Shown piece by piece: positions 1 through 64,000 of a stretch of 64,000 nucleotides of DNA. The stretch spans positions 5,956,001 to 6,020,000 of the forward strand of contig OX387611.1 in NCBI GenBank assembly GCA_947568835.1. Reading direction: 5' to 3'. How positions within the stretch are numbered: the first letter of the stretch is position 1; each line of letters begins with the position of its first letter. This DNA is from Protonemura montana (taxonomy: Eukaryota; Arthropoda; Insecta; Plecoptera; Nemouridae). The notes below the pieces were generated by a model, which saw only the letters and a program-made list of their open reading frames with translations, did no database searches and was not told the origin of the DNA. Position numbers and translations under genes: made by a program.

Positions 1-560
1 CCTCCCGAATGCAAGGCAGACATGGCGCTCTGACTACCAGGATAGCCGGCCACCAGGATCGAACCTGAGACCTCCCGAATGCATGGCAGACTTGGCGCTC
101 TCACTACCAGGATAGCCGGCCACCAGGATCAAACCTGGGACCTCCCGAATGGAAGGCAGACATGGCGCTCTGACTACCAGGATAGCCGGCCACCAGGATC
201 GAACCTGAGACCTCCCGAATGCATGGCAGACATGGCGCTCTCACTAGCAGAATAGCCGGCCACCAGGATCAAACCTGGGACCTCCCGAATGGAAGGCAGA
301 CATGGCGCTCTGACTACCAGGATAGCCGGCCACCAGGATCGAACCTGAGACCTCCCGAATGCATGGCAGACATGGCGCTCTCACTAGCAGAATAGCCGGC
401 CACCAGGATCAAACCTGGGACCTCCCGAATTCTATGCAGATGACGCTATCACTACCAGGATAGCCGGCCACCAGGATCAAATCTGGGACCTCCCGAATGC
501 AAGGCAGACATGGCGCTCTGACTACCAGAATAGCCGGCCACCAGGATTGTACCTGGGACC
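1..560 (-). repeat. 70-bp tandem array of tRNA-like units (~8 copies)
   Basis: The segment CCTCCCGAAT recurs at 1, 71, 141, 211, 281, 351, 421 and 489, so the period is 70 bp. Read on the minus strand each unit resembles a degenerate tRNA: GGTAGTGAGAGCGCC is like an A-box/D-arm, CAGGTTCGATCCTGG is like a B-box/T-arm, and GCCGGC at both ends could form an acceptor stem. Adjacent units share that GCCGGC. The T-loop is one base short and the anticodon stem pairs poorly, so these are not functional tRNA genes. Units differ at a few sites (gcaaggcag, gcatggcag, ggaaggcag). The array runs off the left edge of the window. Confidence 0.8.
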
Positions 561-930
561 TATAGAAGTAAAAACAGACATGGCGCTCTCTTTGCCATAA
601 CCGTTCACAAGAATCAAATCTTTGCCCACTGAATGGCATATCATTAATGAACAAGAAACAGAGCAAACAGCAAGTGTATTTTAAGCAAACGGGAAATGAA
701 ACTTCTGCATAAGAATACGTTTTATTCTGCCTAAGGGCAGTAGGTTTAAGTGCTTGGGTGGTTAAAGTATTCTTCTGTATGTTGAACATTTAATTATGTT
801 TTTTTTTCTCGAGCTTATTTTGATATGAAATGAAAAAAAATAACTTAACCGCCCGTAGCAAGGTTTCCAATTTTCTCTGAATTCGGTTCTTCTGAAAAAT
901 TAATTTTTATCTAAGGATACGATTTGGAGA
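561..930. other. AT-rich intergenic, nothing recognised
   Basis: Low-complexity AT-rich sequence between the tRNA-like array and the first SINE. I see no splice-flanked open frame and no repeat shared with the rest of the window. Confidence 0.5.
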
Positions 931-1170
931 GAGGTTGGAGGGATGAAAGTTAGTACAGCAACTTTATTTGCCTTGCTTATCAACCTCTCGACAGCATGGA
1001 TTTGTGGAGGAATCCTGCTGTTCGTGTTGTACCGTCCTTTGGAAGAGACTTTAAGCCTGTGATCCACTTGGTGATCTTTGACAGTAGACTTCGACAGACT
1101 TCGACTTCGACAGTAGGCTACGTGCCGGCACCGATTTCTCCTATTCTCCTTTCAAGACAGGAGGCCCCGT
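931..1170 (+). mobile_element. 5S-headed SINE, body fragment
   Basis: The segment matches the body of the window's commonest SINE: GAGAGAGGTTGGAGGGATG, then CTTATCAACCTCTCGACAGC, TTGTACCGTCCTTTGGAAG, and GGCTACGTGCCGGCACCG. The 5S-derived head is missing and the 3' end is cut near 1150. The CCGTCCTTCGGAAGGGACGTTAAGCC core resembles domains shared by SINEs of distant animals (Nin-DC-like); that identification is from memory and tentative. Confidence 0.75.
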
Positions 1171-1186
1171 CTTGAAAGGAGTTAAA

Positions 1187-1440
1187 TTGGGTTTTGAAAG
1201 CTTTTTAATGAACAAAAAAATTTCCCAATATTTCGCAACTTGTACCTATATTTTACTCGTAACAAGAGTTATCGGAAAATTGTCAGGACTGCTCTAACCC
1301 TTGATAAAGAAACAGGCACAAGTTACGAAACTTTGGGAAATTAAGTTGTTCTTCACTTAGCATTCAAAACCCAGTTTAAACAGTTTTTGTCAAAACTAGT
1401 GCTAAGTTTGGATAAAGTAGACATGAGTCTTGAAACCAAA
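1187..1440. mobile_element. Fold-back element, degenerate copy
   Basis: Shares GGAAAATTGTCAGGACTGCT, CTTAGCATTCAAAACCC and AAGTAGACATGAGTCT with the better copies at 26.65-27.06 kb and 46.16-46.48 kb. The left arm (TTGGGTTTTGAAAGC) is shortened, so the inverted structure is incomplete. Confidence 0.65.
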
Positions 1441-1458
1441 ATAAATTCATTGTCTTCA

Positions 1459-1506
1459 TCGTGTCACAGGATCCGTTGCCAAAACATTGCGTCGTTAAAC
1501 ACAGCT
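1459..1506 (+). mobile_element. 5S-SINE 3' tail fragment
   Basis: Contains AACATTGCGTCGTTAAACAC, the shared 3' tail of the 5S-headed SINE. It lies about 290 bp downstream of the body fragment, so the fold-back element at 1187-1440 may have inserted into a single SINE copy. Confidence 0.6.
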
Positions 1507-1947
1507 AATCAATCACGACTAGTCTTGTGATCTATACAAACGGAAAAATTTCATAAATTATTTAGATTTTCCAAAATGTTGTTGGTCGCACTGTAAGATA
1601 GATTTCACTGATTTATTTTTTTATTTTCCTTACAGTTTTGTCTGGTGAATCTCTTTTCTTTACATAAAAGTAGAATCGTTCAATTAAAATCTCCTTTTGA
1701 TTGCTAAAGCTCTCATCTTTCTTCTCAGCTGTCATGAATTGAAACAAAACAACTGGAAGTCTGGCTTTTTAGAACTACAACCCTTCATCAAATGCTTGTC
1801 AAACATCTCTCTTGCTAAAAGCTATCAACACAAGAAACTGTAGCGATTTCAAAACCATTAATCATCAAAGAAAATGCACTTTGTTCCACGCTAACGATGC
1901 GTTAAAAACTCAATGCCTTGATTAATTAACTTTGCTAAGAGTCAACT

Positions 1948-2195
1948 TCACCAACACTGTTTAAATCTTGCTTTAATGACGTTTAAAGTAGTTTTTAGAC
2001 CAAAATTGATTTTCCCCGTTCAGCTGACATTTTGAAATATTTGAAAGAGAATGTTTAGCTATATATACACAAAAAGACATAGATTTTTATTTGAATTTTT
2101 TGATGTTTCAGGAAGGCTTTGTCCTGTCACATAAAATAACTTTTATTTAGCAGCCGTCACTATTTTCTCTCTGCCCTAATCGCCGTTTAATATTT
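1948..2195 (+). repeat. Dispersed repeat D, copy 1
   Basis: About 240 bp, beginning near TTTAAATCTTGCTTTAATGA and ending near GCAGCCGTCACTATTTTCTC. It is closely similar, in the same orientation, to 63764-64000 at the other end of the window. No terminal repeats or coding frame seen; class unknown. Confidence 0.7.
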
Positions 2196-2980
2196 GAACC
2201 TGGAAGGACGGAGGTTTAACTTTTAAACTGTCATTTGGAGGTCAAAGTAAGAAGTCCCATTGATATTTTTTTGGTATTTTAAAGTCACTAAATATTCCAT
2301 TTCGAAGCAAACACATTATTAAAAACTATTTTTTTTTCATATTCTTCGTGTGCTGCCTTAGTTTTTTGGTTCGCAATTATTAAAATATCATTGTTTTAAA
2401 GCAAATTACTGCGCCGATTGCCAACGTTGGTGAAATCAGCCCCAAAAATACAATAATTCAAACAATAAGCTAAACAGTTTCACCTTCAGAACAGTTTCCT
2501 TTAAAAGCGGTTGCTTATCAACCCACATGATACCCATTTTACAAAAAGAAAAATCCTCCTATCAGGAACTTCTAAACCTTCCTAGCTCAACCGTCACTAG
2601 TTTTGGCCATCCAGTCGTGTGGGAGTCTCCCCTATTTATCCTGACCTTATTTGCACACGGTCTTCCTGTATCAACGGTCATCATTCCCTCGGGATTCACG
2701 AAATAGCAGAACGTTCTTGATATCGGCTTTTGAATGGAAGTCAATGCTGTGTCGCGGGCTGTATATCAATCGGCTTAGAATGGGCACGAAAAGCAATATT
2801 AACATTGGTTTTATAGTTAGTCAGAGACTTAATGCTAATGTAAATCGTACTGCCGCTAGGTTTATATATTTAGTTAAGAGTCATAGTGCTAGTGGTAAAT
2901 AAATTCTGTCATTGAGCCGAGTGGTTTAGTCAGAGTCACATTGCTAATGACAAAAGCCTAGAGCTGAAGGTTTACGAATT
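2196..2980. other. Intergenic, nothing recognised
   Basis: AT-rich sequence with short chance ORFs around 2562-2902 on both strands. None has conserved-looking composition or convincing splice context. Confidence 0.45.
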
Positions 2981-3045
2981 TTGCCTTGATGATGATGAGG
3001 TTGATGATGAACGTAACGTAGTCTAGAAGAGAAGAGGGAAAATTC
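2981..3045 (-). mobile_element. 5S-SINE fragment (region before the tail)
   Basis: GATGATGATGAGGTTGATGATGAACG and TAGTCTAGAAGAGAAGAGGG match, in reverse orientation, the CATCATCATCC/CTAGGCTAGG part of the 5S SINE. It directly abuts the 41-bp array. Confidence 0.55.
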
Positions 3046-3049
3046 AGTG

Positions 3050-3668
3050 ACGACCACTGATCTCAAATAACCTGGATAGAGCATATGATCCAGCCGGCTG
3101 ATCTTAAATAACCTGGATAGAGCATAGGATCCAGCCAGCTGATCTCAAATAGCCTGGATAGAACATAGGATCCAGCTAGCTGATCTCAAATAACCTGGAT
3201 AGAGCAAAGGATCTAGCCAGCTGATCTCAAATAACCTGGATAGAGCATAGGATCTAGCCAGCTGATCTCAAATAACCTGGATAGAGCATAGGATCCAGCC
3301 AGCTGATCTCAAATAACCTGGATAGAGCAAAGGATCCAGCCAGCTGATCTCAAATAACCTGGATAGAGCATAAGATCCAGCCAGCTGATCAAAATTGAAG
3401 CCAGGCAATTAAGTGTTGGCAACAGTTGTCAATAAATCCGAAGTGTCCCTACAATTTCAATGCCAATTTTAAGTTTCTGAAACACATTCTTAACCGAATT
3501 TGACCATAAAAGTGGTTAAAACTACGAAAACTAATGATAAAAAATAAACACTTAAAATAGCACGGAATCTTTTAGAGAACTCAAAATTAAGGACTACCAA
3601 GATGGCGACCGTCGTTTTAAAGTCGCTCTTAGGCACCCGCTATTCAGAGTATCTAAGATCACGTTGCC
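3050..3668 (+). mobile_element. TIR MITE with 41-bp array (copy 1)
   Basis: About eight tandem 41-bp units (3056-3386; core GATCTCAAATAACCTGGATAG) are followed by a roughly 270-bp unique body containing GTTGGCAACAG, AATTTCAATGCCAATTTTAA and ACCAAGATGGCGACC. It ends with TATTCAGAGTATCTAAGATC, a diverged inverted copy of the unit core. The same array-plus-body arrangement occurs at 25.35-26.29 and 47.11-48.35 kb, so this is one element whose 5' TIR region has expanded in tandem. Confidence 0.75.
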
Positions 3669-3986
3669 TAACTTATTGCAACGCTGCTAAGATTTTTAAT
3701 CTTTTGCTTTAAAGCAAAAATAGTGCCGTTAAAAATTTCCTTTCCACGCAAGAGTATCGGATGGCGTCATTAGCAACAAGATCCTCTATTTGTCACCCAA
3801 CGCCAAGTCGTTAAGCAAACACATGAAAAATTTCACCTATGTTTATGAAAGATCCCTTTAATTTTACGTGGAAACTTTACAAAGACGCGTCAAGTGGCGT
3901 AGTTAGTTGGTGGGGCAGAAGGGTACGGTGCCCCTGTTTTATTTTCCGCTCATGAGAATAACAGACAGTGGCAACAAGCACTTTTA

Positions 3987-4275
3987 AAATGTTTTATTAT
4001 TATCAACACTACAACCGTCTGAAAAATTGATGCCCAAACGCAGACTCGAATCCCGATCTCCACCTATCGCGGGTGTTGCTCTGAACCATTGAGGTACTTG
4101 GACACTGGCTTTTCGAGACGATTCTAGTGTATTTGATGAGAATGACAGTTCTCCAAGGAGTAAAACCATAAGGCTGTGAGTATTCACAGTTATTATTATT
4201 GTTATAGTGTTGTTAATAATAAAATACCCCGCGCATTGCAAGCGTTTGCAATTTAAATAAGATTTCATCATAATA
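3987..4275 (-). mobile_element. tRNA-headed SINE with inverted tails
   Basis: The minus strand carries a tRNA-like head: a B-box-like GGGATTCGAGTCTGCG and an A-box-like segment (reverse of TGCTCTGAACCATTGAGGTA). The tail sequence TTATTATCAACACTACAACCG at the left and TATAGTGTTGTTAATAATAA at the right are inverted copies of each other, so the element can fold back. It ends with the family tail GCGCATTGCAAGCGTTTGCA. Confidence 0.75.
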
Positions 4276-5090
4276 CTTTTAAAATTTGTTGGTTAAACAA
4301 ATATTATTGCCACTGTGCTGGGCTCTTGTCACCTTTTTGACACTGCTCTGTTTGTCATATTTTAGAAAAGTGCAGTTTTTTGTTTAAATCAAAAATGATT
4401 AACAGTAAATAAAAGTATCCGATACAAAATTAATATTGATCTTTCTTACAAACTTGGGTCACTGTTATGATAAGAAATAAAAATAATTAATACTTTTAAC
4501 ACTTCTTTCAAGAAATGCATTACTGTATGAATAACTAAAAAAAATTAGTACCTTAAATCATGTTTTTTAAACTACTGGTCTTAAAAAGCTTAGCAATTTT
4601 CTTAAAATGCGTGGATTTGCTCCAAAATATGACCTTGATTCGTTTTTTTTCAACCGAAACCCCATCGTGTTGTTGAATGAGTTACCATTTCCCCGCATAG
4701 GTCTTGAAATAATGGTCAAGCGGAAAAGGTAACAAATAAAATCAATAATGTGCCCCTAATTTGATTCCTTCCTACGCCTCTCTTTCTTTGGAAGCCAAAA
4801 CACCTGGCTCCACCGCTCCACACCACTATGTCACTAACTTGCGTCCAATTAAAAGCTCTCCTTGTTTCAAAGTTGTGCTTTTAGGCAACCTCGTTAAAAA
4901 CATGGGTGACTCTGATTTTAGGTAAGGGTGTGAGGAGCTTTTGATGGCGTCAACGAAAAGTTTGATTATTATTCAATCGAATTCGCTCTCCCTCTTTGAC
5001 TTCTATTGAATTTAGGTCGTTCTAACTTTTCCGACCACTATGTTTGATTTTGATGAAAGGTTTAATTGTAACAATATCGATTTTTTACCT
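4276..5090. other. Intergenic; nothing firm
   Basis: AT-rich sequence. A short ATG-containing stretch before GATTTTAG/gtaagg (near 4901-4922) could be a tiny exon, but there is no signal peptide or other support. The AST-CC signal-peptide exon was not found here and is probably left of the window. Confidence 0.4.
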
Positions 5091-5094
5091 TTCG

Positions 5095-5216
5095 TGTTTC
5101 GAAATCGGTGTTCGAGTTCCCGTTTGGGCACCAATTTGTGAGCGCTAATTAGTGTTTCTAATAGTAAAATACTTTTTGCATTGCAAGCGCTTGCAATTTA
5201 AATCAGATTTCAGGTG
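5095..5216 (+). mobile_element. tRNA-SINE remnant
   Basis: GTTCGAGTTCCCGTTTGGGC is the B-box and 3' end of the tRNA-like head. It is followed by the family tail GCATTGCAAGCGCTTGCAAT and ATCAGATTTCA. The 5' half is absent. It lies less than 100 bp upstream of the AST-CC exon. Confidence 0.65.
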
Positions 5217-5300
5217 CAACAGTTGGTTTTTTTTTAGTGCCTCCCATTTTGGTTAAAAGAATCGCCGCTGATAAATGTCATTGTGTTCCTATGGATTCAG

Positions 5301-5414
5301 GTGGTGGTACCGAAAAGAACTGCACTGTTGCTTGATAAGGTGATGGTAGCTCTTCAGAAGGCAATGGAGGATGACCCTTCTGCGATCCCTGCAAGAATTG
5401 ATATGTCGGAAAAG
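5301..5414 (+). CDS. AstCC: Allatostatin double C precursor, penultimate exon
   Basis: This 38-codon exon encodes part of the propeptide of a secreted neuropeptide precursor. It starts after the acceptor CCTATGGATTCAG at phase 0 and opens with VVVPKRTALLLDKVMVAL, the acidic/amphipathic spacer preceded by a KR site that I recognise from arthropod AST-CC precursors. It ends ...RIDMSEK at the donor AAG/gtcggt, also phase 0, which fits the phase-0 acceptor of the exon at 7323. The +3 C makes the donor slightly unusual; the alternative donor at 5419 (gtatgg) would break the frame with the last exon. The exon with the signal peptide is not visible in 1-5300 and is presumably upstream. Family assignment rests on this spacer plus the mature peptide in the next exon; exon borders are inferred from GT/AG rules and frame. 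Confidence 0.85.
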
Positions 5415-5837
5415 GTCGGTATGGTATTGGTGGGGTGGGAAATCTTAAAATTAAATAACATATTATTGGAACATCTCAGCAATGTTTCTTGTTAACGTGA
5501 TTATATTATTCTTTTTATTATTATAAGCACTAATATTTGAGAGGTTATTGGTGTTCCTAATTATAAAAACAAAAAAATAACTCTCCCCAATGCAAGCATT
5601 TTAAAAATTTGATAAAATTTAAAATGAACAATACAATTATCTTTAAAAAGAAATCACCCCTCGAAAGTATCGAAACAATATCTACTGGGTATTGCTCTAA
5701 CAATCTGAAGTTATTGGGCACGACCATTTTTCTCATTCCCCATTCCCTGATTTACCATTGCTTACTTCCCCAATTTAGGAACTTTTTTAAAAGCATGAGT
5801 GGGTGATGATATAAACTATCACACTAATCCATGAGGG

Positions 5838-5937
5838 ACAAAAACCCGGTGCCAGCACTAAGCCGATTCCTGGCAAAAAGCACCAAGGAGACTCACCGGC
5901 TTAGCATATCATACAATCCGGACAAGTGGTTTGACCG
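5838..5937 (-). mobile_element. 5S-SINE body fragment in AST-CC intron
   Basis: AACCCGGTGCCAGCAC and AAGCACCAAGGAGACTCACC match the 3' body of the 5S SINE (TAAGCCGGTGGTCCCCTTGG ... GCCGGCACCGGG) in reverse. It immediately precedes the 26-bp array. Confidence 0.6.
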
Positions 5938-5954
5938 ATTAGTTGTAACCAGTA

Positions 5955-7152
5955 AACCTAGATATAGACCTGAGTAAGCTGCCACTCCAATAGACCTGAG
6001 TAAGCTCCCACTCCAATATACCTGAGTAAGCACCCACTCCAATAGACCTGATTAAGCTCCCACTCCAATAGACCTGAGTAAGCTCCCACTCCAATAGACC
6101 TGAGTAAGCTCCCACTCCAATAGACCTGAGTAAGCTCCCACTCCAATAGACCTGAGTAAGCTCCCACTCCAATAGATCTGAGTAAGCTCCCACTCCAATA
6201 GACCTAAGTAAGCTCCCACTCCAATAGACCTGAGTAAGCTCCCACTCCAATAGACCTAAGTAAGCTCCCACTCCAATAGACCTGAGTAAGCTCCCACTCC
6301 AATAGACCTGAGTAAGCTCCCACTCCAATAGACCTGAGTAAGCTCCCACTCCAATAGACCTGAGTAAGCTCCCACTCCAATAAACCTGAGTAAGCTCCCA
6401 CTCCAATAGACCTGAGTAAGCTCCCACTCCAATAGACCTGAGTAAGCTCCCACTCCAATAGACCTGAGTAAGCTCCCACTCCAATAGACCTGAGTAAGCT
6501 CCCACTCCAATAGACCTGAGTGAGCTCCCACTCCAATAGACCTGAGTAAGCTCCCACTCCAATAGACCTGAGTAAGCTCCCACTCCAATAGACCTGAATA
6601 AGCTCCCACTCCAATAGACCTGAGTAAGCTCCCACTCCAATAGACCTGAGTGAGCTCCCACTCCAATAGACCTGAGTAAGCTTCCACTCCAATAGACCTG
6701 AGTAAGCTCCCACTCCAATAGACCTGAGTAAGCTCCCACTCCAATAGACCTGAGTAAGCTCCCACTCCAATAGACCTGAGTAAGCTCCCACTCCAATAGA
6801 CCTGAGTAAGCTCCCACTCCAATAGACCTGAGTAAGCTCCCACTCCAATAGACCTGAATAAGCTCCCACTCCAATAGACCTGAGTAAGCTCCCACTCCAA
6901 TAGACCTGAATAAGCTCCCACTCCAATAGACCTGAGTAAGCTCCCACTCCAATAGACCTGAGTGAGCTCCCACTCCAATAGACCTGAGTAAGCTTCCACT
7001 CCAATAGACCTGAGTAAGCTCCCACTCAAATAGACCTGAGTAAGCTTCCACTCCAATAGACCTGAGTAAGCACCCACTCCAATAGACCTGAGTAAGCACC
7101 CACTCCAATAGACCTGAGTAAGCTCCCACTCCAATAGACCTGAGTAAGCTCA
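5955..7152. repeat. 26-bp minisatellite (~46 copies) in AST-CC intron
   Basis: Unit TAGACCTGAGTAAGCTCCCA + CTCCAA, period 26 bp, with few variants. Because 78 bp is three units, the minus strand reads as 26-residue repeats in all frames, giving false ORFs of up to 404 residues. Variant markers recur at an exact 312-bp (12-unit) spacing: GACCTGAATA at 6591/6903, GAGTGAG at 6648/6960, GCTTCC at 6680/6992. That indicates an internal segmental duplication. The right end abuts a tRNA-SINE remnant. Confidence 0.95.
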
Positions 7153-7245
7153 CAGGTGGAGATCAGTTTTTAACAGGTTATTTAAGTTTCTAATAATAAA
7201 ACACCCCGCGCATTGCAAGAGTTTGCAATTTAAATCATATTTCAC
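7153..7245 (+). mobile_element. tRNA-SINE 3' remnant
   Basis: ACAGGTGGAGATC matches the middle of the tRNA-like head, and AATAATAAAACACCCCGCGC plus CATTGCAAGAGTTTGCAATT is the family tail. The 26-bp array ends within this SINE's head. Confidence 0.65.
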
Positions 7246-7322
7246 ACATTTGCTTAGTAAATTTAAGTACCCACCAAAAAATAAATATTGATTTTTAATA
7301 AGATTTGTCTCTTGTTCTCCAG

Positions 7323-7409
7323 ATGGACCTTCAACGACGAGGACAACCTAAGGGTCGTGTCTACTGGAGATGCTACTTCAATGCCGTCACCTGCTTCAAG
7401 AGAAAGTGA
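7323..7409 (+). CDS. AstCC: Allatostatin double C precursor, last coding exon
   Basis: The exon follows a good acceptor (polypyrimidine TTTGTCTCTTGTTCTCCAG) at phase 0 and encodes 28 residues then TGA. MDLQRR supplies the dibasic RR cleavage site. The mature peptide is GQPKGRVYWRCYFNAVTCF, followed by KRK and stop. Its two cysteines, C11 and C18, are spaced for the single disulfide ring typical of somatostatin/allatostatin-C peptides, and YWRCYFNAVTCF is the AST-CC signature. There is no Gly before KRK, so the C-terminus should be a free acid, as known for AST-CC. Family knowledge: these peptides act on somatostatin-like GPCRs, and AST-C relatives inhibit juvenile hormone synthesis and modulate muscle and heart. 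AST-C and triple-C paralogues are often neighbours in arthropods; I saw no second CYFN...CF exon in the window. Confidence 0.93.
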   Translation: MDLQRRGQPKGRVYWRCYFNAVTCFKRK

Positions 7410-7540
7410 AGTCACTAATTGTCGACTGAACTTCATATGGAAAACTTCACGCCATAAGCTATGAATTAAATGGGTCTCTAGTGCACATTAGCTGCACTTT
7501 TCATAAGAAAATCAGATCTCTCGCTCTCATGCCAATTTGT

Positions 7541-7546
7541 ATTAAA
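7541..7546 (+). promoter_or_regulatory. Possible poly(A) signal for AST-CC
   Basis: ATTAAA lies about 130 bp after the stop codon and is followed by a U/GU-rich stretch (CCTTTGTTCCTTC). Another ATTAAA is at 7465. There is no canonical AATAAA before the next SINE, so the choice is a guess. Confidence 0.25.
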
Positions 7547-7671
7547 ACCTTTGTTCCTTCAGCCATCAATATTAATTACCTATGTTTGAAATGTATTTTT
7601 TTAAAAACGTATTTTTAATTATATTAAATTAAATTGTGTGTTTATTTACTAAAGCAAGAATTATTTTTTAT

Positions 7672-7945
7672 TTTTCTCAACACTAATGACCTCTCAAAAA
7701 TTGATGTCCAATCGGGGAATTGAATCCCGATCTCCACCTATCGCGGGTGTTGTTCTAACCAATTGAGCTACTTGGACCCCGATCTCCACCTGTCGCGGGT
7801 GTTGCTCTAACCAATTGAGCTACTTGGACAGAGAATTTTGATGAGAATGACAGATCTCCAAGGAGTAGAACCAAGAGGCTGTGAATACTCACACTCGCTC
7901 TGATTCTAGTGACGCTTTATCATGTCACAAGCTGTCAAACTTGAA
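7672..7945 (-). mobile_element. tRNA-SINE with duplicated tRNA half
   Basis: The tRNA-like segment CCCGATCTCCACCT ... CCAATTGAGCTACTTGGAC occurs twice in tandem (about 7725-7777 and 7778-7830), a roughly 52-bp duplication. The rest (GATGAGAATGACAG, CTCCAAGGAGTAGAACC, AGAGGCTGTGAATACTCACA) matches the family body. Confidence 0.75.
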
Positions 7946-8084
7946 TAACTCCAATTGAAATTTAGATGCGTTTTGTTAATTTATAATTATTATTTAAGAG
8001 TCATTTATATTATTTTTTATGCTGATTTTATTTCTGTGCTGAAAAACCATGTAAATTGTACCGTTGAGTGTACAGGCCACAGCG

Positions 8085-8428
8085 AATTATTTGAAAACGC
8101 AAATTTTTAAGTTTTTGCGCGAAAGATGGCCGCCAAATTTTTACGTTACTGCGAAAAATATGTAGGGTGTCGAAAAATCCACCGTCGTGCGAAATTTCAT
8201 TTTGTTATTTCTCTCAGATTACTCGCATTTGAGACTAGTTTACATAGAAATAATCTTTAATCAGTTTAATCCCAACCATGTTTATACATTTATCGATATT
8301 TTAAGTCGTTATTATTTAATTATAGAGGTTTTTTAAAAGGACGGCTACTAGCGCCATCTGTCTTCGTCTTTAGGTACCACGTGTTGCGGTTTCGGCCGAT
8401 CAGCAGGTCGCTAAATATTGGCGTTTTC
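8085..8428 (-). mobile_element. Element C, copy 1
   Basis: Shares CAGATTACTCGCATTTGAGA, TATCGATATTTTAAGTCGTT, AGCGCCATC and ACCACGTGTTGC with about ten other copies. The family has no coding potential and no clear TIRs; class unresolved. Confidence 0.75.
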
Positions 8429-9404
8429 CTCACCAACTTTAATGATAATTATTATTACTAATTTTTTTTAGCATTTTTATTTAATTTATTTTGATTAAAA
8501 GTGACTAATTTTTTTTAATAGTCTTTCTGTTTTTTCCACAAAGCCCTGAGGGCTCACCTGTGGGTTTCATTATATAAAGGTACACTATGGTAACGTGTAG
8601 GACGGATTGAAAAAAAAAATAATAATAATAATAAATTATCTTTTTTTTTCTAAATAGAAAAATTTATTTTATATATTTATTTATATTTAATTTTAATTAA
8701 GATTTATATACGTTTGTAATTAAAATAATAATAATAATACAATTCAACGAATGTTTTCTGATTTTTTTTTCGTGGAATTTTGTAAACCAATAAGATTCAA
8801 GAAATTTAAATTCACTCTGTGATCAATGGAAAATTTTCTTTGACATTCTAACAAAAAAAATCGATGAGTTTTCTCTTGATATAAAATATCGATTTTAAAT
8901 TCTTGCTTTAAAACTATAAATAAATGACCCCACAAGATTCTTGCATTAACTTCATAATAATGCTTTGAGATAAGTTCTAATACTAAACGGACAATTTCAG
9001 CAACATTTTAAATATTGCTTAACAGACTTTTAAAAGAGGTTTCAGCTTAACATTTATTTCCTTCATTAAGCTGACACTTCTTAACTTTTAAAAGATGATG
9101 TTTAGATAAATACAAAAAAAAATCATTTAACTTATTTAGAATTTTTTAGTGATGATTTAGCACGGCTTTGACCTACTACCTTAAAGAAGTTTTAATTAGA
9201 AGCATTGTTTTTATCATTTATCATCTAATAATCATACAACATTGATAACAAAGATAAATGAAATACTTCACTTATGACTCGACAGAAATATCTTTATGCT
9301 TGCCTTTGACCACATTAGCAACTTACAAAAAAATATTAAATGTATTGAATTATTCGTTGATTCGTTGACAACTGAGATTTGTAACACTTGTTTAATAGCC
9401 ATGA
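8429..9404. other. AT-rich intergenic with ATA/AAT microsatellites
   Basis: Contains (AAT)n at about 8619-8635 and again at about 8726-8740, plus long A and T runs. No exon-like frame or shared dispersed repeat recognised. Confidence 0.55.
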
Positions 9405-9772
9405 CCGTGCTTGCAGTGTGCCAAGATCCCACCCTGTCCCATCGTGCCCTGCCTAACGTAGACCCTGCCCCCATGTCCCATGTCCCAGCCTTGCCTAGAC
9501 CCTGCCCCCATGTCCCAAGTCTCGTGTCCCAGCCTTGCCTAGAGGTCGTGGGGTATGAACCACACCATGGCTGTGCTTGCAGCGTGCCAAGAACCCACCC
9601 TGTCCCATCGCACCCTGCCTAACGTGGACCCTGCCCCCATGTCCCAAGTCTCGTGTCCCAGCCTTGCCTAGAGGTCGTGGGGTATGAACCACACCATGGC
9701 TGTGCTTGCAGCGTGCCAAGAACCCACCCTGTCCCATCGCGCCCTGCCTAACTTGGATCCTGCCATGACTCT
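9405..9772 (-). repeat. 129-bp minisatellite, locus 1 (~3 units)
   Basis: Units of CCAAGAACCCACCCTGTCCC ... GGTCGTGGGGTATGAACCAC, the reverse of the array at 13.1-14.3 kb. The first unit is shortened and contains a partial duplication (GACCCTGCCCCCATGTCCCA twice). 129 bp is 43 codons, so reading frames persist through the array without being genes. Confidence 0.9.
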
Positions 9773-10140
9773 GCTTGTAGCTATGGTTGCTATGGTTGCC
9801 CTATCTTATCGTGTCTATATCAGTCCTGCATGGGCCTTGGCTCCTGATTGCTTCAGGGCGTTCGTCGATGTCTGACTGACGATGGCGTATGACCTGTGGC
9901 CGGTGCATTGTTGTGGCAAACAGAAGCAACGAAACGGCAGGAATGTGATGAGACGATTTGTCATGCCGCGGCAGACGCAAAAAGAGACCACATCGAGAAG
10001 ATCGCTGCTTCACGAGAACAGGCTCACTGTGCTAGTCAAGATGCCTAGACCGTCTATAGTTTCACTCCCTGATATCCTTAAAAATATACCTTTTACTTCT
10101 TGTGTTTTATTTCTCTAAACCAAAGAAAATTCATCATTAA
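9773..10140. other. Unique sequence between two arrays
   Basis: Moderately GC-rich single-copy-looking sequence. Short ORFs cross it on both strands but there is no recognisable product or splice context. Confidence 0.4.
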
Positions 10141-10142
10141 AC

Positions 10143-10612
10143 GAAATGTCCAGCGCAGATGTGACGGTGAGTGTCCGCTCCTTTGCGTGGAGTGAAACAA
10201 GCACCCTGTCACGGAATGTCCAGCACAGAGGCGACGGCGAGTGTCCGCTTCTTTGCGTGGAGTGAAACAAGCACCCTGTCACGGAATGTCCAGCACAGAA
10301 GCGACGGTGAGTGTCCGCTCCTTTGCGTGGAGTGAAACAAGCACCCTGTCACTGAATGTCCAGCACAGAGGCGACGGCGAGTGCCGCTCCTTTGCGAGGA
10401 GCGAAACAAGCACCCTGTCACGGAATGTCCAGCACAGAGGCGACGGCGAGTGTCCGCTCATTTGCGTGGAGCGAAACAAGCACCCTGTCACGGAATGTCC
10501 AGCACAGAGGCGACGGCGAGTGTCCGCTCCTTTGCGTAAAGCGAAACAAGCACCCTGTCACGGAATGTCCAGCACAGAGGCGACGGCAAGTGTTCTGTCA
10601 CTCGCCTTCTGT
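10143..10612 (+). repeat. 70-bp minisatellite, locus 1 (~6.5 units)
   Basis: Unit begins GGAATGTCCAGCACAGAGGC and continues with GACGGCGAGTGTCCGCTCCT, TTGCGTGGAGCGAAACAAGC, ACCCTGTCAC; period 70. Each unit holds a potential hairpin CGCTCC-TTTGCGT-GGAGCG. Seventy is not a multiple of three, so the stop-free unit produces overlapping ORFs in all frames. Confidence 0.95.
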
Positions 10613-11425
10613 GAAGGAATGAATTAAAGATTTAGTTATGTAAAGTTGGATTTGAGACTAATTAAAAGGTCGTAGAATTTCCTCTTATCCTAATCTGATA
10701 ATTTTGTGGTTCTAAATCGCCTAATCTTTCAAAAGGTTTCTTTAGTCCTAGGAGTTGAACCCGGATCGAGGCATGTGGTTTTATTTGTTTCTTAGGGCAC
10801 TGTTTCCAGAGTACACTGTAAGTCACCTTAAGACTTGATACTTAGCTCTTTTTTCTACTAAGAAAGCTATGATAGAAGGTAATTCGAGATGACGATGCCG
10901 GTGTTGGTCTTTGGACGAGGGGCGAGGCGTGCACGCGGGGGGACTCCAGAGAGGTTAGGGTCAAAACACATTACCTATAATACCCGACGATGACGGTGGA
11001 ACTTTGATCAGAAATTTTATTTTTTTCGAATTTTAAATTACGATTAGTGAGTACAACATTTGAAAAGCGAAGATGGGAAGCTGTGAGAGTAGAAAAAAAA
11101 ATGGTTTACGAACGGTGTGTGAGAGAATGAAAAAAAAAACGAAGTAACGAACTCTTGGCCACGAATCTCCGTGAACTTTTATTATCGTCAGACGAAAGAT
11201 ATTATAAAAGAGTCCCATTAGATTCTACTCAGGCCAGATGTCCGTGAGAATGCTAAAGTGCATTTGACACAGACCTGTTAGTGGTCCTAGAAAATAAATT
11301 AACAAAGATGCAGAAAATGCAGTCAAAGCCGAGTGCTTGATGTTAGAAAGCAATTTAGACTATTTTGATTATTTTGGTGATAGTTACCATAGGGAAACCA
11401 GTGTTTAAGTGATCATTAAAGTTAA
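10613..11425. other. Intergenic, nothing recognised
   Basis: Mixed composition. A short GC-rich patch at about 10890-10955 (GAGGGGCGAGGCGTGCACGC) has no identifiable role. Confidence 0.4.
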
Positions 11426-11427
11426 GT

Positions 11428-11968
11428 TACACTGTGTTGGGTCAGGTATTAGATTGCTGACCACCGTGCGGTTTGGCGTGCTGGAAACACCGGTTCTCAT
11501 GAGATAACAGAAGTTGAGCAATACTGTGTTAGGTCAGGTTTTGGATAGCTAACCACCGTGCGGTTTGGCGTGTTTGAAACAATGGTTCTCATGAGATTAC
11601 CGAAGTTAAGCTCCAATGTATTGAGTCAGGTACTGGATGGGTGAGAACCAGTTCTGTTCGGGAGAGAGGTTGGAGGGATATAAGTTAGTACAGCAACTTC
11701 ATTCGCCTTGCTTAACAACCTCTCAACAGCATGGATTTGTAAATGAATCATTTTTTTTGTGCTGTATCGTCCTTCGGAAGGGACATTAAGCCGGTGGTCC
11801 CATTGGTCTTTGACAAGAGTAAGCTACGTGCCGGCACCGGATTTACCCTCCTCCCTTCTAGTCTAGGTTATGTCCATCATCATCCTCATTATCATCCACT
11901 CATAATCTGACGCCATTTGACGTAAGCCACAATACTCTTTGTTAAAACAGTGCGTCGTTAAACACAAC
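11428..11968 (+). mobile_element. 5S-headed SINE with tandem heads
   Basis: Two to three 5S-like heads (CCGAAGTTAAGC, GTCAGGTACTGGATGGGTGA) at 11428-11640 precede one body (GAGAGAGGTTGGAGGGATA, CTTCGGAAGGGACATTAAGC, GTGCCGGCACCGG) and the tail (AAACAGTGCGTCGTTAAACA at about 11945). The head retains internal pol III control motifs of 5S rRNA genes. Confidence 0.85.
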
Positions 11969-12309
11969 AAATACATCAACTCTCTTCAAAGGTGGATCGA
12001 GGTGTTGTGACAGAGCGTTGTTAAACGCACTCTATTTGATGTACATTGGATCTCACAGAGGCCATGTCAAACTGCGATGGTTTTCCCAGAATTGAAAATA
12101 ATTGTTCTGCCTTACACCAGCCACCTTTACGAACACTACTTACGTTTTGGAGATGGGCTATAAGAGTAGAAAACACTTCGGTCAAAAGAAATCTTTTAGT
12201 TTTTTGTTTGGAAAAGGTCTTTGATGTCTTGGATATATTTTTTTCTTGATTTTGGTCTAAAAAAAGTATTTTGTACCGATTTTTTAGGCTAAAAATCTCC
12301 TTTTTTTCT

Positions 12310-12548
12310 GTGCGTACATTCGACCTCTCTCCCGAACAGAACTGGTCATGTGCATGATGGTCACCCATCCAATACCTGACCCAGCGCAGTGTTGCTTAAC
12401 TTTCATCCCTCCAACCTCTCTCCCGAACAGAACTGGTCATGTGTATGATGGTCAACCATCCAATACTTGACTCAGCACAGTGCTGCTTAACTTCGGTGAT
12501 CTCACGAGAACCGGTATTTCAAACACGACAAACCGTTCGGTAGTCACC
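12310..12548 (-). mobile_element. 5S-SINE head segments, tandem
   Basis: Two reversed copies of the head plus CCTCTCTCCCGAACAGAACTGGTCATG, GTCACCCATCCAATACCTGA, then the 5S-like CTTCGGTGATCTCACGAGAACC. No body or tail follows. Confidence 0.75.
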
Positions 12549-13085
12549 CATCGAATTACTGACAGTAGTATTTGCAAAATACGATGCAGAGTATTAAACA
12601 TATTATAGGAGATCTCACCAGTTTCGATAATCTCTCGCAAATTGAGAAGAAAATCCACTGGCCCTAAAAAATATCTAAACTCAAAATTAATCAAATCCAT
12701 CTCTAGAGCCATTCACCTCTGACAGCCATCTGCCACACCAACTCTGTTGAACAGGTGATGACGTTTGACAGGTCTAAAGAGTAGCGCTCAGTGATAAATA
12801 GACCAAACACATCTACGACAGGTAACATGCTTAGGCGGGATAACCATAGCAACACTGTAACTACCATTCAAAGCCTTTCACTCCACAAGCCAAAGGCATA
12901 CTTCGTCATGCGTTGGCGTCGAAAAGGAATTCTCTTCGATCCACAGCTCTGAACCAAGGACCCGAGCTTTTGTTGGCCAAGTTGACCTCTGAATGAATGA
13001 CTTTTAAAAATCTATGCGAGTAAATAGTTCAATTAGTCCACCTACATGTTCGTCAAACATAGAGACGCAATAGACGATGTGCAAT
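12549..13085. other. Intergenic, nothing recognised
   Basis: Unique-looking sequence up to the large 129-bp array. No supported exon. Confidence 0.4.
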
Positions 13086-14349
13086 GAGACGAGGTGGGTT
13101 CTTGGCACGCTGCAAGCACAGCCATGGTGTGGTTCATACCCCACGACCTCCAGGCAAGGCTGGGATACGAGACATGGGACATGGAGGCAGGGTCCACATT
13201 AGGCAGGGCGCGATGGGACAGGGTGGGTTCTTGGCACGCTGCAAGCACAGCCATGGTGTGGTTCATACCCCACGACCTCCAGGCAAGGCTGGGACACGAG
13301 ACATGGGACATGGGGGCAGGGTCCACGTTAGGCAGGGCGCGATGGGACAGGGTGGGTTCTTGGCACGCTGCAAGCACAGCCATGGTGTGGTTCATACCCC
13401 ACGACCTCCAGGCAAGGCTGGAACACGAGACATGGGACATGGGGGCAGGGTCCAGGCAAGGCTGGGACACGAGACATGGGACATGGGGGCAGGGTCCACG
13501 TTAGGCAGGGCGCAATGGGACAGGGTGGGTTCTTGGCACGCTGCAAGCACAGCCATGGTGTGGTTCATACCCCACGACCTCCAGGCAAGGCTGGGACACG
13601 AGACATGGGACATGGGGGCAGGGTCCACGTTAGGCAGGGCGCGATGGGACAGGGTGGGTTCTTGGCACGCTGCAAGCACAGCCATGGTGTGGTTCATACC
13701 CCACGACCTCCAGGCAAGGCTGGAACACGAGACATGGGACATGGGGGCAGGGTCCAGGCAAGGCTGGGACACGAGACATGGGACATGGGGGCAGGGTCCA
13801 CGTTAGGCAGGGCGCAATGGGACAGGGTGGGTTCTTGGCACGCTGCAAGCACAGCCATGGTGTGGTTCATACCCCACGACCTCCAGGCAAGGCTGGGATA
13901 CGAGACATGGGACATGGGGGCAGGGTCCACGTTAGGCAGGGCGCGATGGGACAGGGTGGGTTCTTGGCACGCTGCAAGCACAGCCATGGTGTGGTTCATA
14001 CCCCACGACCTCCAGGCAAGGCTGGGACACGAGACATGGGACATGGGGGCAGGGTCCACGTTAGGCAGGGCGCGATGGGACAGGGTGGGTTCTTGGCACG
14101 CTGCAAGCACAGCCATGGTGTGGTTCATACCCCACGACCTCCAGGCAAGGCTGGGACACGAGACATGGGACATGGGGGCAGGGTTCACGTTAGGCAGGGC
14201 GCGATGGGACAGGGTAGGTTCTTGGCACGCTGCAAGCACAGCCATGGTGTGGTTCATACCCCACGACCTCCAGGCAAAGCTGGGACACGAGACATAGGAC
14301 ATGGGGGCAGGGTCCATGTTAGGCAGGGCGCGATGGGACAGGGTAGGTC
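13086..14349 (+). repeat. 129-bp minisatellite, locus 2 (~9-10 units)
   Basis: Units contain GGGTTCTTGGCACGCTGCAA, CACAGCCATGGTGTGGTTCA and AGGCAGGGCGCGATGGGACA, with a 129-bp period (13201 to 13330). Two units carry an extra ~44-bp duplication (GTCCAGGCAAGGCTGGGACA) at about 13450 and 13752, exactly 302 bp apart, showing a higher-order duplication. Apparent ORFs of up to 273 residues are repeat artefacts. Confidence 0.95.
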
Positions 14350-15415
14350 TTAGGCTGCTTTTTTTTACCTTTAGATGAATTGTTTCCCAATTGTCTGTAT
14401 CAAAACGTATATTACAATAGCAGTAACGGAAAAAGCTTTCACATTTGAAAACGTTCTTGAAACATCATGAAAAGAAGAATTAGTAATTCAAAACATTTTT
14501 CTTTTCAACCTGATAGAAAAAAAAACTATCTTCGCTCGACCAACGGCGAAAAAAAGTCCCTAGGGACAACGCACTTTCATTCTCGTCTGAGATAAACCAT
14601 CTTTTGCCGTATAACGAGAGTCGTAAATCCTAGCTGATCTTCTCTGGTCTATTTATTAGTAGCTTTATGGCCGACATTAATGTTGCTAGCCTGAGTATTT
14701 TTACAAACCCTTGTTTAATGCTATAGCGCAATCAGTGGGTACATGGTTTCGAGTGACCTCCAGACCTTGCCGAGATTGCGGACCAATTTGCTTTACCTAC
14801 ACTTATCCTCGGTATAGTGGGCTAATTACCTTCAAGGAAAGACCGTATGACATTTTATTTTCATTGGTTGTTATTGTCAATTTACTGAAAGTGTTTTATT
14901 TTTGTATTATGAAATAATTATATCCACTTCACACACTTGTCGGTCGAACCTTTTTGTTTTTAGAGAGATTTCTTTGTGAAAAAATTGATATTGATAAGAA
15001 TGTCTGTAATTTTATGATTGTCAAAGTAATTGTTTATATTTATTTTGTTCATTTATTTTGTTGACTGATAAAAGAAAGACAGATAAGCGGCAATTTGTCG
15101 GAGTTATTAATAGTTTAATACTGAGTATTGAAAAAAAAAACGTTTGTGAGTGTTATTTTTTTTTAATATTGCTAATTTATTCGAAAAATTAGATATATGA
15201 GTCTAAAAACCATATCAATATGAATTTTACACTCCCAGCTATTTTTAATTTCCAAGTTAGCTGATTACTATTTTAAAATATATATATTTACAGATCATAA
15301 TCAAAATAATTACAAAAGAAAAACAGAAAAAAGTAAGTACATTAGAAATAAATTCTACATTTTTTTAACTTTTTCGAATATTAAAATGTCTTATACAATA
15401 TAATAATTGAGATAT
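14350..15415. other. AT-rich intergenic, nothing recognised
   Basis: Includes a GC-moderate patch at 14560-14830 with a short ORF of no recognisable family, then AT-rich sequence with poly-A/T runs. Confidence 0.45.
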
Positions 15416-16112
15416 CCTATCCTTCGCAAGGGACTTTGAGTCGGTCTATTTTAAAAAACCTTTACAACGAAAGTCAGTATAGTAACTGCAATCTCCTTGC
15501 TCATCGACAGCATGGATTTGTGGAGGAATCCTGTTGTTCGCATTGTACCGTCCTTCGGAAGGGACGTTAAGCCGGTGGTTCCCCTTGGTCTTCGACAGGA
15601 GTAAGCTACGTGCCTGTACTGAGTACTTGCCACCGAACGGTTTGACGTGTTGGAAACACCGGTTCTCGTTAGATCACCGAAGTTAAGCAACACTGCGCTG
15701 AGTCAGGTATTGAATGGGTGACCATTATACACATGACCAGTTCTGTTCGGGAGAGAGGTTGGAGGGATGAAAGTTAGTACAGCAACATCACTCGCCTTGC
15801 TTATCAACCTCTTGACAGCATGGATTTGTAGAGGAATCCTGCTATTCGCGTTGTACCGTCCTTCGGAAGGGACGTGAAGCCGGTGGTCCCCTTGGTGCTT
15901 TTCGACAGGAGTAGGCTACGTGCCGGCACCGGGGCTAGGTTAGTTTCATCATCATTCTCATCATCATCCACTCATTCACCGACGCCATTAGACCAGTGCC
16001 GCATGACCAGATGTCAAAACAGTGCGTCGTTAAACACCACAAATAATAATAATAACCAACACCAGTGCCACAAGTCCCGTTGTCAAAACAGTGCGTCGTT
16101 AAACACAAGCAA
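15416..16112 (+). mobile_element. Two 5S-headed SINEs, one near full length
   Basis: A headless body (15416-15620) is interrupted at GTGCCTGTACTGAG by a full SINE. The full copy has a 5S-like head 15629-15725 (GGAAACACCGGTTCTCGT, CACCGAAGTTAAGCAACACT, ATTGAATGGGTGACC), a body 15745-15935 and a tail ending GTGCGTCGTTAAACACCACA at about 16040. A second tail copy follows at 16060-16107. Confidence 0.88.
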
Positions 16113-16854
16113 TTATCCATAATCACTGACACCTGTAAGTTTTTTGACAAACATTTTAAGCCAATTCTAATTGTACATGTCTAAAACCTCTAGACCTTGA
16201 TCCACTTACTTGGCTTCGTCTAAGACATTGACAAATCCAACCCAAATTTACCTTTCTGACACTGAGATATTAAACCGCAAGCGGTCGAATATTAAAAATA
16301 GTTTCTCTAGGTCTTGGCTGAAGATGCTAAATGGCTGAGTGTGACGTCTTTCAGCTTTTGACATGTCACAAGTCATGATGTTTTTGCCAGAATTAGTACA
16401 ACGCCCACTGGTGTTTCAGCGGTAAGCAATCATATTCGGAATATAAATAGCACAAAACATTTCTTTCAAGCTTGTTTGTGAATGAATTCACTGAATGAGA
16501 TTTGTGGCAAATACATGTTTGCAAACTGAATCCTTTTGAGAACGGATCTTAGTTAATAAAAACCGTTTTTAGCAGCTAAGTCATCTTTTCATTGTTGAAA
16601 TATGTTCTAATGTCACTTGAGTGATGCCCAATGGGTGTGAAAATACTACAGAAACGCTTAAAAAAATCTCAGTAGTTTTAAAGAAATTTAATTTAGATCA
16701 TTTTACATCAGATATTCATTTTTTTATTAGCGCCCTATCTATGAAATCTCGATTTAAATGGCAAAATCTAACAATAGGCTAATTATTTTTCTTATAAAAA
16801 ACACAAATAACCTCTAACAAATTGTTGCCCTTTTAAAATGTACTATGCTATTAA
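16113..16854. other. AT-rich intergenic, nothing recognised
   Basis: No repeats shared with the window and no exon candidates seen. Confidence 0.45.
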
Positions 16855-16925
16855 AAGGTTCTGTCTATTAGCTCAACTGGTTAGAGCAACACCAGTGACA
16901 GTTAAAAATTGGGTTCGAGTCTTTG
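16855..16925 (+). mobile_element. tRNA-like SINE head remnant
   Basis: TAGCTCAACTGGTTAGAGCAAC is a good A-box/D-arm and GGGTTCGAGTCTTTGACAG is the B-box with the 3' acceptor side (CTGTC ... GACAG pair). The anticodon region is degraded. The usual SINE tail is missing, so this is a decayed head, not a functional tRNA gene. Confidence 0.5.
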
Positions 16926-17026
16926 ACAGAATTCAAATTTTTGAGATACCGATCTGAAACGGGGAAACTGTAAATAAAGATTTAATTTAAATATATATTC
17001 ATAAATAGTATATAGGTGTATGCATT

Positions 17027-17112
17027 GACAGCTAGTGATCACGTGTTCGGGTGGGAGCACTCTCGCTCGGAGCTGGTGCAAACCCGCCCCGGTGCAGGCC
17101 AGTCGAAAACGC
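17027..17112 (+). repeat. Single-copy homologue of the 43-bp array's flank
   Basis: TCACGTGTTCGGGTGGGAGC, CTCTCGCTCGGAGCTGGTGC and GGTGCAGGCCAGTCGAA match the right flank of the 43-bp array (44635-44740), but only part of one array-like unit is present. This looks like an unexpanded copy of the element that carries the array. Confidence 0.65.
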
Positions 17113-17455
17113 AATTGATACAATTTTCCGAGGTCAAATTCTAACTTTACTAGAACCCAAAATAATGTCTTTGATAAAATAAATTGCAAATGACAGAAGC
17201 ATCCATCCAACAGAGACAATTTGATGGTCTTTGTATTCCTTCTCATAAAAGATATATTTAAAACAGTTTTGTTTCCAACTTCCTATAAGACTGTGATTTC
17301 AAGAAAATCACCTCCCACATAATTTTCATAAATCACAACAAAAAGGGCAAAAGGGATCTTCGCTCGATGAAAAAGTTCCCACGATAAGCAACAATTACAA
17401 GTCCTCTGCCTTGACCACTCGTCCGGAAATCCGGAAGCCTAAACCGTCAAAAAAA
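17113..17455. other. AT-rich intergenic, nothing recognised
   Basis: No feature supported; ends at the reversed 70-bp array. Confidence 0.4.
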
Positions 17456-18091
17456 TATCGCTCTACGCAAAGAAGCGGACACTCGCCGTCGCCTCTGTGC
17501 TGGACATTCCGTGACAGGGCGCTTGTTTCACTCCACGCAAAGGAGCGGACACTCGCCGTCGCCTCTGTGCTGGACATTCCGTGACAGGGTGCTTGTTTCG
17601 CTCCACGCAAAGGAGCGGACACTCACCGTCGCCTCTGTGCTGGACATTCCGTGACAGGGTGCTTGTTTCGCTCCACGCAAAGGAGCGGACACTCGCCGTC
17701 GCCTCTGTGCTGGACATTCCGTGACAGGGTGCTTGTTTCGCTCCACGCAAAGGAGCGGACACTCGCCGTCGCCTCTGTGCTGGACATTCCTTGACAGGGT
17801 GCTTGTTTCGCTCCACGCAAAGGAGCGGACACTCGCCGTTGCCTCTGTGCTGGACATTCCATGACAGGGTGCTTGTTTCACTCCACGCAAAGGAGCGGAC
17901 ACTCGCCGTCGCCTCTGAGCTGGACATTCCGTGACAGGGCGCTTGTTTCGCTCAACGCAAAGGAGCGGACACTCGCCGTCGCCTCTGTGCTTGACATTCC
18001 GTGACAGGGTGCTTGTTTCGCTCCACGCAAAGAAGCGGACACTCGCCGTCGCCTCTGTGCTGGACATTCCGTGACAGGGCGCTTGTTTTAT
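17456..18091 (-). repeat. 70-bp minisatellite, locus 2 (~9 units)
   Basis: Same unit as at 10.1 kb but inverted (GTGACAGGGTGCTTGTTTCG, CTCCACGCAAAGGAGCGGAC). It starts inside the hairpin part of the unit and ends after GACAGGGCGCTTGTTT, so breakpoints differ from other loci. Confidence 0.95.
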
Positions 18092-18838
18092 GAATTACTT
18101 TTAACCAAACTAATCCACGAACTGCTTACTCGCATTCAGGAACTAGTGGTTTTCACGTTACGGTTTAGTCACCTTAATTGTCAACGTTTTGACACGCTTG
18201 GCTGGCACCGATTGTCTACATAATTTACATGCATGCGATATGGGAGATGATTCGGAAGAAGACGACTGCTGTCAAATAATTGGTAATTTACGGTATTCAT
18301 TCATAATTTTGATGTCAATGTGGTTTTATATACGCGTTAGAGGAAGTTGGGCATGGACAGCATTTCATGGGAAGGATATTTTGTCTATTACATTGTTTGT
18401 GACTCTCTATGAATGAATGTTGAAAGAAACTTAAAAAAAACACGCGATTTTTAATTCAAATTATATACTGATGAGATATTATAATAAATAGCTTCGTTTT
18501 TTTTAGATTTTCTTGGTTTTAGACCCATAGTATTATTTTTGTCAAGGCTAGATTGATACAAAAATTACATCTGTGTCTATATGACCCAGGATAAACATTT
18601 ATTAAAGATGTGATATTCTTTTGGTTTGAAAGAAATGAGCCTAATAACATTTCAACCAAAACTATTAATAATTAGCCTAGTTGTGCTTGAGAGCAATTAC
18701 TTAGCTAATACCAATATATCTTTATCTCTGCAAAAGTTAAGACAAGTGTGCATTTAGGCAAGTAATAGCCTCCACCTTCAGAGAGGTAATAGTTGTTAGG
18801 ATTACCCAACCCAATTGATCGCCAATTTTGATCACGAA
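18092..18838. other. Intergenic, nothing recognised
   Basis: AT-rich. A 75-residue ORF near 18189-18416 has a mixed composition with no known motif. Confidence 0.45.
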
Positions 18839-18839
18839 T

Positions 18840-19365
18840 TTGTTACCGAACGGTGGCGGTGTTGTAAACACCGGTCCTCGTGAGTTTACTCTTCTCACTG
18901 CGCTAGGTCAGATATTGGATGGGTGACCATCATACACATGACCAGTTCTGTTTGGGAGAGAGGTTGGAGGGATGAAAGTTAAGCTACACTGCGCTGGGTC
19001 AGATATTGGATGGGTGACCATCATACACATGACCAGTTCTGTTCGGGAGAGAGGTTGGAGGGATGAAAGTTAAGCAACACTGCGCTGAGTCAGGTATTGG
19101 ATGGGTGACCATTATACACATGACCAGTTCTATTCAGGAGAGAGGTTGGAGGGATGAAAGTTAAGCAACACTGCGCTGGGTCAGGTATTGGATGGGTGAC
19201 CATCATACACATGACCAGTTCTGTTCGGGAGAGAGGTTGGAGGGATGAAAGTTAAGCAACACTGCGCTGAGTCAGGTATTGGATGGGTGACCATCATACA
19301 CATGACCAGTTCTCTTTGGGAGAGAGGTTGAAGGGATGAAAGTTGAGCAACAAATGTTACTACTA
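18840..19365 (+). repeat. 91-bp tandem array of 5S-SINE heads (~5 units)
   Basis: Each unit joins the 3' half of the 5S-like head (GTTAAGCAACACTGCGCTGG, TATTGGATGGGTGACCATCA) to the SINE segment ACACATGACCAGTTCTGTTC and GAGAGAGGTTGGAGGGATGA. GATGAAAG recurs at 18971, 19062, 19153 and about 19245, a 91-bp period. No SINE body follows. Confidence 0.9.
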
Positions 19366-19404
19366 GCAGTACCCGCTGCCTACGGCCGCTTTATATTTTG
19401 AGAA

Positions 19405-19740
19405 AGTGGGCATTTTGGTTTAAATTTACATTAACATTTACTTGTTCAAGGGTTAGAGCAGTCCTAAAGGATTATTCAAGAGTTATAGGACTGCTCTAAC
19501 CCTTGAAGAAGTAACTAGTAAATGTTACGAAACGTCGGGAAATTTTAGTTGTCCTTTACTTAGCATTCAAAATCCACTTCAAATAGTTTTTCTTAAAACT
19601 AGTGCTGAGAATAAATCAAGTAGACATGAGTTTAAAAACCATCATTCACTCGCCTTGCTTATCAACCTCTCGACAGCTCGGGTTTTGGGAAGAAATCCCG
19701 TTTTTCGAGTTGTACCGTCCATAAAGAAGTCTCTTCAGAT
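19405..19740 (+). mobile_element. Rearranged fold-back element plus SINE scrap
   Basis: TTACTTGTTCAAGGGTTAGAGCAGTCC, then inverted GGACTGCTCTAACCCTTGAA, GAAACGTCGGGAAATTTTAG and AGTAGACATGAGT match the fold-back family. A piece of 5S-SINE body (CTCGCCTTGCTTATCAACCTCTCGACAGC) directly follows at 19653. Confidence 0.7.
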
Positions 19741-20044
19741 TAATAATCAAAATCGTTTAGAAATTTCGCTTATTTCTTGCAAGCTTCAACAAATATTTTC
19801 CTAACTCTACAAGTTAAAGGAAATGATTAATACATATTTGGGTTGTAGTTATTGTTTTCCTGACAAAACTTTTTAGTAAAATGTTTACAGAATTAATTCA
19901 ATGAGTTTTTGATAAGCAGATAAAAAGTATTGGTAGTATTGGTAAGAAGCATAAGAGTTTTAGGAATGGAAAGAAAAACTTCCCAAAAATACAAATAAAA
20001 ACGCTTCGAATAACTGCTAATTTTATAGTTCAAGCCAGAGGACC
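19741..20044. other. AT-rich intergenic
   Basis: Nothing recognised. Confidence 0.4.
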
Positions 20045-20375
20045 AGTGTCAATGCCTATATTTTCTGCTAAGCAAACGAGCCAGCAAAACGTGGTAATAG
20101 TATATGCCACCAGATGGCACTAGCAGTCGTTCTTTTTAACAAACATCAAAAATAAAATAATCATAACCCAAAATATCAATGCGTTTTCATCAATCATTGA
20201 GGTTAGCATTGGTAAAGATTAATTGAGCATAGAGAAATAACAAAATGAAATTTCTTGAATCTCGATGGTAACTCCATTTCGTTTCATCCTCCATTCTAAT
20301 TACTAAAGTAGTCATTTGTCGGCCATTTTGTTGTGAAAACAGTTTTCAATTAGCGCTATATTAGAACAATAAATT
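20045..20375 (+). mobile_element. Element C, copy 2
   Basis: AGCAAACGAGCCAGCAAAACGTGGTAA, CAGATGGCACTAGCAG, CATCAATCATTGAGGTTAGCATT and GGTAACTCCATTTCGTTTCA match the family in the orientation opposite to copy 1. Confidence 0.75.
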
Positions 20376-21444
20376 ACCTGACAAAATCTTGCCAGACTAT
20401 GAAATGTATACCACCATAGAGAGCCAAGGAAACCACACGTGTCAAAAGGCAAAAAGCTTTGAGTTCCAACGTGCAGCGGCTATATCCTAGGTCAAATGTT
20501 CAGGTCATGGTCTTCTTTTCCAATATCGAAACTAGGTGCTCTTTTGACCTATGAGGCGAGGGGTCAAAATGGGTCAAAGAGTAACAAAGTTGGTGGTGAT
20601 TATCAAAATGGGTTACATGTCGATGGTTTGACGTATGCAGACAGACCTTTTGGTATGACCTCATAGTCCGTGGGGTTAGGGGCATGACTTTTAGTTCCGT
20701 CGTTTTTGTTTATGTTCTAGTTTATAAGACGAAGGTAAATGGTTTTGAATCTCTAAAGAAGTTTACTCTGCACACCAAACCAAACCACTCACCTTGTTAA
20801 TTTGCTGTTAAACGTCACAAAAATCCCTTTTTTCATTTTGCCCATTCCTTAAAGTTGTCCTATTTTTTTTTTTTAATAACGGAATTTTTCAAATATCTTG
20901 AAAAGCCAGCGTGCTACTTAAACAGAAAAAAAGCTAGATTAAATTTCAAATTCTGACCTCTGTATGCCACAAATCAAATTGCAACAAAGAGACGCAATCC
21001 TTTTTTCCGATCGCCTTCATCATGTTCGGCTTCCAATACTTCCATAACACAAGGAAGCCAAGGCACAAAGGTGTAGATCAGTGATTAAAACAAGCCAACA
21101 ACATTAATTACTCTCCGATTGAACAGCACTGCGTGATGCCGATTCGTCCTGCCCTAGGACAGCTCGCCAGGACAGCTATTGTCCAGAGTTGAAACAAAAC
21201 TCATTTAATTACATAGCTATGATTCATTGCTTCAAATTACAATGAACCTGAGTTATTTTGCAGTTTTTTTTTTGCTGTGATTTAGTTCGATTTTATGCCA
21301 CATATTTGCAAGGAATGTTGAGTTCAAAAACTTCAATTCAGTTCAGCGAAAGGACTTATGTTTCCGGGAGAGGCGTCAATGATTGTTTGGGGTGATATGC
21401 GGGCCGACTGCCATTGCAAGAAGCAAGAGAGTGCAAGTTAAAAA
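20376..21444. other. Intergenic, nothing firm
   Basis: Contains unique sequence with moderate GC at 20490-20700 and 21000-21200. No open frame with splice sites that I trust. Confidence 0.4.
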
Positions 21445-21745
21445 GCAGTGTTTCCAGCACACCTAACCGTTCGGAGGTCACACATCTAATACCTGACACA
21501 GCTCAGTGTTGCTTAACTTCAGTGATCTCACGAGGACCAGTGTTTCCAGCACGCCTAACCGTTCGGTGGTCACCCATCCAATACCTGACTTATCGCAGTG
21601 ATGCTTAACTTCGGTGATCTCACGAGGACCGGTGTTTCTAGGACGCCAAACCGTTCGGTTGTCACCCATCTAATACCTTAAACAGCGCAGTATTGCTTAA
21701 CTTCGGGCTTCTGACGATTACCGATGTTTTCAACGCGTCAAACTG
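21445..21745 (-). repeat. Tandem 5S-SINE heads (~3 units)
   Basis: Reversed 5S-like units with CACCCATCCAATACCTGACT, TTCGGTGATCTCACGAGGAC and CGGTGTTTC...ACGCCAAACCGTTCGG, spaced about 92 bp. Here the unit is the 5S-like head alone. Confidence 0.8.
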
Positions 21746-22149
21746 TTCTGTACAGCACGTTAAGAGACAGTTCTCCGAGTGAAGTCAAAGTGAAGAAGTA
21801 CGTACTTCACCTTTCATACTCGGACACGTTAAGAGTGCAATTACCTCAGTGGAGTACTTGCTTCTTTATTTGCTACTTTAAACGCACGGCAGCAGCAGAT
21901 GTCAATCGCTAAGATTTATGTCTCACACCGGGCAGAGTAGCCAGCAAATAAAACGTAAACACTTCTAAGCCAGTGACAAGAGTCATCTTCAAGGAAAAGT
22001 CTGCAAATTTGCCACATTCTGCTTGTCCATTTACGGAAATTAAATTACAGTGGGTTTTTTTCTTGAGGTGAAAGATCCCTTGTAGGTTGTTTGAGTTCGT
22101 GTAAGGATAAAATAAGATTAACAACTCATTTCACACACTTAAAAGATAA
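21746..22149. other. Unique sequence
   Basis: No feature recognised between the 5S-like units and the 70-bp array. Confidence 0.4.
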
Positions 22150-22603
22150 AAGCTCCCTGTCACGGAATGTCTAGCACAGAGGCGACAGCGAGTGTCCGCT
22201 CCTTTGCGTGGAGAAAAACATGCACCCTGTCACGGAATGTCCAGCACAGAGGCGACGGCGAGTGTCCGCTCCTTTGCGTGGAGTGAAACAAGCGCCCTGT
22301 CACGGAATGTCTAGCACAGAGGCGACAGCGAATGTCCGCTCCTTTGCGTGGAGCGAAACAAGCACCCTGTCACGGAATGTACAGCACAGAGGCGACGGCG
22401 AGTGTCCACTCCTTTGCGTGGAGCGAAACAAGCACCCTGTCACGGAATGTCCAGCACAGAGGCGACGGCGAGTGTCCGCTCCTTTGCGTGGAGCGAAACA
22501 AGCACCCTGTCACGGAATGTCCAGCACAGAGGCGACGGCGAGTGTCCGCTCCTTTGTGTGGAGCGAAACAAGCACCCTGTCACGGAATGTCCAGCTCAGA
22601 AAT
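22150..22603 (+). repeat. 70-bp minisatellite, locus 3 (~6.5 units)
   Basis: Plus orientation. The first unit is the most diverged (GGAGAAAAACATGCACCC). One unit reads GTCCACTCC, which breaks one pair of the conserved hairpin. The array ends at CCAGCTCAGA. Confidence 0.95.
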
Positions 22604-22624
22604 TGGTAGGTTGATATTGGTATG

Positions 22625-23052
22625 GTTCGTATGGTTTAACGACGCAATCTTTTGATATCGAGTCCTGAGAAACTGATCTTATGGCGTCGGGGAATGATTA
22701 GATAATCAAAATATTATTTAACCTAAACTGGCCTAGAAAGGAGAAGAGGAAACCTGGTTTCGACAAATGGGCTTCTGTCGAAAAGGACCAAGAGCTACTA
22801 CTGACTGAACGTCTCTTTCGAAGGACGGTACAACTCGAACAACAGGATTTCTCCTCAAATCCATGCTGTCGAGAGGTCGATAATCATGGCGAGTAAAGTT
22901 GTAGTACTTTTTTTATCTCTCCAATCTCTCCTGAACGGAATTGTTAATGTGTATTATGGTCACCAATCCAATACCTGACCCAGCCCATTTGTTTTGCCTA
23001 ACTTCAGTGATCTCACGTGAACCTGTGTTTCCTACACGCCAAACCTTCCGGC
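22625..23052 (-). mobile_element. 5S-headed SINE, diverged full-length copy
   Basis: In reverse order: tail (GTTTAACGACGCAATCTTTTGA), ATGGCGTCGGGGAATGA, body (GAACGTCTCTTTCGAAGGACGG, AATCCATGCTGTCGAGAGGT), then head (CCAATCCAATACCTGACCC, AACTTCAGTGATCTCACGTG, CACGCCAAACC). Confidence 0.75.
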
Positions 23053-23300
23053 GAGACACAGAGTTGACGGCCTATGTCCATTCTGTTAATGGTAGCGAAG
23101 TGAACGTCGGTTCAGGCTCGTCCGCTGAGGGACAATGGCTTGACCCTGGTCGGTCATGGGTCACCGGGTCGTTGGAGTGTGAGGGGCGAAGGGAGGGGCG
23201 TTGAGGGGTCACGGTCTGATAGACAGTAGCAAGGCGGGTGCCGGATAGCACGGACGAAGCACGCGTTCGAAATTACTCCGTTTTGAAAGGGGAGGATTTG
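23053..23300. promoter_or_regulatory. CpG-rich unique segment, promoter-like
   Basis: A GC- and CpG-rich block (GTGAACGTCGGTTCAGGCTC, GGGTCACCGGGTCGTTGG, ACGGACGAAGCACGCGTTCG) stands out from AT-rich surroundings and matches no repeat here. It lies 1.5 kb upstream of the possible exon at 24786. The promoter role is inference only. Confidence 0.22.
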
Positions 23301-24177
23301 AAATTGGTCGCCCTATTCATGTCCACGTGTGCACAGTTTTTTTGTTTACAGTTTTGATGTTTTGATGTTTAATTTCATGTCGTTTTGATTCGTTTTACCA
23401 AACTGATTACAAAAGAATTTTGCGTTTATTTTTTTAAGTTTAAAATGTTGTGATTATTTTTAAATGTTTGTGTTGTTTTGGTCGTTGCGAAAGGAAGTAG
23501 CTAAGTGATTTTAGAAGTCAGAATCTTGGCAGACTTTACTATCACTGTGCTAGATTGTCTAATTTAAAAAGGATTGTTCAGTTTTGCTTTTTAGCAGCGT
23601 TTGTACTTTTTTTGACTGGCGTTGTCAACTTTATAAACACAAAATCATATTGAGCATATGTGACTCTGTGACAGTTTCAGTGTTTGGTAGCCATGAAGAT
23701 ACCGGTGAAGTGCTTTTCGATTGAGTGAATCGATCAAATTTAAACTAAAATTAAACGGCTGTAATATTTTAAACTCGCAAATTTTGAAACGTTGGTGTTT
23801 AGCATTTATTTAGCATTGAATGCAACTATTTTGGCCTTGACGTTTTATCAAAAATGATGAGCATGGATATAAATATAATAGCGCCAATTTTAGCACCGTT
23901 TAAACACTTGAGTTGAATTTTTTATCGAGTTTTCTTAAACATTTTCTCAAAGCAAAAATGCAAGTGAATCGCTAAGTGATGTTTTTTGAGATCAACATGT
24001 AAACCTGGTTTCGTAAAATGAACAAAATGTTTTGCATAATCGACTACTTAACTCCAGGTGAGTTTATTACAAAAACCATATGACGCCTAAATATGGAAAT
24101 ATAATTTTGAACCCTTTAGACTTGTTTAAAACAAAATAATCTATTAGAGACGATTATTCATAATCTCATAGACCCCA
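23301..24177. other. AT-rich intergenic
   Basis: No exon or repeat recognised. Confidence 0.4.
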
Positions 24178-24243
24178 AATTCTAGACCAGTACCACAGGC
24201 CCCATTGTCAAAATAGTGCGTCGTTAAACACAACAAATCGAAC
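24178..24243 (+). mobile_element. 5S-SINE tail fragment
   Basis: AGACCAGTACCACAGGCCCC and ATAGTGCGTCGTTAAACACA match the terminal part of the 5S SINE. Confidence 0.65.
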
Positions 24244-24249
24244 ATCCTC

Positions 24250-24486
24250 TTGTGAAATCTAGTTTAAATTACAAACGCTTGCAATGCGCGGGTTATTTTA
24301 TTATTTTGAACACTATTTCTCTAGCAAAAATCGATGCCCAAACGGGGGCTCGAACCCCAATCCTTAAACCTTGGTATGAATGCACTAAAAGCCTCTCCAA
24401 AATTATGTGTTCAAGTAGCTCAATGGGTTAGAGCAACATCCGTGGTAGAGGGAGGTCGGGGTTCGAGTCCCCGTTTTGGCAACAAT
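24250..24486 (+). mobile_element. tRNA-SINE pair, inverted tail then head
   Basis: Left part is a reversed tail (TTACAAACGCTTGCAATGCG) plus reversed head end (GATGCCCAAACGGGGGCTCG). Right part is a plus-strand tRNA-like head: AAGTAGCTCAATGGGTTAGAG and GGGGTTCGAGTCCCCG, both good pol III boxes. Together they form an inverted pair. Confidence 0.7.
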
Positions 24487-24785
24487 TTCTGAGATAGTTC
24501 ATGATAATAAATAACATTTTTCTTCTTAACTTCAGTTGATATGATCCTAGAATTTTTCCATTAACAGTAATAATGTAATTAATCTTTTACAAGACATTTC
24601 AATTGTGGGAATATACAGATTTGTTTAAGTATAGCAATTACTAGATTAAGCATATTTTTCTTTTGGTTATGAGCAGTTAACTACAAATAATATGAATTTG
24701 TTATTTTAAATCTGTCAATTGGTTCTATATTAAATAAATAAATATGCAATTCTTTCTCTACCACCTACTGTGTTTTTGGTTCTAG

Positions 24786-24845
24786 GTCGGAGCTCCTTCT
24801 CCGTAGCTATTGACGATTACCCGCCAGATTCTCTCCCAGACCTCG
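24786..24845 (+). CDS. Possible internal exon, unknown gene
   Basis: A 60-nt segment sits between a strong acceptor (polypyrimidine-rich CTGTGTTTTTGGTTCTAG) and a strong donor (CTCG/gtgagtag). Only one frame is open: after two bases it reads RSSFSVAIDDYPPDSLPDL and leaves one base, so it would enter in phase 2 and leave in phase 1. Base composition is clearly less AT-rich than its surroundings and no repeat is involved. I do not recognise the peptide; it has no domain and could be a linker of a larger protein. It could belong to the same plus-strand gene as the candidates at 32843 and 40969, though phases do not link 24786 directly to 32843. A chance exon-like signal cannot be excluded. Confidence 0.42.
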
Positions 24846-24944
24846 GTGAGTAGGATATTTTTTAAACCAGCTCCCCAACTTAATTGCACATTGCAATCAC
24901 TCCAAGTCAAGCGTCCCTTCTCTGCGGGCAGCAAAATCACCACA

Positions 24945-25200
24945 CATTCACCGAACGGTTTGGCGTGTTGGAAACACCAGTTCTCGTGAGATCACCGAAG
25001 TTAAGCAACACTGCGCCGGGTCAGCTATTGGATGGGTGATCTGTTTGGAAGAGTGATTGTAAGGAATTGAAGTAAATTTAGCAAATTCACTCGCCTTACT
25101 TATTAACCTCGTACCAGCATGGATTTCTGAAGCAAGTGGTCGCCATGGTACTCTTCGAAAGAAGTTGTTTACTTGCCGGTCTACTTGATAATGCTACCGT
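24945..25200 (+). mobile_element. 5S-headed SINE, truncated and diverged
   Basis: A well-kept 5S-like head (CCGAACGGTTTGGCGTGTTG, GATCACCGAAGTTAAGCAAC, TATTGGATGGGTGA) is followed by a decayed body (TGGAAGAGTGATTGTAAGG, CTTACTTATTAACCTCGTACCAGC). Confidence 0.75.
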
Positions 25201-25349
25201 CGTAGCACCTCCGTATTACCGGTTGCTAGTTATGCTGAAATCATCAAACTCTAGCATTGTTAAAAAATTATCGCTCTAGGTCTGGGTTATATAATACCAC
25301 CGGCCGCGTAATGTTGCACCTGATAGCAGCATTGAATTATATGCACTGA
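25201..25349. other. Unique sequence
   Basis: Short stretch before the MITE; nothing recognised. Confidence 0.3.
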
Positions 25350-26285
25350 TCTCAAATAACCTGGATAGAGCATAGGATCCAGCCAGCTGGTCTTAAATAA
25401 CCTGGATAGAGCATAGGATCCAGCAAGCTGATCTCAAATAACCTGGATAGAGCATAGGATCCAGCAAGCTGATCTCAAATATCCTGGATAGAGCATAGGA
25501 TCCAGCAAGCTGATCTCAAATATCCTGGATAGAGCATAGGATCCAGCAAGCTAATCTCAAATAACCTGGATAGAGCATAGGATTCAGCCAGCTGATCTCG
25601 TATGACCTGGATAGAGCACTGGAACCAGCCAGCTAATCTCAAATAACCTGGATAGAGCATAGGATCCAGCCAGCTGATCTCAAATATCCTGGATAGAGCA
25701 TAGGATCCAGAAAGCTAATCTCAAATAACCTGGATAGAGCATAGGATTCAGCCAGCTGATCTCGTATGACCTGGATAGAGCACTGGAACCAGCCAGCTAA
25801 TCTCAAATAACCTGGATAGAGCATAGGATTCAGCCAGCTGATCTCGTATGACCTGGATAGAGCACTGGAACCAGCCAGCTAATCTTAAATAACCTGGATA
25901 GAGCATTGCATGCAGCCAGCTAATCTTAAATATCCTGAAAAGAGCATAGGATCCAACCAGCTGATCTCAAATAACCTGGATAGAGCATAGGATCCAGCCA
26001 GCTGATCTCAAATAACCTGGACAGACCATAGGATCCAGCCTGATCAAGTTGAATTCAGGCAGTCCATTGTTGGCAACAGGTCTCTAAATTAAAGGTGTCC
26101 CATGGCTTACATGGAAATCTTAAATTGTTATAACACTTTTTCAACGAAAACTATGAAAAACCATGAAAACAACAAATAAAAACACCTATAATAGCATGAG
26201 TTATTTGAGAGAACTGAAAATCAAGGGACTATCAAATCTCTTTTTGTTAACCGCTATCCAGATTATTTGAAATCAGTGACTTTTA
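25350..26285 (+). mobile_element. TIR MITE with 41-bp array (copy 2)
   Basis: About 17 units (25352-26044) start with CACTGATCTCAAATAACC and are followed by the family body (CAGTCCATTGTTGGCAACAG). The element ends with CCAGATTATTTGAAATCAGTG, whose reverse complement matches the left terminus over about 21 bp with two or three mismatches. This is the clearest TIR pair. Some units have GATCTCGTATGACCTGGATA variants repeating as a block. Confidence 0.82.
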
Positions 26286-26647
26286 TTACTATCCGATCAG
26301 ATACTATTACTATTAGATTATGTTTCACCGTGGTTACTGAACCAAATGAGTTAGCTTCTGGTATCAGATAGGGCCGGTCTCCTGGCCTTTTAGTATACCG
26401 GAGGATAAAGACGTTAATTGCGTAATTTTGTCGGATGCCAGCAATTAGCTTTCTGTTGCGGTGCAGGTAACACGGGATAGGCGAGAGGTCACCAGGGTCA
26501 CAAGCGACCTGGCTGACTGCCTTGCAGGTCACGGTTCAGCCAGACATCCGGTCGAAGTAAGCTATCTTGCCATGAGTCGCACTAGTAGGTATAGTTGAGT
26601 ATGCAGAGAGCCAGTGTTCGTTTTAAACTTTCTGCTTAGCAAAAGGT
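26286..26647. other. Unique sequence
   Basis: Moderate GC at 26360-26560 with an 89-residue minus-strand ORF of no recognisable type; no feature supported. Confidence 0.35.
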
Positions 26648-27069
26648 GATATTATTATTAAGAAAAACTATTTGAAATGGGTTTAAATGCTAAGTGAAAG
26701 GGCTACTAAATTTCCTGATGTTTCCGAACATATACTAGTTACTTCTTCAAGGGTAAGAGTAGTCCTGACAATTTTTCAATAACAAAAGAACGACATAAAA
26801 TTATAACAATTACTTAGTTCAAACTTCCTAAATGCATCTAGCTTGAACTAAGTAATTGTTATAATTTTATGTGGTTCTTTTCTTACTGGAAAATTGTCAG
26901 GACTGCTCTTACCCTTGAAGAAGTAACTAGTAAATGTTACGAAACGTCGGGAAATTTAGTAGCCCTTTACTTAGCATTCAAAACCCATTTCAAATAGTTT
27001 TTCTTAAAACTAGTGCTAAGGATTAATCAAGTAGACATGAGTCTAAAAACCATCATGATATTATTATTA
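26648..27069. mobile_element. Fold-back element, intact, with 13-bp TSD
   Basis: Flanked by perfect direct repeats GATATTATTATTA at 26648-26660 and 27057-27069. Left arm about 26662-26835 and right arm about 26841-27002 are near-perfect inverted copies of about 160 bp (TTACTTCTTCAAGGGTAAGA versus TCTTACCCTTGAAGAAGTAA). A roughly 55-bp right-hand extension ends AAGTAGACATGAGTCT ... CATCAT. No ORF. Fold-back arms with long TSDs are an unusual combination. Confidence 0.85.
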
Positions 27070-27690
27070 ATTGTGGTGTATAACGACGCACTGTTTTGAC
27101 ATCTGGCCTTGCGGCACTGGTCTAATGGCGTCGGTGAATGAGTGGATGATGATGAGGATGATGATGAACCTAACCTAGCCTAGAAGGGAGGAGGGAAAAA
27201 CCGGAACGTAGCCTACTCCTGTCGAAGAGCACAAAGGGGACCACCAGCTTAACGTCCCTTCCGAAGGACGGAACAACTCGAACAACAGGATTTCTCCACA
27301 AATCCATGCTGTCGAGAGGTTGATAAGCAAGGCGAGTGAAGTTACTGTACTAACTTTCATCCCTCCAACCTCTCTCCCGAACAGAACTGGTCATGTGTAT
27401 GATGGTCACCCATACAATACCTGACCCAGCGCAGTGTTGTTTAACTTTCATCCCTCCAACCTCTCTCCCGAACAGAACTGGTCATGTGTATGATGGTCAC
27501 CCATCCAATACCTGACTCAGCGCAGTGTTGTTTAACTTTCATCCCTCCAACCTCTCTCCCGAACAGAACTAGTCATGTGTATGATGGTCACCCATCCAAT
27601 ACCTGACTCAGCGCAGTGTTGTTTAACTTTCATCCCTCCAACCTCTCTCCCGAACAGAACTGGTCATGTGTATGATGATAATGGAAGCTA
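27070..27690 (-). mobile_element. 5S-headed SINE with tandem heads
   Basis: Reverse order: tail (GTATAACGACGCACTGTTTTGA), pre-tail (GATGATGATGAACCTAACC), body (AACGTCCCTTCCGAAGGACGG, CAAATCCATGCTGTCGAGAGG), then four 91-bp head units (GTTTAACTTTCATCCCTCCA, ACCTCTCTCCCGAACAGAAC, CCATCCAATACCTGACTC) up to 27680. The head array has the same 91-bp unit as 18.8-19.4 kb but remains attached to a body. Confidence 0.87.
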
Positions 27691-27691
27691 C

Positions 27692-28300
27692 CAACAGATG
27701 GCGCTTGTACCCGTTTTTTAACTAACCTCTAAAATGAGATAATAACGACTCAAAGTATATGGATGACAATCTTTGAGGTTAGCATTATAAAATGGGAACT
27801 AAGCAAAAACCAGTCTCAGATGCAAGTTATTTGCAAGAAATAACGAACGGAATCAATTTTTTTAATGTTCAAAACGACGGTTTCTCCATCTAAAAGCATC
27901 TACTACTTTTGTTGGGGAAAATAATAATTTGGAGATCATTTTTCTCAAAGACAGATCTGCTGTAGCGTTATGGTAGTACACTAGTAAAGTATATACCGTC
28001 AGTAATGGAGGACGCTTCTAAGTAAAGTCATCGTCATTTCGAGATTTAAGAAATTTAATTTAAATATTTCACGCAGATTACTCGCATTTGAGACTGGTTT
28101 ACGCTCAATTTATCATAATTAATCCTTACCATGTAATGATTGACAACCATGCGTTGGCATTGTCATTCGTAGGTATTTAAAAGTCGGTATTTGTTTAAAG
28201 AGGCAGCTGCAAGCGCCATCGAGTGAAAACATCCGTTACCACGTGTTGCCGGCCTCGTTTGCTCAGCACATAATTTAATATTAACGCTGACCCTCCCAAT
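27692..28300. mobile_element. Element C, two copies head to head
   Basis: Left copy (27692-27985, plus orientation as at 39.4 kb) and right copy (27960-28300, reversed) meet at GCTGTAGCGTTATGGTAGTA. Markers: AACAGATGGCGCTTGTACCC ... CAGTCTCAGATGCAAG on the left, CAGATTACTCGCATTTGAGA ... AAGCGCCATCG ... ACCACGTGTTGCCGG on the right. The pair forms a roughly 600-bp inverted repeat with diverged arms. Confidence 0.75.
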
Positions 28301-28693
28301 GCATTCAAACTCAATGGTACAAATTTGATTGTAATTTGTTACCGTATTTACTACTGTGGACTTCATAGACTTTTACTAAAGCAATAAACTCGTTGTAAAC
28401 TTTTAGTAAATAGGAAGCCTCACAATTGTTACCTATTATAGACATCTTTTCTAAAGCGTTTAAAAGATTTTTATCCTAAAAGCTGTTTTATATGAAAAGT
28501 GTTGTGAATTGCATGGCATTCAAATTTGATTTATTAACAAAGACAAATTGGCATTTCAAAGGTAAAATATTACCCTATGCAATATAAGCTGTGATAAAAA
28601 CACACCAAAAGCAATTCCTAAAACTAATTGTTATTTCCAGGAAATCTTCTGTACAAGTACTTACATATTGTGATAATTATTTCAAAACATAAT
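28301..28693. other. AT-rich intergenic
   Basis: Nothing recognised. Confidence 0.4.
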
Positions 28694-28730
28694 TGATTTG
28701 TGGTGTTAAACGACGCAATATTTTGACAAC
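28694..28730 (-). mobile_element. 5S-SINE tail fused to 70-bp array
   Basis: TTGTGGTGTTAAACGACGCA and ATATTTTGAC are the reversed SINE tail. The 70-bp array begins immediately after, in the middle of its unit, so the array joined or replaced the rest of a SINE. Confidence 0.6.
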
Positions 28731-29160
28731 GGCGAGTGTCCGCTCCTTTGCGTGGAGCAAAACAAGCATCCTGTCACGGAATGTCCAGCACAGAGGCGAC
28801 GGCGAGTGTCCGCTCCTTTGCGTGGAGCGAAACAAGCACCCTGTCACGGAATGTCCAGCACAGAGGCGACGGCGAGTGTCCGCTCCTTTGCGTGGAGCGA
28901 AACAAGCAGCCTGTCACGGAATGTCCAGCACAGAGGCGACGGCAAGTGTCCGCTTCTTTGCGTGGAGTGAAACAAGCACCCTGTCACGGAATGTCCAGCA
29001 CAGAGGCGACGGCGAGTGTCCGCTCCTTTGCGTGGAGCGAAACAAACACCCTGTCACGGAATGTCCAGCACAGAGGCGACGGCGAGTGTCCGCTCCTTTG
29101 CGTGGAGCGAAACAAGCGCCCTGTCACGGAATGTCCAGCACAGAGGCGACGGCGAGTGTC
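28731..29160 (+). repeat. 70-bp minisatellite, locus 4 (~6 units)
   Basis: Plus orientation, high identity. It starts at AACGGCGAGTGTCC and ends at GGCGAGTGTC. It faces the inverted locus 5 across about 800 bp. Confidence 0.95.
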
Positions 29161-29965
29161 ACATTTTTATTTCATTTCACCTTTGCTATAATTGGTAGAA
29201 AAATGTTTATCACGGCTCGATAAAAGCTTTACAGCAAAATTAAAATGGTAGATATCAGCGGAGATGATTTTTAGTGCTTTTAAAATAACGGTTGATCAGC
29301 ATGTGGCGCTTTTTTGGATAAGAATGTTTTTTTCGCTCAAAAGAGTATTTTTTTTTTTCGTTTACATCAAGACTACTTGATATATGGTTGTAATTTGCTT
29401 GATGACATTATTGAATTAGTCTCAAAAGTATATAATTGTGTGACTTACTTGTAAATACCTACGCAAAAGCATCAGTTTAAAACTCAAATCACTCTGAGTG
29501 CTTCAATTCTACAATTAACTATAATTTCACAACAACAGAAATTCTTTCACACAATAATTACCATCTGTTTTGGAAATTACCAATTAAATAACAATCCTAG
29601 GCTTTCTTGGCTAAAATCCGAACATAATTCGAATAAAATAACTCTAATAGGAAATTCACACCGAATGCTGTTCGGGTTAAGATTAAGAAGATCATGAATC
29701 TTGGGCAACAATGAAGATGATCGTCATCTCTGCGAACCGGCTGGCTGTCAGTCGAGAGCGATCAACCTGCTGTCCCTTTCGTGTGAATTAATCATGAATA
29801 TGACGCTTAATAAAAATAAAGCATCACGATGCCCGGACTTTTAGATTCAGACTAATCTCACAAAAGAGTTGGGTAAGGTAAGTGACCCTATTAGTTAGAC
29901 TTCTTAAAGTCAGTGGCGAAATTCAGGTACTTTTTTATTTTATTATGATGTCACCCTAAAGTAGC
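29161..29965. other. Spacer between inverted arrays; element G remnant
   Basis: About 29221-29315 (AAATTAAAATGGTAGATATCAGCGG ... GATCAGCATGTGGCGC) resembles element G at 36.1, 37.0 and 50.2 kb. The rest is unique AT-rich sequence. Confidence 0.45.
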
Positions 29966-29967
29966 GG

Positions 29968-31478
29968 AAGCGTCGCTGTGCTGGACATTCCGTGACAGGG
30001 TGCTTGTTTCGCTCTACGCAAAGGAGCGGACACTCGCCGTCGCCTCTGTGCTGAACATTCCATGACAGGGCGCTTGTTTCGCTCCACGCAAAGGAGCGGA
30101 CACTCGCCGTCGCCTCTGTGCTGGACATTCCGTGACAGGGTGCTTGTTTCACTCCACGCAAAGGAGCGGACACTCGCCGTCGCCTCTGTGCTGGACATAC
30201 CGTGACAGGGTGCTTGTTTCGCTCCACGCAAAGGAGCGGACACTCGCTTCGCCTCTGTGCTGGACATTCCGTGACAGGCTGCTTGTTTCGCTCCACGCAA
30301 AGGAGCGGACACTCACCGTCGCCTCTGTGCTGGACATTCCGTGACAGGGTGCTTGTTTCGCTCCACGCAAAGGAGCGGACACTCGCCGTCGCCTCAGTGC
30401 TGGACATTCCGTGACAGGGTGCTTGTTTCACTCCACGCAAAGGAGCGGACACTTGCCGTCGCCTCTGTGCTGGACATTCCGTGACAGGGTGCTTGTTTCA
30501 CTCCACGCAAAGGAGCGGACACTCGCCGTCGCCTCTGTGCTGGACATTCCGTGACAGGGTGCTTGTTTCGCTCCACGCAAAGAAGTGGACACTTGCCGTC
30601 ACCTCTGTGCTGGACATTCCGTGACAGGGCGCTTGTTTCGCTCCACGCAAAGGAGCGGACACTCGCCGTCGCCTCTGTGCTGGACATTCCGTGACAGGGT
30701 GCTTGTTTCGCTCCACGCAAAGGAGCGGACACTCGCCGTCGCCTCTGTGCTGGACATTCCGTGACAGGGTGCTTGTTTCGCTCCACGCAAAGGAGCGGAC
30801 ACTCGCCGTCGCCTCTGTGCTGGACATTCCGTGACAGGGTGCTTGTTTCGCTCCACGCAAAGAAGTGGACACTTGCCGTCACCTCTGTGCTGGACATTCC
30901 GTGACAGGGCGCTTGTTTCGCTCCACGCAAAGGAGCGGACACTCGCCGTCGCCTCTGTGCTGGACATTCCGTGACAGGGTGCTTGTTTCGCTCCACGCAA
31001 AGGAGCGGACACTCGCCGTCGCCTCTGTGCTGGACATTCCGTGACAGGGTGCTTGTTTCGCTCCACGCAAAGGAGCGGACACTCGCCGTCGCCTCTGTGC
31101 TGGACATTCCGTGACAGGTTGCTTGTTTCGCTCCACGCAAAGCAGGGGACACACGCCGTCGCCTCTGTGCTGGACATTCCGTGACAGGGTACTTGTTTCA
31201 CTCCACGCAAAGGAGCGGACACTCGCCGTCGCCTCTGTGCTGGGCATTCCGTGACAGGGTGTTTGTTTCGCTCCACGCAAAGGAGCGGACACTCGCCGTC
31301 GCCTCTGTGCTGGACATTCCGTGACAGGGTGCTTGTTTCGCTCCACGCAAAGGAGCGGACACTCGCCGTCGCCTCTGTGCTGGACATTCCGTGACAGGGT
31401 GCTTGTTTCGCTCCACGCAAAGAAGCGGACACTCGCCGTCGCCTCTGTGCTGGACATTCCGTGACAGGGTGCTTGTTA
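29968..31478 (-). repeat. 70-bp minisatellite, locus 5 (~21.6 units)
   Basis: Largest array of the family. One unit near 30230-30280 is 2-3 bp shorter. A variant unit (AGAAGTGGACACTTGCCGTC followed by GACAGGGCGCTTG) occurs at 30581 and 30861, exactly 280 bp apart, so at least one four-unit block has duplicated. Apparent ORFs of up to 277 residues are repeat artefacts. Confidence 0.96.
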
Positions 31479-31944
31479 CAATAGTTGTATTTTTATGTTC
31501 TCTGTGACTCAAAACTGTTGAAATTGAGCTTTGCGTAATGAAAATACGACCTAAAACATGTAAATCGTCTTCAAATCAAAAAAACAAACCCTGAACTCCG
31601 CCACTTGGCCGCTACAACAGAAACTTATCCGTCTCATCCATAATCTCACGATCTCTGAAGTCAGTCTCCGAAAATCTTGAAGAAGCCGAGAAAAGAAACA
31701 CGACGACGACGACGACGACGTCGAGAACAATCTTGCACCGTCGAGACACGATCGCCCGAATTGTGAATTGTATTTAAATGATAATTGTTGTAATATCCCA
31801 TCTGCCACCTGTTGGTCAGCAAGACTAGCAAGTACCTGTACAGCTTTTAGTGCAACCGGGGCAATAAGATTCATGTCTTTCAGTTTTACATCGGTGTTTT
31901 GACATTGGTGAAGATACAGTCGGATTAAATAACAATGGTTTCAG
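31479..31944. other. Unique sequence with (CGA)n
   Basis: A (CGA)6-7 microsatellite lies at 31701-31720. A 107-residue minus-strand ORF crosses it (poly-Ser from the microsatellite) but lacks any recognised motif or splice context. Confidence 0.45.
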
Positions 31945-32260
31945 TTGAAATCTTATTTAAATTGCAAACGCTTGCAATGCGCGGGGTATTTTATTATTAA
32001 CAACACTATAACCGTCTCAAAAATTGATGCCTAAACGGGGCCACGAACTACAATCTCCACCTATCACGGGTGTTGCTCTGAACCATTGAGCTACTTGGAC
32101 AATGGCTTTTTGAGACGATTTTAGTGTATTTGATGAGAATGACAGTTCTCCAAGGAGTAGAACTATGAGGCTGTGAATACTCACAGTCACTCTGATTCTA
32201 GTGACGCTATATCACGTCACAACCTGTCAAACTCGAATAACTCCAATTTGACGTTGAATT
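31945..32260 (-). mobile_element. tRNA-SINE, near full length
   Basis: Reverse: tail (GAAATCTTATTTAAATTGCA, AACGCTTGCAATGCGCGGGG), AACACTATAACCGTCTCAAA, tRNA-like head (CACCTATCACGGGTGTTGCT, CATTGAGCTACTTGGAC), then the body with TGATGAGAATGACAGTTCTC, AGGCTGTGAATACTCACAGT and GTGACGCTATATCACGTCAC. This is the best guide to the element's full structure. Confidence 0.8.
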
Positions 32261-32276
32261 CGTTGCTGTATTAGGA

Positions 32277-32420
32277 TGAAATCTTATTTAAATTGCAAAC
32301 GCTTGCAATGCGCGCGGGGTATGTTATTATTATGAACACAATAACCGTCTCAAAAAGTTGAGGACCAAACGGGGACGTGTTTCCCAAAACCCGTTTGGGC
32401 ATCGATTTTTGTGACGGTTA
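32277..32420 (-). mobile_element. tRNA-SINE tail, second copy
   Basis: The same reversed tail (ATCTTATTTAAATTGCAAAC, AACCGTCTCAAAAAGTTGAG) recurs directly after the first copy in the same orientation, then meets an inverted end (CCGTTTGGGCATCGATTTTT). No complete head. Confidence 0.65.
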
Positions 32421-32842
32421 TACTTCATAATGATTAAATAATGGTTTGAGATTTTGATGCTCATTTCAGAATCCCGGGCAATTTAGTTGGGTATAAAGAT
32501 CGTTAATTGATTGATTAGTAGAGTTCAACGAAGCACTTACTTGATTATGGGCTCGATATCAGGTCAACTTAACAAAAATGAAACGTTTTGTCATCCAACT
32601 GCCTGTGATCTTAAATTCTACATTTGAGGACAAACTGTTTAATTGCCTTATTAAAGTAATTGTTATTTGTTCTTCAAAGGAATACGTAAACTGTTAGTAA
32701 GCTGTTTATCAATGTCAACGCTGTTATGCTGATGTATCTTGATCAAATTTATAATTTTCGATTTGTTGTAATTGACTCACTAAATTTTACATTTGTAAAT
32801 AAATTTGGTGCAGTACATATTATTATCCTTTTTATTGCGCAG
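32421..32842. other. AT-rich sequence upstream of exon candidate
   Basis: Nothing recognised except the polypyrimidine tract ending at 32842. Confidence 0.4.
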
Positions 32843-32894
32843 ATCGAAAGGCGACGGTTTGCGGATGGATGACGATGATAGTGATAAATCAAAG
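32843..32894 (+). CDS. Possible internal exon, unknown gene
   Basis: After the acceptor TTATCCTTTTTATTGCGCAG, one base precedes the open frame SKGDGLRMDDDDSDKSK, ending at AAAG/gtagcc. A weaker alternative donor at 32907 (AAG/gttaat) would add VAKK. The acidic-then-basic composition looks like a disordered linker of a nuclear protein rather than noncoding sequence, but I do not recognise it. The entry phase (2 bases carried in) does not match the candidate exon at 24786, so any link would need an exon in between. The 68-bp array starts about 30 bp downstream, inside what would be the intron. A chance match remains possible. Confidence 0.38.
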
Positions 32895-32924
32895 GTAGCC
32901 AAAAAGGTTAATGGGACAAAGCTA

Positions 32925-33740
32925 AGCGGTGGCCGGTCCTTGGTGCTGTTGGACAGGAGCAGCCAACACAGTGATCAAAGGGACAAGGCTAAGCGGTGGC
33001 CGGTCTTTGGTGCTGTTGGACAGGAGCAGCCAACACAGTGTGTCAAAGTGACAAGGCTAAGCATTGGCCGGTCCTTGGTGCTGTTGGACAGGAGCAGCCA
33101 ACACAGTGTGTCAAAGGGACAAGGCTAAGCATTGGCCGGTCCTTGGTGCTGTTGGACAGGAGCAGCAAACATAGTGTGTCAAAGGGACAAGACTAAGCAG
33201 TGGCCGGTCCTTGGTGCTGTTGGACAGGAGCAGCAAACATAGTGTGTCAAAGGGACAAGGCTAAGCGGTGGCCGGTCCTTGGTGCTGTTGGACAGGAGCA
33301 GCAAACATGGTGTGTCAAAGGGACAAGGCTAAGCATTGGCCGGTCCTTGGTGCTGTTGGACAGTAGTAGCCAACACAGTGATCAAAGGGACAAGGCTAAG
33401 CGGTGGCCGGTCCTTGGTGCTGTTGGACAGGAGCAGCCAACACAGTGTGTCAAAGTGACAAGGCTAAGCAGTGGCCGGTCCTTGGTGCTGTTGGACAGGA
33501 GCAGCCAACACAGTGTGTCAAAGTGACAAGGCTAAGCGGTGGCCGGTCCTTGGTGCTGTTGGACAGGAGCAGCCAACACAGTGTGTCAAAGGGATAAGGC
33601 TAAGCGGTGGCCGGTCCTTGGTGCTGTTGGACAGGAGCAACCGACATAGTGTGTCAAAGGGACAAGGCTAAGCGGTGGTCGGTCCTTGGTGCTGTTGGAC
33701 AGGAGCAGGCTACATGCCGGCACCGGGCTCACCCTTGGCT
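32925..33740 (+). repeat. 68-bp minisatellite, locus 1, derived from 5S SINE
   Basis: About 11-12 units of GGCCGGTCCTTGGTGCTGTT, GGACAGGAGCAGCCAACACA, GTGTGTCAAAGGGACAAGGC, TAAGCGGT. The unit corresponds to the SINE body part AAGCCGGTGGTCCCCTTGG ... CGACAGGAGTAGGCTACG. The last unit runs straight into genuine SINE sequence (AGGCTACATGCCGGCACCGGG), showing the source. Confidence 0.92.
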
Positions 33741-34261
33741 TCCTGTTAATTTAGGAAAGTTTCGAGAAAAATCCCGGTTAAATATTACTTAAGCGAAGAC
33801 AATGGTGGTCACCCAGAAATGGAGTTACCATCACCCAATACATATAGGCATTAAATGAACTAGAATTCAAACAGTAACTCAAAAGATACCTTCTCACGTA
33901 CGCAGCCTTATCGCGAATGGACTATAGCATCCAAGACGTCTTCGTGAGATGACCACATGGTAATTGGGTTCAAAAGCCGATTGCAAGATTCGAAGCAAAT
34001 GGTTTCCAAGAAAACCCAATGCGCCAGAGATGACGATGAAAAGTTTATAAAAAAAGGTGAAATAAAAAGAAGAAGATTGAAACTGCTCTGTAATGTTTGT
34101 TCTGCAGATGACCGCTGTGACCGTTGGCATCGTCTGCTGCTGGCCGTTTTCTTGTTGCGGTTATTGGCTTAAACAATTATCACATTTGTGTACTCTCATC
34201 GTTAAAGATGTGAACGTAGTTTCTCGGTCTTAGATACTGACTGACCAGTAAGTTGCCTGAA
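33741..34261. other. Unique sequence
   Basis: No repeat recognised; short ORFs on both strands near 33894-34172 without recognisable products. Confidence 0.4.
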
Positions 34262-35032
34262 GCGAGGCTTGTATTGCCCCATGCAAAGGAGCGGACACTC
34301 GCCGTCACCTCTGTGCTGGACATTCCGTGACAGGGTGCTTGTATCGCTCCATGCAAAGGAGCGGACACTCGCCGTCGCCTCTGTGCTGCACATTCCGTGA
34401 CAGGGTGCTTGTATCGCTCCACGCAAAGGAGCGGACACTTGCCGTCGCCTCTGTGCTGGACATTCCGTGACAGGGTGCTTGATTCGCTCCACGCAAAAGA
34501 GCGGACACTCGCCGTCGCCTCTGTGCTGGACATTCCGTGACAGGGTGCTTGTATCGCTCCACGCAAAGGAGCGGACACTTGCCGTCGCCTCTGTGCTGGA
34601 CATTCCGTGACAGGGTGCTTGTTTCGCTCCACGCAAAGGAGCGGACACTCGCCGTCACCTCTGTGCTGGACATTCCGTGACAGGGCGCTTGTTTCGCTCC
34701 ACACAAAGGAGTGGACACTCGCCTTCGCCTCTGTGCTGGACATTCCGTGACAGGGTGCTTGTTTCGCTCCACGCAAAGAAGCGGACACTCGCCGTCGCCT
34801 CTGTGCTGGACATTCCATGACAGGGCGCTTGTTTCGCTCCACGCAAAGAAGCGGACACTCGCCGTCGCCTCTGTGCTGGACATTCCGTGACAGGGTGCTT
34901 GTTTCGCTCCACGCAAAGGAGCGGACACTCGCCGTCGCCTCTGTGCTGGACATTCCGTGACAGGGTGCTTGTTTCGCTCCACGCAAAGGAGCGGACACTC
35001 GCCGTCGCCTCTGTACTGGACATTCCTTGACA
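34262..35032 (-). repeat. 70-bp minisatellite, locus 6 (~11 units)
   Basis: Reverse orientation. Several left-hand units carry a GTATCGCTCC variant (for GTTTCGCTCC) shared only within this array, which fits local homogenisation. It ends at CATTCCTTGACAGAGG. Confidence 0.95.
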
Positions 35033-36120
35033 GAGGATCCTTCTTTTTCGGTTTAAAAAATCTTCGTTTATTTCACTGGTTTTTTTTTTTGCAAAAAAAT
35101 ACTGAGCATGTGCACGAATAGTTCCGCATTATTTTCGGGGCAAATTTTGCCTGAAGCCTACAATCTGTTGACTTGAATTTGATGATTACGCTGTCAGTTG
35201 AATTCATGATGCAATTTTTTCCTGGGTTTGTTAAAATTATGCAATACATTTTAAAAGCAATGTTAATGCACTGCTAAGTAATTTTTGGGGAGGTTATTTC
35301 CATAAATGACTTCAGTAGATGAGCTGCGTCGCCCGCTGTGCTCTCTTGGAGGTATTTATTCTATGCGGAATAACCGCACAGGACGTTAAGTGCAAAATTA
35401 TAACAATATTTTGCAAATCTGATTAATATTTCATTTTTTGCAAACTATAATTAAGATTGTTTTTAAAGTGTGACAGATATGTGTATACGTACCTGGTCTT
35501 AGCTATGACAAAATGATACACCTGTGCATTAGTTACATTTGGACGGATCTGAGTTTGAGTACATATTTATGATTGTAAATTATCAATAGGAATAACGCAA
35601 AGACATTGTTTAGCGCCCAGCATTTGGTTTATTTGACTGATTGAAAAAAATTAAACATAAGATTAACACAGGGACATTTTTCGAACATTGGTACCTAATT
35701 TACATTGAATGAAAATATTTGAAATAATTTTGAAAAAATATTCATTTTTAACATACTAGTTGTTTATAAAAAAATATGCTTTTATAAAAAATTTCGTTTT
35801 TTAGCACGTAACCAAAGTAATCTGTCAGGTTTTGAGCAAATTTGTATGCTATTTTTGCGTCGATGGAGGTGCCGTGCTCTTCGAAATCTCAGATATTTAT
35901 TTAATTTCGCAAGCAGATATCGCTTCAGTCTGCCCTCGGGGATAAATATCGACTGAAGAACTGCCCCCCAGCATTGCTAACAACCCATCAATTAAACTTC
36001 AATTCTAATTTCAGTGATGAGAATTCAAAAAACTTATTATTTCTCCAAAATAATTATCAATATCGTTATATAGTTAGTTAAGTAATTCTTATGAAAGCTG
36101 GATAAATAAAACACCTTTAC
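35033..36120. other. AT-rich intergenic
   Basis: Over 1 kb without recognised repeats or exons. Confidence 0.45.
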
Positions 36121-36181
36121 ACGTCAAAAGCTTTCGACCAAAATCAAAATGACAGACATCTCTGGAAATGACCTGTGGTAT
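36121..36181 (+). mobile_element. Element G, left part (split by insertion)
   Basis: AAAATCAAAATGACAGACAT and CTCTGGAAATGACCTGTGGT match elements near 29.2 and 50.2 kb. The element continues at 37014 after the nested fold-back insertion. Confidence 0.65.
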
Positions 36182-37028
36182 TTAAGAAAAACTATTTGAA
36201 ATGGATTTTGAATGCTAAGTAAAGGACAATTAAATTTCCCGACGTTTCGTAACATGTACAGTTGTGTTAGACGTTACCTTGCCACAACCTGGTGGACTCT
36301 GACTACAGTTGTGTTAGCCTTACCTTGCCACAACCTGGTGGACTCTGACTACAGCTGTTGTGTTAGCCTTACCTTGCCACAACCTGGTGGACTCTGACTA
36401 CAGTTGTGTTAGCCTTACCTTGCGACAACCTGGTGGACTCTGACTACACATTGCCAACTTTAGAATGCAAAATAAAGCCAGTCTTCACCGGGGAGTTTGA
36501 AATTAACCACAAAATTATGACCAAACAATGCATCATGCACTTAAATTCTTTGTGGATTTATCAGTTTATTTACGTGAAATTAATTCTATTGAAAAATAAG
36601 AACTTAAATGCAAAACTAAAAGTCCTAATGACTTCTGCTAAATACCTACCGTACACTAGCGGATTCTAGCAATGGCTGCCAAAAAGCAGTTTGCGAGCTT
36701 GGTTTCCTGCCTAAACCTGATAAAAGTTAAAAGTAATCCAAAATATATTGATTTGAACTTTGGTTGATACAAATTTATTGTTTTTCATTAAATATTTTGT
36801 TTTCCTGAAGTTATTAAATGTTTCAACCAAAGAAAAACATTATTTTGTTGCTTTTAAATCGAGTTAACAGTAGCATCATGGTGTCATGTTTTCTAGGTTG
36901 GTACAAGCACCCCAGAAAGTGGCAAACTCAAATTAATCCTAGTGTACCAGTTACTTCTTCAAGGGTAAGAGCAGTTAGAGCGAGGGTTAGATTTAGATAA
37001 ATCAAGTAGACATAATGACCTGTGGTAT
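36167..37028. mobile_element. Fold-back element inserted in element G, 15-bp TSD
   Basis: Perfect direct repeats AATGACCTGTGGTAT at 36167-36181 and 37014-37028 bracket a fold-back copy that begins TTAAGAAAAACTATTTGAAA and ends AATCAAGTAGACAT. Its left arm is split at GTAC: 36260-36942 holds a 46-bp array and about 490 bp of unrelated AT-rich DNA. The arm then resumes (GTTACTTCTTCAAGGGTAAG) and most of the right arm is deleted. Confidence 0.82.
36260..36450 (+). repeat. 46-bp minisatellite (4 units)
   Basis: Unit ACAGTTGTGTTAGCCTTACC, TTGCCACAACCTGGTGGACT, CTGACT; one unit has an extra CTG. It lies inside the fold-back element's left arm. Confidence 0.9.
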
Positions 37029-37112
37029 GTTTTGTGTTATTTTTTTTCAAATTGACAGTTGGCCAGCATGTCACCCTAAAAACCACCGGTGGCTCCTCTA
37101 TCGGTAAAATAT
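37014..37112 (+). mobile_element. Element G, right part
   Basis: ATTGACAGTTGGCCAGCATG, TCACCCTAAAAACCACCGGT and GGCTCCTCTATCGGTAAAAT correspond to GACAATTGGCCCGCATTTCA ... CCGCCGGTGAGGTACGTG in the uninterrupted copy at 50.2 kb. Confidence 0.65.
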
Positions 37113-37690
37113 ATTCTCACACTAAGCTGAGTGAGTGCGTACACGCCTGTGGACAGAAATGATGTCTTCACCATGAGCCGCCGTAAACACCTTTCTGCAG
37201 AGCCAACAACTTAATAAACTCATCTGACGACACTCCTGTATAAAACGCAAGACCATTAAACATACAAACACAGCCAAGCAAAGAACCACACAAACCAACA
37301 CCAAAAGAACTTACTTTACCAAACCAATCACACTGGTCATTTATTTGTAAATATAAAAATACAAAAAAATACACATCTCTATCCTTTACAGTTCCTATTC
37401 CCCACTCCTTAATCTGTCTCACTTTAATGGCGATGACAAAGGTGACCATAATGTAACAAGAGCAGTCTTTCCACCTCCGTCCGATTGGTTAGCTGGCTGC
37501 TTTATAACCTCTCTCTATGTCGCTGTCTCTCTTTGTTTGGTTTCACCTCCGCTAGCTGGGTCTCTCTTTCTCTAGCGCAAGAGAGTGATCTAGCTTCCTT
37601 GGTGAAGGTCGCAATGCCCACCATCAATGACCTAGGTGGGGATACACGAGAGAAATACCGAGCGCAGTAAAATGCAGAGCTGTTTAGAAT
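37113..37690. other. Unique sequence
   Basis: Minus-strand ORFs of 60-93 residues at 37122-37449 contain hydrophobic stretches but no recognised family. No exon is supported. Confidence 0.4.
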
Positions 37691-37691
37691 T

Positions 37692-37925
37692 GGATGTTTC
37701 TTAAAGTATTTACCGACCAAATGAGTGACCATCCGATGGCGCTTGAGGCCAGTGTATATGTAGTATATTGATAATGCATATCAATAGTTGCGGTAAGCAT
37801 CAATAAAGATAAATTCAGCATAAATCAGTCTCGAATGCGAGTTATTTGTGAGAAGTTACGAAATGAAATGAAAAAGGTGTTAATTTAGGTCCATAGGTAA
37901 TTTTCGAAAAGTTAGTTTCAAAGTC
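37692..37925 (+). mobile_element. Element C, partial copy
   Basis: CCATCCGATGGCGCTTGAGG, AAATCAGTCTCGAATGCGAG and GAGAAGTTACGAAATGAAAT match the family. The right third is missing where the 68-bp array begins. Confidence 0.65.
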
Positions 37926-37931
37926 CCAAAA

Positions 37932-38290
37932 GAACCGGCCACCGCTTAGCCTTGTCCCATTGATACACTGTGTTGGCTGCTCCTGTCAAACAGCACCAAG
38001 GACTAGCCACCGCTTAGCCTTGTCACTTTGACACACCGTGTTGGCTGCTCCTGTCCAACAGCACCAAGGTCCGGCCACCGATTAGTCTTGTCCATTTGAC
38101 ACACTGTGTTGGCTGCTCCTGTCCAACAGCACCAAGGACCGGCCACCGATTAGCCTTGTCACTTTGACACACCGTGTTGGCTGCTCCTGTCCAACAGCAC
38201 CAAGGTCCGGCCACCGATTAGTCTTGTCCATTTGACACACTGTGTTGGCTGCTCCTGTCCAACAGCACCAAGGTCCGGCCACGCGAGCAA
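37932..38290 (-). repeat. 68-bp minisatellite, locus 2 (~5 units)
   Basis: Inverted copies of the 68-bp unit at 32.9 kb. Two-unit alternation is visible (TTGTCCATTTGACACACTGT versus TTGTCACTTTGACACACCGT). Unlike locus 1, no adjacent SINE sequence remains. Confidence 0.92.
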
Positions 38291-39389
38291 AACTCTGTCC
38301 TTGGTATTGGCTTAACAAAGCCACTTCAAAACGCCCCTTGTTACTGTATCCTTTCATTTCAAGGTCGCGAGGAAAGAGTTCAGTAGGTACTGTACTCTTG
38401 CGGACATTGCTCAAAGCTTCCATCACGTAGTGCGTTAGCGGGACACTATTTTAAAAGAAAGTTGGTCAAAAAGAATTTGAAGTAAACGAAATATTATTAC
38501 AGAAACGCTTCTGAAAATGTAGTACATTTTATTTGCTCTTAATGATAGCAGATTGTCAAGGTATATCTTTCAAGACCTATGCAAGATTGATTTGAAGATT
38601 TTTTTTTAAGATCAAGTACGCACAATTTTAATTAAATAATGCCACAGATATTCCCTTACGACCTAATAACAAACCAATATCATGTATTTGATAAATGTAA
38701 TTATAAAAATATATATTTATTTATTTATTTTAATAGAGAGAAGTAAATTCCCGTGTTTTTAACTCGAATTCAACAAAATTTAATGTTTTTTCAAGCTAAA
38801 AATAAACAAAGTAAGGGGGTATAAACCCTATTAGAACTTTTTTTCAAAAAACTGCATTGACTCACGAGTTGAAGTTAAGTTTAAGGTTAACAATTCCCTC
38901 ATTTTCTTTAGCATCACTGAGTTTTCTTTGTAGCTACAACCCCACTACATTTCAAAGCAAAAACGAGGACAGATTTGATTCGATGTTTTCAACTTCAGTT
39001 TTTTTCAAAGGTTGTTGCCAAATAACTCATGAGTTGACCGTCTGATACCTCTCAACTGAGTCAGAGTAGTCGTATGACACATTCTTGATGAATTTGACAA
39101 ACTTAATTCTGTCGCTTTGGCTAAAATCTGCTCGAACCTAGACGGTTCTGAACGGGGGTCTCACTAATTTCTACTAAGTCGGCAGGAGAACGGCCAAAAT
39201 CTGCTGTAAAAGTGTCAAACACAGCTCATTTTTTGATAAACTGAGTGATAATATTCAGCTGAATGTTTGAACTTTGCAAAACAACTTGTCGATACAAATA
39301 ATTTTGACCAAATGATCAGCTTAACAATTTACTAAAGGTACAACCATTGAGTTTTTAGGCAAACTCAGAAGCTTTCTGCTGGCAAAACA
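38291..39389. other. AT-rich intergenic
   Basis: No feature recognised. Confidence 0.45.
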
Positions 39390-39725
39390 AAACGGTGACG
39401 CGTGCCAATGGCTAGTGCTACCCGATGGCGTTTGCGGCCGCAATTTTTAACAAACCTCTGTAAAAATTACAGAATAACGACTCAAAATATCGATACATTC
39501 ATATCAGTCGTTGAGATTAGCATTAATACGGATGAATTGAAAGTAAAACATTCTTAAATTTGAGTAATCGGCGAGAAATAACAACATTAAATTTCTCAAT
39601 ACTCAAAACGAATGTGACTCCATCTAGAAGCTTTTCCTGTCGTGGAATAAAAGCCATTTGCCAGCAATTCTATTTTTTTGCGAAGACAGTTCATCATTAG
39701 CGCCATGGTAGTACGTCACAACTTA
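39390..39725 (+). mobile_element. Element C, good copy
   Basis: CCCGATGGCGTTTGCGGCCG, CTCAAAATATCGATACATTC, CGTTGAGATTAGCATTAATA, GTGACTCCATCTAGAAGCTT and TTAGCGCCATGGTAGTACGT in order. Both ends carry a GATGGCG/CCATGGCGC-like motif in inverted orientation, a possible but short TIR. Confidence 0.75.
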
Positions 39726-40019
39726 TATTTTCGCGTCATAAATATTTCTTTGCGACCGTGAAAGAAACTATTTAATTACTGGCTCTCTGCCACAGTTTTT
39801 TTAGAATTGAGACGTATATTAATATTAGATATTGCTCTCTTTAATAAGCTAGGACACTTTCCAATTAGCACGCGCGGTATCTTCAGAAAGCGCAGGCACC
39901 TACAAGCTCAAACACCCACGCGCACAAACAACAAAAATCCACACGTTGACAGTCAATTAAAAAAAAAAAAATGTTGCGTATCCCCAACTTTGCACCGCCT
40001 TCTGAACTGAATGATTATC
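39726..40019. other. AT-rich upstream sequence
   Basis: Nothing recognised. Confidence 0.35.
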
Positions 40020-40514
40020 TACCTGTTTTGCTCTGCACTTGTCTGCTGCCTTGCCTCCCGGACCCCTCGCCGTCTCCCCACCCGCCCTCTCGCTCGCCAC
40101 ACATCGGCATGACCCCCGAGGGGAGTGAGGGGTAACCTTGCTCCCTGTTAGGTTCGGGCCGGCACACTCGGCTAGTTGCTTTCGTCCAGGTAACTACGTA
40201 TCTGACGGCATCACACCGCTAGACCATGCTGGCTAGCGGCTAGCACTACCATAGTTCACGACAAGTTATATTAAGCGTTGTTATCCGTTCGAAAGTGACA
40301 TGATTTTAGTGTGAGAACGTTACTCGAGTGCGTGTGTTTTATTTTGAATTTGTGTCGCTAGTTTTCGGCGGTTATTATTTCGAATATAAAATCGTTACGT
40401 GTGCCGGGAATTTTAAACGGTCGCGACGATTTTTCGAATATTTGGAGCCATTTTGACAGTGACATTGTTCGAGTGCAAACATTATTAGCGAGTCCGTTAT
40501 AGTCACCGTCACAG
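40020..40514 (+). promoter_or_regulatory. CpG-rich promoter and possible 5'UTR exon
   Basis: A GC-rich block (40040-40190: CTCCCGGACCCCTCGCCGTC, CCCGAGGGGAGTGAGG) is followed by sequence with many CpGs (TTTTCGGCGGTTATTATTTCG, AACGGTCGCGACGATTTTTCG). CpG density is far above the surroundings and no repeat is involved. A strong donor (GTCACAG/gtatac) at 40514 and an acceptor (TTGCTTACAATTGCCAG) at 40668 suggest a noncoding first exon spliced to the coding exon. No TATA box stands out and the start site is unknown. Confidence 0.5.
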
Positions 40515-40668
40515 GTATACACGAGTGTTTCTAATTGTAGTTACGTTATAATCGCGCGGTTTAGCATTACCAAGCATAGCAAATAAACAATTTGATAATG
40601 GTACATATCTGAGAATATCACGTCATCGATGATATTTTATCAATCTGTTTCTTGCTTACAATTGCCAG

Positions 40669-41023
40669 TGCCTAGCACAGGTTATTCGTTTGGTAAACAT
40701 TCGGTGCCTGATGGTGACCTATGTTGTGTGAGTAACGTCAACGCGAATCGGTGCCAAGTGTGAATTGTGGATACAAATTACCCAGTACCAATATACGGTT
40801 GAGATAGTTGCCTGGTTATTTGCAAAGTGGTCGGGTGGATTTTGTTGAAATACTGATACTACTACTAAACTGAGTGTGCGTGTGCTAGCGGCAGTGTTAT
40901 TTTTCCGACTGGAAAAGCTTCGTTTTGGAAAAAGCAAGAGGGATTTTCCTCACACGGAGTTGGATTAAATGATGCGCGAATTGGACGCTAGTCCCGTCGT
41001 CTGGCCAGCTTGGTGCTATACAG
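40669..41023 (+). CDS. First coding exon of an unrecognised gene (CDS from 40969)
   Basis: About 300 nt of apparent 5'UTR precede ATG at 40969. The codon immediately before is an in-frame TAA, and the -3 base is A, so the start is well supported. The coding part reads MMRELDASPVVWPAWCYT and leaves one base at a strong donor (ACAG/gtaaag, 41024), phase 1. Codon composition is less AT-rich than the flanks. Downstream coding exons are not found before 64 kb, so the next intron may be long, as is common in arthropod regulatory genes with large introns (inference). I do not recognise the N-terminus; it has no signal peptide (charged, then WPAW). Which acceptor (40668 or 40680) starts the exon is uncertain. 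Confidence 0.55.
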
Positions 41024-41415
41024 GTAAAGGAAGTTTGTATTAACAACAAAAAAAAAACAGGTTAAATGAGTCAATGTTATGATTGCATTTGATTTTGACG
41101 CAATTTCCGGAAGAAAATAACAGTTTGTTTTGTCAACTCGATGGCAGCTATGCAAAATAATCAGATAATACATCACGAATCTTGATCTGAAACGAATGGC
41201 ATTGTCGTTGTGTTTGCGGAAAAGGAGCGACAATCTTCGAATTTACAGAACGCTGGTTTATTATACAATTTTTTTCCACATTTAGTAATATCATTATCCA
41301 AGTAATTGAGATAATCAACTATCCAGTCTTCGATTCTTATAGATAAAGACGGTAAGTTCATATAAGCGAAGAATTTAGCATGGATTACAATTGAAACATA
41401 TAAAATTACAGAAGT
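41024..41415. other. Putative intron start, unique sequence
   Basis: Follows the donor at 41024. No further exon seen. Confidence 0.4.
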
Positions 41416-41417
41416 AA

Positions 41418-41677
41418 CGTAACACCCGCCTTGCTTATCAACCTCTAGACAGCATGGATTTGTGGAGGAATCCTGTTCGCGTTTTACCGTCCTGCAGAAG
41501 GAACGATACGCTAGTAGTCCCCTTGGTCTTCGACAGGAGTAGGCTACGTGCCGGCACAGGGTTTCCTTTCCTCCCTTCTTGCCAATGTAAGGTTTCATTC
41601 GCTCATATACCGACGCCATCAGACCGGTGCTACATGACTCGTTTTCAAAACAGTGCGTCGTTAAACACAACAATCAT
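41418..41677 (+). mobile_element. 5S-headed SINE, headless
   Basis: Body from CGCCTTGCTTATCAACCTCT through GGCTACGTGCCGGCACAGGG to the tail AAACAGTGCGTCGTTAAACA. The 5S head is absent (5' truncation). Confidence 0.85.
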
Positions 41678-42570
41678 TGGCCTTGCTCCATTTGTCTCAC
41701 ACTGCTGGTGTGAACAAATGAGGATATGTATTTTTATCACGGAAATGTCAGCGCTAAGCAAGAATATGTCTGGTAACACTAGAATTAGTTGTCGAGGGAT
41801 TGTAGAATACTAACTAGTCTGGGTTATTGGATATTATGACTGTTTGAACTAGACTAGAATTTACCAGTCCAGTGACAATAAGATTTATGAGCAAACCTTA
41901 AAACTACTATTATTTAAAGTCGGTATTTATATGAATCTAATGTTGTCACTGATGATAAAAATTACATTTGAGGCTTATTTTGTTTCAGTTATAAATAGCA
42001 TTCACAATTCTAAGGGTACCTCTATGATTATCTCGATAATTTCATGAAGGTTATACCGCCATTATAAACCCGACTATTTCCCAATAACCATACCAACAAT
42101 ACATGTAAACCATAATATTTAAAATACACAATAAACGAACGGTTTCTAAGAAATTTCAAAGTTATCGCCTTGCCAGCATCCTACAGTTGAAACGGATGTT
42201 ACTTTCATATTTCGGGCTTTGAACAAAAATACCTTTCGGCCGTAACGGCACCTTTGGCATGTCCCTTGTGGTCATCAACCCTTGCGAGGTCAGGAATAAC
42301 CCCTTGCGTTTCCTCTGACCCCAACCCAAGTCTTTGTGCGTTTTGAGAACCTTTTTGGAATGTTTATTATCAGGTAGTTTGGGACAGGGCTTGGAGATTT
42401 TATAGCTAGCTTGTGATATTTCACAGAAATGCTTTCGATGTTGCTTGTTCATATTAGACGTTCTTGTCGGGTTTGCTTAGGAGTTTTGCAAAAGAAATTA
42501 CAGCAGATATGATTCGTTAGCTAGCGACTAAAGTAAACCCTTTCCATTAAATGCATTTTCAAACAAAAAT
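41678..42570. other. Unique AT-rich sequence
   Basis: A basic 96-residue minus-strand ORF at 42162-42452 has no recognised motif; otherwise nothing. Confidence 0.4.
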
Positions 42571-42574
42571 ATAC

Positions 42575-42967
42575 TATCAAGCATAGGAGGTTGCATAGGA
42601 GGTATAGAGATGTTGAGATCGCCTGACAGAGCTTCTCAATTCTGCTATCTTATGTTACCACGGGTATAACATGGCCTAGCATAGGAGGTTCAATGGTAGA
42701 TTCAACGTTTGGTAGCCATGGAGATGCTGAGATCGCCTGACAGAGCTTCTCAATTCTGCTATCTTATGTTACCACGGGTATATCATGGCCTAGCATAGGA
42801 GGTTCAATGGTAGATTCAACGTTTGGTAGCCATGGAGATGCTGAGATCGCCTGACAGAGCTTCTCAATTCTGCTATCTTATGTTACCACGGGTATATCAT
42901 GACCTAGCATAGGAGGTTCAATGGTAGATTCAACGTTTGGTAGCCATATGGAGATGCTGAGATCGCC
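42575..42967 (+). repeat. 114-bp minisatellite, locus 1 (~3.5 units)
   Basis: Unit: CCTAGCATAGGAGGTTCAAT, GGTAGATTCAACGTTTGGTA, GCCATGGAGATGCTGAGATC, GCCTGACAGAGCTTCTCAAT, TCTGCTATCTTATGTTACCA, CGGGTATATCATGG. CCTAGC at 42675 and 42789 gives a 114-bp period. The right end abuts element C. Confidence 0.93.
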
Positions 42968-43268
42968 TACCGTGAAGTACTACCGTGGCGCTAATCAAAT
43001 GACTACTTTACCGTGACAAAGCTGGAGGATGTTTCAAGGTAGAGTCGCCGTCGTTTCGATAGAAAATTAATTTCGTTATTTCTCGCAGATTACTCGGACT
43101 CATATGTAAATAAGTGTTCGCCTCGGCGATTGTTAGATATTTAGTGATATTTTGAGTCGTGATAATTTAATTGTTGAGGTTCATTCGCAAGAACGGCTGC
43201 AAGCGCTATCGGATGGCACCTACCATTGCTACGTGCTGTCAGATCGTTTGCTCAGCAGAAAGCTTATT
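42968..43268 (-). mobile_element. Element C copy abutting the 114-bp array
   Basis: TACCGTGGCGCTAATCAAAT, TCTCGCAGATTACTCGGACT, GATATTTTGAGTCGTGATAA, CAAGCGCTATCGGATGGCAC and CGTTTGCTCAGCAGAAAG. Near full length. Confidence 0.75.
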
Positions 43269-43595
43269 GGCCACTATTTCAAAAAGTCCACTTTTCCAAC
43301 CTCTATTATATACATATATTTATATATTTGTTTAAGAGTAACTTCTCCACTGCATAATTAAAAAGATCCTTGTCCAAGCAATAGGGCCCAAACTATACCA
43401 ATATGGTAGCCAAAAATCAAACCTATCTTTCTTGCAAACCTCTAAAACTTTTAAACTGGAAATTTCTTTTGAGAAGCTTTCAATATTTAAACAAAGTCGC
43501 TCCCACTTTTATTGAACGTTTCTTATAATTTCGGGTCTTCGCTTTCACCGCACCATCTTTTGTTGTCCTCACTTCATTCAAGAATTTCTCTTCAT
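43269..43595. other. Unique AT-rich sequence
   Basis: Nothing recognised. Confidence 0.35.
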
Positions 43596-43689
43596 TTACG
43601 ACGTTTAACGACGCATTCAATACCCAAAATTCGGCAGGGTTGTTGACGTCGAAGTTAGCAACATTATACGCCGACAAACAACCTCTTAG

Positions 43690-44745
43690 AGCGGGCCCCG
43701 GTGTGCACTGGGGGCGATCTACGTGTTCAACTAGGCATGTGACTCTGTCCCAGTGCAACGTTCACGTGTTCGACTGGGCATGTGACTCTGTCCCAGTGCA
43801 ACTTTCACGTGTTCGACTGGGCATGTGACTCTGTCCCAGTGTAACTTTCACTTGTTTAACTGGGCATGTGACTCTGCCCCAGTGCAACTATCACGTGTTT
43901 GACTGAGCATGTGACTCTGTCCCAGTGCAACTTTCACGTGTTCGACTGGGCATGTGACACTGTCCCAGTGCAACTTTCACGTGTTCGACTGGGCATGTGA
44001 CTCTGTCCCAGTGCAACTTTCACGTGTTCGACTGGGCATGTGACTCTGTCCCAGTGTAACTTTCACTTGTTTAACTGGGCATGTGACTCTGCCCCAGTGC
44101 AACTATCACGTGTTTGACTGAGCATGTGACTCTGTCCCAGTGCAACTTTCACGTGTTCGACTGGGCATGTGACTCTGTCCCAGTGCAACTTTCACGTGTT
44201 CGACTGGGCATGTGACTCTGCCCCAGTGCAACCTTCACGTGTTCGACTGGGCGTGTGACTCTGTCCCAGTGCAACTTCCATGTGTTCGACTGGGCATGTG
44301 ACTCTGCCCCAGTGCAACTTTCATGTGTTCAACTGGGCATGTGACTCTGTCCCAGTGCAATTTTCACGTGATCGACTGGGCATGTGACTTTGTCCCAGTG
44401 CAACTTTCAAGTGTTCGACTGGGTATGTGACTTTGTCCCAGTGCAACTTTCAAGTGTTCGACTGGACATGTGACTCAGCCCCAGTGCAACTTTCACGTTT
44501 TCGACTGGGCATGTGACTTTGTCCCAGTGCAACATTCAAGTGTTCGACTAGGCATGTGACTCTGTCCCAGTGCAACTTTCACGTGTTTGACTGGCAGAGT
44601 CGCTCGCTCTCGGGTCACTCCCGGTGCACTTTTCCAATTCGGATGGGAGCGCTCTCGCTCGGAGCTGGTGCAAATCCGGTGGAGAGCATGACATAATCGA
44701 GCAAGTTTCAAACCCGCCCTGGTGCAGGCCAGTCGAAGTTTGACT
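43690..44745 (+). repeat. 43-bp minisatellite (~21 units) and its flank
   Basis: Unit GTGTTCGACTGGGCATGTGA, CTCTGTCCCAGTGCAACTTT, CAC; period 43. Most junctions create the palindrome CACGTG (E-box core). A variant pair (GTAACTTTCACTTGTTTAAC then ACTATCACGTGTTTGACTGA) occurs at 43841 and 44056, 215 bp (five units) apart. The right flank (44590-44745, GCTCTCGCTCGGAGCTGGTG, GCAGGCCAGTCGAAGTTT) is also present at 17.03-17.11 kb. Confidence 0.93.
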
Positions 44746-44854
44746 GAAAAAAGTTACAAGTAAACATTTTTACAACCGAGCAAGTCTCTTAACTTGGATC
44801 ATACTGACTCTATCCCCATAGTTAAACTATTATTGACGTGTTAATCACCATTTG

Positions 44855-45065
44855 AGACTTATTTACGCTCAATTAAACTCGAATAATGCTCACCACAGCG
44901 ATTGATAAAAATGTATCGATAATTCGAATCGTAATTATTTCTTTTTAGAGGTTCGTTAAAAACGACAGTCGTAAACGCCATCAGGTGGTCACCACCGTTA
45001 TCACCATGTTGCCGGCTCGTTTGCTCAGCAGAAAGTTTAACATTGACTCTAGCACTCTGAGAATA
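44855..45065 (-). mobile_element. Element C, 3' part
   Basis: CATTTGAGACTTATTTACGC, CACAGCGATTGATAAAAATG, AAACGCCATCAGGTGG, CCATGTTGCCGGCTCGTTTG. The other end is missing. Confidence 0.7.
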
Positions 45066-45264
45066 CCTATCAACTCAAATAATAACGCAGAACGGTTAAA
45101 CATAACTAAGCTAACAGGATGATAATTATTTTTTTTACTTTGTTTAGCCAGCGATGAAACGCTAGTGAAATTTTCAGGGCTAAATTAGTTTGTTAAACCA
45201 TTGGGTAAAATATACAGGTACACTAATCTGATACATTAGTAAGGATAAAGGCTTTTTATATGTT

Positions 45265-45625
45265 TAATAACACTAATAACCTCTAAAAAATTGTTGCCTA
45301 AAACGGGGAATCTAACCCCGATCTCAACCTGTCGCGGGTGTTGCTCTAACCAGATGAGCTACTTGGACACATCAATTTGATGAGGATTTTAGTGTTTTAT
45401 TATTATCAACACTATAATCGTCTCAAAAATTGATGCCCAAACGGGGAAACGAACCCCGATCTCCACCTGTCGCGGGTGTTCCTCTGAACCATTGAGCTAC
45501 TTGGAAACTGGCTTTTTGAGACGATTTTAGTGTGTTTGGGCATCAATTTTTGAGACGGTTATAGTGTTGATAATAATAAAATACCCCGCGCATTGCAAGC
45601 GTTTGCAATTTAAATAAGAATTCAT
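45265..45625 (-). mobile_element. tRNA-SINE cluster with a 50-bp inverted repeat
   Basis: Two reversed tRNA-like heads (about 45290-45368 and 45435-45507). Arms 45395-45444 and 45534-45583 (TTATTATTATCAACACTATA ... versus TATAGTGTTGATAATAATAA ...) are near-perfect inverted copies of the SINE's tail-side segment, so the second head sits in the loop of a long hairpin. Confidence 0.78.
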
Positions 45626-45639
45626 CCTAATAGGATGTA

Positions 45640-45805
45640 AGTATATTTGATGAGAATGACGGATCTCCAAGGAGTAAAACCAAGAGGCTGTGAATACTCA
45701 CAGTCACTCTGATTCTAGTTATCTTGAGTAACTCCAATTTGACTTCGGACGCGTTTGAAAAGTGAGTAAATCTGATTTAAATTTGCAAACGCTTGCATTA
45801 AAAAA
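45640..45805. mobile_element. tRNA-SINE body fragment and reversed tail
   Basis: ATTTGATGAGAATGACGGATC, AGAGGCTGTGAATACTCACA and GTGAGTAAATCTGATTTAAA followed by TTTGCAAACGCTTGCA. Confidence 0.6.
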
Positions 45806-46155
45806 TAAAAAAGGAGACAGGTTAACTGTAATTTTTTATCGTTAAGACACATAGAAACAAAGGACTTGTTTAAATATTGTCAGGACGACTCTGTTGCTGG
45901 GTTTCTTAAAAGTTGACCGAGCTCTTCAGGGCGATTTTTCTGTCGCGGGCCTTTTTTGTGCGTTCTGATTGGGCTGGTGCATACCAACTTAAAATAACAC
46001 TTGAGCTGAACAAATACACGAGCCAGGTGGCCTTTTTGAGTGGCTTTATTGATGAAGGGTGGTGGGGGTAATTATTAATTCTGAACTCTTGAAGAGTTTT
46101 TGTTTCGTTTCGCGTCTTCTTTGGTAGTCATGCTGGATTTTCTTTTTCTAATACC
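45806..46155. other. Unique sequence
   Basis: Nothing recognised. Confidence 0.35.
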
Positions 46156-46159
46156 ATCT

Positions 46160-46480
46160 CTGATTTAAGAAAAACTATTTGAAATGGGTTTTGAATGCTA
46201 AGTAAAGGACTTTTCTTTGAGTTATTGACCCTGATTATTTTGTTTAGATGCATTTAGGATGCTTGAACTAGGTAATTGTTATAATTTTGTGTGGTTCTTT
46301 TGTTATCGGAAAATTGTCAGGACTGCTCTAACCCTTGAAGAAGTAACTAGTACATGCTACGAAACGTCGGGAAATTTAGTAGCCCTTTACTTAGCATTCA
46401 AAACCCATTCAAATAGTTTTTGTTAAAACTAGTGCTAAGGATAAGTCAAGTAGACATGAGTCTAAAAATCATCATGCAAC
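46160..46480. mobile_element. Fold-back element, right arm complete
   Basis: Left tip TTTAAGAAAAACTATTTGAAATGGGTTTTGAATGCTAAGTAAAGG is followed by the right arm from TAGGTAATTGTTATAATTTTG to CATTCAAAACCC and the extension AAGTAGACATGAGTCT. Most of the left arm is deleted. No clear TSD. Confidence 0.75.
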
Positions 46481-47108
46481 ATATCAACATCGTGGTATGT
46501 ATTTATATATATAGATCAAGTTCAGTGGACTTAACAGAAAAAAATGTATAATATTTCTATCGAACTCCCATTCAATTTTATTGGCTAGACAATTAAACGA
46601 GCGGAAAAAAAACTGACATCGGTACTTCCTCTATAATCAAAGTAACCTTTTCTAGATCACAAAAGAGTTGTTATCCTGCACTACATTTTAATTACCTTTA
46701 TTAAACGGCCAGTCGCACTGCGACCAAAGTTCGAATTGTTATTACACTCATTTCTACCGCGATTTACGACCTATCGTTAATTTTACACGTTAATTGTAGC
46801 AAATAAAACCGTAGCAATTAGTAATCAATGAAAATTATTGTGAAAATTATATGTCTCAATTCTGGCCGCGAAGAGATCATGAAATGTGCTGCGTGCGCGC
46901 GCTTCATAACTGTAGGGAGGCACATTGGCGTTATTTTTGTACAATTTGAATAAATTGCCTCAATTAACAGGTACTTCAGGTAAAGAGAACAAAATAATGG
47001 CGAGATGCCTTCTGAAATATGATAAGTGATGATTAAGATTGCAATGAAAATAGTTTTTTTTAACAAAGTTGTCACACACTGGTAATTTCATACTTTTGAT
47101 ATGAGATT
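46481..47108. other. AT-rich intergenic
   Basis: Nothing recognised; short minus-strand ORF only. Confidence 0.4.
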
Positions 47109-47109
47109 C

Positions 47110-48345
47110 CAGCCAACTGATCTCAAATAACCTGGATAGGGCATAGGATCAAGCCAGCTGATCTCAAATAACCTGGATAGTGCATAGGATCCAGCCAGCT
47201 GATCTCAAATAACCTGGATAGTGCACAGGATCCAGACAGCTGATCTCAAATAACCTGGATAGAACATAGGATCCAGCCAGCTGATCTCAAATAACCTGGA
47301 TAGAGCATAGCATCCAGCCAACTGATCTCAAATAACCTGGATAGAGCATAGGATCCAGCCAGCTGATCTCAAATAACCTGGATAGAGCATAGGATCCAGC
47401 CAGCTGATCTCAAATAACCTGGATAGAACATAGGATCCAGCCAGCTGATCCCAAATAACCTGGATAGAGCATAGGATCCAGACAGCTGATCTCAAATAAC
47501 CTGGATAGAGCATAGGATCCAGCCAGTTGATCTCTAATAACCTGGATAGAACATAGGATCCAGCCAGCTGATCCCAAATAACCTGGATAGAGCATAGGAT
47601 CCAGACAGCTGATCTCAAATAACCTGGATAGAGCATAGGATCCAGCCAGCTGATCTCAAATAACCTGGATAGTGCATAGGATCCAGTCAGCTGATCTCAA
47701 ATAACCTGGATAGTGCATAGGATCCAGCCAGCTGATCTCAAATAACCTGGATAGTGCATAGGATCCAGCCAGCTGATCTCAAATAACCTGGATAGAGCAT
47801 AGGATCCAGCCAGCTGATCTCAAATAACCTGGATAGAGCATAGGATCCAGCCAGCTGATCTCAAATAACCTGGATAGTGCATAGGATCAAGCCAGTTGAT
47901 CTCAAATAACCTGGATAGTGCATAGGATCCAGCCAGCTGATCTCAAATAACCTGGATAGAGCATAGGATCCAGCCAGCTGATCTCAAATAACCTGGATAG
48001 TGCATAGGATCAAGCCAGTTGATCTCAAATAACCTGGATAGAGCATAGGATCCAGCCAGCTGATCAAAATTTAAGTCGGAAAATTTAAATGCCAAAGTTG
48101 GCAACAGGCAGGAGTCCCCAAATCCGCAGTGTCCCTATGATTTCAATGCTAATTTTAGAGTCATTGAATCACGTAATCGACCGTCAAAGTAGTGAAAACT
48201 CCGAGAAACACGAAAACTTTTGATGAAAAACTTGCATAGCACGGATACTTTGAGAGAACTTAAAATTAGGGACTCTCAAGATGGCGCTCTTGGCTTCAAA
48301 GTCTTTCTATGGTACCAGCTATACAGGTTACTTGAGATCGTGAGT
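47110..48345 (+). mobile_element. TIR MITE with 41-bp array (copy 3, longest)
   Basis: About 23 units (47115-48065), then the body (TTTAAATGCCAAAGTTGGCAACAG, GGGACTCTCAAGATGGCGCT) and a right end CTATACAGGTTACTTGAGATC, inverted relative to the unit core. Units with AGTGCATAGG and AGAGCATAGG alternate in blocks, and a block with CCAGACAGCTGATC recurs. Confidence 0.82.
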
Positions 48346-48804
48346 GATCTATCTCGTGAGAGAAGATACCAGCTTCCAAAACTGCCCATCAGCTTTACTA
48401 CCAACTCATTTTTAGAGGTGAAACTTTGAAAAATTCATGTCTGCAACAAATTCCCATGGTAAAAGAATACATAATAACGCGTGTAAACGGAATGCAGTAA
48501 CTGTTACGACCTAGCTAGATCAAAACGTCATTTCAACGCATACAGCACGCCTTGCACTTTTGTGCATCCTTGCACCCGAGAAGCAGACGATGCACTTTGC
48601 GGTGCATTCGTCAGGCTGTTGTGCACTTTGGCACCTCGGTCATGTCGCTATGGCTGTCGCCTCTCGGAGTCATGCGTCCGGTCCCATATCTACCCAGATA
48701 GGAAGATATGTACGTGACACGTTTCTGAAGTGAAATTTATTGCGATTTTCTTATTATTTAAACAATTTTTGTGTTCGGGATTTATTTCAGAAAATACAAA
48801 ATAC
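48346..48804. other. Unique sequence
   Basis: Includes a GC-moderate patch (48540-48720) with repeated TGCAC-type motifs (TTGCACTTTTGTGCATCCTT, GCACTTTGCGGTGCATTCG). No gene recognised. Confidence 0.35.
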
Positions 48805-49027
48805 ATTAGTTTTTTAGTTATTGACCCTGATTATTTTATTTAGATGCATTTAGGAGGCTTGAACTAGGTTATTGTTATAATTTTGTGTGGTTTTTTTGTT
48901 ATTGGAAAATTGTCAGGACTGCTCAAACCTCTGAAGAAGTAACTAGTATATGTTGCGAAACGTCGGGAAATTTAGTAGCCCTTTATTTAGCATTCTATAC
49001 CCATTTCAAATAGTTTTTCTTAATTAT
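48805..49027 (+). mobile_element. Fold-back element, right half only
   Basis: GTTATTGACCCTGATTATTT, GATGCATTTAGGAGGCTTGA, ATTGTCAGGACTGCTCAAAC and GAAACGTCGGGAAATTTAGT match the right arm at 46.2 kb. The left arm is absent, so a hairpin cannot form. Confidence 0.75.
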
Positions 49028-49214
49028 TTTACTCATTTACCATGTTTTTCATCATTACAGAAAGCTTTTTAAAAAAAGCTGATGTGAAATATTTTTTAAA
49101 TTGTAAATTCTTTCATTTGTTAAAGTATTTTTCTTATAAGGAAGACTTGTAACCTCACAAATATTGGTAGCCAACTTAGGCTTCAGGTTGTATAGTAATA
49201 AAATACTTAGCTAC

Positions 49215-49300
49215 TGATTGATTAATTAATTAGTTGTGTTCAACGACGCACTGTTTTGTCGGCGATGACCCTGTAACGACACCGGCAAAGGCAAATGATC
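49215..49300 (-). mobile_element. 5S-SINE tail fragment
   Basis: GTTGTGTTCAACGACGCACT and GTTTTGTC, followed by ACGACACCGGC; reversed tail, diverged. Confidence 0.5.
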
Positions 49301-50189
49301 CTCTGTGAATATAATTAATGACTGGTTTCACGTTTAAAAGCTGTCAGTCAATTGAAACAAAATAGTTGTAGTTTATTTTCGGGTAAATCACGTTTCGAAG
49401 CTACTGTTTATCATTGAGATAAGAAACCATCAATTGTGATTGATACGAAATTCCTTGGTTTCACCATTGGCAAGTGTCTGGAATGGAGTTAACAGGTCTC
49501 ATGTTTACTAACAGCCTTGAAGAAGACACTTCAAGAGGTTTTACCGTGCCAACTTTTGAGTCAGTATTATGATGTGGGTCTTTTATACGGGTTTCCACTG
49601 CATCTGAGCTGACAAAGGTCTTCAAAATCCAGAAGCAAGCATTAAAAGTAAGCAAGAGTAAGCAAGTAAGAGCATAAAGAGTTATCAAGCTAACCCAGAA
49701 GCGCTAGCGGCCGGGGAGTTTTTAAAACGCTCAATATTCTTACACTTCCCAGCGTGTACTGACTGTAGAAACGATAATTTTGGTCAAATCTAATGGAAAA
49801 TTGTTCACCTATAGGGAAGCCCACCCCCTACAGTTCTAAATTTAAACAACCCCCGGCCAGCTCTAGCCATAAATCTGCACTTTATGTATTTAAATGGTGT
49901 TTCATTTTTAAATTCTCTAGCCGACGATCTCAGAAATGTTGTGAAATGTTTAGATTTTCAGACAAGACTAAAACAGTTTTTAATAACCAAATAACTGTAT
50001 ACCATTAGCGATTATGCTTTGTGATTATATTATCATTATTATTAAATTGTTTTGCTTTGTAGTTATTACGATGACTAGACGTAAACGAAAATTGGCTTAA
50101 AATTACCTTATACATTTCCAAAATTATGCCCAAGATCGTTGAATTTGATAGACACATTATCATAACAGCTCGAAAGACCGAATATCTTG
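49301..50189. other. Unique sequence
   Basis: No supported feature. Confidence 0.4.
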
Positions 50190-50335
50190 GCAATACGAAA
50201 GGTTTAAAGCTAAAATTAAATGGTGGACACCAGCGGAAATGATTTGTAGTGTTTTTTTTAGTGACAATTGGCCCGCATTTCACCCCAAAACGACCGGTGG
50301 CACCTCCGCCGGTGAGGTACGTGAAAGCAAACGTT
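50190..50335 (+). mobile_element. Element G, uninterrupted copy
   Basis: GCTAAAATTAAATGGTGGAC, ACCAGCGGAAATGATTTGTAG, TGACAATTGGCCCGCATTTC and ACCGGTGGCACCTCCGCCGG. Shows that the two halves at 36.1 and 37.0 kb belong together. Confidence 0.65.
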
Positions 50336-50704
50336 GCTTGCAAGTCTTTCTACTGGTTCTATCGACGGAGTTTTGAATCAAGAGCGCTTGTTTCGCATCG
50401 CTCCAGTGACTTGGTTAGCACCTGAGCTTCAGTAACCTTTGACAGCCGTTTAGGCTTTCTAATCTACTACTGGCCGTGTCGAGGCTATAACCTGATACCG
50501 ATAACACCGTCAGACACCAAACACCGACCTCGACATGCTTGCATGGACGGCTGGACGCTCGGCCGAAATGCGCGGCCATCTTTTACTCTACTATCGTGAA
50601 CGTTTGTTATTTCTGAGTTTATTTGGTAACTTCTTGGCGACGGGAATGATGTACAACTTTGCTGGGTTTTTTTAACTCAGGGTTTTCCAAAGTAAATTTA
50701 ATCC
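50336..50704. other. Unique sequence
   Basis: Nothing recognised. Confidence 0.35.
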
Positions 50705-51600
50705 ATGGTTGAATATCTTCGGTAGCTTTTATCCCATAAGGATTGAATATCTGTGTAAGCTTTATCTGTGGTAGTCTTTGCCCCATAAGGATGGAATATC
50801 TGTGCAAGCTTTTTCTGTGGTAGTCTTTGGCCCATAAGGATGGAATATCTGTGCAAGCTTCATCTGTGGTAATCTTTGCCCCATAAGGATGGAATATCTG
50901 TGCAAGCTTTATCTGTGGTAGTCTTTGCCCCATAAGACTGGAATATATGTGCAAGCTATATCTGTGGTAGTATTTGCCTCATAAGAATGGAATATCTATG
51001 TGAGCTTTATCTGTGGTAGTCTTTGCCCCATAAAGTTGGAATATATACAAGCTTTATCTGTGGTAGTATTTGCCTCATAAGAATGGAATATCTGTGCAAG
51101 CTTTATCTGTGGTAGTCTTTGCTTCATAAGGATGGAATATCTATGCAAGCTTCATCTGTGGTAGTCTTTGCCCCATAAGGATAGAATATCTATGCAAGCT
51201 TTATCTGTGGTAGTCTTTGCCCCATAAGGATGGAATATCTATGCAAGCTTTATCTGTGGTAGTCTTTGCCTCATAAGAATGGAATATCTGTGTGAGCTTT
51301 ATCTGTGGTAGTCTTTGCCCCATAAAGTTGGAATATATACAAGCTTTATCTGTGGTAGTATTTGCCTCATAAGAATGGAATATCTGTGCAAGCTTTATCT
51401 GTGGTAGTCTTTGCTTCATAAGGATGGAATATCTGTGCAAGCTTTATCTGTGGTAGTCTTTGCCCCATAAGGATAGAATATCTCTGCAAGCTTTATCTGT
51501 GGTAGTCTTTGCCCCATAAGGATGGAATATCTGTGCAAGCTTTATCTGTGGTAGTCTTTGCCTCATAAGGATGGAATATCTTCGTGATATTAACCTGTGG
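50705..51600 (+). repeat. 49-bp minisatellite (~18 units)
   Basis: Unit AAGCTTTATCTGTGGTAGTC, TTTGCCCCATAAGGATGGAA, TATCTGTGC. Variant units CATAAAGTTGGAATATATAC occur at 51029 and 51321 (292 bp, about six units), again showing block duplication. Most AT-rich of the long arrays, and the only large one found at a single locus without an obvious transposon neighbour. Confidence 0.93.
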
Positions 51601-52058
51601 TAAAGGATGAAATAACCATGTATATTCTGGTTTCCTTATCCGGTCAGCCTATATTCTGTACGTGCCACTCCACGCACGCACCCACAGCTCGGTGACACCC
51701 GACCGAGGACTTGTAAGTGAAGGTGACACGGTGCTGATTAGCACTGTTATCACGCACTCGACTAGCAACTTTGACCCTTCGCATCGCGAAACGAGTGTTT
51801 GGGGGGGAAAAAAAAAATAGCTACGTGAGATGCTTGCGTACGCAGCGCACACGTATCAGGTAAAACTATGTTCGATAAGAATGACTTCACCTTTATACGT
51901 GTCATTTTGGGAGCGAAATGATAACAAATCAAATTTAAACAAACTTTTTTTAAGGTATTTTTGTTTCTGTGAGCGTTCATGAGTGTTTGCAAAAGTGATT
52001 TGCGTTTTTTTTTTCTGTTATCGACCTGCAATAACGCTATTGTTGAGCGAGCTTTGCG
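51601..52058. other. Unique sequence
   Basis: No feature recognised. Confidence 0.35.
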
Positions 52059-52059
52059 G

Positions 52060-52345
52060 TAAATGATTGTCAAATTACTACTTTACCGAAATAGGCAGAG
52101 ACACCGTCGATTTGAGTAAAAAACAAATTTAATTTCGTTATTTATTGCAGATAACTCGCATTTGAGACTGGTTTCACGCTTGAATTCAAATTTATTAGCG
52201 TTAACCTAAACGATTAATATCCATATGTCGATATTTCGGGTCGTTAAATCATTTTTTTTTATAGACAGTTTGTTAAAAAAGGACGGCCGCAAGCTCGTTT
52301 GCTCGGCAGATATTTACTATCACTAGCGCTGGGACTCTTGACTAA
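52060..52345 (-). mobile_element. Element C copy
   Basis: ATTACTACTTTACCGAAATA, ATAACTCGCATTTGAGACTG, ATGTCGATATTTCGGGTCGTT, GGACGGCCGCAAGC, CTCGTTTGCTCGGCAGA. The segment between GCAAGC and CTCGTTTG is deleted. Confidence 0.7.
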
Positions 52346-52684
52346 AAAAAAACCTTCTGCCATCAAATACGTTTCGTTTCACGGCCATTGCGGGGTTAGT
52401 ACGTGTCAGACATTGACTGTATGTTGATTGCTAACCTAAAGGGACAGAACCTGATAGAAAGAAGGTCCAACGTTTGACTTATCTTTCACCAGCCTTGAAC
52501 TGGAACGCAAACCTATTATCCATGTCGAACTTATTTTACTATCCGTGGTGGTATAACCTATGGCAACTTACGTTCCACTTCACTTGTATAGGTGCAATGG
52601 AACGAGGACATTGGGATCATCTTGTAGTCAATTACAGGGGTTGTGATATTTGCATTGAATCCCGTGTTTAATCTGTGAAAGTAT
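52346..52684. other. Unique sequence
   Basis: A 65-residue ORF at 52474-52671 has an aromatic-rich composition but no recognised family or splice sites. Confidence 0.35.
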
Positions 52685-52685
52685 A

Positions 52686-53117
52686 TATTTGTGGTGTTTA
52701 ACGACGCACCGTTTTGACATCTGGCCATGCGGCACTGGTCTAATGGCGTCGGTGAGTGAGTGGATGAGGATGATGATGAACCTAACCTAGCCTAGAACTT
52801 AGAAGGGGAAACTCTGTGCCGGCACGTAGCCTACTCCTGTCGAAGAGCACTAAGGCGACCACCGGCTGAACGTCCCTTCCGAAGGACGGTACAACGCGAA
52901 CAACAGGATTCCTCCACAAATCCATGCTGTCGAAAGGTTGATAAGCAAGGCGAGTGAAGTTGCTGTACTAACTTTCATCCCTCAAACCTTTCTCCCGAAC
53001 AGAACTAGTCATGTGTATGATGGTCACCCATCCAATACCTGACTCAGCGCAGTGTTGCTCAACTTCGGTGATCTCACGAGAACTGGTGTTTCCAACACGC
53101 CAAACCGTTTGGTCTCT
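52686..53117 (-). mobile_element. 5S-headed SINE, full length
   Basis: Tail (GTGGTGTTTAACGACGCACC), ATGGCGTCGGTGAGTGAG, GATGATGAACCTAACC, body (GAACGTCCCTTCCGAAGGAC, ATGCTGTCGAAAGGTTGATA), head (CCATCCAATACCTGACTCAG, TTCGGTGATCTCACGAGAAC, CACGCCAAACCG). About 430 bp; one of the two best reference copies. Confidence 0.9.
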
Positions 53118-53272
53118 GTGAAAGTTACAATCAATATTTCAACTTATCAAAGTGTAATAACAAGGTCGAAAGATATATTGGACAACGTGATTGATAGAAT
53201 TTCCAGCAATTTTGTTACTTATGGGCTGTTATTATTGACTTTGTAGGTTATGTCAGAGTGTCAGCGTTAATA
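53118..53272. other. Unique sequence
   Basis: Nothing recognised. Confidence 0.3.
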
Positions 53273-53274
53273 TT

Positions 53275-53520
53275 AAACTATCTGCTGGGCAAACGAGCAG
53301 GCAACACGTGGTAACGGTAGATGCGACTAGATGGCATCTCTGTGCCAAAAAACCATTTACAATTAAATAAAAACGACATTGATACCAAGTCTATCTATTG
53401 TTAAGGTTAGAATTTTCAGGTTTAACGAAATGAAATTTTTTTTATAATTCGGAACGACAGTAACTCCATCTGGTATATAGCATCCTATATTTTTGTCTTT
53501 TTTTAGTAGATATTTGACGG
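53275..53520 (+). mobile_element. Element C copy, internally shortened
   Basis: GGCAAACGAGCAGGCAACAC, CTAGATGGCATCTCTG, ATTGTTAAGGTTAGAATTTT, CAGTAACTCCATCTGG. The CAGTCTCAAATGCGAG segment is missing. Confidence 0.65.
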
Positions 53521-54145
53521 GAATTTTTCCCAAAAACTACTATCTCTGTAGTTGTATAGGTACATAATTTGTATGTTCTAAAATTAGCTTTTAGAAGAGT
53601 TTCAAGCTTCGAAATTAATATATATTAACCGTTGGAAAGATTTGTCTAGCTTAAGCAATTGTACTAAACCATGTATACCTATTATATTTTGAAACCCTTT
53701 TTTTTTAAGAGAAGTAGGATTGTTATAAAAAAAAAATACATATATTATGCAAATTTTCAAGCAGACTCGGCACGAACATTTAGTAAACTAGCAGGTGCAC
53801 CTGATTTGCGTGTCTTAAAGCAACCAATCACTCTTCAATAACCTAATTAAATTCTGTTACAGATTCATTTATTTTAAACATGAATATCGTGTAACATCAA
53901 AGCAGGAAGGAATAAAACCGATATCAAGTTTCTATGTGCACTCGATCACCGGATTGAGTTTGCTATATTTTTTTTCTAGCTAAAATCAATCAATCAACCT
54001 TGATTTCCAGCTAATGAGACGTGTGCGCCCTATGCACAGGTATGTGTGACCGAGTTGCCTAAACCGACACTGATTTTTCTCAAACTCAATTATAGTATTT
54101 TCATAGTCTAAGTGCTCCCAATTCTTTTTACCTAAAATATTCGTA
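53521..54145. other. AT-rich intergenic
   Basis: Nothing recognised. Confidence 0.4.
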
Positions 54146-54735
54146 TGTGTCCGCTTCTTTGCGTGGAGCGAAACAAGCGCCCTGTCACGGAATGTCCAGC
54201 ACAGAGGCGACGGCGAGTGTCCGCTCCTTTGCGTGGAGCGAAACAAGCACCCTGTCACGGAATGTCCAGCACAGAGGCGACGGCGAGTGTCGGCTCCTTT
54301 GCGTGGAGCGAAACAAGCACCCTGTCACGGAATGTCCAGCACAGAGGCGACGACGAGTGTCCGCTTCTTTGCGTGGAGCGAAACAAGCGCCCTGTCACAG
54401 AATGTCCAGCACAGAGGCGACGGCGAGTGTCCGCTCCTTTGCGTGGAGCGAAACAAGCACCCTGTCACGGAATGTCCAGCACAGAGGCGACGGCGAGTGT
54501 CCGCTCCTTTGCGTGGAGTGAAACAAGCACCCTGTCACGGAATGTCCAGCACAGAGGCGACGGCGAGTGTCCGCTCCTTTGCGTGGAGTGAAACAAGCAC
54601 CCTGTCACGGAATGTCTAGCACAGAGGCGACGGCGAGTGTCCGCTTCTTTGCGTGGAGCGAAACAAGCGCCCTGTCACGGAATGTCCAGCACAGAGGCGA
54701 CGGCGAGATTCCGCTTCTTTGCATGGAGCGAAATG
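54146..54735 (+). repeat. 70-bp minisatellite, locus 7 (~8.4 units)
   Basis: Plus orientation; starts at GTGTCCGCTTCTTTGCGTGG and ends at GCATGGAGCGAAATGAGG. TTC units keep the hairpin stem through G-T pairing. Confidence 0.95.
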
Positions 54736-55503
54736 AGGTGTGGTTTAGGCGCCTCGAGACAAAGTAATTAGCATGATCAAAACGAATGAGCTTGACGCAT
54801 GCGCTGCCATTGAAACGGGCGCGCGTTCGTTTAAATCTGATTACCGTTAATTCGTGGCCAATTAGATGTTTCGTTTTCGGTTCGATCGGCCGATCGTCTC
54901 AACTCTCAATCACTATTAGATTAATTTTTACTTCCTTATTTTATTTTTTATTTTTTTGCTTTTCTTGGACACCGCCATCTCTTATTGTGCTCACATCAAT
55001 AAAGTTGCAAGGCAGCGGGCGACCACTTGTGTATAGAATATTTTTTATGCCCCTTAATTTTGTTGTGGCTAATTAACGTGTTGGGTTGTAATTTATTCTA
55101 ATTAGCTGCTGATTTGTGAGGCGTTTTCTGAACTATTACAATAAAAATCGAATTAAAAACGTTTTATTTTCATCACCAGTGCACTGTGGTTAAAACGCGA
55201 TGACGTCGGTATTCAAAATACACTGTTATTTGTGATTACTTCTCTGAAATGTCTATTTGAAAGGCTATTGCAAAGATTACCTGAATTTTATTTTATTTTC
55301 TGTTTTTAATTGACCCGTTTTAATGCTGCCGGATTTTTCGGTAGCCTTTCGGCGATTCTTACGATAACGATTCATTGCCAACAGATCCTTTAGCTGTAGC
55401 TAATTTAAAAGAGATGATGCAACTGCGTTTTAATTGTTCCAGCGATCATTTATCACCCAGAAACCCACTCGTGCAAGTCTCAATTCTACATGGAAAACAT
55501 TCC
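54736..55503. other. Unique AT-rich sequence
   Basis: A CpG-containing patch at 54790-54905 (GAAACGGGCGCGCGTTCG, CGATCGGCCGATCG) has no identified role. Confidence 0.4.
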
Positions 55504-55504
55504 T

Positions 55505-56334
55505 GCTACGTGCCAAGAACCCACCCTGTCCCATCGCACCCTGCCTAACGTGGACCCTGCCTCCATGTCCCATGTCTCGTGTCCCAGCCTTGCCTGGAGG
55601 TCGTGGGGTATGAACCACACCATGGCTGTGCTTGCAGCGTGCCAAGAACCCACCCTGTCCCATCGCACCCTGCCTAACGTGGACCCTGCCCCCATGTCCC
55701 ATGTCTCGTGTCCCAGCCTTGCCTGGAGGTCGTGGGGTATGAACCACACCATGGCTGTGCTTGCAGCGTGCCAAGAACCCACCCTGTCCCATCGCACCCT
55801 GCCTAACGTGGACCCTGCCCCCATGTCCCATGTCTCGTGTCCCAGCCTTGCCTGGAGGTCGTGGGGTATGAACCACACCATGGCTGTGCTTGCAGCGTGC
55901 CAAGAACCCACCCTGTCCCATCGTGCCCTGCCTAACGTGGACCCTGCCCCCATGTCCCATGTCTCGTGTCCCAGCTTTGCCTGGAGGTCGTGGGGTATGA
56001 ACCACACCATGGCTGTGCTTGCAGCGTGCCAAGAACCCACCCTGTCCCATCGCGCCCTGCCTAACGTGGACCCTGCCTCCATGTCCCATGTCTCGTGTCC
56101 CAGCCTTGCCTGGAGGTCGTGGGGTATGAACCACACCATGGCAGTGCTTGCAGCGTGCCAAGAACCTACCCTGTCCCATCGCACCCTGTCTAACGTGGAC
56201 CCTGCCCCCATGTCCCATGTCTCGTGTCCCAGCCTTGCCTGGAGGTCGTGGGGTATGAACCACACCATGGCTGTGCTTGCAGCATGCCAAGAACCCACCC
56301 TGTCCCATCGCACCCTGCCTAACGTGGACCAGTT
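55505..56334 (-). repeat. 129-bp minisatellite, locus 3 (~6.4 units)
   Basis: Reversed relative to locus 2 and highly homogeneous. Because the period is 43 codons and no stop occurs, both strands read as long open frames (up to 310 residues) that look like genes but are not. Variants alternate (CGCACCCTGCC versus CGCGCCCTGCC or CGTGCCCTGCC). Confidence 0.95.
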
Positions 56335-56784
56335 CTGAATTTGCTGTTACATTTATTGGCATGGTTCAAATGATTGATATTAAATCATAATTTCCTTTCA
56401 ATTTGGAATGACTCGTGGTTCTCATCGTACCAAATGTGCTTCCGAGTGTGTTACTGGAACTATGTAATTATCGTTATCATGATTCCTTAAGCAATGCTTG
56501 TTTTTTTTGCAACACAGGTAGGCATGTTTGATACAGGTGTAGTTATCGAGGTGGTGCTCATAAAGCACAATTGCTGTTTGGTTAATAATGTGGTAATTAC
56601 CACTTGTTTCATGTTGTATGTGTATCTTCAATTAGTGCATTTTTAAGTGCATTTCTAGATCAGGTTTTTAGCTATGCGAGGAATTTCCGTGTGTGTTTTG
56701 CTTAAATCAACATGATTTCAATTTAGAAGCCTAATGTTATATTTCTATATGATAGCTGTTTGAAACTTTCGACGTGGCTCTGAT
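56335..56784. other. Unique AT-rich sequence
   Basis: Nothing recognised. Confidence 0.4.
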
Positions 56785-56786
56785 TC

Positions 56787-57217
56787 AAAACGGTTTTGGC
56801 GTGTTGGAAACACCGGTTCTCATGAGATCACCAAAGTTAAGCAACACTGTGCTGGGTCAGCTATTGGATGAGTAACCATCATACAAATGACCAGTTCTGT
56901 TCGGGAGAGAGGTTGGAGGGATGAAAGTTATTACAGCAACTTTATTCGCCTTGCTTATCAACCTCTCGACGGCATGGATATGTGGAGGAATCCTGTTGTT
57001 CGCGTTGTACCGTCCTTCGGAAGGGACGTGAAGCCGGTGGTCCCCTTGGTGCTCTTCTACAGTATTAGGCTACGTGCTGGCACCGGGTTTCCCCTCCTCC
57101 CTTCTAGGCTAGGTTATGTTCATCATCATCCTCATCATCAATCACTCATTCACCGGCGCCATTAGACCAGTGCCGCATGGCCAGATGTCAAGACAGTGCG
57201 TCGTTAAACACCAGTAT
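56787..57217 (+). mobile_element. 5S-headed SINE, full length
   Basis: Head (CGGTTTTGGCGTGTTGGAAA, AAAGTTAAGCAACACTGTGC, GCTATTGGATGAGTAACCATC), linker ACCAGTTCTGTTCGGGAGAG, body (TACCGTCCTTCGGAAGGGAC, GGCTACGTGCTGGCACCGGG), CATCATCATCC microsatellite-like run, tail (GACAGTGCGTCGTTAAACAC). It retains 5S A-box-like and C-box-like sites. No clear TSD. Confidence 0.9.
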
Positions 57218-57772
57218 GTCACAAATTAGTTTTTTGGTTGAGTACGTTTAATGTCCTTTTATTGCAACGATTATTTAAGAACATTGTCAGTTTTCCCCGC
57301 ACATTTTTGAGTCAGCCTTTTCTAAAGTATATGTGCTAAAAGTATCTCCTTTCCCCTCTCACCGCCATCTATTTCAATCGTGTTTTGAATGCACCATTTG
57401 AATTCACCGTGTCATCTTTATTTTGGTAGAAAAAGAACCCAGTTTGAGAAACTGTTCTTTTCAGACCTATACATTATTTCCGTCGGTTATCCACACTTGC
57501 TTGTCAACAAAATCAAGTTTTGTATCTAAAATGTGTAATTTAAATCAATCTTGACTTCTTGTGATCCTGAGCACGTCGTTAAGCAGCACATTGCCTCCAG
57601 CGTTGCTCGTAAAACTACTGGATTTTTGTGAGAAACTGGAAGCCTACAAAATCTTAGGTTGCGTTAAGAATGCAGCGATACTCGAATTTTATTGGCGAAG
57701 TGATCAGTGAATTACCGTGCGATTTTTTTTTTTTTAATCAGTTAGTTTAAAGGTATGGACGTTAACGCCTGC
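57218..57772. other. Unique AT-rich sequence
   Basis: Nothing recognised. Confidence 0.4.
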
Positions 57773-57774
57773 GT

Positions 57775-58012
57775 TAATGAAAAACTTTCTGTTGAGCAAA
57801 CGAGCCGGCAATATGTGGTAACGTTAGGTGCCAACCGATGGCTTGTGGGCGTTTTTTTTTTTTTTTAAACTTCTACAATTAGATAAAAACGGATCAAAAT
57901 ATCGATACATGTTTATCGATCGTTGAGGTTATCATTAATAAAGATTAATTGAGCGTGGACCAGTCTCAAATGCGAGTAATCTGCGAGAATTATAGAAATA
58001 AAATTCTGAACG
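57775..58012 (+). mobile_element. Element C copy
   Basis: GAGCAAACGAGCCGGCAATA, AAAATATCGATACATGTTTA, TCGTTGAGGTTATCATTAAT, CAGTCTCAAATGCGAGTAAT. Truncated on the right. Confidence 0.72.
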
Positions 58013-58664
58013 CTCATGCAAATTTTTGAACGGAATTGCAAAAAAAAAAATGCTGTCTGGTTAAATAGAGTTGAGAGAATATTAAATTAAAAAAAAATAG
58101 AGCACGTTTTCTGTTGAAAAACACCAACAAATTGTCTTTAAAATAACGTTTAAAGCAGTTCTTCTTATACTTAGTGTACATTTCTGTAATTCTTAAGCTG
58201 GCCCCAGTATTAAAAAGTCTAAACACACTTGGCCGCGTCCAAACTCGATGCTAACAACCCAAGTAAACTCTCTTAGACAAAGAACAAACCGAATTGACAT
58301 CCATACCCGAAGCCCACAACCTCTAAAATCAATCCTCTTAACAATACCCACGTCTCCAGAACCCAACGACCGTCCAACCTTCACCTTCGACCCCTCGGCG
58401 TCGTTACGTCAGGTGCCTGCCTGACCCTCGGCACCTTTGCCTTGCGACCTCTCGGCGGTTACCACAAACGTCTTCGTGACACTTGCAAGATGGCGCAGGG
58501 TTAGAGGTCTCTCTCGTGCTAGGATCAATCCGTCGAGGTCAGCTTGATGCCACAAATTGGGCACTTTTTTTTTGTCATACGATCGCGACGAACTCTGTTG
58601 TAAAATGTTGGGTTCATTTTCGATGGAGGCAGTGGTGGAACGGTTGGAACATTTTTGGTAGTCA
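58013..58664. other. Unique sequence
   Basis: Moderate GC at 58380-58560 (GACCCCTCGGCGTCGTTACG). No gene recognised. Confidence 0.35.
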
Positions 58665-58666
58665 AA

Positions 58667-59092
58667 GTGTGGGTCGTACCCCACGACCTCCAGGCACGAC
58701 TGGGACACGAGACATGTGACATGGGGGCAGGGTCCACGTTAGGCAGGGCGCAATGGGACAGGGTGGGTTCTTGGCACACTGCATGCACAGCCATGGTGTG
58801 GTTCATACCCCACGACCTCCAGGCAAGGCTGGGACACGAGGCATGGGACATGGGGGCAGGGTCCACGTTAGACAGGGTGCGATGGAACAGAGTGGGTTCT
58901 TGGCACACTGAAAGCACAGCCATGGTGTGGTTTATACCCCACGACCTCCAGGCAAGGCTGGGACACGAGACATGGGACATGGAGGCAGGGTCCACGTTAG
59001 ACAGGGCGCGATGGGACAGGGTGGGTTCTTGGCACACTGCAAGCACAGCCATGGTGTGGTTCATACCCCACAACCTCCAGACAAGACTGGTA
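58667..59092 (+). repeat. 129-bp minisatellite, locus 4 (~3.3 units)
   Basis: Same orientation as locus 2 but more diverged (TTGGCACACTGCATGCACAG, GATGGAACAGAGTGGG). Locus-specific CACACTG for CACGCTG is shared by its units. Confidence 0.9.
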
Positions 59093-59748
59093 CGTAGAAT
59101 TGTACGATTTTTCATCAATTACTCCTTGGATTATCTTTCTCTTTAGCTTCAGACTGCGCCATAAGCACAACATTATTTTAAAACTATTTTAACAGCAAGG
59201 CCGGCTGCTTCTCCTGACCGTCTGCATCTTAAATGATTTTATGCCGAAGTATCCGAGCGAAAAATTACATACAAATTAAACGACTTCCTACGAAACATGA
59301 TTTAGAAGAGCAATTATCAATGCAAAAAAAAACAGCCGGTTCTTTTGTCAAAATCACATACAACCGGTGCTACTGTCTGATTTTAAATTGCAGTGTTAAT
59401 GAACCCGAGTTATTGCCATTCGTCCAACTTTATGTTAATTAACCACTTTTCAATTGGCATCGAGTGCTCGCCCGCTAATCCGCTCGTAGAGCACGTGCTG
59501 GCAAGTAATTAGCCAGATGTTTAGATCACCTGGTCCATCTTGTAATCTCTTAACAATTTAATTCAATCGTCAAAGTGGTTGGTCGCTAGTGAGAGAGTCG
59601 AGTCGAGTGGAGAAATAACAACTCGAAATATTTTAGTGACTGAGTCAACATGCGCGGGGGCATTGTGGACCATTTGAGTTACCGGTAATTCTGAGTAGCA
59701 CCGCCATACAATGTTTAAACTATCACGTTCGTATCACGTTTTTGTGAC
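59093..59748. other. Unique sequence
   Basis: A 69-residue ORF at 59233-59442 is unrecognised. No repeat seen. Confidence 0.4.
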
Positions 59749-59749
59749 G

Positions 59750-60245
59750 GGATGGTTTGGCGAAACACCGCTTCTCGTGAGACCACTGAAGTTTAGCAAC
59801 TCTGCGTTAGGTCAGGTGTTGGATGGGTGACCACTGAACGGTTTGGCGGGTTGGAAACACCGGTCCACGTGAGATCACCGAAGTTAAGCAACACTGCGTT
59901 GGGTCAGGTATTGGATGTGTGACCACCGAACGGTTTGGCGTGTTGGAAACACCGGTTCTCGTGAGATCACCGAAGTTAAGCAACACTGCGTTGGATCAGA
60001 TTATTGATGGATGACTACCGAACGGTTTGGCGTGTTGGAAACACCGGTCCACGTGAGATAACTGAAGTTAAGCAACACTGCGTTGGGTCAGGTATTGGAT
60101 GTGTGACCACCGAACGGTTTGGCGTGTTGGAAACACCGGTTCTCGTGAGATCACCGAAGTTAAGCAACACTGCGTTGGATCAGATATTTGATGGATGACT
60201 ACCGAACGGTATAGCGAGCTGAAAACATCGGTCCTTGTGAGAAAC
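59750..60245 (+). repeat. 92-bp tandem 5S-like array (~5 units)
   Basis: Units: CGAACGGTTTGGCGTGTTGG, AAACACCGGTTCTCGTGAGA, TCACCGAAGTTAAGCAACAC, TGCGTTGGGTCAGGTATTGG, ATGTGTGACCAC. Units alternate between GGTCCACGTG and GGTTCTCGTG types; the former recur at 59861 and 60045, 184 bp apart, so the repeat is a dimer. Only the central part of 5S rRNA is present, so these are SINE heads and not functional 5S genes. Confidence 0.88.
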
Positions 60246-60745
60246 ACTGCTATATTAGAAAAATTCCTAGCACTCAGTTACTCCATCTAGTAGAATCCTC
60301 ATTTGGAAAAGGTAGCAATTTTTCGCAAAACAGTTCATACTAAACGCTAGCGCTTTGATTGAACCGCTACTCTCAATGACAAAGACATGGTAGACAACAT
60401 TTTGATACCATATCAAACAACGACAGGATAAAACTGTTCTCGACCATCTCGTTTCTCATAGTCTGTAGTTAGTGATGTCCACTCTAGGTACGCTTTATTA
60501 GTACAACATACTTGACATGCTAATTCAGCTTTGTGAACTCTGTCCTTCATGGCACTGCAAGCTGCATTAGCCTATGGAAATATTGACATACCACCTTGCT
60601 GAGTGGACTCACCAGGTCACGTGACGTTGGTACACTCCGGTGCAAAGGTATAATTGACTAGAAAAACACTATGTTAGTTGCTGGAATCTATGTTATTCTT
60701 GGAGAAACTTTTGGGCAGCCCGATCCATTGGCGGGTACGTAACAG
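60246..60745. other. Unique sequence
   Basis: A weak match to element C (CAGTTACTCCATCTAGTAGA, CAGTTCATACTAAACGCTAGCGC) at about 60270-60360; otherwise nothing. Confidence 0.4.
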
Positions 60746-61368
60746 GCACCCTGTCATGGAATGTCTAGCACAGAGGTGACGTTAAGTGTCCGCTACTTTG
60801 CGTGGAGCGAAACAAGCACCCTGTCATGGAATGTCTAGCACAGAGGTGACGTTAAGTGTCCGCTACTTTGCGTGGAGCGAAAAAAGCACCCTGTCACGGA
60901 ATGTCCAGCACAGAGGCGACGGCGAGTGTCCGCTTCTTTGCGTGGAGCGAAACAAGCGCCCTGTCACGGAATGTCCAGCACAGAGGCGACGGCGAGTGTC
61001 CGCTTCTTTGCGTGGAGCGAAACAAGCGCCCTGTCACGGAATATCCAGCACAGAGGCGACGGCGAGTGTCCGCTCCTTTGCGTGGAGCGAAACAAGCACC
61101 CTGTCACGGAATGTCCAGCACAGAGGCGACGGCGAGTGTCCGCTCCTTTGCGTGGAGCGAAACAAGCAGCCTGTCACGGAATGTCCAGCTCAGAGGCGAC
61201 GGCGAGTGTCCGCTCCTTTGCGTGGAGCGAAACAAGCACCCTGTCACGGAATGTCCAGCATAGAGGCGACGGCGAGTGTCCGCTCCTTTGCGTGGAGCGA
61301 AACAAGCACCCTGTCACGGAATGTCCAGCACAGAGGCGACGGCGAGTGGCCGCTTCTTTGCTTGGCGC
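60746..61368 (+). repeat. 70-bp minisatellite, locus 8 (~9 units)
   Basis: Plus orientation. The first two units carry the same unusual changes (TCATGGAATGTCTAGCACAG, GGTGACGTTAAGTGTCCGCT), so they arose by recent tandem duplication of an edge unit. The right edge is decayed (GTGGCCGCTTCTTTGCTTGG). Confidence 0.95.
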
Positions 61369-61670
61369 AAGCTTCTCCTTGACGGGGAGTGAATCGAGCT
61401 ATGGCCCAGTTTTCAGCTGGCTAATTTAGCTGGCGTGTTGAAAAGAGCGAGGGTCGCGGCCGGCAACAGGTTTAGCCCTGGGACGGTGGCTGCACCTGAG
61501 CACGGATGTGCGGGTCACCTGCTTTTACTGGGGTAAGGTTACCTTTGCAGTGTTGCATGGTCCTTGTCTCCTTGTCGCGTGTCTCAAGGTAGGGACCTCT
61601 TATGCTGTTCAGGGCGCACAGCGATCACCTTTCTAACAATCAATGTGTAATAGATTTTAATAAATTAACT
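61369..61670. other. GC-moderate unique sequence
   Basis: GCGAGGGTCGCGGCCGGCAA, GAGCACGGATGTGCGGGTC and a possible donor (TCTCAAG/gtaggg) are visible, but no open frame is recognisable. Confidence 0.3.
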
Positions 61671-61671
61671 G

Positions 61672-61860
61672 AACCGTTTGGTGTGTTGGAAACACCGGTC
61701 CTCATTTGGTCACTGTAGTTGAAGCGATATCACGTTGGGTCAGGTATTTAATAGGTGACCATCATACACATGACCAGTTCCTCCAATACCTGACTCAGCG
61801 CAGTGTTGCTTAACTTCGGTGATCTCACGAAAATCCGGTGTTACCAACACGTTAAACTCT
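61672..61860. mobile_element. Two 5S-SINE heads in inverted arrangement
   Basis: Plus-strand head (CGTTTGGTGTGTTGGAAACA, CATCATACACATGACCAGTT) meets a reversed head (CCAATACCTGACTCAGCGCA, TTCGGTGATCTCACG) at about 61780. Confidence 0.7.
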
Positions 61861-61861
61861 A

Positions 61862-62095
61862 TGGTCACAGCCTCTTGGTTCTACTCCTTGGAGAACTGTC
61901 ATTCTCATCAAATACACTAAAATCCTCTCAAAAGTTATGTGTCCAAGTAGCTCAATGGTTCAGAGCAACACCCGCGATAGGCGGAGATCGGGGTTCGTGT
62001 CCCCGTTTGGTCATCAATTGTTGAGACGGTTATAGTGTTGTTAATAATAAAACACCCCGGGCATTGCAAGCGTTTGCAATTGAAATCAGATCTCA
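61862..62095 (+). mobile_element. tRNA-headed SINE, plus strand
   Basis: Body (AGCCTCTTGGTTCTACTCCT, GTCATTCTCATCAAATACAC), tRNA-like head with AAGTAGCTCAATGGTTCAGAG and GGGGTTCGTGTCCCCG, GAGACGGTTATAGTGTTG, and tail GGGCATTGCAAGCGTTTGCA. The order shows that the tRNA-like part is internal, not at the 5' end, in this family. Confidence 0.8.
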
Positions 62096-62711
62096 CATGC
62101 TGACTTGTTTGTCTGGAGTACCCCGAAAAATTGGCGCGATTTCACAAAAAAAATTTAAATTTGTTGTGTGACTGTAAGTTTGTATATTGTCTTTACTTTA
62201 TACATAATATATCTAACTATTTACTCTCTGATTTTACCTATGAACTCAAATGGCACAACGGTTAAGACCAGAAAGATCTGTCTTGGCTAGCCAAGGAGAT
62301 ACTAGAAACAAAGGGATGGTGTTTCGAGGCGCCATAAAACTACCCTCCCTTTCAACCCCGCGAAACGACACCGATGGTTGGGGATCGTTTGACCCGGGAC
62401 ACCAGACAATGGCTGAGTGACCCTGGCAAGGTATTTCCAAGGGTCGCGCTACACAATGATTGGGTTGTTACCTAGACTCAAGCCTGGCGATTTCTGAAGA
62501 TGTTGACGACGTTAACAGAGAAATAACGTGGCTAGCTTTTGTAGGGCTGGAGGGGTCGAGATTTCAGCCTTTTGACAAGGTTTTTAAGTAAGTCGTGTTT
62601 TAGATATCGTGTTATTGGTTGTGTTTTTGTCAGATATTTAGTTTAATATGTGAAAATGTTAATTTACAAAGTTTAAACGGTTTAAAATATGCCTATAAAT
62701 AATGTAAAATA
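62096..62711. other. Unique sequence
   Basis: About 62248-62332 begins ATGGCACAACGGTTAAGACC and ends TTTCGAGGCGCCAT, superficially tRNA-like, but no stable cloverleaf was found. Confidence 0.35.
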
Positions 62712-63398
62712 CACCAGTGTAAGAGGTTAAATGGTAGATTCAACGTTTGCTAGCCATGGAGATGCTGAGATCGCCTGACAGAGCTACTCAATTCTGCTAT
62801 GTTATGTTACCACGGGTATATCATGGCCTAGCATAGGAGGTTCAATGGTAGATTCAACGTTTGGTAGCCATGGAGATGCTGAGATCGCCTGGCAGAGCTT
62901 CTCAATTCTGCTATCTTATGTTACCACGGGTATATCATGGCCTAGCATAGGAGGTTCAATGGTAGATTCAACGTTTGGTAGCCATGGAGATGCTGAGATC
63001 GCCTGACAGAGCTTCTCAATTCTGCTATCTTATGTTACCACGGGTATATCATGGCCTAGCATAGGAGGTTCAATGGAAGATTCAACGTTTGGTAGCCATG
63101 GAGATGCTGAGATCGCCTGGCAGAGCTTCTCAATTCTGCTATCTTATGTTACCACGGGTATATCATGGCCTAGCATAGGAGGTTCAATGGTAGATTCAAC
63201 GTTTGGTAGCCATGGAGATGCTGAGATCGCCTGACAGAGCTTCTCAATTCTGCTATCTTATGTTACCACGGGTATATCATGGCCTAGCATAGGAGGTTCA
63301 ATGGAAGATTCAACGTTTGGTAGCCATGGAGATGCTGAGATCGCCTGACAGAGCTTCTCAATTCTGCTATCTTATGTTACCACGGGTATATCATGGCC
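62712..63398 (+). repeat. 114-bp minisatellite, locus 2 (~6 units)
   Basis: Same unit as at 42.6 kb. Variants CCTGGCAGAG (62888, 63116) and GGAAGATTC (63076, 63304) recur at 228 bp, so the array has a dimeric higher-order repeat. It passes directly into the MITE body at its right end. Confidence 0.95.
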
Positions 63399-63722
63399 TA
63401 ACTAACCTGGATAGCTCATTGAAGCCGGGCTATCCATTGTTGACAACAGGTCAACAAGAAGAAGTCCCTAAATCCGAGTTGTTCTCATGTTTGCAGTACT
63501 TAATATCTATAGTTTTTTAAACAAGTATTCAACCAATTCTGATCAATAACGCGGTAAAAACTACAAAAAACTACGAAAACTACAAATTAAAACACTTATA
63601 AATAGCATTGACTTTTTGAGAGAACTCAAATTCTGAGACTCTCAAAATGGCGGGTATCAAAATCTCTTGATGCCAAGCGCTATTCAGGTTACTTAAGTTC
63701 AGTAATGAAGCCACTAATTCTT
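63399..63722 (+). mobile_element. TIR MITE body after the 114-bp array
   Basis: CTAACTAACCTGGATAGCTC is a single TIR-like unit, followed by the family body (CATTGTTGACAACAGG, GAGAACTCAAATTCTGAGAC, CTCAAAATGGCGGG) and right end CTATTCAGGTTACTTAAGTTCAGT. Here the MITE has essentially one 41-bp-type unit, with the 114-bp array immediately upstream. Confidence 0.75.
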
Positions 63723-63763
63723 CTTTAGACTGAATAACAGACAGGATCTAAATGCTGAGAGCC

Positions 63764-64000
63764 AATTTCACAAACACCGTTTAAATCTTGCTTAATCGGC
63801 GTTTTTAGGGATGTTTTAGGCAAAAATGGACTTTTTCCGCTTAGCCGATATTTTTACAGATCTGAAAGAAGATGTTTTGATAAAAACACAAAAAAGATGT
63901 AAATTTTAATTTTAATTTGTTGATGTTTCAGGAACGCTTTGTCCTGTCACTTAAAATAAATTTTATTTAGCAGCCGTCACTATTTTCTCTTTGTCCAAAT
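63764..64000 (+). repeat. Dispersed repeat D, copy 2
   Basis: Matches 1948-2195 (TTTAAATCTTGCTTAATCGG, TGTTGATGTTTCAGGAACGC, TTTGTCCTGTCACTTAAAAT, AGCAGCCGTCACTATTTTCTC). It runs off the right edge. Confidence 0.7.

Follow-up and report, generated by a model that had tools for sequence, protein, structure and literature searches.

A single 70-bp minisatellite occurs at eight places within the window, the 64,000-nucleotide stretch of Protonemura montana DNA analysed here (assembly GCA_947568835.1, contig OX387611.1, positions 5,956,001 to 6,020,000), which raises the question of how one repeat family came to be scattered among seemingly unconnected surroundings. As no bounded element was visible, the initial annotation had inferred spread via circular or rolling-circle DNA. 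The present analysis points in part elsewhere. Part of the arrays adjoin worn inverted end signals and seem to sit inside old mobile elements whose repeats are uniform and whose ends have decayed. A by-eye verdict of no shared flank can conceal such short decayed ends.

One repeat unit at eight loci

Array boundaries were taken from TRF calls, in agreement with wraparound alignment. The reported picture of one unit at eight places, in both orientations and with about 78 copies, was borne out, with TRF copy numbers summing to 77.9. Five arrays lie on the forward strand, at 10141-10593 (6.5 copies), 22150-22600 (6.4 copies), 28729-29160 (6.2 copies), 54147-54733 (8.4 copies) and 60720-61368 (TRF 60741-61365; about 9 copies, the first units diverged). 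The three reverse-strand arrays occupy 17458-18088 (9.0 copies), 29976-31477 (21.5 copies) and 34267-35033 (11.0 copies). The array at 1-590 also has a 70-bp period, but its unit is different. Genome-wide, a segment of 47 bases from the unit is found at 3878 places with at most 3 mismatches, against 0 in the reversed control; at about 15 units each, this would amount to an estimated 250-300 arrays.

Arrays had been described as ending at different phases of the unit. The ends do vary, but over 66 arrays neither the start phases (Rayleigh p = 0.0013) nor the end phases (p = 0.02) are uniform, and 27 of 66 right ends are located at unit positions 53-63.

A degenerate inverted motif at array borders

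The flanking sequences had been called unrelated, which is wrong as stated. A short, degenerate, outward-facing motif lies on at least one side of the array in 22 of 68 entries, compared with 2 of 68 in which it is wrongly oriented. The motif is a 31-bp imperfect dyad, GGAGCGAAAC-N7-GGTTTAGGCNCCTT, in which the inner arm is sequence of the 70-bp unit and GGTTTAGGCNCCTT is the 14-bp arm. Correspondingly, the inverted ends of about 31 bp read AAGGNGCCTAAACC-N7-GTTTCGCTCC, again with the inner arm common to the unit. The spacer measured exactly 7 in all six matches of a search that permitted 4-14, and at the 49 listed sites it often starts with AAGC, as in the unit, and ends with C.

The counts above refer to the 14-bp arm within 150 bp of the array; both sides carry it in 5 of 68 entries, and in 46 of 68 it was not detected at this threshold. 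The matrix was built from 49 sites, to which 4 right ends among the 68 entries contributed. The left side, which played no part in motif discovery, gave 9 outward against 0 wrongly oriented arms (p = 0.003). Around 96 tandem arrays of other periods, the arm above 8 bits was found twice outward and twice inward, that is, without enrichment, and the notion of an end motif common to other minisatellites was dropped. Separately, a 129-bp array was seen to terminate on GTCTTAGGCTGCTT.

Of two genome-wide searches, one returned 49 motif sites and the other 84, each with a single site in its reversed control. Among the 84 sites, those less than 5 kb apart form four convergent pairs versus one divergent pair (read by eye). 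The convergent pairs are spaced 0.7, 1.0, 1.8 and 3.6 kb, an arrangement of inverted ends and small size as in a MITE. Where the right motif is present the array runs into it, and its presence is not significantly tied to an end phase of 53-63 (10 of 18 with the motif, 17 of 50 without; p = 0.16). At the left end, the complementary arm is clear at 10038-10068, L063 and L066; most of the other left ends shown have it in degenerate form.

Restricted to the window, a search with the 14-bp arm gave 9 matches above 10 bits, one of them within an array, versus 4 in the reversed sequence. Four of the eight arrays have the motif, two on both sides and two on one. The array at 54147 is framed by an inverted left motif at 54052-54082 (reverse strand, 18.2 bits) and a right motif at 54725-54755 (forward strand, 34.7 bits), the latter overlapping the last unit in register and being among the 49 matrix sites; together they bound a 704-bp element, 54052-54755. 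A second two-armed element, 17432-18175, holds the array at 17458 between an outer arm at 17432-17445 (reverse strand, 11.6 bits; the right end in unit orientation) and an inverted outer arm at 18162-18175 (forward strand, 20.6 bits; the left end in unit orientation). On one side only, the array at 10141 has an inverted 31-bp left motif at 10038-10068 (reverse strand, 31.2 bits), its right side being without a detected motif, and the array at 34267 has a weak right motif at 34250-34280 (reverse strand, 13.8 bits over 31 bp). A possible end motif at 23092-23122 (forward strand, 16.7 bits) lies 492 bp rightward of the array at 22150, to which its link is uncertain. No end motif exceeded the threshold at 29976 or 60720, and none was found at 28729.

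Flanks and junctions

Beyond the end motif, the sampled loci have no flank in common save a segment shared by L036-L039 and a few dispersed repeats. The suggested inspection of junctions for target-site duplications yielded none of at least 3 bp at any offset tried in 10 end pairs; 3-bp matches in two pairs (L004 and L034/61) were not upheld over the 10. A TTAA target was likewise dropped by eye because the bases outside CCTT are unconserved. Among the sampled loci, no paralogous empty site spans a junction and no flank pairs are linked.

The array at 28729 abruptly interrupts a dispersed SINE-like repeat, with ACGG common to both at the junction (by eye). As its start coincides with the exact break of that repeat and no end motif is present, element-free insertion may hold for part of the arrays.

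Arrays and borders differ in divergence

Array interiors are about 2.6-2.7% diverged, whereas divergence reaches 9.1% in the final 22 bp of the 26 arrays that end at positions 55-63, a figure biased by the alignment that defines the stub. The end arms, which match at 2 to 12 of 13 positions, are more diverged than this adjacent stub, and over 34 arrays the outer-arm match runs through all grades from absent to almost complete. End arms more diverged than the stub beside them are not what a single common age would predict; the array and its borders appear to be of different ages. The difference offers a test of whether dispersed satellite arrays are carried within elements, homogenised across distant loci or seeded where a site already existed.

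Units differ by 2.97 mismatches within arrays and 3.18 between arrays, and unit composition is similar among arrays less than 1 Mb apart (permutation p = 0.0005). Since units from different loci resemble each other almost as closely as those of one locus, and the ends are much more diverged, a process acting in trans is needed, which ectopic recombination, gene conversion or homology-driven integration of circles could each supply. The sampled arrays give no support for blocks having recently been copied from one locus to another: only 1 ordered adjacent pair of rare unit types is common to different arrays, against a mean of 0.4 and a maximum of 3 in 300 shuffles. Long duplications within single arrays do exist; in the L030/31 array, for example, the block comprises 29 units. 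The proposal of circular or rolling-circle spread thus keeps its need for some trans process and loses recent whole-block transfer between the sampled loci.

Origin of the dispersed arrays

The motif faces outward on both sides of arrays, is specific to the 70-bp repeat and forms convergent pairs, and divergence is lower in the interiors than in the terminal stubs and end arms. The explanation we favour, with a probability of roughly 0.55, is that old, small, non-autonomous elements (MITE- or HINE-like) with short inverted ends contain the arrays as their internal or subterminal tandem repeat, the array having been homogenised or re-seeded in trans. Some transposase or Rep protein acting on the inverted ends would have dispersed the elements long ago. 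Ends and spacers would afterwards have diverged, while the array interiors may have been kept or made uniform in trans via ectopic recombination, gene conversion or renewed seeding from a shared unit pool. Uniform interiors with decayed ends would give the look of one family without shared flanks. Several results weigh against this reading: the 46 entries without a detected arm, the missing target-site duplications, the right motif's lack of a significant tie to end phase, end arms more diverged than the stub, the window count of 9 arm matches versus 4 in the reversed sequence, the contribution of 4 right ends to the matrix and the failure to find an autonomous partner. A terminal motif common to all loci had been named by the initial annotation as the finding that would contradict its circular-DNA inference; an inverted terminal motif exists, but with detection in only 22 of 68 entries the refutation is partial.

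The 31-bp motif could instead be a pre-existing site, arrays having been added later at old dyad copies. Either homology to the inner arm GGAGCGAAAC(AAGC) or a site-directed enzyme would have guided the addition, the breakpoints on the opposite side being variable. Such an origin is unlikely, although it sits well with the array-free motif pair at L063 (by eye), the spacer that often opens and closes as noted, array interiors younger than their borders and the lack of target duplication. The graded outer-arm match also fits, but decay alone is expected to give the same gradation; further, a new or unrecognised joining step is demanded, and an element would itself be expected to display inverted motifs on both sides and convergent pairs. 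It is similarly doubtful that the minisatellite spreads by in-register writing onto old GGAGCGAAAC-N7-GGTTTAGGCNCCTT dyads, where breaks or recombination would draw on a shared pool and copy its units in trans; if true, old unrelated loci would gain near-identical arrays with no flank transposed.

Free reinsertion, whereby arrays or unit circles enter unrelated places without a bounded element (as eccDNA or rolling-circle products, by end joining or microhomology), is quite improbable as a general account. The excess of outward motifs, the non-uniform phases of starts and ends and the unshared multi-unit blocks all weigh against it, whereas the 46 of 68 entries without a detected arm, the break with shared ACGG at 28729 (by eye) and again the missing target duplication speak in its favour. 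Least credible of all, and highly improbable, is that the motif is a dyad site for a regulatory protein near which repeats happen to accumulate. Its fixed spacing and the L061 dyad upstream of TATAAAT and ATG (read by eye) would suit such a site; the inverted outward arrangement and the unenriched 96 other tandem arrays would not. The favoured reading of old non-autonomous elements can be set beside known systems.

Comparison with known systems

HINEs are non-autonomous Helentrons with central satellite-like repeats, and the portion of the report on oyster Cg_HINE considered here (PMC7492417) describes several features that recur in the stonefly: inverted subterminal motifs, a stretch of variable length and sequence followed by an array of satellite-like units, and no target-site duplication (here of at least 3 bp, in 10 end pairs). 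The oyster elements also have a complementary arm separated by a short spacer, which in the stonefly is clear at some of the left ends shown and degenerate at most. According to the same portion, oyster HINEs within a cluster share more than 80% in the 60-bp right flank, whereas nothing beyond the motif is shared between loci here. The HINE-type 3' palindrome described there is also not in excess. Palindromes seen by eye in L002, L045, L062 and L063 did not hold up as a conserved feature: after the right motif of 25 ends the mean score was 5.00, identical to that at 150 bp downstream, and scores above 6 occurred in 7 of 25 ends, where downstream DNA gave 4 of 25 and 6 of 23 and shuffles gave 26 of 250; the ends thus exceed shuffles yet not DNA further downstream. 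Helitron genes are abundant in the genome (207 candidates, 150 scored), with near-identical Helitron-like copies (C7, C8) among them, but no positional link between them and the 70-bp arrays was found; among the matches listed, all are more than 100 kb away from each of the 84 motif sites (positions compared by eye).

Rehavkus and MULE-like elements, in the part of PMC6446971 used, likewise carry a minisatellite that immediately precedes one inverted end, the 3' TIR, and the end length of about 31 bp falls within their stated 26-400 bp. Their 9-bp target duplication is absent from the 10 end pairs here. Judged by eye, the 54 MULE matches listed and the 84 end sites nowhere come closer than 100 kb to each other; the genome searches for MULE and Helitron genes linked no autonomous partner to these arrays. 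A weak 15-base site at C14:399117, outside the 31-bp site set, has a weak MULE match roughly 9 kb away.

The lack of a target-site duplication of at least 3 bp in 10 end pairs also departs from a generic MITE. As far as the material on Galileo and Tetris extends, these foldback-type elements with tandemly repeated TIRs resemble the present case in that tandem repeats are tied to inverted ends. In foldback elements both inverted ends are of tandem repeats; the two-ended elements in the window, in contrast, have the array at one end only, and at least one motif pair (L063) is array-free. Finally, the dispersed satellite arrays of molluscs, in the section of PMC5139131 drawn on, are similarly short, with unrelated, abrupt surroundings and decayed edge units; what distinguishes the stonefly arrays from them is the degenerate inverted motif that recurs beside the repeats.

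Distribution of the 70-bp arrays

The initial annotation described one 70-bp minisatellite at eight loci, with about 78 copies in both orientations, and this description holds: TRF finds eight arrays of the unit in the window with 77.9 copies in total, five on the plus and three on the minus strand. A wraparound aligner recovers the same eight, the last beginning 21 bp earlier than in the TRF call. When the genome was searched (258 Mb in 34 contigs, the window being C14:5956001-6020000), a 47-base part of the unit gave 3878 matches at up to three mismatches, and the reversed control gave none. Sixty loci were fetched around picks among the matches listed, so that the sample is biased to good arrays and comes mainly from contigs C2 and C14. 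Together with the window they contain 73 70-bp arrays, from which four truncated at locus edges and L037-L039, copies of L036, were removed; the remaining 66 and two composites (L030/31 and L034/61) make up 68 entries.

The four loci L036, L037, L038 and L039, all on C4, have in common a 92-99% identical segment, at least some 2 kb long, that holds a 70-bp array and a repeat of 106-bp period; arrays have thus also been copied within larger segments. L030 and L031 (C2:27293629-27303311) form a 9.7-kb array of about 138 copies with an internal 29-unit duplication. At L061, on the minus strand, TATAAAT and an ATG with a splice-donor-like GTGAGT were seen by eye within about 150 bp past the array end, so this array seems to lie just upstream of a gene.

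An inverted motif beside the arrays

Once the junctions were sorted, a GGTTTAGGC-like word was found to recur past the right end of arrays, read in unit orientation. Searched to 120 bp with up to three mismatches, it turns up in 14 of the 66 right flanks and, in that orientation, in no left flank; under the same mismatch limit it occurred in one background stretch and in two reversed right flanks. The spacer after the unit's GGAGCGAAAC is exactly 7 bases in 6/6 genome matches to a pattern permitting 4 to 14. The resulting 31-bp pattern (a 14-bp outer arm, the spacer and an inner arm of unit sequence) has 49 genome sites versus 1 in the reversed control, and the matrix for scanning flanks was built from these 49.

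Left flanks played no part in motif discovery, and 9/68 entries have the inverted outer arm there at a distance of up to 150 bp, versus 0/68 with a wrongly oriented arm (p = 0.003). Right flanks give 18 versus 2 among 68 entries (p = 0.00014); this test has some circularity, as the motif was discovered there and four right ends (L010, L060, window 54147 and L034/61) fed the matrix. Either side carries an outward arm in 22/68 entries and both sides in 5/68, versus 2/68 for the wrong orientation. The earlier view that the flanks are unrelated is thus correct only in part: 22 of 68 entries have a short outward arm, and 46 show none at this threshold. Association between the right motif and the phase of the array end was not significant (p = 0.16, 68 entries).

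Enrichment was absent from other repeats: 96 non-70-bp tandem arrays from the window and fetched loci, scanned to 120 bp, gave two outward and two inward arms. A second pattern found 84 genome sites versus 1 in its control. Read by eye, these include four convergent pairs less than 5 kb apart on C2 (0.7, 1.0, 1.8 and 3.6 kb) and one divergent pair. By eye, no array is seen at the pair in L063; two further convergent pairs were inspected at the ends alone.

Elements in the window

A two-ended element spans 54052-54755; it contains a plus-strand array, and its ends score 18.2 and 34.7 bits over 31 bp. Outer arms also lie on either side of the minus-strand array at 17458-18088, scoring 11.6 and 20.6 bits over their 14 bp. 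The plus-strand array at 10141 shows a strong left end alone (31.2 bits), the minus-strand array at 34267 a right end that is weak (13.8 bits), and the plus-strand array at 22150 a possible end 492 bp off. In the matrix scan of the window, no end motif above threshold accompanies the arrays at 28729, 29976 and 60720. The 14-bp arm has nine matches above 10 bits over the whole window, one of them within an array, versus four in the reversed sequence, which calls for caution; the evidence lies in placement and orientation beside arrays.

The array at 28729 begins exactly where a copy of a dispersed repeat breaks off (28691-28728, core GTTTAACGACGCACTGTTTTGA); the remainder of that copy was sought in 28301-32200 and not found. 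Numerous copies of this repeat, SINE-like by eye, are spread across many of the fetched loci.

Other tandem repeats were noted too. Arrays of 91/92 bp, whose unit looks 5S rRNA-derived, occupy 11419-11638, 12323-12493, 18896-19352, 21446-21748, 27351-27677 and 59762-60242; of the seven window matches to 5S rRNA given by Rfam, some lie within or adjoin these arrays, and the window and fetched loci contain 23 period-91 arrays. A further period-70 array at 1-590 has a different, unrelated unit. The 129-bp array at 13081-14348 terminates on GTCTTAGGCTGCTT, which is end-motif-like (12.6 bits). At L028 (4473-4672), each unit of a 37-38-bp tandem repeat has GGTTTAGGCTCCTTA, the word marking the ends of 70-bp arrays, or a near copy.

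Divergence within and between arrays

The units are uniform: 1068/1092 are 70 long, and these have a mean identity to consensus of 97.4%. Only three positions (40, 53 and 63) vary by more than 7%, and variation is 3.4% at CpG positions versus 1.3% elsewhere. Units differ by 2.97 on average within and 3.18 between arrays (47 arrays of at least 8 units), the within-array value being lower in 33/47; one ordered pair of adjacent rare unit types is common to different arrays (0.4 expected). Among 54 arrays with at least 6 units, those less than 1 Mb apart are more alike at positions 40, 53 and 63 (0.41 versus 0.61, p = 0.0005).

Difference from consensus is 2.67 in first full units, 1.82 in the middle and 1.51 in last units (61 arrays), the left and right edge units differing weakly (p = 0.047) once positions 40, 53 and 63 are excluded. 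The terminal 22 bp of the 26 arrays ending at unit positions 55-63 are 9.1% diverged, versus 2.7% in array interiors. In 34 arrays the outer arm was scored at a constant distance from the last inner arm: it agrees at 2 to 12 of 13 positions, and a few of the 34 still show unit sequence there. At least 7/13 match in 16/34, versus 2.2% of control positions. Because divergence is higher at borders and outer arms than inside, array interiors are either of more recent origin than the borders or more strongly homogenised.

Origin of the arrays and comparison with known elements

Most simply, the arrays would belong to an old set of small elements that are bounded by short inverted ends and carry a 70-bp array beside one of them; the array interiors would have stayed, or become, uniform in trans. 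Alternatively, arrays could have been written onto pre-existing copies of the end motif, a reading we retain because the outer arm appears more decayed than the adjoining stub, the terminal 22 bp at the array border.

Helitron genes are abundant in the genome (150 scored of 207 candidates); by eye, none among the matches listed is less than 100 kb from any of the 84 end-motif sites, and the same holds for MULE matches (0/54). Near-identical Helitron_like_N matches occur in great number on C7, C8 and C33, with clusters on C4, C11, C12 and C15, and the majority of those listed sit in 1000-2060-aa open frames. Their spacing on C7 and C8 is about 9-25 kb, as if both contigs consisted of Helitron arrays.

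We do not assign these elements to HINEs, non-autonomous Helentrons with central satellite-like repeats, as 25 of their ends showed no excess of the HINE-type palindrome over DNA further downstream, or to Rehavkus, as its 9-bp duplication was not found in 10 end pairs. Dispersed satellite arrays with abrupt junctions in molluscs (PMC5139131) were also compared. In anatomy, the 70-bp array elements are similar both to HINEs (PMC7492417) and to Rehavkus, a MULE-like element with a minisatellite before its 3' TIR (PMC6446971).
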